Shown here: piece after piece, positions 1-64,000 of the stretch
Layout of the letters: every line of letters begins with the position of its first letter
Numbering within the stretch: position 1 is the first letter of the stretch
From: Symbiodinium sp. CCMP2592
Lineage: Eukaryota; Sar; Dinophyceae; Suessiales; Symbiodiniaceae
Assembly (NCBI GenBank): GCA_905221615.1
Contig: CAJNDT010004957.1
Coordinates: 248,001-312,000 of the forward strand
DNA: 64,000 nucleotides
Reading direction: 5' to 3'
The notes under the pieces: generated by a model
What the model saw: the letters and a program-made list of their open reading frames with translations, nothing else
The model's database searches: none
What the model was told of the DNA's origin: nothing
Translations under genes and position numbers: made by a program

Positions 1-650
1 CAAACACGAGCGCCTGCGAGCAACACGCAGGAAACATAACGGCCCCAAACCTTAAAGCCCTAAACCAGTACGGAGCCAACGGTTCTTGCAAGGATCAGAT
101 GCCCGGACTTTGAGGAAAGCCCCAAGCAAAGGAGCCCGGTAAGTGGTAGCCTTCCACAAAGGCCTTTGTAATGTGCTTAGGGTTTAGGGGTTGGGTTTCT
201 GGCCGTTTAGGGTTTAGGAAGTTTAGGGTGCCCTCGTAGGGCTCTTAATGGGGGCCACACGAGCGCTTAGATGCAAGGAGTTTCCGAAAACAGGGGACCC
301 TAATATAGTACTCTAAATAGTAGAGTCCTTAGTACAAGGACACCAAAGTAAGGTACCCCTAACTTTCGGAAGCTCCCATATACCCTGCCGAGCTCCCGGC
401 AAACATCCCCGGGAGCAAGCTCCACGCTGCGCGCATTCAGCCGCGCGGCGAGGGACCTCGGAGAGGGCTTGTGGGAGTTCCGAGGTTTACAGGGTTTAGG
501 GGTGTATACCTTAGCCCCCGAAAGACCCTCAAAAAGGAAGGTCTTTTGAAATAACCCGGTTTTCACATTAAGAACCGGGTTCTGTGCCAAAGGGGGCGTG
601 ATTCGGCAAAGGGGGCGTGTTTCTCAAAAGGGGCTAATTTTAACAGGGCT
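1..650. repeat. Gene-free spacer with degenerate TTTAGGG text
   Basis: No convincing gene. TTTAGGG and CCTAAA words recur (for example 178-240 and 487-500) but never form a clean tandem array, so this is interstitial telomere-like text and not a chromosome end. Two GGGGCGTG-containing words (about 593-630) have similar relatives near 21,215-21,252. Confidence 0.6.
278..376. mobile_element. 99-bp hairpin (MITE-like) element, copy 1
   Basis: Starts GGAGTTTCCGAAAACAGGGG and ends with the imperfect reverse complement (CCCCTAACTTTCGGAAGCTCC). A second copy of exactly the same length lies at 63,332-63,430. Terminal inverted repeats, about 100 bp length and no coding capacity fit a non-autonomous DNA transposon. 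Confidence 0.55.
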
Positions 651-901
651 TATGTACTGGAAAGGTCATGAGTGCTAGAAATCACCAGCAGCTGTGGCTT
701 GCAGCGACTCTTTTTGCGGATCAGCGAGATCCCGCAGCTCTGCTCAGACCTCAGCCGGACAGGATTGCGAGGGTTTTGCTTGGCCACTGATCAGGCTGTT
801 GTCATGAGCTTCCAGAGCTGATTACAATTTTGGTGGGCTCTGCTGATTTCCGGATCAAGTCGAAGCTTTTTCTTCGTTCTGTTACAGGGTTGTAGCCTGG
901 C

Positions 902-1498
902 ATGGCAGCTGTTTCGTTGCTGGGGCTCGCAAAATCATGGGAGGCCGTGCAAGGCATCCGGCGCAGGGTGCGGGACACGGGGAGTGCCTTCGCAGGAAGA
1001 TCGGATGCAGTTCCGAATGTGAATCTCAAAGAGGCTGTTCACAACAAGGATGTGCTGTTACCAGCACTGAAGCTCATGAAAGCGGCACAAGCGAAACTCT
1101 TCAAGATTGCCCCTGCTGAGGCAGAGTACCTTGGTTCTGCCCCAACAAAAGGTTTCGTGCACTATGTTTCACAGGGGTAGCTGTTTCTCCGGTTGTAGTG
1201 ATTGTAGTGGGCTTCTGGAAGCTTTCGGTTTATCTACAGTACTGATATACATGTCGTACTCTGTTGCCAAACTCCTGATACATGCATTCAAGGCTTGTGA
1301 AGCTTTCGAAAGAAGTCCGAGGGCAGCAAGCGAAGCTCGACCCTAAGACCTTGAAGCTCGATGCATGGTTGCTAAAGAAGTTTGCGGCCCTGATCAAACG
1401 AAAGAAGCAGCGGGGTCAGAAGCCTCGAGACCCCAACTTGAGAGAGCTGTTTGCTGCTCTGGGGGACGACGAGGATGATGCCGGTTCTGGTTCGGAGG
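902..1498 (+). CDS. AT-hook protein gene, 5' exons
   Basis: First exons of a multi-exon gene that I place at 902-5642. Exon 1 (902-1151) starts with ATG (MAAVSLLGLAKSWEAVQGIR) and ends at AAAAG|GTTTCG. Exon 2 (from about 1293 or 1313 to 1498) is basic (KKFAALIKRKKQRGQK) and then acidic, ending GGAG|GTGCAC. No known domain is recognised in these exons. The charged text with no other signature suggests a nuclear protein (inference). The exon 1/exon 2 phase fits only if exon 2 starts near 1313, so that border is uncertain. Grouping with the later exons rests on strand, spacing and similar composition. Confidence 0.5.
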
Positions 1499-1766
1499 TG
1501 CACGGGGTTACTACAGTATACGAGTTCCAATTCATTATGCGTCTTGTCAACAGGGTTTCATCTGCGTACTATTATCTACGTGTTTGTTCAGAACATGAAT
1601 CAGGCTCTTCCCTCTCATGTTTTGTCTCCTCCCTCTCTCACGCTCTCCCTCTGTCTCTCTCTAGGTAGAGCGGTCGAATTTATACATGGACATGCAATAC
1701 TCGCGGCTATGTGTTTTATAATTCGGGCTATATACCTACGTTACTAACTAACTCCATAGTCGCAGG

Positions 1767-2885
1767 CACCCTCGGACGGCGACGGGGGCGATGATCCGGA
1801 TGAGGGTGGCAGCGCAGAGAGCGCGGCCGTTGGCTCCGATGATGAAGCTGGTGAGGGCAATGATTTCGAGGATTTCTGGAACAACCTCCAGAAGGATGTC
1901 CAGTCTAAAGTCCTGGATGTGCCCGATGAGGAACATGCAAAGGCAGACACGTGCCCGGACACCCTGGTTGTCCTCGACTCACCTGCGAAGCCTGTGCCTA
2001 CTCCTGACACTGACAGGGCGGAGCCCTGCCAAAAGAGCGATGAAGGGACCATGGAGAGTCTCGAGAATAGCTCTGGTGGTGGCGAGGAAGATGATTCAGA
2101 AATTCTTGATGTGAGTGACGATGACGGCAGCTGCAAGGATACAGATGTCCCGATGAATGCCAAGGGCTGGACGTGTACGTGCGGCCAGCCGCCAGAGCAG
2201 TGTTCTTGCGAGCGCTTGACCGAGCTCAAGCAGAAGATCGCTTCTGTGAGAGCCCAGATTGCTGCAAGGACCCTTCGATCGGCTTTGAGATAGATAGAAA
2301 TGAATATGTGTGCGGGTATATAGGGCTTGGCTGTTGTCGCAGTCTGCTTGGATGTATTGTTGCCACTTCGGCCACTAGTTGTGCAGTGATCCGACTTTTT
2401 GTTAATTTTGAGCCCAACAACTCGCATGCACGGGTCTATGTATGTATGTATGTATGTGCATATATGCATGGGTGCGCTGAATAGTACTGCTGCTTGGTGC
2501 CCATATGCATCCCAGGACGGCTGCCAAGAACTTGCAGCGGACGTGGGCCGAAGGTGCGAAATCAAGTGGATCACGAGACCCTGCTCCCCCCAGCCCGAGC
2601 GCGACAGCACCCGAAGCAGGAGCAGCTACATGCAGATCAAGATAGCCGGGTCAGTTGTGTTGCTCGGTGCATTCTACAAAATAATTTTGGTTAGTGCGAT
2701 CGGAAGTTTAACTTTTGAATGAGGAGCATCCCGCGAGCCAAACTACATCGAGAAGGCCTTCCCTTTGGACTGCGACGAAACCCAGCTCGTCAGCTCGAAC
2801 GAGCTAGACGCTGCAGCCCAGGAGTTGGCCAAGAGTGTTGAGTCTCTCCTTTTGGAGGACTTGACAGACCTTCCTGTGGTGGGAG
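1767..2885 (+). CDS. AT-hook protein gene, middle exons (acidic, Cys-rich knot)
   Basis: Three open stretches. The first, 1767 to about 2280, follows GTCGCAG| and is strongly acidic (PSDGDGGDDPDEGG...), with a Cys cluster near its end (WTCTCGQPPEQCSCERL) followed by a short helix-like segment. Cys spacing C-x-C-x6-C-x-C could bind a metal, but I know of no family match. The second, about 2515-2650, runs after CATCCCAG| to GCCGG|GTCAGT. The third, about 2727-2880 (REPNYIEKAFPLDCDETQ...), is acidic and ends before GTGGTGGG. The introns between hold TATG and ATAC microsatellite text. Joining these to the flanking exons is inference from collinearity. Confidence 0.45.
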
Positions 2886-3149
2886 TCTCAGGCAACTTAT
2901 AAGAAACACATTGTATGCAACATACAGACGTTTTTGTTCGGGTAGTTCTTCGCATGGGACAGATCGACACTGGAAACCATTTCCGACGGGGGAAACTCCG
3001 ATGTGTTCACTTCGTTGTTTCGTTTGGCTTCGTATGTTTGAGTGCACACTGTAAATGCATGAACCCCTGTTTGTGCAAGTATCTGGATCAGAGGGTGCTA
3101 TACAAATCGTATCCATGCGAATAACATGATATTCTCGATTCCTCTAAGT

Positions 3150-3240
3150 ACATATATATAGGTATATGGATATATATATATATATATATATAGAACTAGT
3201 TAAATAAACATCTAGATATATATATATATATATACAGATA
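3150..3240. repeat. (TA)n microsatellite in an intron
   Basis: Runs of TATATATA interrupted by GTATATGG and CTAGATAT fill the intron just before the large AT-hook exon. Confidence 0.8.
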
Positions 3241-3335
3241 GACTGAGTCATGCATTTGTGAGAAAATACGTACACATGTGTATATATATATACACACACG
3301 CAGATACACATGCATACCAACATGTGCATCGATCG

Positions 3336-5642
<2,307 letters not shown>

Positions 5643-7075
5643 ATTTTGATAGGTTCCGACGTTCCTATGGGGCCTATAACCTGCCTCAGCCCTGACTGCA
5701 GCTGGTAAGGAATATATATCCTTTGCTAGGTCACTAGCTAGGTACATCGTTCCTTGTGCAAGCACAAACGCAGTTAGCAACTACTTATCTTACACACGAA
5801 CGCCTAGTCTTAGCAGTGGCTGCATGGGTCCTGAGACAGGGCTTTTGTCGCCAGAAGCTCAATGTAGTTGAGCATCAGACCACCACGCTGTGTTGATATT
5901 GTCAAGTATCCCTGTCTTCAGTTGCGAGATGCAGCTTTGGCCGCTGATGTCTGACCAAGGAAATCTAATACAGCATTGCATAAATGTTCCAGCACCTGTG
6001 CCTACTTAGAAACGACTATATGCAGTTGACTGTATAAGCCGTTCTCATGCAATGGTTAAATAGTCAACTAAGTCTTGGCTGGCCAGACTTCATGCCCGGC
6101 ATCCGTCAGCCGTCGATCGATCAGGGTTAGAGCTTGCAGGGGTGGCAACACTTGTGGTGGCCGAAAGTTACAGGATTCGAACATGGACACGCAGTCCAGC
6201 TTTAGCATCATGATTGGCCGGCCTGCCTCCAGAGAGCTCACACTCAAAGGAAAAGGCGTCGTTGCACCTGGCAGCAATGTTATCTGATGTACCGTCGGTT
6301 TCGTATTCATGCTACAAGCAGAGCCGTGCACTGCCGAGTCCTGCTAGCGTTGAAATGGGAAAGTATTCAAGATGTGTGCCTCGCTCAGGTTCCCATGTCG
6401 CGTGGCAACGCCTGGAGGTTACGCTTGTGCCCCCCAAGGGGCGGAACAGCTGGCTTGGTTTAGCTTGCAAAGGTTTCGGGGTGGGAGTTTTGTGTGAGCT
6501 CTGCAGTGAGGAGTGCGATTGCAGACGATATCAGCAGTGCCGGCTGTCCTGTGCATGGCTCTCTGGGCTCTTCCGGATTGTGAGTCAGTTGTCGCGAGCA
6601 GTTTTGCCTGGAATGTTCAGGCTAGCCCGTTCTAACATATATCACTAGCATGTAGCTTGACCCCGGATCCTTCCCGAAATGCCTCAACTTCCGTCTACCT
6701 ACTCCATTGATATAGGACCCTGAAAATCCTAGCTGTGTGAGCCTTATTCTGCTATCCGAGCACGCGCAATCGACATCATGGCCTTCATACATCCGATGCT
6801 GCCCCAAGTGCTGCACAGACTGCGACGTCTCGACGCTCCAAAGGCCCGAGCACCAGCACACAGGGAAACCACACGTGTGTTGGATAAATATAGAATGCGC
6901 GTGTCTTTGTTGTGTTCCCGAAGCCACATGCAGTCAGGAGTGCCATGTAAAGCAACATGTTGTTCGGTACTGCATGCTTGCACATGTAACGGACTAGCCC
7001 CCGACCCTGGATAAAGCAATTTGAATCGTCGGCAGGTGCTCCTCGGCTGCGTCATCTTGTTGGCGTTCAGCAGCA
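5643..7075. other. Spacer with no supported gene
   Basis: Short open frames exist on both strands, but none has splice context, compositional bias or a recognisable domain. A possible upstream first exon of the next gene may start at the ATG at 7076 (MSRPSKRH). Confidence 0.5.
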
Positions 7076-7245
7076 ATGTCGAGACCTTCCAAGAGGCACA
7101 TCTTGTGTTCTGCGCAGACATGTAGCACAAGCATCATATGCATAGGCAGTGCACATGCCATGTTCCTGAAACATGTCGTGTTCAAGAGCTGCAAAATCAC
7201 TCCTGTTACGTGCCATGCTCTGCAACCAAATTCATGCCTGGCGAG

Positions 7246-9462
7246 GCTTACGAATCTACGGAGCTCTTCTGTGGCACGGCTTGGGTGACCAGGTGCATGT
7301 CCCGAGCTGGGCTTCGCACAGCAGCTTTGGATGTGAACATGGGGTCGCCCCCACCTGGCAAGCAGAATGCTTATGATATCATGACGCCAGCAGGAATGGC
7401 GTCCTTCGGTTTTGACAAGATGTTCCTAATTGAGCCCTTGAGCCCTTGTTTCCTTGAGGATTGCCGTTAATTGTGATCCCCAACCAAACATTTTGCAAAA
7501 TCCAAGGTTGGCCATGATCACCATTCTCAACAGCAAGCCTCGTCAATGCTTGGTCACGATTGGAGTTGTTTGCAGCTCGTGGGTGACAATGAGTGCAAAC
7601 GTCCATAAAAGGACTCCCTGGTACCCTTTGGGGGACGAGACACAGCCGTCAGTCCGCTTAGCAAATCAAATGGTGAGCAGGTCAATCAGAAGCAATCAGC
7701 GCAGGATGCTTTGTGTACTAAAGTGAGACCAGAAACCAGGACCCAGTGGCATAGTAACCCGATCTAGCCAGCCCCAAAAAGGAGTAGTGTAACTATGGAG
7801 ACCCATAAGAGCAATAAAAGAGTTTAAATGTGTATACAATGAACCATGCAAGCTAGAGGCCCATAAATGTATGAAGTTCAATATTGTGCCCCTCATCTGA
7901 TCATAGCTAACCAGAACTGAAGACCTCGGCTGCTTTCGAATCAGACATCTGAGGGTCATGCTCTTGGTCGTTCTGGCAAATGCGATGGACCTGGCGTGGC
8001 TTTTGGAGCAACCCGGGAGCTCACTAATGGAGTGGCACCCAAGATTTCGATGGGTCATTCGGAGGCTTCCCAAGGCTCTCGATGATTGTGTGCATTACAA
8101 TGTTGAAAAGAGCAGTTGATTATTTATGGACTCACACGTGAGATGCGACGGAGCATGCATGCACTCGCAGGGTCTGCCAGAAGGCAGCAGAGCTGTAGAA
8201 GTGTTTCTCGAATGTGTTAGTTCTACATTAAAATGCAACAAGAAAGTTTGAGTCCTGCATGTGCCTTATGTAGTGTTCTGTCAGGTCTACAAAGCCTGGT
8301 GGTGGATGCGCAGCTATGGGGCGCCAACATCAAAACGCCACATTGCTTACTCGAATGCCCCAACCGTTTCTGAATTATACCGTGGCCGCTTGGTTCGGCC
8401 CGACACCACAAAAGCAGGGCCCACAAAGACCGTGAAGCGCTACAAAGATCGTTTCGGGAAGCGCTGCTTCACTGGCACCAAGCAGCTGAAGCAAACTCAG
8501 CAGGAAGCCTAGTTGTTTAATTGCCGCTGTCATATATGCAACACAGAGGGGTGACTGTGGCGATGAGTTCTTCCCTGCTGGCTTGCTTCCGTTCTATGAG
8601 GATCAGATGGACCCTAGTTATCTTAGCTACTTCAGCAGGTGAATATAGGAGACCGAAGCATATATAGATTATCATCCAGAAATACCATACACGGTTGTGA
8701 ATTGTTCTGTTATCTGCAATGGCCTGCACATAACCCCTCCCCCCCTGCACCCTCTCTGAATATCCAGGCCACCTCGCCTGCAGAATTTTTCGATCCTCCT
8801 CAGGTAGTCACCAAAACTCCCCACCTGGCACAGATCTCCGCTCGATAGATTACAGAATGTGTTAAAATTGAATTGGTACAGTTGCAAGGTCCTTTATAGG
8901 CAGGCTTCCGAACCAAACCGTTGCATGGGCCATACGTAATACATGCACGAGTCTGCCCCAAGAAGGTACGTGTTGCATCCAGCCTGTAGAAGCTTGAGGC
9001 AGTTCCTCAATTAGACGTATTGCTTTTGACTGGTATGAAAGCAATATCTAGAAACCCTCCTAGGAGCCTGACCAATGTTCTAGCTGGTTATATAGGACTT
9101 AACAAACCCTCGAAGAACCTGAGCAATCTACGCACTAGGAAGACTGCTTGACGACCAGGAAACCAAACCGGTTAACACTCACATAGGGCCCCGTTGGGGT
9201 TGCTACTGCCCAGCTCAGGCATTATCCTCCGCAGTTTGGTCTCCGGTTGGTGCGACTACGCAGGCTATTCTGTCGCGAGGCGGCAACAAACCCGGTCGAA
9301 GAAACCGATCCTGTGACCCAGTCTGAGTCTTTGGCTGAATGGTTCCATAGCATTCCTTGGGGTGATCTTTGGGACGATGCTGATATGATGCCAGTACTCG
9401 CATACCTTAGAGGCAACAGAGGTGTCTGTCTTTCGGACACTTGGAGGTCGAGTTTTCCGTAA
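7246..9462 (+). CDS. Divergent SAM-methyltransferase-like protein, multi-exon
   Basis: Exons: 7246-7400, 7507-7672, about 7955-8074, 8285-about 8506, 8568-8638 and about 9261-9462. The intron 7401-7506 joins codons exactly to give PAGMALAMITILNSKPRQC, and 8075-8284 is a GC-AG intron in phase. In order the protein shows ELFCGTAWVTRC (like the FAGxG SAM loop), an acidic residue in AALDVNMG, VVCSSW (in the place of the PC motif), WLLEQPGSSLM (in the place of an ENP/EQP motif), and a basic tail KTVKRYKDRFGKRCFTG. I recognise this order as a large uncharacterised family of dinoflagellate proteins. The methyltransferase fold is inferred; the degenerate motifs leave activity open. An alternative is an inactive SAM-binding relative or a pseudogene: TAG at 8510-8512 must be spliced out or ends the protein. 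Confidence 0.6.
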
Positions 9463-9616
9463 GGAGCTATCGTTGAAGGCTTTGCGTAGGGCAGTTCGAG
9501 CAGGGTTTGGGTTTTCAACATTCATGAGGTTGTTGTACTATGTAGCATTTCCTCTTCAGGCGATGTTAAGTTGGCTCGGTGATGGTGTCGCTTCGGTAGC
9601 TTCTTTTTACATGTAG

Positions 9617-11600
<1,984 letters not shown>

Positions 11601-11607
11601 CTCGCAG

Positions 11608-11708
11608 GAGTTGCAAGAAGCCGAAGCTCGCCTTGCGAAGCTGCAGTCGTTGAAGCGAACTTTGTCCTCTTCGTCTTTGGCCTCGACTGTGGCTTGCACT
11701 CAACTAAG
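11608..11708 (+). CDS. Probable coiled-coil exon (orphan)
   Basis: The stretch opens after GCTCGCAG| and closes at CTAAG|GTAAGC, a strong consensus 5' splice site. It encodes ELQEAEARLAKLQSLKRTLS..., a heptad-like helix. It may be an early exon of the gene that starts around 13,340, but the reading phase does not join directly, so at least one unrecognised exon would be needed. Confidence 0.4.
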
Positions 11709-11866
11709 GTAAGCATCGTGTGGATCTCGGGTAGTGTGCGGGTCGGGATGTGCTAGTTCCACGTGAACCAACTGGATCGACGGTTGCTGTGTGATATGCT
11801 ATCGATCGATCTAATATACAACCAGAGAATCCGCTTGTACGGGTGCACGTGCTGATTACCTAGTAT

Positions 11867-12478
11867 CATATGTATATATAGATATATGTATATGTATATG
11901 TATGTATGTATGTATGCATGTGTGTATATATGCACGTACAGATGTATGTTGCATGCACGCATGCATGTATGGATGGATGTGCGTATGTGTGTTCAGCCTT
12001 CACACCTGCAGTTCTACCTACCAACATATCCACATAACCGAATATGAGGGATATCTGGTCGATAGTATATATGTATACATATATGTGTATGTGTATATAT
12101 ATATATATGGAATGTACGTGTGTATAAATAGTCATATATACATGTGCATGATTCATGTCGCATGCATACCTACATATATATATATATATTGATTGCAACA
12201 CATGCATGTATATTCATACAATATCAACATGCACCGAATGTTTTTTACACATCCATCCATGCACACAAGCACATATCTGTCTATATACAGACCTACACAC
12301 ACATCTATATATATATATATAGATAATATATATATATATATGTATGTATATGGACAAGCATGTCTATATATATATATAACCTATGTATGCATATTATGCA
12401 TGCATGCATACATATGTATATATATATATATGTATATATAAAGATAGAAATAACCCTATACACACATGACTGGTAGAG

Positions 12479-12522
<44 letters not shown>

Positions 12523-13090
12523 CATATGTTCATGCACACGGAGCCGCTTCTTCATGGTGCATTAAGCAAAATCGGTCCTGCTTGCTTTTGCTTGGGTGCG
12601 GCATCAAGCAAATTCGGCTCCGTGATGTGTTCCTGGATGGTGCACTAAACAAAGCTAGTTTGGGACTGGCGGAGCGCCGTGTTGGCACTATACCCACCGT
12701 ACTATTTGCCTAGCACAAATCTACTAGTCAAGATGTGCATGCAGGTGTTGCATGGTCCAATTGTCTATGCGTGTCAGTGCGTTTGTGGGTGTGATCGTTT
12801 GCTTGCTTGCTTGTTGGTTTGTTGTTGGTTTGTGCGTTTGTGTTTTTCAGTATGTGTTTGTCTGTCTGCGGCTGTGGGTTTGCCTCTGTATGTTTATTTG
12901 TGCATGTTTCTTACTGGGACAAGGATATCGTATAGACGCACACACACACACACATTCACACACATACATACATACATGAATACATAGATGTATATAGACA
13001 CAGTATACATACATATATATATATATACATATGCATTCGCTAGAGATGTGTAATATCACATTACACACATACAACATCTGTGTAAATCCA
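11867..13090. repeat. TATG/(TA)n microsatellite-rich stretch
   Basis: Dense TATATG, TGTATG and pure (TA)n runs (the longest at about 12,482-12,521), with CA tracts near 12,940-12,970. No gene is supported here. Open frames rich in YIYIYI are products of the repeat. Confidence 0.8.
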
Positions 13091-13339
13091 TATACACATA
13101 ACTTGTGCTTGCAAAGCTACTTGGACTTCTGAAACATTTTGGACTTGTATCGACAACCTTCGATCGGGCTTGGGCTTGGCTCCTGGGTTTGTTTATGGGC
13201 TCTGATGAAAGCCTGCCAATACTTGAGGCCACTACAGTTCCTGTGGCTGGGCTCGCAATAAGGGTTCTTTTGCAATCTTTGTTTGCCAAGATTACAGTGT
13301 CGATATCCTGCATGATTGCATCAGCACGAAAGAACCCAG

Positions 13340-14664
13340 GCTTCCGAAGAAAGCCTAGCGCTGGCTTTCCCGAAGTCCACAGCAGCCAAGAGCCGAGCCG
13401 CTAAAAGGGTCAAGGTCGAAGCCGAACCCAGCGAGGAGGAAGCCGAGACCCCGACTCCCAAGACAGCCCCCAGCAAGGGCTTCCGGCCCATCGACCAGAA
13501 CCTGCTAGAGGAGGTGCTTGTATCAGAGAATCTCATTCTTTGCCAGTTTAAATAGCTAGACACGTACTCTGTTAATTTGCCATGCCATTCTACTGCCTGA
13601 TGTTGGGGGCATTGCATGTCCCTGCAGGAAAACAAAAACCTGAAGGCTGAGCTCCAAAGGCTAAAGTCCAGCGGCAGCGTGGGTTGCCCGGAGAACTTGA
13701 AAACCCCGCCAGCAAAACGGCCTGCGAACAGCCCAGTCCTGGCCAAGGCGACCCCCAGCACCACCACCACCACCACCCCGCCGAAGACGAGCCCTCCCCA
13801 AAATGGCAGACCCAGCAAAGACAAGGTCCTGACCCCCGAAGACATTCACGCGATGTCCGAGGCATTCTGATAATCTCACCCATGCAGTCATATATATCTA
13901 AGATGTAGATCGAAACCATCGGTCAAGATATGTCTTGTCTGCGACAGGCATCGAAGGATATGCGACTACGTCGATTGTGCGAGCGAAAGCCCTCGGGACG
14001 TCTGAATGTTCCGGAGGCAGTGCACAAGCAATGGGCTGCCGGAGGTCCTGGTAAAGACCAGCTGCTTCAGCAGCTGACTGAATCGGGATTCAACAAGGAT
14101 GCCCCAGACTCCTGTGCACTTCCCTGTGTTACAATCCCAACTGAATCCCCATCCAGACTGCCTGTGACGCAGGAGATCTTCCTCTCCAGGGTCACCCGAT
14201 CCAAGACGGTGACCAACACCTTGCGTTCGAAAATTCGCCGGGGATGGTTCACGATCGAAGGGATGAAGATCAAGCTAAAGTGGAGTAAGACGGGCGCTCA
14301 GCTAATGCTGTGCGTGGGCTGACCTTTGCCTATGTTGCTAACCAGCTAGAACCTGCTCCCCTGTATATCCGATCGAGGACCTACATTGCTGGCGTTGTCA
14401 AGTTCTGCTTGCGGCCGGAGAACAAGCACCTGGTGAAGAGACCTGGCTTATAGTACTGTCTAGCTGTTGCATGCATGGTACTTGGTGACCGAGATGTGTG
14501 CAATCTATAATAGGGTGTGCCGGGATCTGTACCTGCATGCATCCGCTCCCTAAATCATAGATATCTGATGTGTTTCACAGGAGAAGAGGAAAGAGTGTGC
14601 ACGGCGAGTCAAGCACATATTTACATGGATATATATGTATATACTATATATACATATATGACAT

Positions 14665-14708
<44 letters not shown>

Positions 14709-14806
14709 CACATGTACACACTCATGTGCGTATGCCTTTGCATATATACCGGCATGTAATTAATTAAAGCTCTATATAGTGTGTTCGTACACGCAAATCT
14801 AAAGAA

Positions 14807-14841
<35 letters not shown>

Positions 14842-15113
14842 TTAAGAGCACATGCAGGTGCATACGTGTGCCCGCGATATGTATGCCTGCATGTTCTCGA
14901 CCCCTCATTATAATACCAGCAACAGTCAATGCGTATGCGGCTCCGTCCAGTCCTGTTATATAACCGAATGCAAGCTACCTGACGAGGAAGGACAAATACA
15001 ACAAGAATATCAACAAATACTATGTGGAGTATGAAGAGGAAGATGAGGCAGCTCGCTCCGATGAGGAGAAAGAACGGCACGAGGACGGGGAGGAAGCTTC
15101 TCAACTGAACTAA
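13340..15113 (+). CDS. Coiled-coil protein with conserved basic C-terminal domain, multi-exon
   Basis: Exons: 13,340-13,513, 13,628-13,861, 13,948-14,097, 14,173-about 14,284, about 14,375-14,440 and about 14,972-15,113. The first three junctions keep phase 0 exactly. Intron 13,862-13,947 is GC-AG and 14,098-14,172 is GA-AG; both joins restore sensible protein (MSE|ASKDMRLRRL and GFNK|EIFLSRV). Order: a basic/acidic leader (AAKRVKVEAEPSEEE), a leucine-rich coiled coil (ENKNLKAELQRLK), a Pro/Thr linker, then a folded-looking block (KPSGRLNVPEAVHKQW, RRGWFTIEGMKIKLKW, YIAGVVKFCLRPENK) and an acidic tail stopping at 15,111-15,113. I recall the C-terminal block as a recurrent uncharacterised dinoflagellate domain. 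Function unknown; the basic-helix character would allow nucleic-acid binding. Confidence 0.6.
14620..14840. repeat. (TA)n/TATG microsatellite in an intron
   Basis: TATATATA runs with TACATATG variants lie between the fifth and last exon of the preceding gene. Confidence 0.8.
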
Positions 15114-15285
15114 GCGGTTCGGTCAGTTCGATCGATTGTTCATGGTGCACTGGGTACAAGTACCAGTTCATGTCTGCTTCTCCTGTAAAGATGGATCCCC
15201 ATGTAGCCTGTGTAATGCTCCTAGCTCGTCTTATATAGGACCCTTGTAGGTGCCAAGCTTGTATATACTCAAGCCCCAGAAAGCG

Positions 15286-15875
15286 GCTGAGGTTGGCACT
15301 GCTGTCAACCTCGACCGCCTGCGCGGCTCGGGCTGCCTTGCTGACAACTTGCCACAGATCCCAGAGACAAGCGACGACGAGGACGATAAGGACAAGACAA
15401 AGGTGAAAGCCACGGAGCTTTCCTCTGCCCAGCAGGACCCGACCGTGAGACATCAGATGTGCACCCAAGGTCACCCAGGCTGTTGTGCGTGCTTTCAATG
15501 AACACAGGAGCATCTTACCTTCGGAAAGTTCGGTGATTCTTTGCTTACGAAAAGTGCAAAGCTGGAAGACTTGATTGCATCGATCGAGCAAGAGATGACG
15601 GAGCGCAAAGATATTCCAAAGGAGTTCGTGAAACGTGCCGAGAAGTACCATGTATCATCAGATATTTGCGAGCAATCGAAGCCACGAACTGTCCTGCTAC
15701 AGTACATTCTGGATACTTCGATCCAGCCATTTAATGCTGCTTCTAAGGTCTATCGCGGCCCTCGAGGGAGCCGTCGCCGTGCTCCAGAAAGAATGTGAGA
15801 AAATCCAAATTGTGAAGGCCTCCACCAGCAAACTCGAGAGCAAGTCTTTGCCCGATGCCGATGCAAAAAAGCTCC
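15286..15875 (+). CDS. Possible coiled-coil exons of unknown protein
   Basis: Three open segments with protein-like composition: 15,286 to about 15,444 (NLDRLRGSGCLADNLPQIPE followed by an Asp/Lys-rich stretch), about 15,525-15,680 (SAKLEDLIASIEQEMTERKD...) and about 15,750-15,875 (ALEGAVAVLQKECEKIQ...). The last two are helical and heptad-like. Splice-like AG| and |GT words flank them, but I could not fix the phases. They may belong to a separate gene or be a decayed gene copy. Confidence 0.35.
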
Positions 15876-15979
15876 TCTATGTGCAAATAATTATTCGATT
15901 GTACCTGCTACTGAACTTGCACTGTTGGCTGAGGGTGTTGTTGCAGTCCGCTGCTCCTAAACCCACACAGGCCCCATAA

Positions 15980-17576
15980 GTAGCAAGTTTCTGGGCCCGG
16001 CCTCTGTCGAGATCATAACATGGAATGGCTGTCGCTGCGTCTCACCTCCAGCCCAGGTTGCTGGCCAAGATCGAAGAGCAGATGACCCAGACCAAAATGG
16101 CGTGGGGATCCTACTTCCACTCAGCTGTACTTCGTTCAATTGTGCCTACGAAACACACGGGGTCTTCTGTGCAAACTCAAGGGCCCTAGAAAGCGCACAG
16201 CATGCCAATGAATTCCTGGAGGTGCTGCAAAGTCGTTACGGCCGAAAGTGCTGCAAAGAACTTCGGCCTTTAATTTAGAAACCTTCATGCAGGTCTCATA
16301 ACGGCAACTTTGCAACAATTTTCGGAACCCAAAGTTTCGTGACCCTGGAAATTCATCCCCCGTAGAAACAGCTACTCTAGAACGATGTCCTAGTTCCCTT
16401 TGCCACCCAGCCCAGGAACTGCCTGAAGAATCTCCGCAACTTCGAAGCCAAGTGATGTGAACCACGGCAGCGAGAGCCGCCACCTTGGATCCAAGATGCT
16501 CGGGAGAAGTATTCCTAGATACTTTCAGCTTTTCTTCTAAAGTGAAGAGAGCTCTCGGGTGCTACAATTAGATCACTTATCCAGTTTCGGACGGGGACAA
16601 TGGCAGCGGGCCTGCTGACGGGGCATGCGAATCCTGCTCTGCCTGCTCGAAAAGATTGTCAGCCCTAGAGCGATAGTGTGTGCATGTCTGATCAAGCACC
16701 AAATGCAGAGCACAGATACTTCGAGCAGTCTCCAGCCAATGATCCAACCGTAACATGCCAGATGATATGGTGCCGGGCAAGTTGCTAGAAGACCTGGCCC
16801 GGAGTGTCGCTCGTGGCGTCGTGGCCTGAGCGGTATGGAGCATCAAGTACTGTTGCCCTCATGCAGTCGCTCATTCGCTTGCTGCGAGCACATGTTGTGT
16901 GTGTGTGTGTGTACTGCAACAGCAGCTCAATCCTAGGACCATGTGCATCGTGCAGTCTTTATTCAGCCGCTTTCGAAAGATCTTATGGAAGTAGGCACTG
17001 CAATGTGTGCACTTAAATGGGTCGTTTCCGCAATGATTTAATGAATAGTGCATTAAAGACAGCTCCGCAGGAATGTTCTCGGTTTGACCATCGATCAAGC
17101 TCGCCAGCATCTTTATGACCTTACACTCCGTATATCGTGTATATAATTTCAATGGTGAATGAAAGCATATATGAACTTCTATGCATGCTGGCACCAACTT
17201 TGTCGAATTGAGTTCTCTTGCGATGCTTAGGAAAGGCCATGTTGTGCCAATAGCTCATGCACTTCCTATAGTGCCACATTCCTTGCATTTAAGTGCTGGT
17301 CGAACTAGGTCTGTGCACATCTCTACCCATATGTGGATCTATTCCTAGGTGCTTCTTGAATCGTTCATGATTTACCTTATACCCGAGAACCCGGCATCTG
17401 ATTGAGACTACTCACCCAGGGCAGTGAATAGACCGATGGTTTCGCTGTCGCACCAAGCATTTGCTAACATAGACCGTCCCTCTGTCTCTGCCTGTCTCTC
17501 CCTGTCTCTCCCTGTCTCTCCCTGTCTCTGCCTGTCTCTCCCTGTCTCTCCCTGTCTCTCCCTGTCTCTCCCTGTC

Positions 17577-17607
<31 letters not shown>

Positions 17608-17612
17608 TTCCG

Positions 17613-17643
<31 letters not shown>

Positions 17644-18200
17644 GGCCCCTACGTTTGCACGCATACAAACAAATATATTTAGGAGATATTGTGAGCTAGG
17701 TGTCGCCAGCACAGAGCACTGCGGGCACACATATAGCTTTCAATGGGCCATGGACGACTTGGTTGACCTGCTGACATATCGATGCCCAATCACAAACGCT
17801 TGGCGCTGTGCTGTGCCTGAGTCTGCTCTTGCTAGCCACGGATACAAGCCACTTGGCTTAATCGCTCTCGCACATGCCAATGGAACTGGGTTCCTAGCAA
17901 CATATGTAGATCGATGCGACCACGTCTAAGGAGGCCTCTATCACCTTCGTCCTGGCCGTCCCCCTCACCGATGACTACCACGACATTACACACCAAGGAG
18001 TCTCTTCTTGGTACCCTATACAGACATGCAATGTATACCGAAACCCCAATTATTCTTAAGAATACCTGCCGAATCCTTAGACTGCTCCGAGCTTCGGACT
18101 CCATGCAGGACACAAACCAGAACCGGACCATCCATCGACTTCCAGCACCTTGGCAAACAGTCTCTTGCAAGTCGAGCTGTGCTGTTCTTATTCCATGTAG
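15980..18200. other. Spacer with no supported gene
   Basis: Open frames are short and mutually overlapping. The only strong structure is the CTGTCTCTCC minisatellite annotated separately. Confidence 0.45.
17478..17643 (+). repeat. 10-bp minisatellite (CTGTCTCTCC)n grading into (CT)n
   Basis: About ten units of CCTGTCTCTC with single-base variants, followed by simple CT repeats. Frames through it give only repetitive peptide. Confidence 0.9.
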
Positions 18201-18220
18201 AAAGCGACATATGTGAGGAT

Positions 18221-18688
18221 ATGGCTCTTCTACAGGAGGCCGCTGATTGCTTCAGTGATGCAGAGCCTATGTGGTCTGAGCTGCGAACATTAGGCATCGT
18301 GTTCCGGGGGAAAATTTCAAGGCATCCTAGACCTACTTGTGGCAAGGTCTTGGCCCATGCTAGGCAACAAGTAGACTCTTTTCGGGAGCACATAGGAGTT
18401 TCGTTGTGCGTCTTTAAGATCGGTGTGACAAGGAACCCTCCCCAACGCTTCGTCGGCTATGTACAGAAAGGTTTCACAAACATGTGGGTGATCTTTAAGG
18501 GGGACGATGTTGGCCAGCTTCACATGCTGGAGGCAGCCTTGATTTCTCATTATGCAAATTGCTCTGGATGTCAGAACATGAGCGATACGGGAGGGGAAGG
18601 TGCCCTCAACAAATCCGATAATGGAGGCCCGCCTTATTTCGCTTATGTCACTGGTGGCCGAGCAGATCAGCCGAGGCGTGTAGGGTAG
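18221..18688 (+). CDS. GIY-YIG-like nuclease domain protein
   Basis: ATG at 18,221 gives 155 residues; an upstream exon is possible. The core shows VSLCVFKIGVTRNPPQRF (in the place of the GIY...YIG strands followed by the conserved Arg), then LHMLEAALI with the Glu expected in the metal site, then a GC-x-N...GGEG turn (SGCQNMSDTGGEG) and PPYFAYV. This order matches T5orf172/GIY-YIG-type endonuclease domains as I know them. Family assignment is from motif order only. It sits just upstream of, and on the same strand as, a CACTA-like transposase, so it could be a nuclease accessory of that element or a domesticated gene. A degenerate, inactive domain cannot be excluded. Confidence 0.55.
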   Translation: MALLQEAADCFSDAEPMWSELRTLGIVFRGKISRHPRPTCGKVLAHARQQVDSFREHIGVSLCVFKIGVTRNPPQRFVGYVQKGFTNMWVIFKGDDVGQLHMLEAALISHYANCSGCQNMSDTGGEGALNKSDNGGPPYFAYVTGGRADQPRRVG

Positions 18689-18806
18689 TTCAGTCGTGTT
18701 CTACATGATGTGGAACAACAATGTCATGTGCAAAATTAATTTTATATCGGGGAGCTACTAAATCGTTCGGCGAAGATGGGAAAACAATCTGCTTCCATGT
18801 CTCTTG

Positions 18807-20834
18807 ATGCAAATTAAGACTTTGTTTCTGTGCACGCTGGAGCATGTGAAGGTTTTTGCATGTGAGCAATGTTGTGCTTGTGCCAAGGTCCCCTGTTCGC
18901 ACGCCGTGCAGACAGCCAAAGCCTCGCTGGAGAGCAACCCCGAGGGTGCGACCGGAGCTCTGAGAAGGTTTGCTGCTGTTTCAGAGAATGATGCGGAGAC
19001 GGGTGCCCACCGCATTTTCCGAGAATGCAGCTTGGCAGCCCCCATCCCTGTGCAGTTTGAGCAGATCAGCCAGAATGCCGACGAGGAGCTGGCATCGTGG
19101 CCGGTACTCAAATTCAGTGACTGGCTGTTGTATCTGCTGGACAGCGGGCGAGTGCCGTCGCAACTATGTGGGGTTCCCCATATGGATGCCATGCGAGACC
19201 GACTAACGGAATTTTGGGCCCGTTGGAAGGCCCTGCACCCGACACACCAAGTTTTCTCACGAGCCCAAGATGGCTTGTTGGACCTGTCATTGACCATCCC
19301 CGTTTGGAGCCACTCTGATGAAGGAAGATCCCAGAAGCAGAAGCCGATCATGGTATTGTCAGTACATGGCTGCCTAGGACGAGGTACCCTCGGCTACCTG
19401 AAGGCGGTCGAAGAAGATGAGAGCAAGCGTGACGGGATGGGTCTTAACTTCATCGGAGCTACGTGGAGCAACCAGTTTCTCTACTCGGTTATGCTTCGCG
19501 AGGTCTATGCCCAGAAGCCTGAGCTGTTTCAAGGCCTCGCAGGAACCTTCGCTGATGACTTGAGAAAATGCTGGGAGATTGGTGTCGCAACTGAGAACAA
19601 CCCGGAGCTCCGGATTTGGGCAGTGCATCTAGGAACCAAGGGCGATCTACCGGCCCTCACGAAGATCGGAAGGTTCGAGAATCGGAGTTATTCTCGGATA
19701 CCCAAGACGGGACAAAGCAAGACTTTGTGCCAGGGGGTATGTCACCTCTGCCACGCAGCGCAGGAAGACCCAGACGTGGTGGTGTGGGAGGATCTACGTG
19801 AAGATCCGGACTGGGCGAGCACCATGCATCAGACAGTTCCGTGGCCCTCCGAGCCGCCCATCCTTCGCGGTGCTTTGCTGGTTCCTGCGGAGGTGGGCGA
19901 CTTTTTCAAGTTGGATATATGGCACAACTTCCACATGGGGGTGGCCAAGGTATGGCTGGCATCATGCTTCATGGTCCTTTGCAACATCGGCATGGTTGCG
20001 GGGAACTCGATTATCGCACAGTTCGATACTTTGACTGCGCTTTACCGGGGCTTTTGCTTGGACAAAAAACTGTCGATGCACATGCAGCAGTTCTCCCGTG
20101 ATACAATGGGAATCGACAGCAATGCTTCTTTCCCCTCCGGCAAATGGAACAAAGGAGCAGCCAGCACAAACTTGATGCTTTTCCTTCAGTTTTTGTGCGA
20201 GCAAAGAATCGTGGGCCGAACGAATGATCCGCTGCTTTTGAGCATCGCCGCACGGCTATCTCAGCATTTGATCTTGATTTCAAGGAATGAGGGGATGGTT
20301 TTAAATAGTTAATTTAGAACAATTTAGATTTCCGTGTGGTTTATTGTTGCTTCTACGATCCTAACTTAACTAGCCTGCCCTACACGTCGAGATATTGGTT
20401 GCAACTTGTGTGAAGCTTCCAAGGCCCGTGGGACGATTGCAATGAATCGCTTCTTGAGCTCAGTGTACAAAGAAGGGTTTTGGATCGCTAGTCACAAAGC
20501 CAAGCAGTTAGTCAAGTTGTTCTTCACATTTCTGAAATGCTTTCAACTTGCCGCTGTGGAAAGCGGCAGGCGAGACATGAACCGTTTTGGCTTCGTACCG
20601 AAGGTGCACATGCTGCACCATGCAGCATTGCAGCTGCATCAAGAAGCACACAAGGCCCACTGGGCCACCAACGTGTTGGCCACGTCGGTGCAAATTCAAG
20701 AAGACTTCATAGGAAGACCAGCTCGCTTATCAAGACGGGTGGCGATGCGGTCGATTCATGTTCGTGTTCTACAACGCACTCTTATTTCAGCTGAGTTCGC
20801 TTTGAGAGATGCTGATCGCGATCAGCGGTTTTGA
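18807..20834 (+). CDS. CACTA/Tnp2-like transposase-derived protein, two exons
   Basis: Exon 1 is 18,807 to about 20,300; exon 2 is 20,424-20,834, after CTTCCAAG|. The middle region reads LGTKGDLPALTKIGRF, then a CxxC pair (GVCHLCHA), then FKLDIWHNFHMGVAKVW. This resembles the GDLPAL...CxxC...H block of plant and fungal CACTA (Tnp2/Plavaka-type) transposases. Exon 2 carries RFGFVPKVHMLHH-like text, comparable to the conserved P-K-H-x-x-x-H segment. The true start is uncertain because the first codons are Cys-rich and could follow an upstream exon. Gene B of the inner transposon (31,039-32,947, minus strand) has the same motif order and is a distant relative. Whether it still moves anything cannot be told. 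Confidence 0.55.
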
Positions 20835-22044
20835 TTCGTGCAACACTGTTTGTACTGCTTATAGTGGTTGGTGCCGGGCCACGTGCGAGTTCAAGCTTAC
20901 TGTGACGGAGGTCGTTTCCTCTACTATAGAACGAGATCTACATGTGCACCCTATCACAGTAGCTTTCCTTTTATCTAGTCATATACTAACGGAACCATAA
21001 CACATCCCGGAACTTCCTCAGCTCGGCACACAGCCCGCACATGTGGAGCTTCGACACGGACTCGAACCAGCGCCGGCAGAAATGGGGCTGAATTTCGCAG
21101 GCTTGCTTGGGCTTTGTTGGATTTGAGGGAAGCTCTTACGTCATCCCTTTCAAACCTCATAGAGTCCTTAAAGTCCCAAAAACCCCAAAATCCGAAAGAC
21201 CCTGATTCGAAGGAAAGGGGCGTTATTATGGGAAAGGGGCGTGATTCAAACTGAAATCGAGGACTTCCCTAAAACCGCAGGCCAGTCAGGGTTAAGGTAG
21301 GGCTTAGGGATATGTTTAGGGTTTAATTAAGGGTGTAGGGTTTAGGGCTTAGGGATACCCAAATAATACCAGGGTTCCTATAATCAGGGTGGTAGAACGG
21401 ACGACCTAACAAGGTCCTGAATGATGAGAAGAGAGTGTTGGGGCATGCTATAGGGGCCTTAAGAGTTAGAATAGGGTTTTGAGTCCCATTAAACTATACT
21501 TGCAATAAGGACCCCGCAGAATAGTATAGGTAATTATTTCGGCCCCTATAGTATTATGCTAGATGCTTGGAGGCTCCGGGCTTTCGCAGAAGTTTGCCAT
21601 TGCAGCTGCTTGTTTCCTTTGCTGCCTTCGTTCCTAAACCCCGATGTTAGGGATCACCAAACAATGGCTGAATCTACCCTAACTTCGTTCCTAAACCCAA
21701 ATATCAGGGATCCCCAAAGAGAGGCTGAATGTACCGGACATGAGCGACCCACGCGAGGTTTCAAAAGCATCCACTCCTCACTCAAAGCAGTTTGAAAGCC
21801 GGGGCGCAGCCGGCGCAAAGAGAAAGGCACCACCTGATGGACAAGGGTGAGGCTGGAGGGCATATGGTCTACGGTTTTAGGGTTCAGGGTTTGGGTTGGC
21901 TCCTGCAGGATTAAAAATATGGTTGAGGATTTATGGTTGTAGGTCTCTGGTATCAAGCGGGGCTTAGCATGTCAGGTTTAGGGTCCGGGGTTCGAGGTTC
22001 AGGGTACGGCGACTAGCGCTCCGTGATTTACACTTCAAGGGGTT

Positions 22045-22175
22045 TATGTCCTACTTGCAGGGTATCATGGGGAACTAAAGGTTAACCTTCTTGGGTATAT
22101 AGGGTTTCTATATCTACAGGGGCTATACTACCCCAAAAAGGTTATATAAAGGTTACCTACTCCACTACTAGGATG
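22045..22175 (+). repeat. Dispersed repeat, copy 1 (second copy about 27,480-27,600)
   Basis: GGGTATCATGGGGAACTAAA and the following text GGTTAACCTT...GGGACTATACTACCC-type recur in the same order and orientation at 27,480-27,600. Confidence 0.6.
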
Positions 22176-22290
22176 TGGGTGGTTTTCAAAATTAGGGTCT
22201 CTTTTTGGGCCCCTAGTATAGTACGGCACCTATATAATATTTAGGGTACCCAAAAAGGAACCATAATTTTCACAACCACCTATGTTAGGA
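22168..22290. mobile_element. Hairpin (MITE-like) element
   Basis: Arms GGTGGTTTTCAAAATTAGGG and the imperfect reverse complement ending CACAACCACCTATG enclose about 60 bp of TTTGGG/CCCAAA text. Confidence 0.5.
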
Positions 22291-23173
22291 TCGAGAGCTG
22301 AAACATTGAGGTCGCGGGCCAAGCCCGATGCACAGGGAATTTTTGGGGTCCAGTGATCGGTCCCCTCGGCTTGCTCCCTTTTTGCTATGACGGTTTTGGG
22401 CTTAGGGTTTTGGGTTTAAGTCCCTTTTTGCAATGATGAAGATGATTTCGTCTTCTGCAATCGCAACAACCTGAAGATGTTGTCTCGTTTCTGCAACTGC
22501 TTTTCGGACTGCAAGTGTACAACTGAACAGCAGCATCCGTTCTCACTCTTGGAACTTCCTACAATACACCTACTGAAATCATGCAAAAAAATCCACAAGC
22601 TGTATTGGGGGGTTTTCTCTCTGCTGCTTTGGGGCTTGGGGGTGCAGATTCTCCTTGGGCCCATGTTCTCCTTAAGGCTGAGCAAAGGCTGTGATTGCCT
22701 TCCCACGAGAAGTTGTGCCAGAAGTCTTTAGCAGCAGCACCGTGCGATCGAGGTCCGTGATGTGCACCTCGCACCAACAAGTCTGGAGAATCCGAAAGCC
22801 CCCCCCTTTAAATCGTCGACCAAAGATTGCTAACAGACTCCGTGTCCATTGCAGATTCGAAATCCACGACCAAAATTCTTCAAGAGTTTCAGTCCAGGCT
22901 ATTTGGCGTTGAGGCTTTTCGTAAGGGGTTCGGGCTAGTTGCGCCGGACAGGCAGCGAAGCTGACACCCGAAACATGAAGCAAGAGTGTCTCTTGGGTAC
23001 GGCCCCCACTCAGTAATAGTTGAATAATATTCATAATACAGATATACTAGGACTTTAATAGTAGCCCTATTACAGACTCTTACTGCATGGGGGCAGCACC
23101 TAAAGTGTCTCAGTTTCTCAGTCTCAACACCTCGGGTTGTGTCATTGCAAAATGGAAGCCATTGACTGCCCAG

Positions 23174-23252
23174 AGGCTCCATAGTAGGTCCTTTGTGGGA
23201 TTGCCTTATAGGATTCTATATATGAACCCCAAAAGGAACTACTATGGAGCCT
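23174..23252. mobile_element. Hairpin (MITE-like) element
   Basis: Begins AGGCTCCATAGTAG and ends CTACTATGGAGCCT, with near-complementary GTCCTTTG/AAAAGGAA inside the arms. The core GGGATTGCCTTATAGGATTC recurs at about 63,735-63,755. Confidence 0.6.
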
Positions 23253-23629
23253 GTGGGTAATTCTTACAGTCCCGAAGCTATGAGAACTCCCAAATTCTAC
23301 GGTTTACGGAGAATCGAACCCTGAATTGGTCTAGACCGTTCAGCCTCCAAAATCAAGTTGAGTCAAGCTTACAAGTCCAGGCTTGCATCACCCTAAACTC
23401 GCTTAGAGCATGTATGGCAACACTTATAGTGAGCCGTATGAGCTCTTAAAGTGCAACCTAAGCCTCAAACCATGAAGCCCAAAAACCTTAAACCTCTTCA
23501 ATAGTGACTACCCCCTCACCCGTAACACCACCAAGTACTAATCTCGAAGTCACTGAGCCACCAGCCCCGAGCCGCAAAAAGCAAAAAAAAAACACCTTGC
23601 GGACTCCAATGCCTCATGAAGCCTGAACC

Positions 23630-23737
23630 TTACCCATAGTCTCCATTGTAGTTCCTTTTTCTGGTTTAACCAATAATACATTAAGGATCCTATATAGGTA
23701 ACCCCAAAAAGGAACTACAACGGAGACTATAGGTAAA
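23630..23737. mobile_element. Hairpin (MITE-like) element
   Basis: Arms TAGTCTCCATTGTAGTTCC and GGAACTACAACGGAGACTA are reverse complements with one mismatch. It shares the AAGGAACTAC word with the 23,174 element. Confidence 0.6.
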
Positions 23738-24856
23738 CCTCAACATGCTAGCCCCTAGAGAACCCCAGAGCACAGTCATGCCCCTCCGCCTCCTCCTCGG
23801 TTTCGCGCGGAGGATCTCCTCGCAAAGCTAAGAGGGACCCGGAAGCCTGGCAATGAGCGGCGTAGGCTGGGCTCTTGTTAAGAACCATAATAAGAAAACC
23901 ATATTAATAATTACGATAGATCCCTCTTATGGTAACTGAAAAAAGCCTTAGCAAGAATCCAGTAGGGTTTACGGATTGCAACCCTGCTCCAGATTGCATG
24001 AGCATGCGATAAGGATTCGAAAACAAGGTTGTCAAGGTCAAGACTTCGTAAGGGTTTCGGGCTCTAGGGATTGAGCGTTTAGGGTTTAGCGATGTAAGGA
24101 GTTTATGGTTCAGGGATGCTTGGCGGAGTAGTGTTCCACGGAATGTACGATTCAGGGATAAGGATTCAGGCCGTGAAAGCGTGAGCATATAGACGATTTA
24201 GGACAGCCAAGTTCGAAGAGAGGACCCCTTCAAAGCTCTTTATCCAGCCCCATGACAAATTGGGTCAGAGACGCAGTAGGTAGAGCTAGGGCGGCTCATC
24301 CCAGTTAGACGCCCAGAGATTCCAAGCAAGCAGGATGCACAACCCTAAACCCTAAACTCAATGCCTAGACCAGGGCCTCGGCGTCGCTTCAAATCCTTCA
24401 AACTGCAACTAGCAAGTTAAGCAGCTGCAAGAACATGCAACCCATAACATACTAGGTTAGCAACCCCTTTTGAAAGCGTGAAACCCCGACCCGAGCAAAG
24501 ACTAAAGCCCCTCAGGCTATAATACAATCATGGTCCATACATGTCCTAACTGATCCTGATCCTGCCGTGGGTGTTTTGGCCCACCAGAACAAGGAAAGCT
24601 AGAACAAACAACACGAAACGACCATTGCCCAAAATCCCCATCCCACTAGGCCGGCAGGAAAGCAAAATCCCAAATTAATGTAGGACCTTAGTAATACAAA
24701 ATAAAGAACCACCAAAACTCATTCTAATCATTAAGGCTCCTACAGTAATTCTTAACCGGAACACGTAAAGAACGCTGAAAGAACCCTTACAGAAATGAAC
24801 TCAAAACTGTCCCATAAGAGCCTTTAGCCCCCTACAAACCCTAAACCCTAGAAGCT

Positions 24857-24939
24857 GCCCCCACCCTGTAATAGTGACTCTAAGGATTATATTAGGGCCT
24901 CATTATATTCCAATTATACCACTATTACAGGGTGGGGGC
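24857..24939. mobile_element. Hairpin (MITE-like) element with perfect 20-bp arms
   Basis: GCCCCCACCCTGTAATAGTG at the left end and its exact reverse complement at the right end enclose about 43 bp. Confidence 0.65.
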
Positions 24940-24958
24940 CCCTTCTAACCAACACCCC

Positions 24959-25027
24959 TTAATTAAGGAATATACATTAAACCATAATATCAAGGCCTCT
25001 CTAATTGCAGGTATATTCCTTAATTAA
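24959..25027. mobile_element. Hairpin (MITE-like) element with perfect 17-bp arms
   Basis: TTAATTAAGGAATATAC and its exact reverse complement GTATATTCCTTAATTAA enclose about 35 bp. The ends contain a TTAA palindrome. Confidence 0.6.
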
Positions 25028-25422
25028 ACTAAACCCTAGACTCTTCAAGAGCCCCCCGGGGCCTCTGAACGCTCCCCTTAAACCAGGAACCTTTCATGAA
25101 CCCCTGCAGGAACCTCTGACGAATCCCTTGAAGGAGCTCTGTAAACAACTGTAAACCCCAAAAACCTTAAACCCTAAACCCAAAAACCCAACAACCCTAA
25201 ACCCAAAAATCCTAAACCCCAAAACCCTAAACCCAAAAACCCTAAACCCCAAAACCCTTTTGACACTGGGCTAGCTGGCTGCCAGAATATACCCCCAAAC
25301 CCAAAAAACCTAAACCTTAAATCCTAAACCCTAACCTTGAAAGGAGCCCCGCCGCCTTCTCCAGGGTCAAAGTTCGAAGCCGGAGCTGCTCCGCGCCCTG
25401 TCGCCTGCTTGGACTGTTCTAT

Positions 25423-25524
25423 GGGGTTTAGGGGTAGTTATAAGTGGGGTTGTAAGTAGAGTAACTATAGTTATAATCCATATTAGGGGACTTCTAACTC
25501 CACTTATAACTACCCATGAACCCC
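25423..25524. mobile_element. Hairpin (MITE-like) element
   Basis: The arm GGGGTAGTTATAAGTGG is matched by CCACTTATAACTACCC. Outer bases GGGGTTTA/TGAACCCC are also nearly complementary. Confidence 0.55.
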
Positions 25525-27059
25525 CAAGTACAGGTTGCAGTGGAGGGTTTCGCGACACGCACACTGGCACGAGGCAGGCATGACTTCCAGCTTGCTACCG
25601 GGACATACGAGCAACGGCACTATCTCAAGATTGGCGGGCAGAGTGTCCGAGGGCATAGAAGCCCAGCCCAACTAAATGGTATAACTGCAAAACGTACGGC
25701 AAGTAGACCATGTTGCGAGAGTGCCAGCTCCTATGTCGTGAGTCCAAGAACCCGCAGCCGTTGCGAACCACCGAGGGTGACGACCCGAAGGCTCACCGCA
25801 TGACCGCATGCAAAGACTAACATGTGCAACAAACATCTCGCAGCAGTGCAGGACGGTTACCGACCCCGTGGCCCAGGCTACAGGGCCATCTGGTTCAAAA
25901 CCAAAGTCCAACTCGCTCCACTCATAGTTCACCTCCGCCTTGCAGTACTACCCCGTGATCCAGTCCAGGATGGCGAGCCACACCGGGAGGGTTTAGGGCT
26001 GTAGGGGCCCCCTTCCAAGGCCGAAGGGGCCCTTGAGGGTTCAGGAGTTCAGGATTTAAGGGGTTCGAGGTTTAGGCTTACGGACTTCTAAGGGTTGAGG
26101 ACCTTGGAAATCACAGCCGAGGTTGGAAAATTCTTAGTCGGAAAGAAAGATCAGGTGGAGGGCTTCATCGTTCACTCACACAGCAAAGCCCCCTCCCTAA
26201 GCCATGAGGACGCTCCATGGCAGGGTCCTTTCGTACTTGGACCTAAACATTCAACCAAACCCCAAATCCTGCGATTTTGAACATGGAACATCCCGCAATT
26301 ACCCTAAAGCTCCGGAGTTGTTCCTGTTTGGGGTTCATGTTTAGAACCCTAGAAATTAAACCCGAAAAGGAGCTACTATGGAGAGTATGTATAATCAGCT
26401 TTGAGAGATTAGAGCCGCCAAGTCTCGCTGCGATGCCGCTGTGCCCGGCTGCCGTGATCACCACGGTCACACGCAGCCTGCTGGTGGCTGGCAGAGGACT
26501 TTCACGCTCCTTTGGAACAAACTCCGGGAAGAACTTACAGTAGAAGTGTCTGATACCTACTTCCTGTAGAGGGTATCTGCATGAGATATAGGGCCTACAG
26601 GGCCGTGTTCCGTGAGCTGGAAGGTAGCATGGCTCCCGTCAGGAACGAAAGAAGCACTTGTTTATGAGTGCACCCTTGTGGCTATGGCATCTGTGCGAGT
26701 GGCAAAAACTGACGTAGAATCTGGGCAAGGCAACGATGAATCCTCATCGCTTGCTTCAACACCTGCTACTCCTGTTGTGGAACCTGACACGTAGCTTTTC
26801 TTAGTGGGTAGTCAGAACTGTTGGCTTTTATGTCCTGGCCGGAGAACTACCTGGGTCCGTGTTACGACGGAAGACAGATGCATCCTTTCCATAAAATATG
26901 GGAAAACCGGCCACAAAAACACACAAGACTCCTTACTAGTATGCCTAAATCCTGACTCCTACATCACTAAAGGCTGTTTACGAAGAAAGCCGCTCCCTCT
27001 AGTGGCTCATGAGTCATGAGTCACAAGGTCACTGTGTCGAACCAATGAACTAGCACTGA

Positions 27060-27164
27060 TGTAGGAACCTGATCAAGAAACCTCGTGCCTTTCTTCGGAC
27101 TGCTTCTATGAACCTTAATATGCTGGGGGTTGTGGGGCCAGGGTTTCCTAATCAGGTTCCTACA
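27060..27164. mobile_element. Hairpin (MITE-like) element
   Basis: TGTAGGAACCTGATCAAGAA on the left pairs with TTCCTAATCAGGTTCCTACA on the right, with one mismatch and one bulge; about 55 bp lie between. Confidence 0.55.
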
Positions 27165-27750
27165 CTAGGATCATCGCTCCTCTGCTCTTCCTTCACGGCA
27201 CACCTTCCGAGAATATCTTCGTTTCGTATCGGGCCTATGGTCCTACAGCCCTAAACTGCCCCCCCGACAGCCACCACCGACAAAAGCTGTCACACTGCCG
27301 AGAAGCTGTTCGAAGCTCTGAATGAGCTCTGCCTCCGGAAAAAGTAAGTTTCAGCTTCGGCACTTCGCGGTCTAGGATGCAGTACCGTCGGGAGTAAACC
27401 CCCGGGTCCCTTCACCGATGTTAATTTAAAGGTTCCATTCAATATTACACATATTCATATACACACAATACTAAAAATATAGTACCTACTTGTCGGGTAT
27501 CATGGGGAACTAAAGGTTAACCTTTTTGGTTATACAGGGATTATACAGGGACTATACTACCCAAAAAAGCTTAAAGGTTCTACTACTAGGAGTACGAACT
27601 CCAGTTGTGGTTTGGGCAAGATTCCCCATATTGGCACCTACCCCAAAGGAACCCCTTTATAGGTTACCTACTCAGCTACTACCTCTCTTCTTCAACAACC
27701 GGGCCCCGAAAAGTTCAAACTTTCTAAGATAGAGCTAATATATAAATAAA

Positions 27751-27773
27751 TATACTGGGATGGGCTTTGGCAG
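27751..27773 (+). repeat. Left terminal inverted repeat of the outer element
   Basis: Begins TATACTGGGATGGGCTTTGG; its partner is on the opposite strand at 62,023-62,045, with four mismatches in 23. Confidence 0.5.
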
Positions 27774-27913
27774 CCCTGAAAATTATTTATGGATCCGGGC
27801 TGTTTTTGTGCATCCATGTGAATGCAACACCAAGCAGCAATCACTCACTCTTTTTCTCCCGCGATCATGTGGAATGTCAACAGTGGTAACAAGAAAAACG
27901 CGACAATCAGCAG

Positions 27914-28285
27914 CCACTGACACTGGCAGCTCAGACGATGGTGGCCTGCAAGAGCAGGCAGAAACCAAAATCTGTCTTGACACCCTGACAATGGAAGCAT
28001 TTGACACTCATTCTGTGTGGCAAGTGCAATAACACACCCAATGCGCACCCCTCCATGCCTGCTCAAAGTTGACACTGATTTCCAGCTGGTAGGCCTGACA
28101 TAATGGAAACACGTGACACTCATTCTGTGTGGCCAGTGCAATAACGCACCCAAGACGCACCCCTCCATGCCTGCTCCAAGTTGACACTGATCTCCAAGAC
28201 GAAGGCCTGCCATAGTGGATGCATTTGACACTCATTCTGTGTGGCCAGTACAATAACGCACCCAATACGCACCCCTGCCTGCCTT
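27914..28285 (+). repeat. 112-bp tandem array, left part (three units)
   Basis: The word TGACACTCATTCTGTGTGGC starts at 28,002, 28,114 and 28,226, an exact 112-bp period. The fourth unit is cut at 28,285, where the inner element's terminal repeat begins. The same array continues at 40,800. Confidence 0.9.
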
Positions 28286-28311
28286 CCCAAAGAATCTTCT
28301 TAGGCTGTTAA

Positions 28312-28460
28312 CAGACTATATATCCTAAAATAGACTATTAGTCTATTATAAGATATATAGTCAAAAATAGACTAGGATATAGTCTATTTTAAATAGACTA
28401 TTATAGTCTATTTTAAACTATTGAATAGTCTATTTTAAACTATTACATAGGCTATTTTAG
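28312..28460. repeat. Left subterminal AT-rich repeats of the inner element
   Basis: Repeated TAGTCTATTTTAAA and TAGACTATT words in both orientations. The right end (40,676-40,773) holds the same words, as expected of subterminal transposase-binding repeats. Confidence 0.65.
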
Positions 28461-28708
28461 CCCTTGATTTTCCTCCAGGAGCTCTTGCTTCCTTGAATTC
28501 TTTTCAGGAGCTTATGCTTCCTGACTTAAATCTTGGACTGGATGTTTCAGGAGCTTAAGGCTTCCTGACTTAAATCTTGGACTGGATGCTTCAGGAGCTT
28601 CTGCTTCCTAAGGCGGCTTCTGGCTTATAATTTGCCCAAAACCCCAGATGCAGCACTCCTTTTACTCGCAGTCTCATCCCATGGCTTCCTTTCGAGTGGA
28701 CTTCACTC

Positions 28709-30822
28709 TCAGTGAAACTTTTCATCCCAGAGCTGGCTGGCTTTCGAGTGGGCTTTGCGAGCCCACTCTACGGCCTTCTCTTTCCCCAAGCCGTGGCCAA
28801 GAGCAAGCCTCTTCGCCTTGGCGTAAAATCGAGATGTGTAGTGGTTCCTACTGTCCGTGCTTTTAAACACGGAGTCAGAGATAATAGTGCTGATCGCCTC
28901 CTGGTAGAGCTCCTTCTCCTCGCGGCCGGGCACAGGGGCAGGGTTAACAGACTCCTTCTGCTTCTTGGCAGCTGTGCCGGCTTCTGGATCTTTGGCAGCA
29001 GGCCGCTTCTTCGGCGAGGCTTCTGGAGCTTTGCTCGCAGGCCGTTTCTGGACAGCCGCCTCCTTCTGCTTCTTGGTGAGGGGCTTGGCCGGAGAGGCTG
29101 CCCAGGCATTCTGCAAAGCTTGCTGTGTCGCCCTTTGCATGAAGTCCATGCTTCCAGATGCCCTTGGCATGCAGCCCATGCTGCCAGAAGCGGGGGTATG
29201 GGACACCGGAGGAGTGACAGGTGCAGGTACGACTGCTGCTGCAGGCTCCGTCTCGGCATCCTTCGCTGGCCCGTCCTGGAGTGCAAGTACACCTTTCAGC
29301 GGCACTGTCTCCGATGGCTGCACCATGTCCTCCATTTTGAACTTCGGGTTGATCTGCAAGCAGAGGGCCTGCACCTGTTGAAGTGCCTGCTTGTCGAGTT
29401 TCTTGGGCATCTTTTCCTTGCCGGTGGCAACATCCCGAATCTTGCCGGCCAGCATTCTGAATCTCAGGTTGAAGTACTGCAGCGACGAGTCTTCCCAGCC
29501 TGCAGGGCTTTGAATTTATGGGTTTAGGGGCCGGGTTAGGCACTAGAGTCTTAGGATCCTTAGGCTATACCTATCATGAGATTATAAGCGCCCCCAGCCT
29601 GGCAACTTCTGCTGTGGAGCCTGTAGTACCAGGATGTCCCTCTTGAACAGGCCGAGCAAAGCAGTCTGGAGCAAGGCATGGGGTATCAAGCCATTGGTGC
29701 AGATCTCGAAGATACGGTTCAAGATCGGAGCGAGGAACACGACCTCCTGGATGTGTTTGCCCAGGGCCGTCTTCCATGAGCATTCATCCAGTCCTCTGCA
29801 CAGCATGCCGAGTGTGTTGTGGCCCATCTGCCGCAACCCTTTTTCGACGGCATTTTCAAGGGCAGCTGCAGTCACTGACGGCAGCACCTTCAGCCGCTCG
29901 CCAACTGTCGGCAGTGCCATGGCAGGAGTCCTACAGCTGCAAACTAAAAAAACTGCACGGGAAAAACATACAATATATATACAACAACCATGCATGCGGG
30001 CACATCCTATGGTGTCACCGGATGCCTATAGGAGCTTCTAAGCTACCTTTTTTTTTAGGAGCTGGCGGCTTCCTCGCACATGGGTGGGACCGCCACGTCT
30101 TCACGAGGCGGTCCCGTGCGGATCCAGGACTGACACATCCTGGATTTCTTGGTTGCCTGGCTTCCTGGACCCCATTGGCTTGCGGGGTTCATGGAAGCCT
30201 TTCTGAGTATATGGTGCATTTGTGCCTTCTGTGCCTTTTCCTTGCTTATTGCATTTCTAAAGCGATCGAGTTGGCAGCTTCCTCGCCCTTGGCCTATCTT
30301 AATATCCCTCAGGAGCCTTTGGCTTCCTGGACTACAGCTCCTATAGATTCATGCACTCCTTTTTTCCCTCGCAGCGACTTCGATCCCTAGCATATACACA
30401 TGTGTCATGACACGTGCATTAAATTATAGCATGGAGCCACTACATGGCACTCATGCCCCGCCGTTTTTGCCGGCAGCCAGCTGCTGTAGCTTGAGGCCGA
30501 AGCGGAGGCAAGTCAACAGCCTCAGGGTTCGACGGGCAACACAGGCTTCTTTTTCCCAAGCTCTTTTGGAAACGAACCAGCTGTTGGGCAACACCTCGTT
30601 GAGGAAGGCGGTAGAAAGCCAGGGGAAGTTCACGTGTTGGTAGCCCACCCACCGTTCCCTTTTGCACTTGCGAGCCTCTGGGTCGAGCTCCTCCTCTCGG
30701 GCTTTCTGCAGAGCTGCCTCCACGAGGTCCTTGCCCTCAACGGCTTGGTCGCCCTCGTCTTTCTGCAGAGCTGCCTCCACGAGGTCCTTGACCTCAACGG
30801 CTTGCTCGGCCTCGTCTGCCAT
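28709..30822 (-). CDS. Inner element gene A: uncharacterised protein, multi-exon
   Basis: Exon 1, 30,822 to about 30,460, starts MADEAEQAVEVKDLVEAALQ and contains that 20-residue block twice. Exon 2, about 29,930-29,597, encodes LPTVGERLKVLPSVTAAALE... and looks helical. Exon 3, 29,499-28,709, follows CTGCAG| and encodes WEDSSLQYFNLRFRML, then a Pro/Ala linker with KKRPAAK-type basic clusters, then a conserved-looking end (HYTSRFYAKAKRLA...WARKAHSKASQLW) with its stop at 28,709-28,711. The introns hold the AGGAGC...CTTCCT motif. I do not recognise a catalytic domain. The basic stretches suggest nuclear location. The exon chain is inferred from order and strand; exons 1-2 and 3 could be separate genes. 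Confidence 0.5.
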
Positions 30823-31038
30823 GGCTGTACTACGGAGGCGAGCGGCGAGCTTGAGCTGAAAAACGGCTGCAGCAGATACGACATGCCCTGAAGATCCTAC
30901 AAGGAGGCCGAGGCTTAGATTGCTTCAGAACTGCAGGCGCTCAAAATCTCAGAGGAGCCCGAGGCTTCCTTCAGCAATTAAGGAACGAGGAGCCCGAGGC
31001 TTCCTTCAGCAATTAAGGAACGGTCCCATTTTTTCTCC

Positions 31039-32947
31039 TCAGAGCGGCGGTCCAGGCTGTGCAAGGATCTCTGCCAGTTCGATTGACATGGCATCTGTGT
31101 ACTGCCGCATGAAACGATCCAACGAAGTCAGCATCGTCCGGCTCTTGGTACACATCTTGAGGAGACCCTTGCATTTGGACATATAATCCTCGCCGGAGTA
31201 TGTCCAAGTCAGCTTGGGGGAAAGATGCCTCGCCAGCTGCAGCCCATGCAGAAACCAGTGTGTCTTGAATGTCAACTGGAAGGCCAGATGGCCCTGCTCC
31301 AGAAAGGACTTATTCAAAATCGTCATGCACTGGAAGAGACAAACGGCCGTGAGCATCATCCGATCCGCCACCTCTTTCGAGGGCTTCCAGTCTTCGATGC
31401 CATCTGCCATTTGGTCCAAATCGCGGCTGAAACTCAAAGCCAGGGCAATCTGTTGGTGCTCCTCGTTGTCCTGTTGCAGGTGCTGTTGGCAGATGCTCGC
31501 CAAAGCTGCAATAACGCCCTTAGTTTCTGCTGCCTTGGCCTTCAAGCGAGGGTATCCCTTTCTGCAGTGAATATCCTGTGGGTCAGCCAGGACCATGGTC
31601 TGAGTGATGTAGTTGATGCCATTGCCCTTGTGCTGCCGCCAGTAGTCCTGCAGGGGAGCTGAAGCTGCCTACACACTACAACTTTTATATACCATGTCTC
31701 ACAACAACAGGAGCTTAAGCTGCCTATACCATATCTGAAAACAGCAGGAGCTTAAGCTGCCTATACATATCTGAAAACAGGAGGAGCTTAAGCTAGCCTA
31801 TCTGAAAAAAAGGAAAGTTCACAGCCTTCATCTGCAGCAATACATTGTCCAGGTTTTCCTCTACTCCGCCAGGAAGGATCCTCCAGCAGAGAACCCACAA
31901 CGTTGAGCCAGCCAGCCGCTGGTCGAAGCCGAGGTGCTTGCTGTGCATCCAGTCCGGAATCACACCACTGGGGCTCACAAGGTGTCGCAGGAGAGGGCAG
32001 CAGCTGCGGCGAGGGCAGTGCCATGGATCCACAGGAACCTCCGCCACGTTTTTGTAGTCGAACATATTGTCTTTGCTGATGTTGCAATGCCCGCAAGGGA
32101 AGTTGGAATTCCACCGTGGCAAGTTGTGACTCGTGTTGTACCATTCCAAGTCACCAGTCAGAAAAAGGAGCACCGGGAACAAGTCATTGTTCGTCTTGCA
32201 TTCTTCGAAACATCGTTCAAAGGCCCGAACGACGTGTCCCCAGATGCTGGCCACAGTGTTGCCACAGGAAGACACCACGATCTGCTCAGTCCAAACAGCA
32301 CTTATCAGCACATGGACGAGCTTTGAAGAGGTCTGTGAGGAGAGCAGGCTTCTCCAAGAGATAAAAGCACAAGACCTGTCCTTGCTGTCAATCGGAACTC
32401 CATCGCCGTGCAGGATCAGCGGTACCGCTCTGGATTGGTAGTTCTTGATCTTCTTCACGGGATGGTGCAGGAGTGCAGGGTGCGAGGAGCCGACCTCTCG
32501 CCAAAAGTTCGCTATGTCACCATCGTTCCTGCAGCATAACTCACGGAAGACCATTGGCTGTCGCTGCAGCGACCGAAACACGTCAACAGGGTCCAAAAAC
32601 GGGATCGCAGCCCGGAGAGCTTTCTTGATGGGCACACACACGTTGCTGCTCACAAGAGCAGGCATTTGAGTGTGCCTCAATAGGTCTCTCCGGAGATTTC
32701 CCTGATATAGGCCCCGAGAGCCGAGATTGGCAAGTATGCGAATCTCGGCTTTCACTGGCTCCAATGCATCTTCTTCCACCAGTGCAGCCACCACCTGTAC
32801 TTCTGGCAAAGACATCTTCCCCCAGCCGAATGACCGCAGAAGGTGGGTCGCCAATCGGCTGGGTTCTGGAACTGCTGCCGAAGTTTGTGCAGCACGTTTC
32901 GCAGCTCTTTGTTTGGATCCTCCCCGCTGCATGATGTCCGGATCCAT
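31039..32947 (-). CDS. Inner element gene B: CACTA/Tnp2-like transposase
   Basis: Exon 1, 32,947 to about 31,800, starts MDPDIMQRGGSKQRAAKRAA. Exon 2, about 31,657-31,039, follows CCCCTGCAG| (DYWRQHKGNGINY...). In order: LILHGDGVPIDSKDRS, VLLFLTGDLEWYNTSHNLPR, a CxxC knuckle (FPCGHCNIS), a Cys/His stretch, DWMHSKHLGFDQRLAGS, and in exon 2 KTHWFLHGLQLARHL. The D-G, GDL, CxxC and D-x-MH-x-x-x-LG blocks follow the order seen in Tnp2/Plavaka-type transposases and in the plus-strand gene at 18,807-20,834. The intron is built of about four direct copies of the TATAGGCAGCTTAAGCTCCT unit (coding-strand sense). It is the natural candidate for moving the inner element. Confidence 0.6.
31657..31800 (-). 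repeat. Intron made of about four direct repeats carrying the inner-element motif
   Basis: On the coding strand, TATAGGCAGCTTAAGCTCCT recurs three to four times at roughly 40-bp spacing, separated by GCTGTTTTCAGATATG. The last copy runs straight into the 3' splice site CCCCTGCAG|. Confidence 0.7.
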
Positions 32948-33139
32948 GGCGGCACACATCTCACAGATCTACTGCAAAAAATTCAAGGCTTGGGAGGACT
33001 GCTGAGGATAAACAAATATTGTCTAGCGGCCACAAAACAGGAGCCTCTGGCTTCCTTAATTGTACATTAGCTTCAAGGAGCCTCTGGCTTCCTTATCCTA
33101 CATTATCTTCAAGGAGCCTTCGGCATCCTCATATACGTG

Positions 33140-33460
33140 TGCTCCTCGAAAAAAAAACCCTAAGCCCTATAACCCCTTTGGGTGCCCTGACCCCTTTGTG
33201 GTTTAGAACAGGTATACCCTAAAGACCCTAAGCCCGAACCCTATACCCTAAAGTGCTATTGTGGAAAAACCTTAAAACCTTAAACCCTTACAGACCCTAA
33301 AACCCTAAGGGTTTGGAGGGTTTAGGCTTAGGGGGGTTTAAGGGTTGATGGCTTTCAGGGTTTAGGGTTTGGGGCACTGGACTCTTCAGGGTTCTTTTCA
33401 GGGCAGGCTTAGCGGGTTCAGGGTTTAGGGGGTTACGGTTTAGGGTATATCTTTCTATCT
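33140..33460. repeat. TTTAGGG/CCCTAAA-rich spacer inside the inner element
   Basis: Degenerate telomere-like words on both strands. Similar text continues at 34,800-35,470. No gene is visible. Confidence 0.7.
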
Positions 33461-33463
33461 TAT

Positions 33464-33533
33464 ATATATATATGTGTGTATATATATATATATGAATATA
33501 TATATGAATATATATATATATATATATATATGA

Positions 33534-33574
<41 letters not shown>

Positions 33575-33678
33575 CATATATACATATATACATATATACA
33601 TATATACATATACACATATATACACATACATATACATATACATACATATACATATACATATGCATATACATATGCATC

Positions 33679-33716
<38 letters not shown>

Positions 33717-33727
33717 TATACATATAC

Positions 33728-33771
<44 letters not shown>

Positions 33772-33798
33772 GTATATGTATATGTCAATGTATATGTA

Positions 33799-33829
<31 letters not shown>

Positions 33830-33862
33830 ATGTATATGTATGTATATATATATATATATACA
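33464..33862. repeat. (TA)n/TATACA microsatellite, about 400 bp
   Basis: Near-pure TATATA, CATATA and ATGTATATG repeats. Frames encoding YIYIYI or YMYMYM come only from the repeat. Confidence 0.95.
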
Positions 33863-33865
33863 CGT

Positions 33866-34228
33866 TGGGTGGTGGGTGGTGGGTGGTGGGTGGTGGATAG
33901 CGGGCGGTGGGCGGTGGGTCGTGGATGGTACGTGGCGATGGGCGGTGGGTGGTGGGTGGTGGGTGTGGGTGCCGTGGGTGCTGTGTCGTTGGTGGTTGGT
34001 CGTGGGCGGTGGGTGGTGGCTGGCGGGTGGTGGGCGGTGGGTCGTGGATGGTTGCTCGTGGCGGCGGTGGGTGGCGGGTTTTGGGTGTGGGTGCCGTGGG
34101 TGCTGGGTCGTTGGTGGTTGGTCGTGGGTGCTGGGTGCTGGGTGGTAGTGGTGGGTGCTAGGTGGTGGTGGGTGTTGGGCAATGGGCGGTGGGTCGTGTG
34201 TGGTGTTTGGGTGGTGCTGGCTGGGTGA
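33866..34228 (+). repeat. G-rich (GGTGGGTGGTGG)n tract
   Basis: About 360 bp of GGTGGGT/GGGCGGTG repeats with almost no runs of C on this strand, in two related halves that each contain GGGTGCCGTGGGTGCTG. Many G-runs in short succession could form G-quadruplexes on the plus strand. The Pro/Thr/His-rich minus-strand frame through it is a repeat artefact. Confidence 0.85.
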
Positions 34229-34248
34229 TTTTCCGGTGGTCTTTTTCG

Positions 34249-34800
34249 TCCGGGCACTGAAAAATTCAGTGCCCGGACAGAAAGCGGCACCGGATGAGTT
34301 GGGTTTTGAATCGAAGTTTCATCGAAGTTTCGATGAAACTTCGATTCATGAGTCGAAGTTTCATCGAAACTTCGATCAAACTTCGATTCAGTGAATCGGA
34401 GTTTCATCGAAGTTTCGATTGCTCCGAGTCGGAGTTTGATCGAAACTTCGACTCGTGAGTCGAAGTTTGATCGGAACTTCGACTCATGAGTCGAAGTTCC
34501 GATCAAACTTCGATTCGCAATCGAAACTTCGATGAAACTTCGATTGGGCAGTAGAAGTTTCGATCAAACTTCGACTGCTCGGAATCGAAACTTCGATCAA
34601 ACTTCGACTGCATGAGTCGAAGTTTGATCGAAGTTTCGATGAAACTTCTACTATGTGAATCGAAGTTTCGTCGAAACTTCGATCAAACTTCGACTCCTTC
34701 GGTGGCGCTTTTTTACCGGGCATTGAAAATTTTCAATGCCCCGTGAGAAAAGCACCACCGAAGGAGTCGAAGTTTGATCGAAATTTCGACGAAACTTCGA
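34249..34800. repeat. Palindromic satellite (TCGAAGTTTGATCGAAG-type) bounded by hairpins
   Basis: Opens with a perfect hairpin at 34,249-34,279 (GTCCGGGCACTGAA / TTCAGTGCCCGGAC). From about 34,307 nearly every base belongs to alternating TCGAAGTTT(G/C)ATCG and its reverse complement. A longer imperfect hairpin at about 34,697-34,764 has CCTTCGGTGG and CCACCGAAGG at its ends and GGGCATTGAAAATTTTCAATGCCC in its centre. No gene. Confidence 0.8.
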
Positions 34801-35687
34801 CTCACCTTAAGCCCTACCCTAAACTCGCAAACCAGAAGCCCTGAACACCTTGCTATCCCCAAGCCCGTGAAAACCCTAAACCTAAAAACCTAAACCCCTA
34901 AAACGTCCTTAAACCCTAAAGCCCCTAGCTTAGACCTAAACCAAAATACCTAAGCCGAATACCCTAAACCCGTACAAATAAACCCCTAAACCCACGTTAC
35001 CTCTAAACACCCTCCCACCCAAACCCGAAACCCCCGAATCTCAAACCTAAACCCTTATACCCTAAACCCCTGAACCCACGTTACCCCCAAACCCGAAACC
35101 CTCGAATCTCAAACCCAAAACCCCATACCCTAAACCCCTCAAACCCTAAACCCATGAACAGGCTACATCCCAACTCTAAACCACCGAATCTCAAACCCTA
35201 TACCCTAAACCCCTAAACCCCTGAATCCTGAACACCCGAACATCCCAAATCCAATATCGTGAAAACCCTAAACCCCTATAACCCCAGCCCGCAACCCTCA
35301 ATTATAGCCTAACCCTTTAACTCGAGAAAAGCTGCAACCAAAAACCCTAAACCCGAGTACTCCAGAAAACCCAGACACCTCAACCAAAAAAATCATCTAT
35401 CTCAAAACTTATGGCCCTGCAAACCCTAAAGCCTCAGAGTTTAACTTAAGAAACATCCACCAAACCCGAAGATAAAGTCTTCTTTGGAGGAGCCGAAGGC
35501 TTCCTTTGCAACATACACCTAGGATATATATAATATTCTCTTAGGAGCCTTTGGCTTCCTAAAGCTCACATGCATACATGCACTTCTTTTTCGTCGCAGC
35601 AGCTGCTTCGATCCCCAGAGCAAACATGCACATGTGTCATGACACGTCGATCCTAAAAGACGAATTGTAGAATGGAAACATTCAAAA

Positions 35688-37432
35688 TCAAATGAGGGCA
35701 GTCATGCCCTTGATCAAATCCTGGGCTGCGAGCAGGCCAGTTGCAGCCTTTTGCAACAGCGACCTCAGCTCAGCAAGCGAAAGGTTCTTGAAGAGCTTCG
35801 CTTTCTCGAGATCCGAGTGCAAGGGCATCAAGTCCTCCCAAGCCTTCTGGAGCTGGCCCTTGAGGGTCGTCCACACCGAGCTTTTGCTCAAAGCTGCCGT
35901 CTCCTTTGAAAGCACTTTGGAAACACTGATCCTCGTGGCATTTGCCCACTGCAAGGCTTCCTCCACCTTCGTACTAGCTTCCGCAGTCCAGCTCTCTGCT
36001 CCCGGTTTGTCACACAAAGCCAGAAGGCCACCCTGGAGCTCTGAGCCACATCCAGCAGCACGGTCCGGTTCCAGGCATGGTTGGAAGTTTGCGAAGAAGC
36101 TGTCGAATCCCTCGGCGGCGGAGTCGGTGATGCTCTGGTCGGGCTTCCTGAGCTGATGGGAACAAAACTTAGTATCTATAGCTCATTCAAGCTTTTAAAA
36201 CATAAGCCTCTAAATGCTCCGTAGCTTCGATGTCGACATCCTATTGTTGGTGCCAGTCTCATTGGTGACGACGATCTCTCTGAAGCAGTAGAACAAGGAA
36301 CCATTGTTGTTCACCTCATACACATCCCCGGTGGCCAGAGCTTTCTTGAAAGCTTCCTCCCCTCCCAGCTTGGCCACCATCAGTGCTCTGGGTTTGCCCT
36401 TCACCTTGTCCTTGCCACAAACCTTCTTGTAGAAGGTGCTCAGCTGCTGGAGCACGGCGGACTCGGTGTTCAGCTTGTACATCTGGCCGGCCTTGCCCCC
36501 GGATTTCTTCTCAACCGCACCATTGATGAGCTTCGTCTTGTCGGCCTCAGATGGTTGCACAGCAGGAGCCAAAGGCTACCTCAAGGATCAAAAGCCTATG
36601 GCAATTATAGCAGGAGCCAAAGGCTGCCTCTGACGGTGCCTCCTTTATAGGGCCAAAGCCTAGATATCAAAATGTGGCAAGGCACCCGTGACACTTTCTC
36701 AGAGAGAAACAACTTCTGGATATCGTCCGGCATGGTGCTCAAGTGCTTCGAGAACCACCATGCCTTGTTCTTGTCCCTGCTTTCCCCCTGCCCGGCAGGC
36801 GGCTGGGGCTCGCTGTTGCAAAGCTGCAGGTCGCCCAGCTTCGCCGCTTTCTCACGGTCCTGGTCCGAGCGAGACTTTTTCGCCTTGCTGCTTTCCTCCG
36901 GCGGGCTGCCCGGTCGCTTCTCCGTACCGTTGTCGGGGGGGTTCGGCTCTTCGACCGTGCTTCCCTTGCCCTTGGCCTTGGCTTTGGCCTTGGCTTTGGC
37001 CTTCGCCTTGGCCTTGGCTTGGGGCTTGGTGGCCTTGCTGTCGCTGTCGGCCTTCTCGTCCTGCTCGTGCTCCTGGCTCGACTCCTGCTGCTTCTCCTCC
37101 TTCGCCACGGCCTCGTCGTCCGCCTTCTCGTCCTCGCTGGACTTCTCGGACTTTGCCGCCTTGCCTTTGGCCTTTGCTTTAGGCTCCTCGGCGGCCTTGC
37201 TTTTGGCCTTCGCCTTTGCCTTGGCCTTGGCTTTGGCCTTGGCCTTGGCCTTGGCCTTGGCTTTGGCCTTGGCCTTGGCCTTGGGTGCAGCCTCAACCTC
37301 GCTAGCTTCAGGCTCTTGAGGCTCCGGGACTTCCTGAACTACCTCCACTTCTTGAGTGTCTTCTTGCTGAGTGTCGAGCTCTGGCTCACTACCCTTTCCA
37401 CCGAAGAACACGTCCAAGGCACTCTGGCTCAT
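35688..37432 (-). CDS. Inner element gene C: PIP-box protein with KA-repeat linker, multi-exon
   Basis: Exon 1, 37,432 to about 36,684, starts MSQSALDVFFGGKG. The residues Q-x-x-L-x-x-F-F form a textbook PCNA-interacting (PIP) box right at the N-terminus. An acidic stretch follows, then about 25 Lys-Ala repeats (37,165-37,285), then a Ser/Glu/Lys linker and DKNKAWWFSKHLSTMPDDIQ. Exon 2, about 36,560-36,210, encodes a compact domain (GGKAGQMYKLNTESAVLQQL...YEVNNNGSLFYCFREI). Exon 3, about 36,152-35,688, encodes RKPDQSITDSAAEGFDSFFA and a helical end. The PIP box would tether the protein to the replication clamp (known for the motif; inferred here). The rest is uncharacterised. Motif-bearing introns separate the exons. 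Confidence 0.55.
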
Positions 37433-37888
37433 GGCTTCAAGCGAGGGTGAAACACGTCTTGTCTTGAGCTCCAGGACTGCAGCACGGTATGCAGATGACA
37501 AGGGGCCTGGGCTGACATGGGAGCCTCTAGAGTGCTACAGTAATCCTCGGCCACGGTCAAACTCTAGCTTCAAGCTTCAGGAGCCCAAGGCTTCCTGTTC
37601 TAAACCCTCTGAGGAGCCTGAGGCTTCCTGTCCTAAACCTTCTGAGGAGCCTGAGGCTTCCTGCCCTATTGAAAAAACTGCAAGAAGCTCGCAGGCGGGT
37701 TTAGGGTTTGGGGCTTTAGGGTTTAAGGGTTTAAGGTTTAGGGTGCATATAGTGCTCCTGTTATAATTGCTGCACCTCTACCACTTCAAGGAGCCTGAGG
37801 CTTCCTGCCTTAAGTCACTTACAGTACACAACACGGACACAAAACTTTTTTCTGCAAGAACCGATCGTGCATTATGCTCGCTGCATGG

Positions 37889-38214
37889 TCACACGGCTGG
37901 AGTTCCCCAGCTTTGCGAGGAACCCCATCCACCAGAGGAGCCCCATCCACCGCCGTTCTTGTCACCGTTCGAGCCATCTTTGGGATTCCAGGGGCCCCAT
38001 GTCTGATCGTCTTCCTCTTCTTCATCGTCATCTTCCTCGTCATCCTGGCCCTTGGAGCCAGAAGCACCTGCAGGGGGGTTTACTTGCATGGGCAGGGACA
38101 ACACTCTAAGGAGTTATCTACATATATATATATATAATATATAATATAATATATTATATATAATATACTTATAGGATATATACTTATAGGAAGGAGCCCG
38201 AGGCTGCCTGCTAT

Positions 38215-38255
<41 letters not shown>

Positions 38256-40329
38256 TTACAGGAGCCCAAGGCTGCCTGCTATTTATAACACACTGGCCTC
38301 CGTGCCGCTTGCTCCACCACTCAGCCCGCTTCTTGCCACGGGTTCCTCGCTTTAAGCGCCACCCCCCCGTGGTTGGACGTTTGCCCGTGTACAATGCCTC
38401 GGCTGTATGGATTAAATTTCGGCCTTAGGGTTGAGGGTTTAGGGGTTTAGGGTCTAGGGTCTCAAAATAAGCTAAGCTTCGCAGGCCGGGTTGACACATG
38501 TGCCGGACTGGTAGTAGCTCTGGGCATGGCAGACTTTGCACCATCGTAGGTCGAGGCGAGGTCCTGGAAGCAAGCATTACGATGCCACCAATATCCTGTA
38601 AAAAAGGAGCCGCTGGCTACCTGATTTATAAATCCTGTAAAAAAGGAGCCGCTGGCTACCTGATTAAACCATGTCCTGCACGAGCTTGTCCACCTGAAAA
38701 CCCAGCAGCTTCTGGTCGACCTTCAGCTTGTGGACGTGGAGGTTCCTGCGGTGGGAGTGGAGCTTCTCGAGCTTGAGGTTCAACTTGAGGTGGTGGAGGT
38801 GGAGGTCGAGGTGAAGCTTGTGCTTGAGCTTGAAAGTGAACTTCACCTTGAGCTTGAAGTGGAACTTGAGGTGGAGCTTGAGGAACTTGAGGTGGAGCTT
38901 GAGGACCTTGAGGTGGAGCTTGAAGTGGACCTTGAGGTGGAGCTTGAAGTGGACCTTGTGGCCACGTGCAGCTGGGCCAGCCTAGCGGAGGAGGCCACGT
39001 GACTCCAGGCCATGCTTGAGGAAACTGCCAAGGGTAGCCTGGAGCCCAAGCATGTCCTTGAGGCCAGCTGAACGGCGGCGGCCCTTGCGGCGGTTGAGTA
39101 TGCCACCCTTGCGGCGGCGGCCCTTGCGGCGGTTGAGTTTGCCACCCTTGCGGCGGCGGCCCTTGCGGCGGTGGTGGACTTTCAGGAACAGCTCGCCGCC
39201 ACGGGGGAACTCCAGCACCTGCAGCAGGGATCTGGATCGATTACATGCCTTAGATTTTGCCGGGTCCAGCCTGGGCCTTGAGTCTGCTCCGGACCAGTTG
39301 CCCACGGGGAGCTTTGACAACCTGCAGGCCGGACCAGAGCTTAGGAGCCTGTGGCTGCCTGATCCATCCTACTTAAAAGCTGAAGGAGCCATGGGCTTCC
39401 TATATTAAGCCTTAGAACTTGTCGGGGTCGAGCCTGGGCCTTGAGTCTGCTCCGAGCCAGGTGCAGCCGTGGAGCTTTGACAACCTGCAGGCCGGACAGG
39501 AGCTTAGGAGCCATTGTCTTAGATTAAAAGATTTTGTCGGGATCGAGCCTGGGCTTTGAGTCTGCTCTGGGCCAGGTGCACCCGGTCTCCACGTGGAGCT
39601 TTGAGCACCTGCAGGCCGGACCGGAGCTTAGGAGCCTGTGGCTGCCTGATCTATACTTATAAAGCTGAAGGAGCCATTGGCTTCCTAAATTTTTGAAGTG
39701 GCGCCTGAGCTGGAGGCCGCCTGCTGCAGCAGTTGCTCCAAACGGGCTGCTGCCTCTTCTTCAGCCATGCAAAGCTCAGCTAGCCTCTCTGCTGCCTCGT
39801 GAGTTTTTTTGGCAGCCTCCTCGTGCATCTTCGTCTTCTGTTGAGCCCTTGCTAGAGCTTCTGCCTTCTTTTTCTCAGCTTCTTCGAGCTTCGCCCTCTG
39901 AGCCGCCTCAGCGGCAGCCTTGGCCCTCTCAGCCGCCTCAGCGGCAGCCTTGGCCCTCTCAGCCGCCTCAGCGGCAGCGGCTGCCTTCGCTTTCTCCGCC
40001 GCCTCATGGAGCTCCGCAGATTCCTCGAAGCTCAGGTCGATCACTTCCGCCTCCATCGGCATTGGCATTTCCGGACCTGCAGCACCAGTACCGGGGATCA
40101 CTTCCGCCTGCACTGGCACTTCCGGACCTGCAGCACCAGCACCGGGGATCACTTCCGCCTGCACCGGCACTGGCACTTCCGGAGGGCCCTCCTCGTCCAC
40201 CTGCATCGGCTGGTTCGGGGCAGCACCAGCACCAGCTGCACCATCTTCAGGGGCCGTGCGAACGACTTCCCATCCATCGTCGACACGGCCCCACACGGCC
40301 ACCAGCAGCACAAGAGCTGCCACCCTCAT
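37889..40329 (-). CDS. Inner element gene D: signal-like leader, coiled coil and PQ/W-rich protein
   Basis: Exon 1, 40,329 to about 39,690, starts with a hydrophobic leader MRVAALVLLVAVWG, which may be a signal peptide. Repeated PVQAEVIPG-type units and a long Ala/Glu/Lys coiled coil with three near-identical AAERAKAAAE units follow. Exon 2, about 39,215-38,680, is an open frame without its own ATG that encodes PPPQGWQTQPPQGPPPQG..., then APPQGPLQ-type repeats. A short basic exon (about 38,400-38,292: ALYTGKRPTTGGWRLKRGTR) and an acidic/GW-rich end (about 38,090-37,889: QTWGPWNPK...GGWGSS) close it. All are low-complexity, with no enzyme. A structural or adhesive role is a guess. Exon linkage is inferred from strand, order and the motif in the introns. 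Confidence 0.45.
38222..38256. repeat. (TA)n microsatellite
   Basis: Pure TA run between two AGGAGCCC...GGCTGCCT motifs; a related AT-rich stretch lies at 38,120-38,190. Confidence 0.8.
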
Positions 40330-40675
40330 GGCTTCGAAGGGCACTAGCTTAAGAGCTTCGAGCACAAAAGCTGCAGATATATGCACATGCATTAAACAAG
40401 CACTCACACTCTACAGGCATGCAAACACTCTAGAGGAGCCTTGGGCTTCCTGTCGATCATTACTCTAGAGGAGCCTTCGGCTTCCTGTTCCTCTCGATCA
40501 TTACTCTAGATCTAGCCTTCGGTTTCCTGTCTCGCTACGAATCCTAGCTCAACCTTAGGAGCCTTTGGCTTCCTGCTGACCCTTTCACATGCCAAGTGAA
40601 GGCACTGATGCAAGCAACTTATTGTGGCCTTGCAGCTCAATGCCAATACGATGGCATTTCAAGACATAGAAAATT

Positions 40676-40773
40676 AGTCTATTTTAGGATATTTACATAT
40701 CCTATAATAGACTATTTAGGCTATTTATAAATAGCCTATATATCCTATAATAGGATAGTATATATCCTATCAA
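40676..40773. repeat. Right subterminal AT-rich repeats of the inner element
   Basis: TAGTCTATTTTAGG, TATCCTATAATAG and their complements, mirroring 28,312-28,460. Confidence 0.65.
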
Positions 40774-41159
40774 TTAACAGCCTAAGAAGATTCTTTGGGT
40801 TGTTACAGTTGACACTGATCTCCAGCTGGTAGGTGTGTCAACTTTGAGCACGCATGGAGGGTGCCTACTGGGTCCCAACACACACCCTCCATGCCTGCTC
40901 AAAGTTGACACTGATGTCCAGCTGGTAAGCCTGACATTAAGGAGCAATTGACTCTCATTCTGTGTGGCCAGTACAATAACGCACCCAATACGCAAACCTG
41001 CGTGCCTTCTCCAAGTTCACACTGATGTCCAGGAGGAAGACCTGACTTTAATGGGTTGACATTCATCGACATCCACTGCACCGTAACTGCTTGTCGACAT
41101 GGTGACACTTGGCAGAGGAATCATCAACCAAAACAGAGTCATAGCACCAGCCAGGCGGC

Positions 41160-41237
41160 GAGCGGCTCATTCAGACCTTGCATGTTGGAACAGTTTTTCT
41201 CCGAAAAACTGTTCCAACAGGCAAGGTCTGAGCGAGC
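41160..41237. repeat. Hairpin cassette 1 (core at 41,181-41,221)
   Basis: Conserved frame AGCGGCTCATTCAGACCTTG ... CAAGGTCTGAGCGAGCC around a core whose arms are TTGGAACAGTTTTTC and its exact complement, with loop TCC. Confidence 0.75.
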
Positions 41238-41469
41238 CAGCTGACACTTCATTCCATGACAAAGCAGACGGTAAGCCTGACATCACTTGACACTCGTTCT
41301 GTGTGGCCAGTACACTAACGCACCGAACACGCACCCCTCCATCCATGCCTTCTCTAAGTTGACACTGATGCCCAGGAGGAAGACCTGACTTTAGTGAATT
41401 GTCGTCGACATGGTGACACTTGGCAGAGGAATCATCAACCAAAGCAGAGTCATAGCACCAGCCAAGCGG

Positions 41470-41551
41470 CGAGCGGCTCAGTCAGACCTTGACCACTCGA
41501 GCAGCTGGACGGTCTGTCCAACTGCTCGACGAGTCAAGGTCTGAGCGAGCC
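41470..41551. repeat. Hairpin cassette 2 (core at 41,491-41,534)
   Basis: Same outer frame as cassette 1 (GCGGCTCAGTCAGACCTTG ... CAAGGTCTGAGCGAGCC) but a different palindromic core, with arms CTCGAGCAGCTGGAC and GTCCAACTGCTCGACGAG. Confidence 0.75.
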
Positions 41552-42543
41552 AGCTGACACTTCATTCCATGACAAAGCGAATGGTAAGCCTGACATAATG
41601 GAAACATGTGACACTCATTCTGTGTGGCCAGTACAATAACGCACCCAATTCGCACCCCTCCATGCCTGCTCCAAGTTGACACTGATTTCCGGCTGGTAGG
41701 CCTGACATAATGGAAGCATGTGACACTCATTCTGTGTGGCCAGTACAATAACGCACCCAATTCGCACCCCTCCATGCCTGCTCCAAGTTGACACTGATTT
41801 CCAGCTGGTAGGCCTGACATAATGGAAGCATGTGACACTCATTCTGTGTGGCCAGTACAATAACGCACCCAATTCGCACCCCTCCATGCCTGCTCCAAGT
41901 TGACACTGATTTGCCAGCTGTAGGCCTTACAATAAATGAAGCATGTGACACATTCTGTGTTGGCCAGTAAATAACGCACCCTATCGCATCCCTCCATTGG
42001 CCTGGCTGCCAAAGTTGACACTGATTTCCAGCTTGGTAGGCCTGCAGAAAATGGAAGCATGTTACACTCCTCATTCTGTGTGGCCAGTACAATAACGCAC
42101 CCAATTCGCACCCCTCCATGCCTGCTCCAAGTTGACACTGATTTCCAGCTGGTAGGCCTGACATAGTGGAAGCATGTGACACTCATTCTGTGTGGCCAGT
42201 ACAATAACGCACCCCAGACGCACCCCTCCATGCCTGCTTCAAGTTGACACTGATTTCCACCTGATAGGCCTGACATAATAGAAGCATGTGACACTCATTC
42301 TGTGTGGCCAGTACAATAATGCACCCAATTCGCACCCCTCCATGCCTGCTCCAAGTTGACACTGATTTCCAGCTGGTAGGCCTGACATAGTGGAAGCATG
42401 TGACACTCATTCTGTGTGGCCAGTACAATAACGCACCCAATGCGCACCCCACCATGCCTGCTCCAAGTTGACACTGGTTTCCAGCTGGTAGGCCTGACAT
42501 AATGGAAACATGTGACACTCATTCTGTGTGGCCAGTACATAAC

Positions 42544-42643
42544 NNNNNNNNNNNNNNNNNNNNNNNNNNNNNNNNNNNNNNNNNNNNNNNNNNNNNNNNN
42601 NNNNNNNNNNNNNNNNNNNNNNNNNNNNNNNNNNNNNNNNNNN
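42544..42643. other. 100-bp assembly gap (N)
   Basis: Exactly 100 N, so the true size is probably unknown. It separates the 112-bp array from the truncated end of the gene on the minus strand. Confidence 1.
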
Positions 42644-45600
42644 CCCAAGTCTTGGTCGAAGTAGTCGATGTCCTTTGACGCTATGAGCTGGAGAGCCTTC
42701 AGGTCGAGAACATTTGACAACCATGAGTTGTGAACTTCATGTCGAGTGACGCTCACGTAACTGAGCCCGTCTTCCAGACAAACACAACCCAGGCAGCCTG
42801 ACCCTGGTGTGAGGTCCACAACACATGACACGTCCAGGGCCCCAAGGAGGGCTCTCCACAACTCCTGACTCTTGGTCTCTTGGTAGAAGAGAGGGCAGCT
42901 GGCACTCGCATGCTTGGGAGGGCAGTCTGACCCTGCGAAGATCTGCTGCTTCTTCTCGAGACTGATCTTGGGCCGGCATGACACTTGGGGGACACCGAAG
43001 AAATTGAGGTCGTGGGTGGTAGTCTTCTGACGCTTGCCTGACTTCTTGTCGGTGGTTTTCCAGGGTGCTTGGAACTCGTCTGTCCGGTCCTTGACACTGA
43101 TCTTGACACGGGTGACAGGAGGGATCAAATAGCCTCGCTCAAATGACTCTGACCCAGCAAAGATTTTCCTTGCCCTGGTGCTGACCCTCTTGCGGTTCGA
43201 GTAGAAGATGCCAACCTCGTGACTCTTGGGGAAGTGAGCCTCGATGAGCTTTCGTGACTCTCGAGAGCATCCATCCAGCAGCAGAATAAAGTCTGACTCT
43301 TTCTGGACGTGGCACTTGTTGAGGTAGTCGAAAAAAGGGGTGACGTCGTCACTGTTGACACTCGGGAGGCGGTTCCAGGCATTCTTGCCATCGACAAAGA
43401 GGTCCATCGAGAAGACCAAAAGCCGGTGACTCTCGTTGAGCTTACCGCTCCACGACTTGACACTTGTTTTATCGAACAGTGTCTTCAGTGACTCTTTCGA
43501 CTTGCCTGCACAAATCCCAAGTTGACAATGCTCTCTTCGGAGCTTCTGACCCTGTGACCAGACATGTTGGCGTTCCTTCTGACGATCTGACTCTTCAACT
43601 TCATCGTCATTTGGGTTCGAAGTTCGCCGAACAAGTTCACGGAATGACACTGGAGGTGAAGTGGAGGCAGTGACACTCGAAGAGGTGAGGTTCGTCAGAG
43701 CTGTCACTGTGGCTGACACTGACGCTGCGAGCTCGGTGCAGCTTTTCTTGGACTTGGAGTCCTCCAGCAGACACTCCAGCGGATCTTTGAAGTTGACAGC
43801 TGCCTGAATCAGCGGATGCAGGCATGCTTTCACAAAGGAACCACATGTGTGTGACACTACTACATGTCTCTCATGCCCAAAAAGTGACACTGACACTGAG
43901 GACGTGCCTTGAGGTCATTCTCGAAATCACACTCCAGGAGGGCACGGAAGAGCTCGCATGACAACTTGCCGGCTTTGCAAAGATGGCCACTGACTCTCTC
44001 CATGGCAGGAATGTCGGCCTTGTTCTCGTTCTTCTCTGACACTTCACCGAGAGTCAGAGTTTCATCTGACATGGAGGCATCGACCATTGACCCTGTTTCC
44101 AAGGGTAGTGACTCATGAAACTGCAAAGGACTGCTGATCTTCTGCAAGGCCTTCATGATCTTGACACTCTCAGGATTGGGTGCGCTGCTGTGACCCTGGG
44201 ACGAAGCAACCTTCACCATGTCCATGACAACTTTGAGAAGGAAGGCCTTGACACATGTGGTCTGTGCCCAGCCACCACCACCAGCCTTGTCGATGACTCC
44301 TAGGGTGTAGAAGCTGGTGTCGCAGTGCTCCCTCAGGAGTGACACTAAGCAGCTATCCAGACAGAACTGCACCAGTGACCCCAACTCTTGTGGTTGCCAA
44401 CCAAACAATGACAACTGCTTCGAGCATAGCTGTACAAGTCGTGACAACTTGGTGTAGGAGCTGCTCCAAACATCACGGCCGAATTGACGCTGAATCTGGA
44501 TCAGGGTCTGCTCTATGCCAGGTGACTCTGTCATTAGGGAGGCCACTTTGATCGCACCCTGCAACATGGTCGTGTTGACTCTCTGACCATTGAACTTCAC
44601 ACCTGACTCTTCAAAGCGCTTCAACACAGATGCTTGGCTGCCCTCAGAAGCGACCGCATTGACCCTCTTTGCGAAGGTGTGGAAGCTATCCGCCAAAGCA
44701 CCGACCCTGACTCTCTCTGAGTGCTTCAAGGCCTCTATGATTAACTCTTTCTCATCAAGATTGAATGCCCGAATCGTGACACGCAAGGCCATTGTGTGGA
44801 GCTCCCAGACTCTTGACTCTTCCAGGGGCGGTAGCACAGTGGCCTTTGACTCTTCATCCAAAGCCTGGCCCATGCTCAAGTACCAAGCGAAAAGCCTGGC
44901 TGACCCTGCAATGAGCTGCAACCCTTTAGGCCACACAGGAAGTCGACCGAGATCTTTTGACTCTGCCAGGAACGGGTCTGAGAAATGCAGCCTGACTCCT
45001 GACACTTTCTTGGAGTTGTTGCTGACACTGTGCATCAAGGCAGTCTGAACCTCAATGACCTCTGACACCGAAGGTTCTTCAAGAAGAAGGTTGTGGCCCG
45101 GATGACCCTGACCCTGGAGAAACAAGGGAAACGGGTCCAGCCAGTAGATGGATCCACCAGCTTCATACATCGAGGTTCTTGTGACACTGACACTGCAATT
45201 GTCAGGATTCCACACCTCCTTGTAGTTCGTGACTCTGGCCTTGTCACATGTGATCTCCAAGGGCGGGATGTCATGCAGCTTCTGGCCATGACTCTGGAGT
45301 CGCTGTGGAAGTTGTTGGTGCACCTGACACTGACACTGACATCAATTGTCAAATCAAACTACAACATAAAACTGACACTGTCTAGATTTGTCAGACGTCT
45401 GCGTATAAAATCCCCTAAGAAACAATGGCAAACTAAATCTGTTGCTAATTTCAGAGCCAGGCACAAAGCGAATGACACTCTTCATGAAAATGTACGCTCC
45501 AGTCGTCTTTGACTCTTCCTCGTCCGGAAGTGCAGGCATGTGCATGCGAGTTGACATTGGTGTGCTCTCCTTTGCCTTCAACTTTTCCACAGGAATAACC

Positions 45601-45902
45601 AAATCGTCAACTGGAGGTGACACTTCTGGCTCTTGCTCAGCCATTTTCACTGTCGGTGACGCTGGAGGTGAAGCTGGCTTCTGTGACCCCTGCTGGGGAG
45701 TCGCCTGAGGCCTTGGAGGCAGCTGACTCTTGGGCGATTCGGAAGGCTGCACCAAAGGCTCTTTCTGTTGTGGCACTGACCCCGAAGGCTCTTTCTGTTG
45801 CGGCACTGACCCTGAAGGCTCTTTCTGCTCTGGCACTGACCCTGTGTCAGGCTTTTTCGGGGCCCGTCTTGGCTGCACCACTTTCGGGGCAGGGTTGACC
45901 AT
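42644..45902 (-). CDS. Outer element gene I: SAM-binding-like protein, C-terminus lost in gap
   Basis: Exon 1, 45,902 to about 45,460, starts MVNPAPKVVQPRRAPKKP and contains tandem EQKEPSGSVPQ-type repeats. Exon 2, about 45,330-43,910, follows TGTCAGTGTCAG| and encodes a long mostly helical region (EVWNPDNCSVSVTRTSMYEA...GLQLIAGSARLFAWYLSMGQ). Exon 3, about 43,860-42,644, contains LVFSMDLFVDGKNAWNRL and near its end VVDLTPGSGCLGCVCLEDG...HNSWLSNVLD. DLTPGSG fits the Gly-rich SAM loop of class I methyltransferases, and the layout matches an uncharacterised dinoflagellate family that I recall. Catalytic motifs downstream would lie in the gap, so activity cannot be judged. TGACNCT words occur throughout, on the non-coding strand. 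Confidence 0.55.
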
Positions 45903-46077
45903 GGCGGATGACACTGACTCTGTGCTAGTGGCTCGAATGATCCTAGATGGCAAGATCTGCGACTCTTTACGTTCTGGGGTATGCCAATACCTCGATCGTT
46001 GGCGCCAACGGCCGACCTATTGACATGTGCAGAACGCATGAGCCAATACCTCAAAGAGCTCAGACAAGTGTTGACGC

Positions 46078-46166
46078 TATTGGCATATGCATACTGGGTA
46101 TGCCAATACCTCGGCCGTTGGCGCCAACGATCGAGGTATTTGCATACCCAGTATGCATATGCCAAT
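46078..46166. repeat. Long near-perfect palindrome (about 86 bp)
   Basis: Left arm from TTGGCATATGCATACTGGGT through CCAATACCTCGGCCG; centre CGTTGGCGCCAACG; the right arm mirrors it as CGATCGAGGTATTTGCATAC... A half-copy with the same centre lies at 45,975-46,020. Confidence 0.8.
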
Positions 46167-46275
46167 ACCTTTTACAGCGAAGTCTGACCTCTGATGTGCA
46201 GCGGGCCTTGGTTCTCTCGACGATGTGACTCTGGATGGGCGTTACCTGAAGCGTGCACAACTGTGCAAACCCGGC

Positions 46276-46406
46276 ATGCACAAGCTGCTGGGGCCTGACA
46301 CTCCATTTTCCCCCAAGGTCCCCATTGCTCTCGAAACGACCACAGCTGTGGGTCTGACAACTCAATGAAACTCAGAAAGATATTAGTGTATAACAAACCC
46401 TATTAG
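46276..46406 (+). repeat. Local duplication, copy 1 (copy 2 about 46,738-46,856)
   Basis: CTCCATTTTCCCCCA, CCCCATTGCTCTCGA and ACGACCACAGCTGTGGGTCT recur in the same order about 455 bp downstream, preceded in both by CACAAGCTGCTGGGGCC. No gene is seen between 45,960 and 46,900. Confidence 0.7.
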
Positions 46407-46902
46407 TCTGCATGTGATGGATGCTTGGCCCCTGGGAAGGCTTTCCTGACTGCGAAGTCACAAGATTGACGACTTATTAGTATAGAATAATACAGAAATG
46501 TTGAGTTGCTTTTTTATACAATTCCAATCTAACTAATTAAAATGAGGTGACGAAGCAATTTGAAGAGGCATCTCTGCAACAAAATTTCATTGGACTAATG
46601 ACACTACTGCACAACACCCTGCCTGCACAAGCTGCTGGGGCCCGACCTGGCAACGAGACATCTGCATCTTTGAACTGTGCTGACTCTCCGGAAGGAAAAT
46701 GCAATCTGAACTCTCCAGACAGCAAACGCCAACAATGACTGTTGACACTCCATTTTCCCCCATGCTCCCCATTGCTCTCGATACGACCACAGCTGTGGGT
46801 CTGACAACTGAGTGAAGGAAACTCAGAAAGGTTAGTGTCTAACAAACCCTAGTAGAGAAGGCTCGTACTATTCGTCTCTTCTAGGTAGGATTGACACTGA
46901 CA

Positions 46903-47310
46903 CTAACCTTTCTTGACCCTTGTTTTTGGCTTCTTGGCTACTGGAGCTGACACTCCAAAGTGCCAAGCATTGCCTTTCTTTCCAGGCACCTGTCGCCTTG
47001 GGCACAAACGCCTGACTGCTGCCATTGCAGTGTGTAGTGACTTTAAGTCACTTATCTCAAAGCGGGCTTCTGAAGCCTGACAACTGAGTGTCCAAACAGA
47101 TTCACGATTTTGGCAAATGTGTTTCATGACTCTGCTGACACTCGGGTAGTTGTGCTGAAACACTGGGGTTAGACAGAATATTATTGACTCTCCAGTGAAT
47201 GCTGCGGGCTTGTAGTGTCTGATACTTTCCATCCTGGACTGACTCTGCCAGTCTTTCTTCCCGATCAAGCCACCACCATATGCCACCAGAGTCAGATAGG
47301 CCATGACACT
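46903..47310 (-). CDS. Outer element gene G, last exon
   Basis: Open to the stop at 46,903-46,905; encodes YLTLVAYGGGLIGKKDWQSQ...WTLS...ISDLKSLHTAMAAVRRLCPR and a basic end (KKPKTRVKKG). The pattern of a GLxxxDW-like block, a KRTL/FCLT-like strand, W-x-L-S and a final helix fits the C-terminal segment of a large dinoflagellate family that I recall after the IVSFYLSILDGEWCVERDL domain. Linking it to the upstream exons is inference from order, strand and that memory. Confidence 0.45.
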   Translation of the reverse strand, partial: SVMAYLTLVAYGGGLIGKKDWQSQSRMESIRHYKPAAFTGESIIFCLTPVFQHNYPSVSRVMKHICQNRESVWTLSCQASEARFEISDLKSLHTAMAAVRRLCPRRQVPGKKGNAWHFGVSAPVAKKPKTRVKKG

Positions 47311-47567
47311 GCCAAGCCTTGAGGTATTTGGAAGGTTGTTGCACTTATCAAGTGTTGGTCTTAGTCTCAGACCTGACTACATGAATCAATCGTTTTGGGA
47401 AAATGATCAAGCCCGGGCCAACACACTCAAATATTGACTGTGTATTGAATAATATTAAAGTGACACACATTAAATTAAACTTAGTATTCCCTGACACTCT
47501 GTAAACTGTAACAGTAACATTATTATTATTAAATAACCATCTCAACAAACAAATCCGATACTGGTCA

Positions 47568-48655
47568 TTAAGCCTCACAATCGAGATTCGATGAACGGAG
47601 CTGTTCCATTTTGACACTGTCATCGACCACAAGAAGATTTGCCTTCCTGACCTCTGCAAAGTCGACCTTGGCCAATTCTCGAGGACGCTTGTATGTGACG
47701 ATGGAGGGAATGTCACTGACACCGTCTTTGGTCAAGTCCAGAACCAAATCGTTGTCTCCAAACTGTGGCACTGTAACATGACACTTTCCAGAATATTGCT
47801 TCATGACACTGCCTCTCCGTAGCGGTGGAAGACTTGGCTTGATTCTGAGCATATTTCTCTGACGCTCCACCTGGCTGTTCTGCTCTCGGAGGACCGTGAC
47901 TCTGTGGAAGTCCTGCAATGCCTTGTTCCACTTGGGTTTTTTCCATCTTGTGACACTCCTTCCGGTGCACTTCCTTGACACTGAACCCGAAAAATGTTTG
48001 TTCAGGGGCCTTGCCCGACACTAAAGTTCGGATTCCTGCTCTCTGACTCTGCTGCAGTGCAGCGAAGGTCCCTTTCTTCTTGACTCTGACAGTGCCCTTG
48101 TCAGCCCTCTGCTTGTAGCTTCGAAAGCGCCTGCCATGACGCTGAAGCCACAGGTCAGCACAATCGCGTGTAAACTGTGTGAACGACAAGGTCGTTGACT
48201 CTGACACATCGGCTTCGTTCACACTGTACCCAGGGACATGAATGGGGGTGGCCACCTCTGACTCTTCCTTGGGCCCATCCAATCGCAGTTCAAGCAGGTC
48301 TGACACAGTAATGCCATCCAAGTCAAGTGGACCCTTTGACACTTGCAGGAAATTGCGCAGCAGACTCAAATCTCTCTCCACACACCATTCCCCGTCCAAG
48401 ATGGACAGGTAAAATGACACTATCTGAGGGAGTGCATCTGACAATGTCAAATGACGACTGCCTTGCAGTGCAGTGCCAATCCCAAGTACCCTGGCCCAGG
48501 CAGGTCTGTTGTCGTGCTGTTTCGCTGCTTTTGACACTGTGCTAGGATCTGACACCAACTCTGACATGACTCCTTCGAACTGCTGAAAAGCATCTGAACT
48601 GCTGACATTGACAGCTCTTGACCTGAATCTGGAATCCAGCGCATCAAGAATAACT
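47568..48655 (-). CDS. Outer element gene G, third part, with an apparent frameshift
   Basis: Opens near 48,655 (VILDALDSRFRSRAVNVSSS) and encodes IVSFYLSILDGEWCVERDLS, LLELRLDGPKEESE and a stretch ending PEQTFFGFSVKEVHRKE. Near 47,935-47,950 the sensible frame changes at a run of six A: HKMEK in one frame, then KKPKWNKALQDFHRVTVLRE in another. The second frame runs to a stop at 47,568-47,570. Either a one-base indel (assembly error or pseudogene) or an unusual tiny intron explains it. The DGEWxxERxL block is a hallmark of a repeated dinoflagellate family; function unknown. Confidence 0.5.
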
Positions 48656-48705
48656 CATGACTGTAAGCTTTAATAATCAAAGTTTTGGATGACACAAAAA
48701 ACGGA

Positions 48706-51024
48706 CTAAGCCGATCCAAGGTACAGCTTTTTCAAGCGAATGCGAGCCATCTGCAGAAGTTGCTGCCACGTATCTGACTCTCCACGATCCAAAGCTCGCT
48801 TGGCTTTGTCCCATGACACTAAGTCGAAGACTGTAAACACCATGTGCAGGTCACCAGTGTGGTGGTCGGCATTGACTCTGGGAATGCAGGCATCAGCAGC
48901 AGCGGAAACCGACTGCATGACATCTTGACACTGTTTCTTGGACAAAGGTCCCCACAAATGGTGCAGCTTTCCAGAATAGCTTACAGCTGACGCTTTCATG
49001 GCATTCTGCACAGCCAACAAAGACCATGTGGTTTCATCTGACCCTGTTGCTGAAGCTGGAAGATCTGCGAGCACGTGGCCTTCTATGAAAAGCTTTGTGA
49101 CCCTGTGGACAAAGTCGTCTTTCTCCGCTTGACACTTGCTGATGTCGTGGTCGGCAACGTCACAGAAACGAATGACCCTGAGGAGTTCACAGTGGAAGTC
49201 GGCAGACACTCCTGCTGTCAAGACGTGCTTCGCTGTCATTTGCTCAAGGCGTTGCTGACAACTCCATCGCATATTTGGTGTAAGCCTGACATCTGACGCT
49301 TGGTAGGCGAGAAGCAGAGCAATCGGCTCCAGGAGCCGAACATATTGACCCTGTGGCTTAGCACAGCTGTCGAAACGCTGTTTGGCAAAGCTCAGGGTGC
49401 TGATTGCACGCTTGACACTCTCACTGTGCGAAGAGTTACGCTGACACTCAGCCTGGATCGCTCGGAACTTGAGCTTCCACTGTTCCGAGTTTTGCAAACT
49501 CGGAATGACTCTGCAGAAGTGCTGCCAAAACTCTGCAAACTGCCTCTCCATTGTCAGTGGCAAGCCAGCACGTCTGAACTGATGTGCCCGGTCTATGACG
49601 CTGATCTGGAGGTTCGGCAGGCAAGTTGCTCGCATGACACTCATGCTTTTCTTCATACATGTCGCTCCGTCTGTCGAGCAGGATCTGACACTCGAGAGGA
49701 AGTGTGTCACCAAGTCAAGGTCGACTGACTCTTCATCAAGCACCACGGAAAGCTTCTCAATGCCAACCTTGACACTGTCAGAAACCTTCACACTGTAGTC
49801 TTCTTCCAGATCTTGCAAATCCGTCTCTGCCGCTTTTCCATGGTGTGTGAGAACTGCAAGGACGCCGGTGAAGACAGGGCAGTGTGACTCTTCGGATTCG
49901 TCTTCAGAGGACTTCCTCTCGCCAGCCACTGCTCTGAAGCGAATGACCCTGAAGGGGGCCTTGTCATCCAACGACACTGAAATAAACTTTGCTGACCGAA
50001 TGACACTTCGCTTTCGCCTGCGAGTGACTTCTGTCATGATCTGAACCATCTGCTTGTACATTTTTCGCGAGCACTGACCCTGGCGAAGTCCGATGAACGA
50101 CTCGGTCCGGGACTGACACTCTGCTTTCAAGAATGACACTGGACTCTGCACCATCCTCCACGCACGAAGCCAGTCTGCCAACTCAGGAACATGACCCTTC
50201 AGTCGATCCTCGTCCTCTCGAGGCATCATGACGCTGCAACTGAGAGGCTCATCCGGACACTGCATCATATGCACTGCTCGTCGGTGCATCTGACACTGCG
50301 AGTGCTGGTACAACGCTGACGCTTGCATCTGACTCAGTGCTCGGATCTCATATCTGGCCCATTTGGAATCCCAGCGATGACTCTTCCTGCTGCCTGTGAC
50401 CTTGACACTGAGAGAGCGGGCTCGAAGGGCTGCGCAGGCAGCACATCCGAGCCCCCATGGCCCTCCCATTTTCTTGGGTCTTTCTTGGAGCCATGTGACT
50501 CTGACCCTCTTGCCAGCACGTGTCTGCAGAAAAGAGCCGTGACTCTGACACCATTTGACTCTGAATCTCTGGAACCAACATCTTGGACAGGACTGATCGA
50601 ACTCGTCATGACACTTGCCATTCCTTTCTGTCTGGACGCTGACACTGGTGTTGTTGAAAGCTGTCATCTTTCTCTTGGTGCCATGTGCAGATGCCAGCTT
50701 CTGACTCTTGGGTCTGTCCGAGCAGGAAACTTGAAGTGTTGACTCTGCAGCTGCAGCAGAACGAGTTCTGACCATGGAAGTTGACACTTTGCCAGACGAA
50801 GGGAACACCTTGTTGTCGTAACACTTCTGCAGTTTGGAGGGTGCACAATGCGCACGTCTCAGCATGGCAGCGATGACTCTGACTCTGCTGTTTGTTCTGA
50901 AATGCTCAGTTGCTGACACTTCTTGGAGACACACTGTTTCCAACCCACACCGTGTGCTATCTGAAGAATGCTGGCAATGTTGACTTTGACTGACCTGAAG
51001 CACTGAGAATCCAAATAACTTCAA
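48706..51024 (-). CDS. Outer element gene G, main exon: RNase H-like (hAT-type) transposase candidate
   Basis: About 770 codons are open. Key segments: a Cys-rich patch (CPRCWFQRFRVKWCQ, GLGCAACAAL), then SAKFISVSLDDKAPFRVIRF, a linker, SCSTDGATCMKKSMSVM, and ISVIDRAHQFRRAG. The order SxxxDD, STDGAxxM, DRAHQ mimics the first Asp, second Asp (DGAxxM) and C-x-x-H block of hAT and ZBED-type transposases. WSLLAVQNAMKASA and DLHMVFTVFDLVSW follow. I place it as a divergent, transposon-derived nuclease fold (inference). TGACNCT occurs throughout the complementary strand, falling in different codon phases. The 3' end either stops at LGSA or splices (GA- or GT-type site) into the next exon. Confidence 0.5.
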   Translation of the reverse strand: MKLFGFSVLQVSQSQHCQHSSDSTRCGLETVCLQEVSATEHFRTNSRVRVIAAMLRRAHCAPSKLQKCYDNKVFPSSGKVSTSMVRTRSAAAAESTLQVSCSDRPKSQKLASAHGTKRKMTAFNNTSVSVQTERNGKCHDEFDQSCPRCWFQRFRVKWCQSHGSFLQTRAGKRVRVTWLQERPKKMGGPWGLGCAACAALRARSLSVKVTGSRKSHRWDSKWARYEIRALSQMQASALYQHSQCQMHRRAVHMMQCPDEPLSCSVMMPREDEDRLKGHVPELADWLRAWRMVQSPVSFLKAECQSRTESFIGLRQGQCSRKMYKQMVQIMTEVTRRRKRSVIRSAKFISVSLDDKAPFRVIRFRAVAGERKSSEDESEESHCPVFTGVLAVLTHHGKAAETDLQDLEEDYSVKVSDSVKVGIEKLSVVLDEESVDLDLVTHFLSSVRSCSTDGATCMKKSMSVMRATCLPNLQISVIDRAHQFRRAGLPLTMERQFAEFWQHFCRVIPSLQNSEQWKLKFRAIQAECQRNSSHSESVKRAISTLSFAKQRFDSCAKPQGQYVRLLEPIALLLAYQASDVRLTPNMRWSCQQRLEQMTAKHVLTAGVSADFHCELLRVIRFCDVADHDISKCQAEKDDFVHRVTKLFIEGHVLADLPASATGSDETTWSLLAVQNAMKASAVSYSGKLHHLWGPLSKKQCQDVMQSVSAAADACIPRVNADHHTGDLHMVFTVFDLVSWDKAKRALDRGESDTWQQLLQMARIRLKKLYLGSA

Positions 51025-51049
51025 CGGATCCAAAATTACCTACTGTTGC

Positions 51050-52330
51050 GGAAAAGCTCATTGTCGTATTTTGGCCAAGTGCCTCCCATTAATGTGTTCA
51101 AGGCAGAATTTTGGATCGCGAGACAGGACTTACTCATTATGACGTCTCTGCTTCCCCGCTTGTATTCAATTGGAGCAAACCTGGCAGAGGACTATAAATC
51201 ACAACAGTGCAACCGTGCCAAGAAGGCCTGCTGACCCGCTGGGCATCCGCCGGCGAAAGGGCTTCAACACCTGAGGCAGTTGGCTGCTCCATGCTATTAT
51301 TTTAAGGGACTCAAGAATGACAATTTGAATCAGAATTGCTTGACACTGAAATCCTACTTGTCAAGTCTCAAAGACCCGAAACCCCTCAGCTGTCGAAAAT
51401 CTCCTGGCCCAATGACACTGGGTGTAGATAGAAACAAGCGGCAGCACACCAACGCTCGCAGTGCACACCCACACACAGACTGAGCAAGTGGCACTGTGCG
51501 GTCAGGCTGACCACCTGTGACTAAAATATTAGTGTGCGACTTGGGTGCGAGTTGGGTTTTTGCAAAAAACAACACAGTGATCTGACACTTGACCATGGGT
51601 AATACTTATACTGACTGTTTCGAAGATCTGAGGAACCGAGGGGATGGGACATGAACATGACCTGCCAGTTGCCTGCGATAGATGCCCTGCTAGGCTTCGA
51701 TTGGTACATGCATGCTGCCATGGGGCTCAAGTAAGCCAACATATGCCACTGAGTTTGACTCTATTTGTTATTGCTGCTGGAATCTAAGGCTTGATGCTGA
51801 AGACAACAAAGACAACTAGTAGTTGTGAGCTCTGGCAGCGAATGGGACTTGCCGCACAAAGTGCTACTTAGTGGAATTATTGGAAGATTAACTACTAGCG
51901 GCGAATGGGACATGCCGCGAACAGGAAAGGACTGTGGCTCTCAATTCGGTTTTACACAGGGAAAACTCAGCACAGGGCTATCCACACCAGGTGCTCCAGC
52001 TCGCTACCTGGCAAAAGCTTGCAGGCACCCAGCCAAATGGGGCAAGATAAGACTCTGAATTTCCTGAAACCAGCAACGGCTCCTGAATTATTATATAATT
52101 TAAATTTAATTTAGTGCAATCAGACGGGGCTCTGGCTGACTCATCACTCATCCACAGGCAGATCATCACAGGCCTGTCACAGCAGTGGGTCATGCTTGGC
52201 AATGAAATGCTGACTGATCTTAAATTGATATGACTGTCGTGACGATGGCAGCATTCAGAGCACTGACTGTTTTGACGCTTACTCTGGCAGTCCATCTTGT
52301 CTACTAAAAGGGCACCCCATAGCCCAGTGA
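51050..52330. other. Intron-like stretch without supported coding
   Basis: TGACNCT words and two GCGAATGGGAC(A/T)TGCCGC words (51,838-51,857 and 51,901-51,921), relatives of the 58.7-61.8 kb satellite, lie here. If the two flanking coding parts form one gene, this is a 1.3-kb intron. Confidence 0.5.
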
Positions 52331-52337
52331 CACTCAC

Positions 52338-52983
52338 CTGCTCTCATGTTCTTCACGGTCGTGAGCTTTTTTTCGACTGACACTGCCAAATATTTCTTGC
52401 GGCACTCGTCTTCGTCTTTGACACTGGAACAGGCAAACGAGAATGAGACGAGGCTTCTGACACATCCTGGCAGCTGCTGTCCATGACGCTCAAATCGTTC
52501 CACGATTGACATTGCTGAAGCGATGACACTATAGGCAACAGCATCACCGAATAAGCTTTTCAGCTCAGCAATCTGACTCTCGAGCCTCAACCGCATTGTC
52601 TGGTAAATCCCAGTCGTCGCTACTGGGTGTTCTGACACTGCAGAGGAGGCGCCATCATGACACTGACTTTCAGAAGAGTGTGCTGGCAAAGGCTCTGACG
52701 CTGTCCCACATCGAGGCCCACTCTGCATCCGGGATGTGGTTCTCCCACAAGGTGTCTTTGCTGACTCTGTCATTGCTGTAGCAGACGGACCAGACCATTG
52801 ATATTTGACACTGCCCACAGGCTTGGCATGACCCTCCTGGTCAACTGACACTTTGCGATGCAGTCTACGGCATGGATTCTTCTTGTGTCGCCCACGATGA
52901 CTACTGCGGCAGCCTTCACAGTAGTTATTCGGCTTGCGCCGAAACGTTCTGGCACCGCACAAACGGCAGGCAAACCCAGCCAT
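52338..52983 (-). CDS. Outer element gene G, first exon: Cys-rich zinc-finger-like N-terminus
   Basis: ATG at 52,983. The N-terminus MAGFACRLCGARTFRRKPNN then YCEGCRSSHRGRHKKNPC has CxxC-x(n)-CxxC spacing with basic residues between, as in small zinc fingers. A helical region follows (RLRLESQIAELKSLFGDAVA...). The exon ends AGAGCAG|GTGAGTGTCA. This 5' splice site overlaps a copy of the element's heptamer (AGTGTCA on the coding strand). The next exon on the strand starts near 51,024. Metal-dependent DNA binding is the likely role of the finger (inference). Confidence 0.55.
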
Positions 52984-53342
52984 GACTCTGGCTCTGTAAA
53001 GCAATGATTTCTTATTATCTGAACTTCTCGAAACTGACACTACTGTAATACGACGACTAAGGTACTGACTGGTGACTAGTCATTGAACTTAACTTTGATT
53101 GTCTGGCTGTCATTGCACTATGAACACAGTAGCAATACAATGAGATTTAACAGTTGACCCGATGTGGTTGTTCTGAGCAACTTCCTGTGTTGTCGTCGTT
53201 CTGCGAGCAGGTTTTGCTGACTCTGCTAACGGCCTTCATTGATTGACTGAGCAAAATGACACTGAAAGTGCTGAATGACATGACCACTGGCACAGGACAA
53301 CACTCGCAGGCCCCGCCTCAGGTCTTGCTCCACATCTTCTCG

Positions 53343-53386
53343 AACAAAGGCAAGGCTTATGAGTCCCATAAGCTTTGCCTTTGTTG
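53343..53386. repeat. Hairpin
   Basis: AACAAAGGCAAGGCTTATGAG, TCC, and ATAAGCTTTGCCTTTGTT: arms of about 18 bp with one mismatch. Confidence 0.75.
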
Positions 53387-53583
53387 GAGAAGTTGTGGCA
53401 GGATGATGTTGACACTGTCAGCCTCGGCCATGCATGGAGTGGTGACTACACCCTCGCGTCTCTCTGGCTCTCTTATACAGGCCAAGTATACCTCTAATTC
53501 ACTCTAGCAGCTGCAAGGCAACACTCCATTCCCTCAGCTGTTCCTGGGCTTCCAACGGACGTCTGCCAAATGGCTCGGACGAG

Positions 53584-53642
53584 TGGGTGTCTGGCACATT
53601 CGGCCAAGAGATTCTCATAGCCGAATGTGCCAGACACCTACC
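53584..53642. repeat. Hairpin with 19-bp perfect arms
   Basis: GGTGTCTGGCACATTCGGC and its exact complement GCCGAATGTGCCAGACACC flank a 15-bp loop. Confidence 0.85.
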
Positions 53643-53655
53643 TAGGGGCCAAACT

Positions 53656-53777
<122 letters not shown>

Positions 53778-54132
53778 CAAGCACTTGCAAGGTGACCCTG
53801 CTGCAGACGTTCCTGCCTCTGCCGTTGGCCGGGCCAAGCACCTGCGCAAAGACACATATCGAATCTGAATCCATGTTGTAAATCTTGACTCTGAGAAGTC
53901 CGACAGCGCACGAGACTCCGACACACTGTGGCACATGCCAAAAAAGTGTAAAAGTGTCCAATGTACAATGGTTGACACTAGGAGTGCTCGCTTGTCACCA
54001 GAGGATTCCGTGTGCCAGTGTCAGCCAGGTGACTCTGCAACTCACCAAGTTCAAGAAGTATGACTCTGACACTGATTAAGCATCAGTAGAATCAGAATAG
54101 GAATTTTATTATTTATGGCTGGCTGGCTGACA

Positions 54133-55793
54133 CTACTGCGTTGACGCTGCGTCTTCCTGCAGCATTTCTAGGTCTTGTATGGCTCTGAACCTTGCCCAGC
54201 TGTCGTACCGGCCATATGGCTTTTGCCATTTGGCCTGTAACGCTTGTGTCCTTGGCTGCAAGCCGGTGCAAATGACACTCTCACTGGATCTGCCACTGTA
54301 TGTAAGCATGACACTGACTAACACTCGAGATTGGCATGATGTTTTTGCAAACCAAGCAGCATAATCAGACCTGCACGTACATGACCCTTGCGGCCAAACG
54401 CCAGAAGATCCCTGACTCTGTTTTTGGTCTCCTCGGAGAAGGCGATGTCATCCATCATCTCGTCCCTGAGCCAAGAATCAAACAGAAAGGCAATGACTCT
54501 GGAATCCACATGACAGGAAAATATGCAGCTAGGCCACATGACACTGCGGAAGTCGGTTTCAGTGCGTCTTGACACTGGGTTCGGCCGTGGGAGACGTGGG
54601 TAGTCCACGTTATTTGGGCCCAGACCACGGCCAGCCCCTTTTGGTCGCTGACCCTTTCTGGCTTGGTTCGGATCGGCCTGGGTCGATGACGCTGCTGCAG
54701 CGGCCTGGGACGGGGTAGCTGGCTGACGCTGACGGCTGGGGTAGTTGAAGTCAGTATTGACACTGTCTTCCCACTCGTGTCCCAGGTGTTGCGGGTCGTT
54801 CCTGGGAAAGGATGACGCTTCCCACCAGCGGTTCCATTGCTGGTTCCTCGGGGAGCGCCTGCTCCAGTCGTCCTGACCCTGCTGCGTCTGCTGCTGTGAG
54901 TTGTCCTGACTCTGCTGCTGCTGCTGCCAGCCCCAACCATTGCCTTGACCCTGACCCCAATTCCGCCTGTTGGAGCCTGATCGGTTGCGACGACCCTGTT
55001 GGCCGTGATTCCAAATCTGGTCTTGCTGACCCTGACCCTGGTTCCAGTAGTAGTTGTTGGCGTTGGGGTCATAGTAGTTGCTATTGGCACCAGCTTGACC
55101 CTGGGGCTGCTGCGGCTGCTGCGGCTGTGGCTGGTCTTGCCGCTGTTGACCCTGTGCCTGCTGCGGCTGTGGCTGTTGCTGGTCTTGCTGCTGTGGCATG
55201 GCTTGGCCATCGGTCCGCACCCCAGTCGCCCTGCGGTCAGACGGCTCGTCCGGGGCTTGACTCTGGTCGGCAGGCGCTTCAGTCTCCCGACTCTGCTCCT
55301 CGGAGGGTTGGTCACTGGTGGCAGCTTGACCGTGACCCTGGTCCTGATGGGTCGCGTCAACGGTCTCAGCCTGCTGTTGACCCTCGGGATGCTGTGGACT
55401 CTCGGGCTGCTGTGGACTCTGGGGCTGCTGTTCAGTCTGACTCTGCTGCGGTGCTTCCCACAAACCCGGGGGTGCTTCAGTCTGACTCTGCGGCGGTGCA
55501 TCCCACAAACCCGGTGCAGACTCCGGCTCCTCAGTGACGCTGATCCACTGACCACTGTTGGCCATGGAATCGGGAACCGGAACCTCCCTTTGGCTGACAT
55601 ATCCCAATTGACTCTGAGTCATGTCTTGGATCGTCTCATGATGACTCTGGGGCGGGTAGTGCTGCTGGGTCGCTGACGCATGACTCTGGGTCTGGGAGGC
55701 CTGGTAGGTCCGGGTCCCTGACGCTGCGTCTGGAGGTCTCACCGAGCTGACACTGTCCCCCTGGATCTCCAAGGAGCTGACCGTCTGCCCCAT
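54133..55793 (-). CDS. Outer element gene F: Q/P/W-rich protein
   Basis: Exon 1 is 55,793-54,371, ending GTGCAG|GTCTGA; exon 2 is about 54,318-54,133. The N-terminus MGQTVSSLEIQGDSV starts Met-Gly, compatible with N-myristoylation (inference only). Then come glutamine-rich and proline-rich repeats (APPGLWEAPQQSQTEQQP), an Asn/Gln/Tyr/Trp-rich prion-like stretch (NYYDPNANNYYWNQGQGQQD) and RGRG-like basic text. A folded-looking end follows (CHVDSRVIAFLFDSWLRDEM...). Exon 2 ends PYGRYDSWARFRAIQDLEML. No enzyme domain. Low-complexity composition would allow phase separation or RNA binding; I cannot decide. Heptamers supply many of the S-Q and Q-G-Q steps. Confidence 0.5.
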
Positions 55794-55859
55794 TGACCAC
55801 TGGCAGGGGGCTGCAAATGCAAGACACTGTGCAAATGCATGACACTGTGTATTAATTCA

Positions 55860-57080
55860 GACACTATAATTGCAACGTGAGTGACCCTCGTGCCTGGGAA
55901 GCCATGTCGTCCTCGTAACCTTCCTGACTCTGAGATGTCCGGGAATCCATATTGGCCTGACCCTGACTCTTAGATGTCGGGGAAGCCATATTGGCGGTTT
56001 AACCTTAGTTGCGATCTGACACTGGCAAACCGTGGCAGTTGACTCTGAGCGGCACACATTAAAACCAACTGCAAACAAGTGACTCTCGCAAGTTCTGTTG
56101 AACTGTCTTGATACACCACCCGGACTTGTTTGACTTCTCCTGCTCGCACAAATGGCGAGCCACGTCTGCCCCTGACTCTGGGGAAATGAAGTGCAGGAGG
56201 AAGAAGACCTGACAAGCAGTGTCAGTTGACAAAACTAACAGCACAAGTGACACTCAAACTGTGCATTGCCATGTCTCAGCCACACCTGCACCGCACCACG
56301 GTCACAACCCTCAGCTGACACTTGGTGGTTCGGAGGCAGCAGGGTGAAGGCGCGAGACTGACCCTGAGGTCGCCAGTCGGCCATGAAACAAAAAAGGCGT
56401 TAGCTTGCTCTGTGCCAACAATCTCCTGACACTAATTGACTGAGACAGAGTAGTCGAAAATCACTTAACTCTAACTGCAATGCTGCAAAATATCTGTTTC
56501 TGATGTTCTGGTCGCTGACAACTTCACATGCTCATGTTGACACAGCGAGCCCACGATCTTGCAGAGGATAGCAATTCAATGCAACACATGGCATGACTCC
56601 GCAAGTCTGACAGTCTGACACTGAGCAAAGCAGAAAGGGGCTGGCACCTGCTGCATCTGGCAGGATGACACTGGAATGTGGAAGCCTGGCACACGTTGGG
56701 GCGATAAGATGACAATGAATCACACTACTCTGCAAGCAGCTTCACTGCACTGACCCCTGCTGCAACATGACTCTCATGACCTCCTGGCCTCTCCGCTGCG
56801 GCCATTGTCGATGTGCCTCAGTGCAAAGGCAATCAATGACACTAATAGAAGCAAACATGCACTCGCAGGGACTCACCGAAACACTTTTTTTGACAGTGCC
56901 CACAGTCGGCTCGAAAGGCACTAGAGCTGCGATTCGTCAAAAAGTCTACACTGACACTCCGGCTTCTATAGCTAACGGAGTGCGATGGCATGACCCTGAG
57001 TCATCCGACCATGTGGTGCCTAGATAAAATTGCTAAGCTCAATAAATTAATTAGCTACAAATTAATGACACTGAAGCAAG
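55860..57080. other. Spacer rich in TGACNCT, no supported gene
   Basis: Short frames only. A near-duplicate phrase (GGGAATCCATATTGGC / GGGAAGCCATATTGGC) occurs at about 55,940 and 55,980. Confidence 0.5.
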
Positions 57081-57089
57081 GACTGGCAG

Positions 57090-58203
57090 CTACTTCTTGG
57101 CTGACTCTGGGTTTGCCGTTTGCACAGGAGGCTTTGGGTCGCCTGACACTGTCTTTGCGATAGAAGGAGTCTGGGCTTTGGTGGGCACAACGTTCGCTTT
57201 GCCCGCTGACCCTTTGAGCTTGTCACGCTCTGCTTTGTAGCGGTTGCATTGCTTCTGACTCTCCTCCAACTGCTCTCGCAATTTTATGCGCTGACCCTGC
57301 TCAAAGTCGCGATCTTCCTTCTGCTTTTTCAGTGCGCCTTGACACTCCTTCGGGGCGAGCAGTTTCAGAATCCATGTTATTTTCAGCGTAGTAATTAATA
57401 TATTTGAATTCATTATTATTATAATTAACAATTGCTCATGACACACCGGTCCTCCAGAAAGAGCTTGCACTTCTTATGCTCTGACTGCTCCGCCTCGAGG
57501 CTGTCCTCCAAGCGCTTGACCCTCTTTTTGTGGACTTCCTCCCTCTTGTCCTGTTGTGCCAATGACTCTACCTCCTGCAGGGCGAATTGCTTTGCGTGGT
57601 CATTCTTGAGATCCTTCGGGCAAGCAAAGAACACATGGAGAAGGTTTAACAATATTAAATCTGTATTTGATCAATGGTCAGTTATAAGATAGTAAAGTAG
57701 TTAGTAGTCTAATTTCTAAAACCCTGAGTCTTATGCAGTTGAAACAAGTTGTCCTGAATGACTCTGCTGTGGTGTTCTTCCATCTCAGATTTTTCCTGAC
57801 GCCATCGACGTTCTCGTGACTCTAGCTCCGCTTGGGCTCGGGCCAGCTGTTCCTGTTCAGGAATGAGAAACAAATAATTATTATAATAAAACTTGACAAT
57901 ATTGTATCATGGCACTGATATAGTCTCATTCTTAGTATTAATGATTAGAATTTACAATTCTTATTTCAGATGTCCTGCTGACGCTCGTTCTCCAATTCCA
58001 GTCGGCCCAGCATATTTTGTGCACATCGGTGCATTGACCCTCGCAGTTGGGAGGATGTGCTCTCAGTCCTGCGGGGAATGCAACTTGTGACTGCTGCATT
58101 CCGAGCACTGACACTAAAAACTAAATTTCCATGATCCCTCAATCACAACAGTCCTTTCCCCCTTCTCACCCTTGCTGCCACGTCCACGGAGGCGATTCAC
58201 CAT
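57090..58203 (-). CDS. Outer element gene E: coiled-coil protein, about five exons
   Basis: ATG at 58,203 (MVNRLRGRGSKGEKGERT). Open segments follow at about 58,106-57,970 (ending GRLELENERQQD), about 57,855-57,735 (EQLARAQAELESRERRWRQE), about 57,640-57,435 (EVESLAQQDKREEVHKKRVK) and about 57,360-57,090 (CQGALKKQKEDRDFEQGQRI ... stop). Nearly all of it is heptad-type coiled coil with a basic N-terminus and a Pro/Thr/Lys tail. Introns are short and AT-rich (TTATTATAATTAA text), unlike the surrounding DNA. A structural or dimerisation partner role is likely; no catalytic motif is seen. Exon borders are approximate and some segments have no ATG of their own. Confidence 0.5.
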
Positions 58204-58209
58204 GGCTGT

Positions 58210-58660
58210 GACACTGGTGAGGCTACGATGATCAAGGAGGTCAGGGATAAAGATGACACTGCTGTAGCTTTGGTATATAACGAGTGTGTACGTGTTCAAT
58301 GGCAATGTCAAATGACTCTGCCCTGGGCCCAAAGCCAATCTGTCCATGCCAACCAATGACACTCAAGCCATGTGCAATCATCGGCCATCTTAACTTGCAG
58401 TGACTCTGGTGGGAAGCACTCAGCGCCCTGCCATCAAGAAGATTGGAGGGCAAGCCGCTGACTCTCAGCGGCTTGCTCTCCAGTCTGCCTGTGACTCTGG
58501 CTGTGGAGGGGTCTGGCCTCAGACGTCATGCATCTGACACTCAGCAGCCATGACACTCCACAGTCACTTGCGCAAGCATGCTGGCTGTGACACTGCTGCA
58601 CTCCACTGTTACCGCTGACTGTCCCTGGGCAATGGATGACAATGACCACTGCCCCTCCTG
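58210..58660. other. Short spacer upstream of gene E
   Basis: TGACNCT-rich, no convincing exon. A promoter cannot be recognised; dinoflagellate promoters lack a canonical TATA box. Confidence 0.4.
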
Positions 58661-61600
58661 ACTCTGCTACTTAGGCAGCGTATGGTTCTTGCCGCATGAC
58701 TCTCAAATACCACTCTCAAGCCATTGGCCATGACACTGCCACGGCGAATTTGTCATGCCGCAACACCGTAACACTGCACCCTCAGGCGACAACCTTGACT
58801 CTGCAATCGCTCAGCGTCCTGCCATCGCCTGACACTGGAAGGTCTGGCCTCAGTGATGCAATCTGACACATGACACTGGCAAAAAACTGCTCTTGCAAGT
58901 CACTGCTATGACACCCTGCCGACATACCTATGGCATGTGACTCTAGCAGATTTTTAAAGTCAGCACCTTGAATCAGAACATGACTCTCTTCCTAGCTCTG
59001 GTTCATGCCGCATGACTCTCAGATGCTACCCTCAGACCATGACGATGCCAGCAGGGAATGAGTCATGCCGCAGCCAAATGACACTACACTCTGAAGCGAT
59101 GACCCTGACTGCAATCGCCCAATGTCCTGCCATCGCTTGACACTGGAAGGTCGGGCCTCGGTGATGCAATGTGATATATTATGTGACACTGACAAAAACT
59201 GCTCTTGCAAGTCACTGCCATGACACTCTGCCGACCTACCTATGGCATCTGACTCTAGCAGATAGATGATAAGAACATGACTCTCATCCTAGCTCTCGGC
59301 GGCGAATGGTCCATGCCGCATGACTCTTTTAGATGCTACCCTCAGACCATGACACTGCTAGCGGCGAATGGGTCATGCCGCAACAACATGACACTACACC
59401 CTGGATGCCTCTGTGCTCTCAGGCGCTGACCCTGACTGCAATCGCTCGGTGTCCTGCCATCGCTTGACACTGGAAGGTCTGGCCTCAGTGATGCAATGTG
59501 ATACATGTGACACTCACAAAACTGCTCTTGCAAGGCACTGCTATGACACTCTGCCGGCCTACCTATGGCATGTGACTCTAGCAGATTAATAGACGATAAT
59601 TTAATTGAACAATATGACTCTCATCCTAGCTCTCGGCAGCGAATGGTCCATGCCGCATGACTCTCTCTTAGATGCTACACTCAAACCCTGACACTGCTAG
59701 CGGCGAATGGGTCATGCCGCAACAAAATGACACTGCACTCTGAAGCGATGATGACCCTGACTGCAATCGCCCAGTGCCCTGCCATCGCTTGACACTGGAA
59801 GGTCGGGCCTCGGTGATGCAATGTGATACATGTGACACTGATAATACAACTCTTGCAAGTCAGTGCTATGACACTCAGCCGACCTACCTATGGCATCTGA
59901 CTCTAGCAGATAATAATAGACGATAAGAACATGACTCTCATCCTAGCTCTCGGCGGCGAATGGTCCATGCCGCATGACTCTCTTAGATTTTGCCCTCAAA
60001 CCATGACACTGCTAGCGGCGAATTCGGTCATGCCGCAACAACATGACACTACACCCTGGATGCCTCTGTGCTCTCAGGCGCTGACCCTGACTGCAATCGC
60101 TCGGTGTCCTGCCATCGCTTGACACTGGAAGGTCTGGCCTCAGTGATGCAATGTGATACATGTGACACTCACAAAACTGCTCTTGCAAGTCACTGCTATG
60201 ACACTCTGCCGGCCTACCTATGGCACGTGACTCTAGCAGATTAATAGACGATAATTGAACAATATGACTCTCATCCTAGCTCTCGGCAGCGAATGGTCCA
60301 TGCCGCATGACTCTCTCTTAGATGCTACACTCAAACCCTGACACTGCTAGCGGCGAATGGGTCATGCCGCAACCAAATGACACTACACTCTGAAGCGATG
60401 ACCCTGACTGCAATCGCCCAATGTCCTGCCATCGCTTGACACTGGAAGGTCGGGCCTCGGTGATGCAATGTGATATATTATGTGACACTGACAAAAACTG
60501 CTCTTGCAAGTCACTGCCATGACACTCTGCCGACCTACCTATGGCATCTGACTCTAGCAGATAGATGATAAGAACATGACTCTCATCCTAGCTCTCGGCG
60601 GCGAATGGTCCATGCCGCATGACTCTTTTAGATGCTACCCTCAGACCATGACACTGCTAGCGGCGAATGGGTCATGCCGCAACAACATGACACTACGCCC
60701 TGGATGCCTCTGTGCTCTCAGGCGCTGACCCTGACTGCAATCGCTCGGTGTCCTGCCATCGCTTGACACTGGAATGTCTGGCCTCAGTGATGCAATGTGA
60801 TGCATGTGACACTCACAAACTGCTCTTGCAAGTCACTGCTGTGACACTCTTGGCATGTGACTCTAGCAGCTTAGATGATGATTGAACATGACTCTCATCC
60901 TAGCTCTCGGCGGCGAATGGTCCATGCCGCATGACTCTCTCTTAGATGCTACACTCAAACCCTGACACTGCTAGTGGCGAATGGGTCATGCCGCAACAAA
61001 ATGACACTGCACTCTGAAGCGATGACCCCGACTGCTATCGCCCAGTGTCCTGCCATCGCTTGACACTGGAAGGTCGGGCCTCGGTGATGCAATGTGTTTA
61101 ATTATTATATTAAATTGAAATTATTATTGTTATATGTGACACTGACAAAAACTGCTCTTGCAAGTCACTGCTATGACACTCTGCCGACCTACCTATGGCA
61201 TCATTTATTGAATAATATTTATTTATTATAATTAAATTTAAATATTAAACTAAATATGTCATTTAATATTAAAATAGACGACGACGAAAATAATCATTGA
61301 ACAACATGACTCTCATCCTAGCTCTCGGCGGCGAATGGTCCATGCCGCATGACTCTTTCTTAGATTAGATGCTACACTCAAACCCTGACACTGCTAGCGG
61401 CGAATGGGTCATGCCGCACAAAATGACACTGCACTCCGGATGCATCTGCGCTCTCAGGCGATGACCCTGACTGCAATCGCTCAGTGTCCTGCCATCGCTT
61501 GACACTGGAAGGTCTGGCCTCGGTGATGCAATGTGGTACCTGACACTGACAAACTGCTCTTGCAAGTCACTGCTATGACACTCTGCCGACCTACCTATGG

Positions 61601-61765
61601 CATCTGACTCTAGCAGACGATAAGAACATGACTCTCATCCTAGCTCTCGGCGGCGAATGGTCCATGCCGCATGACTCTCTCTTAGATGCTACCCTCAGAC
61701 CCTGACCCTGCTAGCGGCGAATGGGTCTTGCCGCAGCGGCGAATGGGTTTGCCGCAAACACCAGC
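58660..61765 (+). repeat. Tandem satellite of about ten 295-420 bp units
   Basis: The phrase CATCCTAGCTCTCGGCGGCG begins units near 59,291, 59,629, 59,944, 60,275, 60,590, 60,901, 61,320 and 61,641, with two more diverged units at about 58,664 and 58,996; typical spacing is 311-338 bp. Each unit has two hairpin-like words (GCGGCGAATGGTCCATGCCGC type) and seven or more TGACNCT words, all on the plus strand. The unit before 61,320 carries an AT-rich insertion (61,096-61,300). Confidence 0.9.
61096..61300. repeat. AT-rich insertion(s) within a satellite unit
   Basis: Two stretches (61,096-61,135 and 61,200-61,285) of TTAATTATTATATTAAA-type text split one unit and explain its 419-bp length. Composition resembles the short AT-rich introns of gene E. 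Confidence 0.6.
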
Positions 61766-61841
61766 ATGACTCTGCACTCTAGGGCTCCACGCTGACACTC
61801 GAGGTGATCCACGGTGAGGGCGATGTTCACATGAGAAGCTT

Positions 61842-61900
61842 GCTGACACTCGAAGCGAATTGTCAGTGGTAAATTACCACTGACAATTCGTTTCGAGTGG
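61842..61900. repeat. Hairpin with about 25-bp arms near the right end of the outer element
   Basis: CACTCGAAGCGAATTGTCAG... pairs with ...CTGACAATTCGTTTCGAGTG around the loop AAT, with one mismatch. Confidence 0.85.
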
Positions 61901-62022
61901 CAGCTTGAGCTAACGTGGCTTATGGTTGTTTGACACTACAAACTTATGGTTGTTTGACACTACAAACCATACAATCAATCGTTGTATACCAAGACCCAGC
62001 AAAACCACAGAAATTAAAAACA

Positions 62023-62045
62023 CTCCGAAAGCACAGCCCAGTATA
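62023..62045 (-). repeat. Right terminal inverted repeat of the outer element
   Basis: Ends GCACAGCCCAGTATA; its reverse complement matches 27,751-27,773 at 19 of 23 positions. Confidence 0.5.
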
Positions 62046-64000
62046 TATATATATGTAAGCCAAAAAGTTTAAAGTTCCTCCGTTCACTAAGTAACGCCCG
62101 ACCCAGAAGTCCAGACTCAAGGCTCTCACACCAGCAACCTCGAATGCGGAGACTCAGGGCAAGAACGTGGTCTCTCTGAAGTGCCTCCATAAGCTTAGAG
62201 CCTGAATGCTAAACCCTGCAGTCCCGCAGACCTGTCCAAGCCTTCCTGGTTTTTGCGGAACTTCCAAGCTCGTCGGCGTGAAACTCCGCAGCATTTTACT
62301 GTAACCACTGCATGCATGCATTCGCTGAAGGCTCAGGGCTCTTCGGGCAGTTCTTGCCACTTGTTCCTCGATGTCTGTCCGGGTGCCATGAAGCTGTCTT
62401 GAGGACTTCCGCGGAAAGCTGCTGCATCTCCACTGGTGTCCAATGTCCAGTAGCTAATGCCTCACTTCCAGAAGAAGAAGCCCAGACAATATGAAGACTG
62501 AGGCTCGGCTTCCAGAATACTTCTAAACCGTAAGAACCTCGAAAGTGCAAAGCTTGGATATTCTGTATTCTTACTTGAAGACTTGTCCAGTCTCCGAGGC
62601 AAACCAAAGGTAACCCTTTTGGTTGAAACAAGGAGTACGGTACCCTACAGCGGATAGAGGATACCCACTCTACCACAAAGCTACAGGTTTCTAGACTGGA
62701 AGGACCCACAACTTGTAAAGGTTGGGTATTTGAGGCCTGAAATGCGGTTACACTCTAAACTCGAAACCAAAGTCTATTGGAGAGTCAAGATGCAATTCGA
62801 AATGGCAGATCGCAGAGTGGTGCCTTGAGTAAACCACCACTTCCCTCGAGTCTTCGGGAAGCGTCGTAGCACATGGCTGGGTTTCATCAAGGTCTCGTAG
62901 GTAGTCACATTCCTCGGTCACCAGCCCACTGTGAAAACTGTATACTTTTTGGGGGTTCGTTGTAATAAGAATATTTCGACTTTCCAGCACAAAGAACATG
63001 ACAACCAAACCACTCTACTAAACATCCTAAAACCCTAAATGCCTAAAAGTAGTCATTGATACCACTGAAGTTCCTAAACCTAGCCACCCCAAAGATACTA
63101 CCGAGCATCCGAAACTCGAAACCCGAAACTGAACATTCCTAAACCCTATACCTTAACCCCTAGAGCCTACACCTTAAACCCGACATCCTAAGCCATCAAG
63201 CCCTAAACCCCTAAACCCTATCTCTCCGAGCATCACCAACATGTTCAGCGTGGTCCTGGCCATGAGAAGGGTCAGGAAGTAGACCCAAAACAGGTCCACC
63301 CCAGCCGTGAGCAGGACCAGAACCTGACTTTGGAGTTTCCGAACATAGGGGACCCTAATATGGTACCCTAAATAGTAGGATCCTTATTACATGGATCGCA
63401 AAATATGGTACCCCTATTTTCGGAAACTCTCACTTCTCGAGTTTCGGTACTTATCGGGGGGTGAGCGTTCAGCATCCTTGGCCAACCTCCCTGGCGCTTA
63501 CATCTTAAAGGGCCTTGCCATCCCAGAAAGACTACTTCGGTGTTCTTCCTGCTTGGGGTTTAGGGTTTAATTTTGGGTTTAGGATCAGAAGTGGAACTAC
63601 GGCTTGAGCTTTTGGATTATTTAGTACTCATGTAGGCAGACGGCTTTAGGTTCAGGGTTTGGAGATGAAGGTTGAAAAAAAAAAAAAAAAAATTCTACTT
63701 ACTGTACTCCACTACCCATGGTCGTTCCTTTTTGGGATTGCCTTATAGGATTCTAACTATTACCCCCCCCCCAAAAAAAAAATGCTACTTACTCTACCAA
63801 GTAGCTGGTTGCACCTCCGCTCCAAAGGATCCACTTGTCAGGGACTGCAGAAGCTCACCTTAGTTGCTGAGTTCAGGGTTCAGGGCTAGAGTACCTTAGT
63901 TGCTGAGGTCAAGCCCCCAAAACTGTACACCTTTAGTTTTGCAGTGGGTTAGGGTCTAGGACTTAAGCTTTAGGGTAACATGATCCCACAAAGTGTAAAG
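62046..64000. repeat. Gene-free spacer with telomere-like text
   Basis: TGACNCT disappears abruptly and CCTAAA/TTTAGGG words return (63,010-63,230 and 63,550-63,660). Minus-strand open frames at 62,296-62,709 and 62,748-63,008 lack splice context or recognisable domains, so I do not call them. Homopolymers of A and C occur at 63,675-63,692 and 63,763-63,781. Confidence 0.55.
63332..63430. mobile_element. 99-bp hairpin (MITE-like) element, copy 2
   Basis: Starts GGAGTTTCCGAACATAGGGG and ends CCCCTATTTTCGGAAACTC(T); same length and layout as 278-376. Confidence 0.6.

Follow-up and report, generated by a model that had tools for sequence, protein, structure and literature searches.

A dense strand-polar heptamer, TGACNCT, extends through the exons of a large Symbiodinium TIR transposon and may be a recognition word of the element

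The heptamer TGACNCT recurs about every 60 bases on one strand of a large TIR transposon of the coral-symbiont alga Symbiodinium sp. CCMP2592, and is probably the recognition word of an element-encoded protein, selected over the full length of the element, exons included. The element was found in a stretch of 64,000 nucleotides (contig CAJNDT010004957.1, positions 248,001 to 312,000; hereafter the window), which holds 361 TGACNCT against 12 words in the reverse orientation. The first-pass annotation had described this polarity and had counted 10 TGACNCT and one AGNGTCA in 43,981-44,640, and 15 and none in 58,681-59,280. Both counts were reproduced on recomputation, and the observation is not only correct but also stronger than first described. 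The limits then given for the word, near 27,914 and 61,960, agree with the first and last copies in the element (27,918 and 61,955), and all four variants of the degenerate base are in use (A 175, T 107, C 50 and G 24 among the 356 words from 27,918 on, two inside an inner element included). The features are given below, C2190 being a contig with a longer copy, P numbers denoting protein relatives, and word counts in ORFs being followed by the expectation under a codon null.

27,755-62,041, plus strand: outer transposon with imperfect TIRs (5'-CTGGGATGGGCTTTGG... / ...CCGAAAGCACAGCCCAG-3'), split by an insertion (the inner element) and by an assembly gap
27,755-28,285, plus strand: left terminal part, 112-bp satellite units; at least 40 left-end matches in the genome, at 93-100%
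28,286-40,799, plus strand: inner, separate TIR element inserted in the left satellite of the outer element; only 2 TGACNCT
41,582-42,543, plus strand: 112-bp satellite, two TGACACT in most units
42,544-42,643: assembly gap (N); the C2190 sequence at this point, which contains a DNA methyltransferase-like gene, is not present in the window
42,647-43,914, minus strand: ORF, 26 AGNGTCA on the coding strand (null 2.4); relative P0011 at 47%
43,863-45,341, minus strand: ORF, 28 sites (null 4.3); in C2190 the methyltransferase exons lie downstream, beyond a gap
45,357-46,016, minus strand: ORF, 10 sites (null 1.3)
47,716-48,654, minus strand: probable C-terminal transposase exon, 14 sites (null 1.9); by eye like the C-terminal part of P0002
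48,709-51,039, minus strand: main transposase exon, 777 aa, 43 sites (null 5.2); Hermes is the best match
52,282-53,079, minus strand: ORF with a Cys-rich basic N-terminal part, 15 sites (null 1.8); possible zinc finger by eye, with no Pfam match
54,321-55,856, minus strand: Q-rich ORF, 29 sites (null 4.7)
58,200-61,967, plus strand: right subterminal array, located upstream of the long ORFs and with the highest word density (20-28 per kb)

The ends of the outer transposon were set by comparison with the C2190 copy, and the imperfect TIRs of both copies read CTGGG(A/C)TG(G/T)GCTTT. The window copy has TATA on both sides, at a TA-rich site where 2 bp fits too, and the C2190 copy is flanked by TTTA, which fits 4 bp; since both sites lie in repeats, the TSD length was uncertain from these two copies alone. 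A 4-bp TSD was found at ten of ten further insertion sites, nine by script and one (C449, AATG) by reading the letters: TACA, TCTT, TAAT, AATG, TCTA, TGTA, TATA, ACAA, TGAA and TATT. At one of these sites, on C5036, a TA repeat makes any length of 2-10 bp possible. The TIRs and the 4-bp TSDs bear out the earlier view that the word stays inside one presumed element. Its extent of about 21 kb was too low, because the window copy is cut at the assembly gap, where much of the left half present in C2190 is lacking, and the longer copy measures 32 kb (32,073 bp). The C2190 copy itself has a 100-N gap; assembly gaps fall inside the outer transposon in both copies read at length, and elsewhere in the assembly, members of the family may have been collapsed or wrongly joined.

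The outer transposon is a high-copy and recent element. Searching the genome (1.1 Gb) with the transposase exon returned at least 58 matches, at least 41 of them full length and at least 38 of these free of stop codons, and the right end had at least 40 matches (192-196 of 196 bases, 99-100%). Over a 5.3-kb stretch, 344 of the 406 pairs among 29 other copies differed by three substitutions or fewer (gaps apart), the window copy differing from these copies by 37-49; each of the 29 carried 71-74 words on one strand, with 0-1 reversed. Purifying selection on the words was not seen between recent copies. Two intervals (G000:C2702:472244-515351 and G000:C1591:116413-158421) have left and right ends about 42-43 kb apart and two transposase exon matches each, and may represent tandem, nested or internally duplicated copies.

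Word density drops sharply outside the element. The element parts of the window held 354 TGACNCT and 6 reversed words in 21,673 bases, and the C2190 copy 501 and 9. The two strands had 5 and 4 words in the left window flank (27,752 bases), 0 and 2 in the right one (1,955 bases), 0 and 1 in 2.4 kb of C2190 flanks, and 3 and 7 in 20 arbitrary 1.5-kb stretches of the genome (28,628 bases). These stretches give a background of 0.17 words per kb per strand, which the element exceeds about 90 times; the density of the element was seen neither in the window flanks nor in the arbitrary stretches. The words extend from about 160 bp from the left end to about 90 bp inside the right end, and both terminal satellites are full of them, duplication of the 112-bp and right-end satellites multiplying words there. 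A search of phage records with the satellite gave no match. In the 22.6 kb of non-satellite C2190 core, TGACNCT was the commonest single-gap heptamer (316, with 7 reversed), each of the 18 one-mismatch words occurring 2-21 times. The base after the word was G in 51-57% of cases, and beyond that the flanks had no sequence in common. Spacing in this core was non-random: distances of 35-59 bp were the commonest (median 53, mean 72) and were preferred relative to a jitter null, under which those below 25 bp were avoided. No helical phase was detected in the absolute positions of the core; neighbour spacings were weakly phased at 10.5 (0.096 vs 0.061 expected), which was not counted as evidence.

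The word is concentrated in coding sequence as well. Between 42,644 and 58,200, the seven long ORFs accounted for 163 of the 230 words, in 8,959 bases, against 67 in the remaining 6,598. The possibility that a codon null might reproduce the exon counts, raised at the outset, was not borne out: when codons were resampled 500 times from the non-word codons of each ORF, 165 words stood against 21.5 expected, every ORF exceeding the largest of its 500 resamplings, and a simpler shuffle of codons led to the same result. All three codon frames were used (47, 57 and 61 words), and the opposite orientation was at the null (1 vs 1.8). The amino-acid sequence of the ORFs is itself bent toward the word. 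Word-compatible tripeptides numbered 229 in the seven ORFs vs 92 after amino-acid shuffling, with two of the seven not above the largest of 300 shuffles, and residues under words were identical to homologues less often than other residues in nine of ten relatives.

Other loci with the same dense word, for which the first-pass annotation had advised a search, were found in the same genome. With P0003 as query, two families came to light in addition to that of the window (family 1): family 2 (C1180), matched at 99-100% by P0003, which is thus family 2 of this genome, and family 3, present on C225, C2985 and C5049 and read on C5049. Blastn of both against the C2190 pieces of family 1 yielded one short match of 99 bp, and transposase identity among the three families was 33-49% over aligned codons. 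The 26 kb fetched for family 2 held 177 TGACNCT and 9 reversed words. In family 3 the word has narrowed to GACACTG (114 and 2 in 26 kb, with TGACNCT at 103 and 6), TGACTCT occurring once vs 101 times in the 22.6-kb family-1 core. Words span at least 23 kb in both, and short spacings were avoided in family 2, not clearly in family 3. The transposase ORFs of families 2 and 3 contained 19, 12, 10 and 11 AGNGTCA vs 1.7, 1.1, 2.0 and 2.4 under the codon null, each above the largest of 500 resamplings, and in all three families the orientation is fixed, transposase exons on the minus strand and the word on the plus strand. A sequence like the family-1 right TIR ends near 481,345 in family 3, 60 bp past the last word. 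As for homologous AGNGTC positions, 7 of 37 family-1 sites were common to family 2, 1 of 38 to family 3, and 0 of 23 family-2 sites to family 3; the seven exceed chance, so some sites of families 1 and 2 were inherited. Since families with almost no DNA similarity to family 1 carry the word mostly at other positions, the word is retained even as individual sites are lost and gained.

A genome search with a spaced pair of the word gave 388 and 313 matches vs 55 and 60 for the controls. Eight loci (L001-L008) were cut out from these matches; L001-L003 and L006-L008 were rejected as further copies, having no match to C2190, and L002, L006, L007 and L008 matched the window only outside the element (left flank, inner element). 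By eye, the stretches read of L002 and L007 are simple tandem repeats.

A protein-level footprint was sought in 19 relatives by ranking AGNGTCA among 4,096 words. It ranked 1 in P0004 and P0011, 2 in P0001 and P0003, 4 in P0002, 19 in P0016, 50 in P0007, 88 in P0017, 183 in P0012 and 291 in P0013, and 423 or lower in P0005, P0006, P0008, P0009, P0010, P0014, P0015, P0018 and P0019. For P0001-P0010 much of the footprint lies at columns common with the window protein; outside these columns z was 3.1 in P0004, 2.0 in P0003, 1.8 in P0001, 0.7 in P0005 and P0007, 0.5 in P0002 and at most 0 in the other four. Such footprints in relatives are suggestive only. The best footprint word of P0002, a transposase relative from Symbiodinium natans, was AGNGTGA (word TCACNCT, z 6.1), a possible one-letter shift from TGACNCT judging by this protein. 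The more distant P0006 matched family-1 copies and no others when candidates from this genome were scored (36 of 597).

VIA-align assigned the main transposase exon an RNase-H-like fold with Hermes as the best match; the likeness to Hermes comes from VIA-align only, because none of ten ORFs was placed in a transposase family by Pfam, and Foldseek returned no significant match. A PDB sequence search with the transposase profile returned nothing (best E 0.26). A putative CCHH zinc finger was recognized from C199, C202, H246 and H252, which hardly vary among 11 aligned sequences; no BED match was found by Pfam in the transposase. VANDALs are MULEs, which make 9-bp TSDs, whereas the present element has a 4-bp TSD and a putatively Hermes-like transposase, and it departs likewise from the 8-bp TSD of hAT elements. 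piggyBac and Kolobok target TTAA; membership in either was rejected, TTAA not being among the ten TSDs. The C2190 copy, a TIR DNA transposon, contains in addition a gene resembling a C5 cytosine DNA methyltransferase (L043:133-1849, G000:C2190:223633-225349), which the window copy lacks. Two exons matched PF00145 at E 0.0011 and 0.033, both short of Pfam's own cut-off; FENV and LAGN are conserved, six of seven relatives carry PF00145 (P0013 at E 1.8e-12), and one exon gave a weak hit (E 0.051) to a chain labelled DNA repair protein Rad8.

The inner element is a second element with a polar word of its own. It has perfect 26-bp TIRs (CCCAAAGAATCTTCTTAGGCTGTTAA) and is almost free of TGACNCT, as had been noticed, with two words (36,689 and 40,577) rather than the single one reported. 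Its own word, AGGAGCYNNNNGCTTCCT, is 18 bp long and near-palindromic; with up to one mismatch, all 27 occurrences were on the plus strand (0.09 expected), 26 of them outside eight long ORFs. It can be drawn as a hairpin with one bulged base, and such a hairpin would suit recognition as RNA as well.

A binding site for an element-encoded protein, as first proposed, is the best-supported candidate function of TGACNCT. That it is a recognition site read by an element factor is argued for by the persistence of the word while positions, DNA and proteins turn over, by its narrowing in one lineage and its sharp edges, and by the avoidance of short spacings and the halt of the words near the element ends. 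Selection would then act over the whole element, exons too, for sites in one orientation at the commonest spacing of 35-59 bp, and the binder may be the transposase, through its N-terminal zinc finger, or a partner protein. By analogy with the subterminal repeats of hAT elements, the end arrays could serve transpososome assembly; by analogy with VANC on VANDALs, sites in the body could allow the protein to cover the 32-kb element, shield it from host silencing and label it as self. In this reading the target may be double-stranded DNA. The presence of words in each of the two terminal satellites and ahead of the long ORFs leans toward DNA, as do the similar words bound in such regions by hAT transposases; polarity, exon excess and fixed orientation to genes lean toward RNA.

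It is rather unlikely that the word acts as AGNGUCA in the element transcripts, read by an RNA-binding protein of the element for export, protection from RNA interference or selective packaging into particles. The one fixed orientation to transposase exons in all three families would fit such a role, as would exons denser than the rest in family 1 and short spacings avoided with no clear helical phase. However, the words run nearly end to end, upstream of the long ORFs and through both satellites, so that transcription would need to cover nearly the whole element, and TGACNCT on a coding strand has a stop codon in one frame, which is enough alone to favour the orientation seen in exons.

We regard as improbable that the C5 cytosine methyltransferase encoded by the element, or a partner that guides it, targets the word, whereby the element would write its own methylation. 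The gene in C2190 and the methyltransferases known in Symbiodinium retrotransposons, according to the excerpts of PMC5890265, speak for this role, but C-to-T decay at the word cytosines was not seen (2 of 9 substitutions), TGATNCT and TGACNTT are not in excess, and the asymmetric heptamer is unlike CG sites. An origin without function, in which gene conversion, slippage or a directed mutator would have introduced the words, is very doubtful: the multiplication of words by duplication in the satellites agrees with it, but the amino-acid bending and the scarcity of one-mismatch words do not. Copying from satellite units, once suggested as the source of the word, is likewise disfavoured because flanks are not shared, all three frames are used and positions in families 2 and 3 are mostly different. 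A role in the directional guidance of a machine that translocates or replicates would suit the strict polarity over 32 kb, but is hardly credible at this density, as Chi and KOPS, the bacterial polar guide words, are far sparser than TGACNCT in this element.

Three known systems come close to the one described here. In the excerpts of PMC5735166 and PMC10398659, the Arabidopsis elements VANDAL21 and VANDAL6, with their VANC anti-silencing proteins, have family-specific words dense only in the element, mainly noncoding and often in tandem repeats; a dense family-specific word in one orientation is found here too, but it also occupies exons, where every frame is used, lies outside tandem repeats and spans 23-32 kb. 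For the hAT elements Hermes, Ac, Tag1 and Herves, the excerpts of PMC10368747 and PMC3143072 describe subterminal repeats, short words near the ends, end requirements of about 100-220 bp, and transposases binding similar words in the terminal regions. A putative Hermes-like RNase-H core and a probable zinc finger before it would be shared with these elements, short repeated end words are present in both, and the Tag1 word TGACCC resembles TGACNCT, whereas the present word is element-wide and not limited to the ends. As to the methyltransferase, the excerpts of PMC5890265 report DNMT genes in LINE and DIRS retrotransposons of Symbiodinium, likewise selfish elements of the same genus with a C5-methyltransferase, the carrier here being a TIR DNA transposon instead. 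A search of open-licence papers found no report of the word or the element among the matches listed; as far as these searches go, the extension of the word through exons is new.

Tentatively, these giant transposons may be written in an overlapping second code, an element-wide polar address word with a coevolving reader that bears even on amino-acid choice, the coevolving words being TGACNCT in families 1 and 2, GACACTG in family 3 and perhaps TCACNCT in the S. natans relative. If this is true, selection for a DNA or RNA recognition word is strong enough to change which codons and amino acids the genes of a 32-kb element use, and the element is a direct example of two codes that overlap. Three families in one genome, one of them with a narrowed word, would offer a ready test of coevolution between word and reader, and in dinoflagellates, a group with little-understood chromatin biology, transposon self-recognition and anti-silencing could be put to the test.
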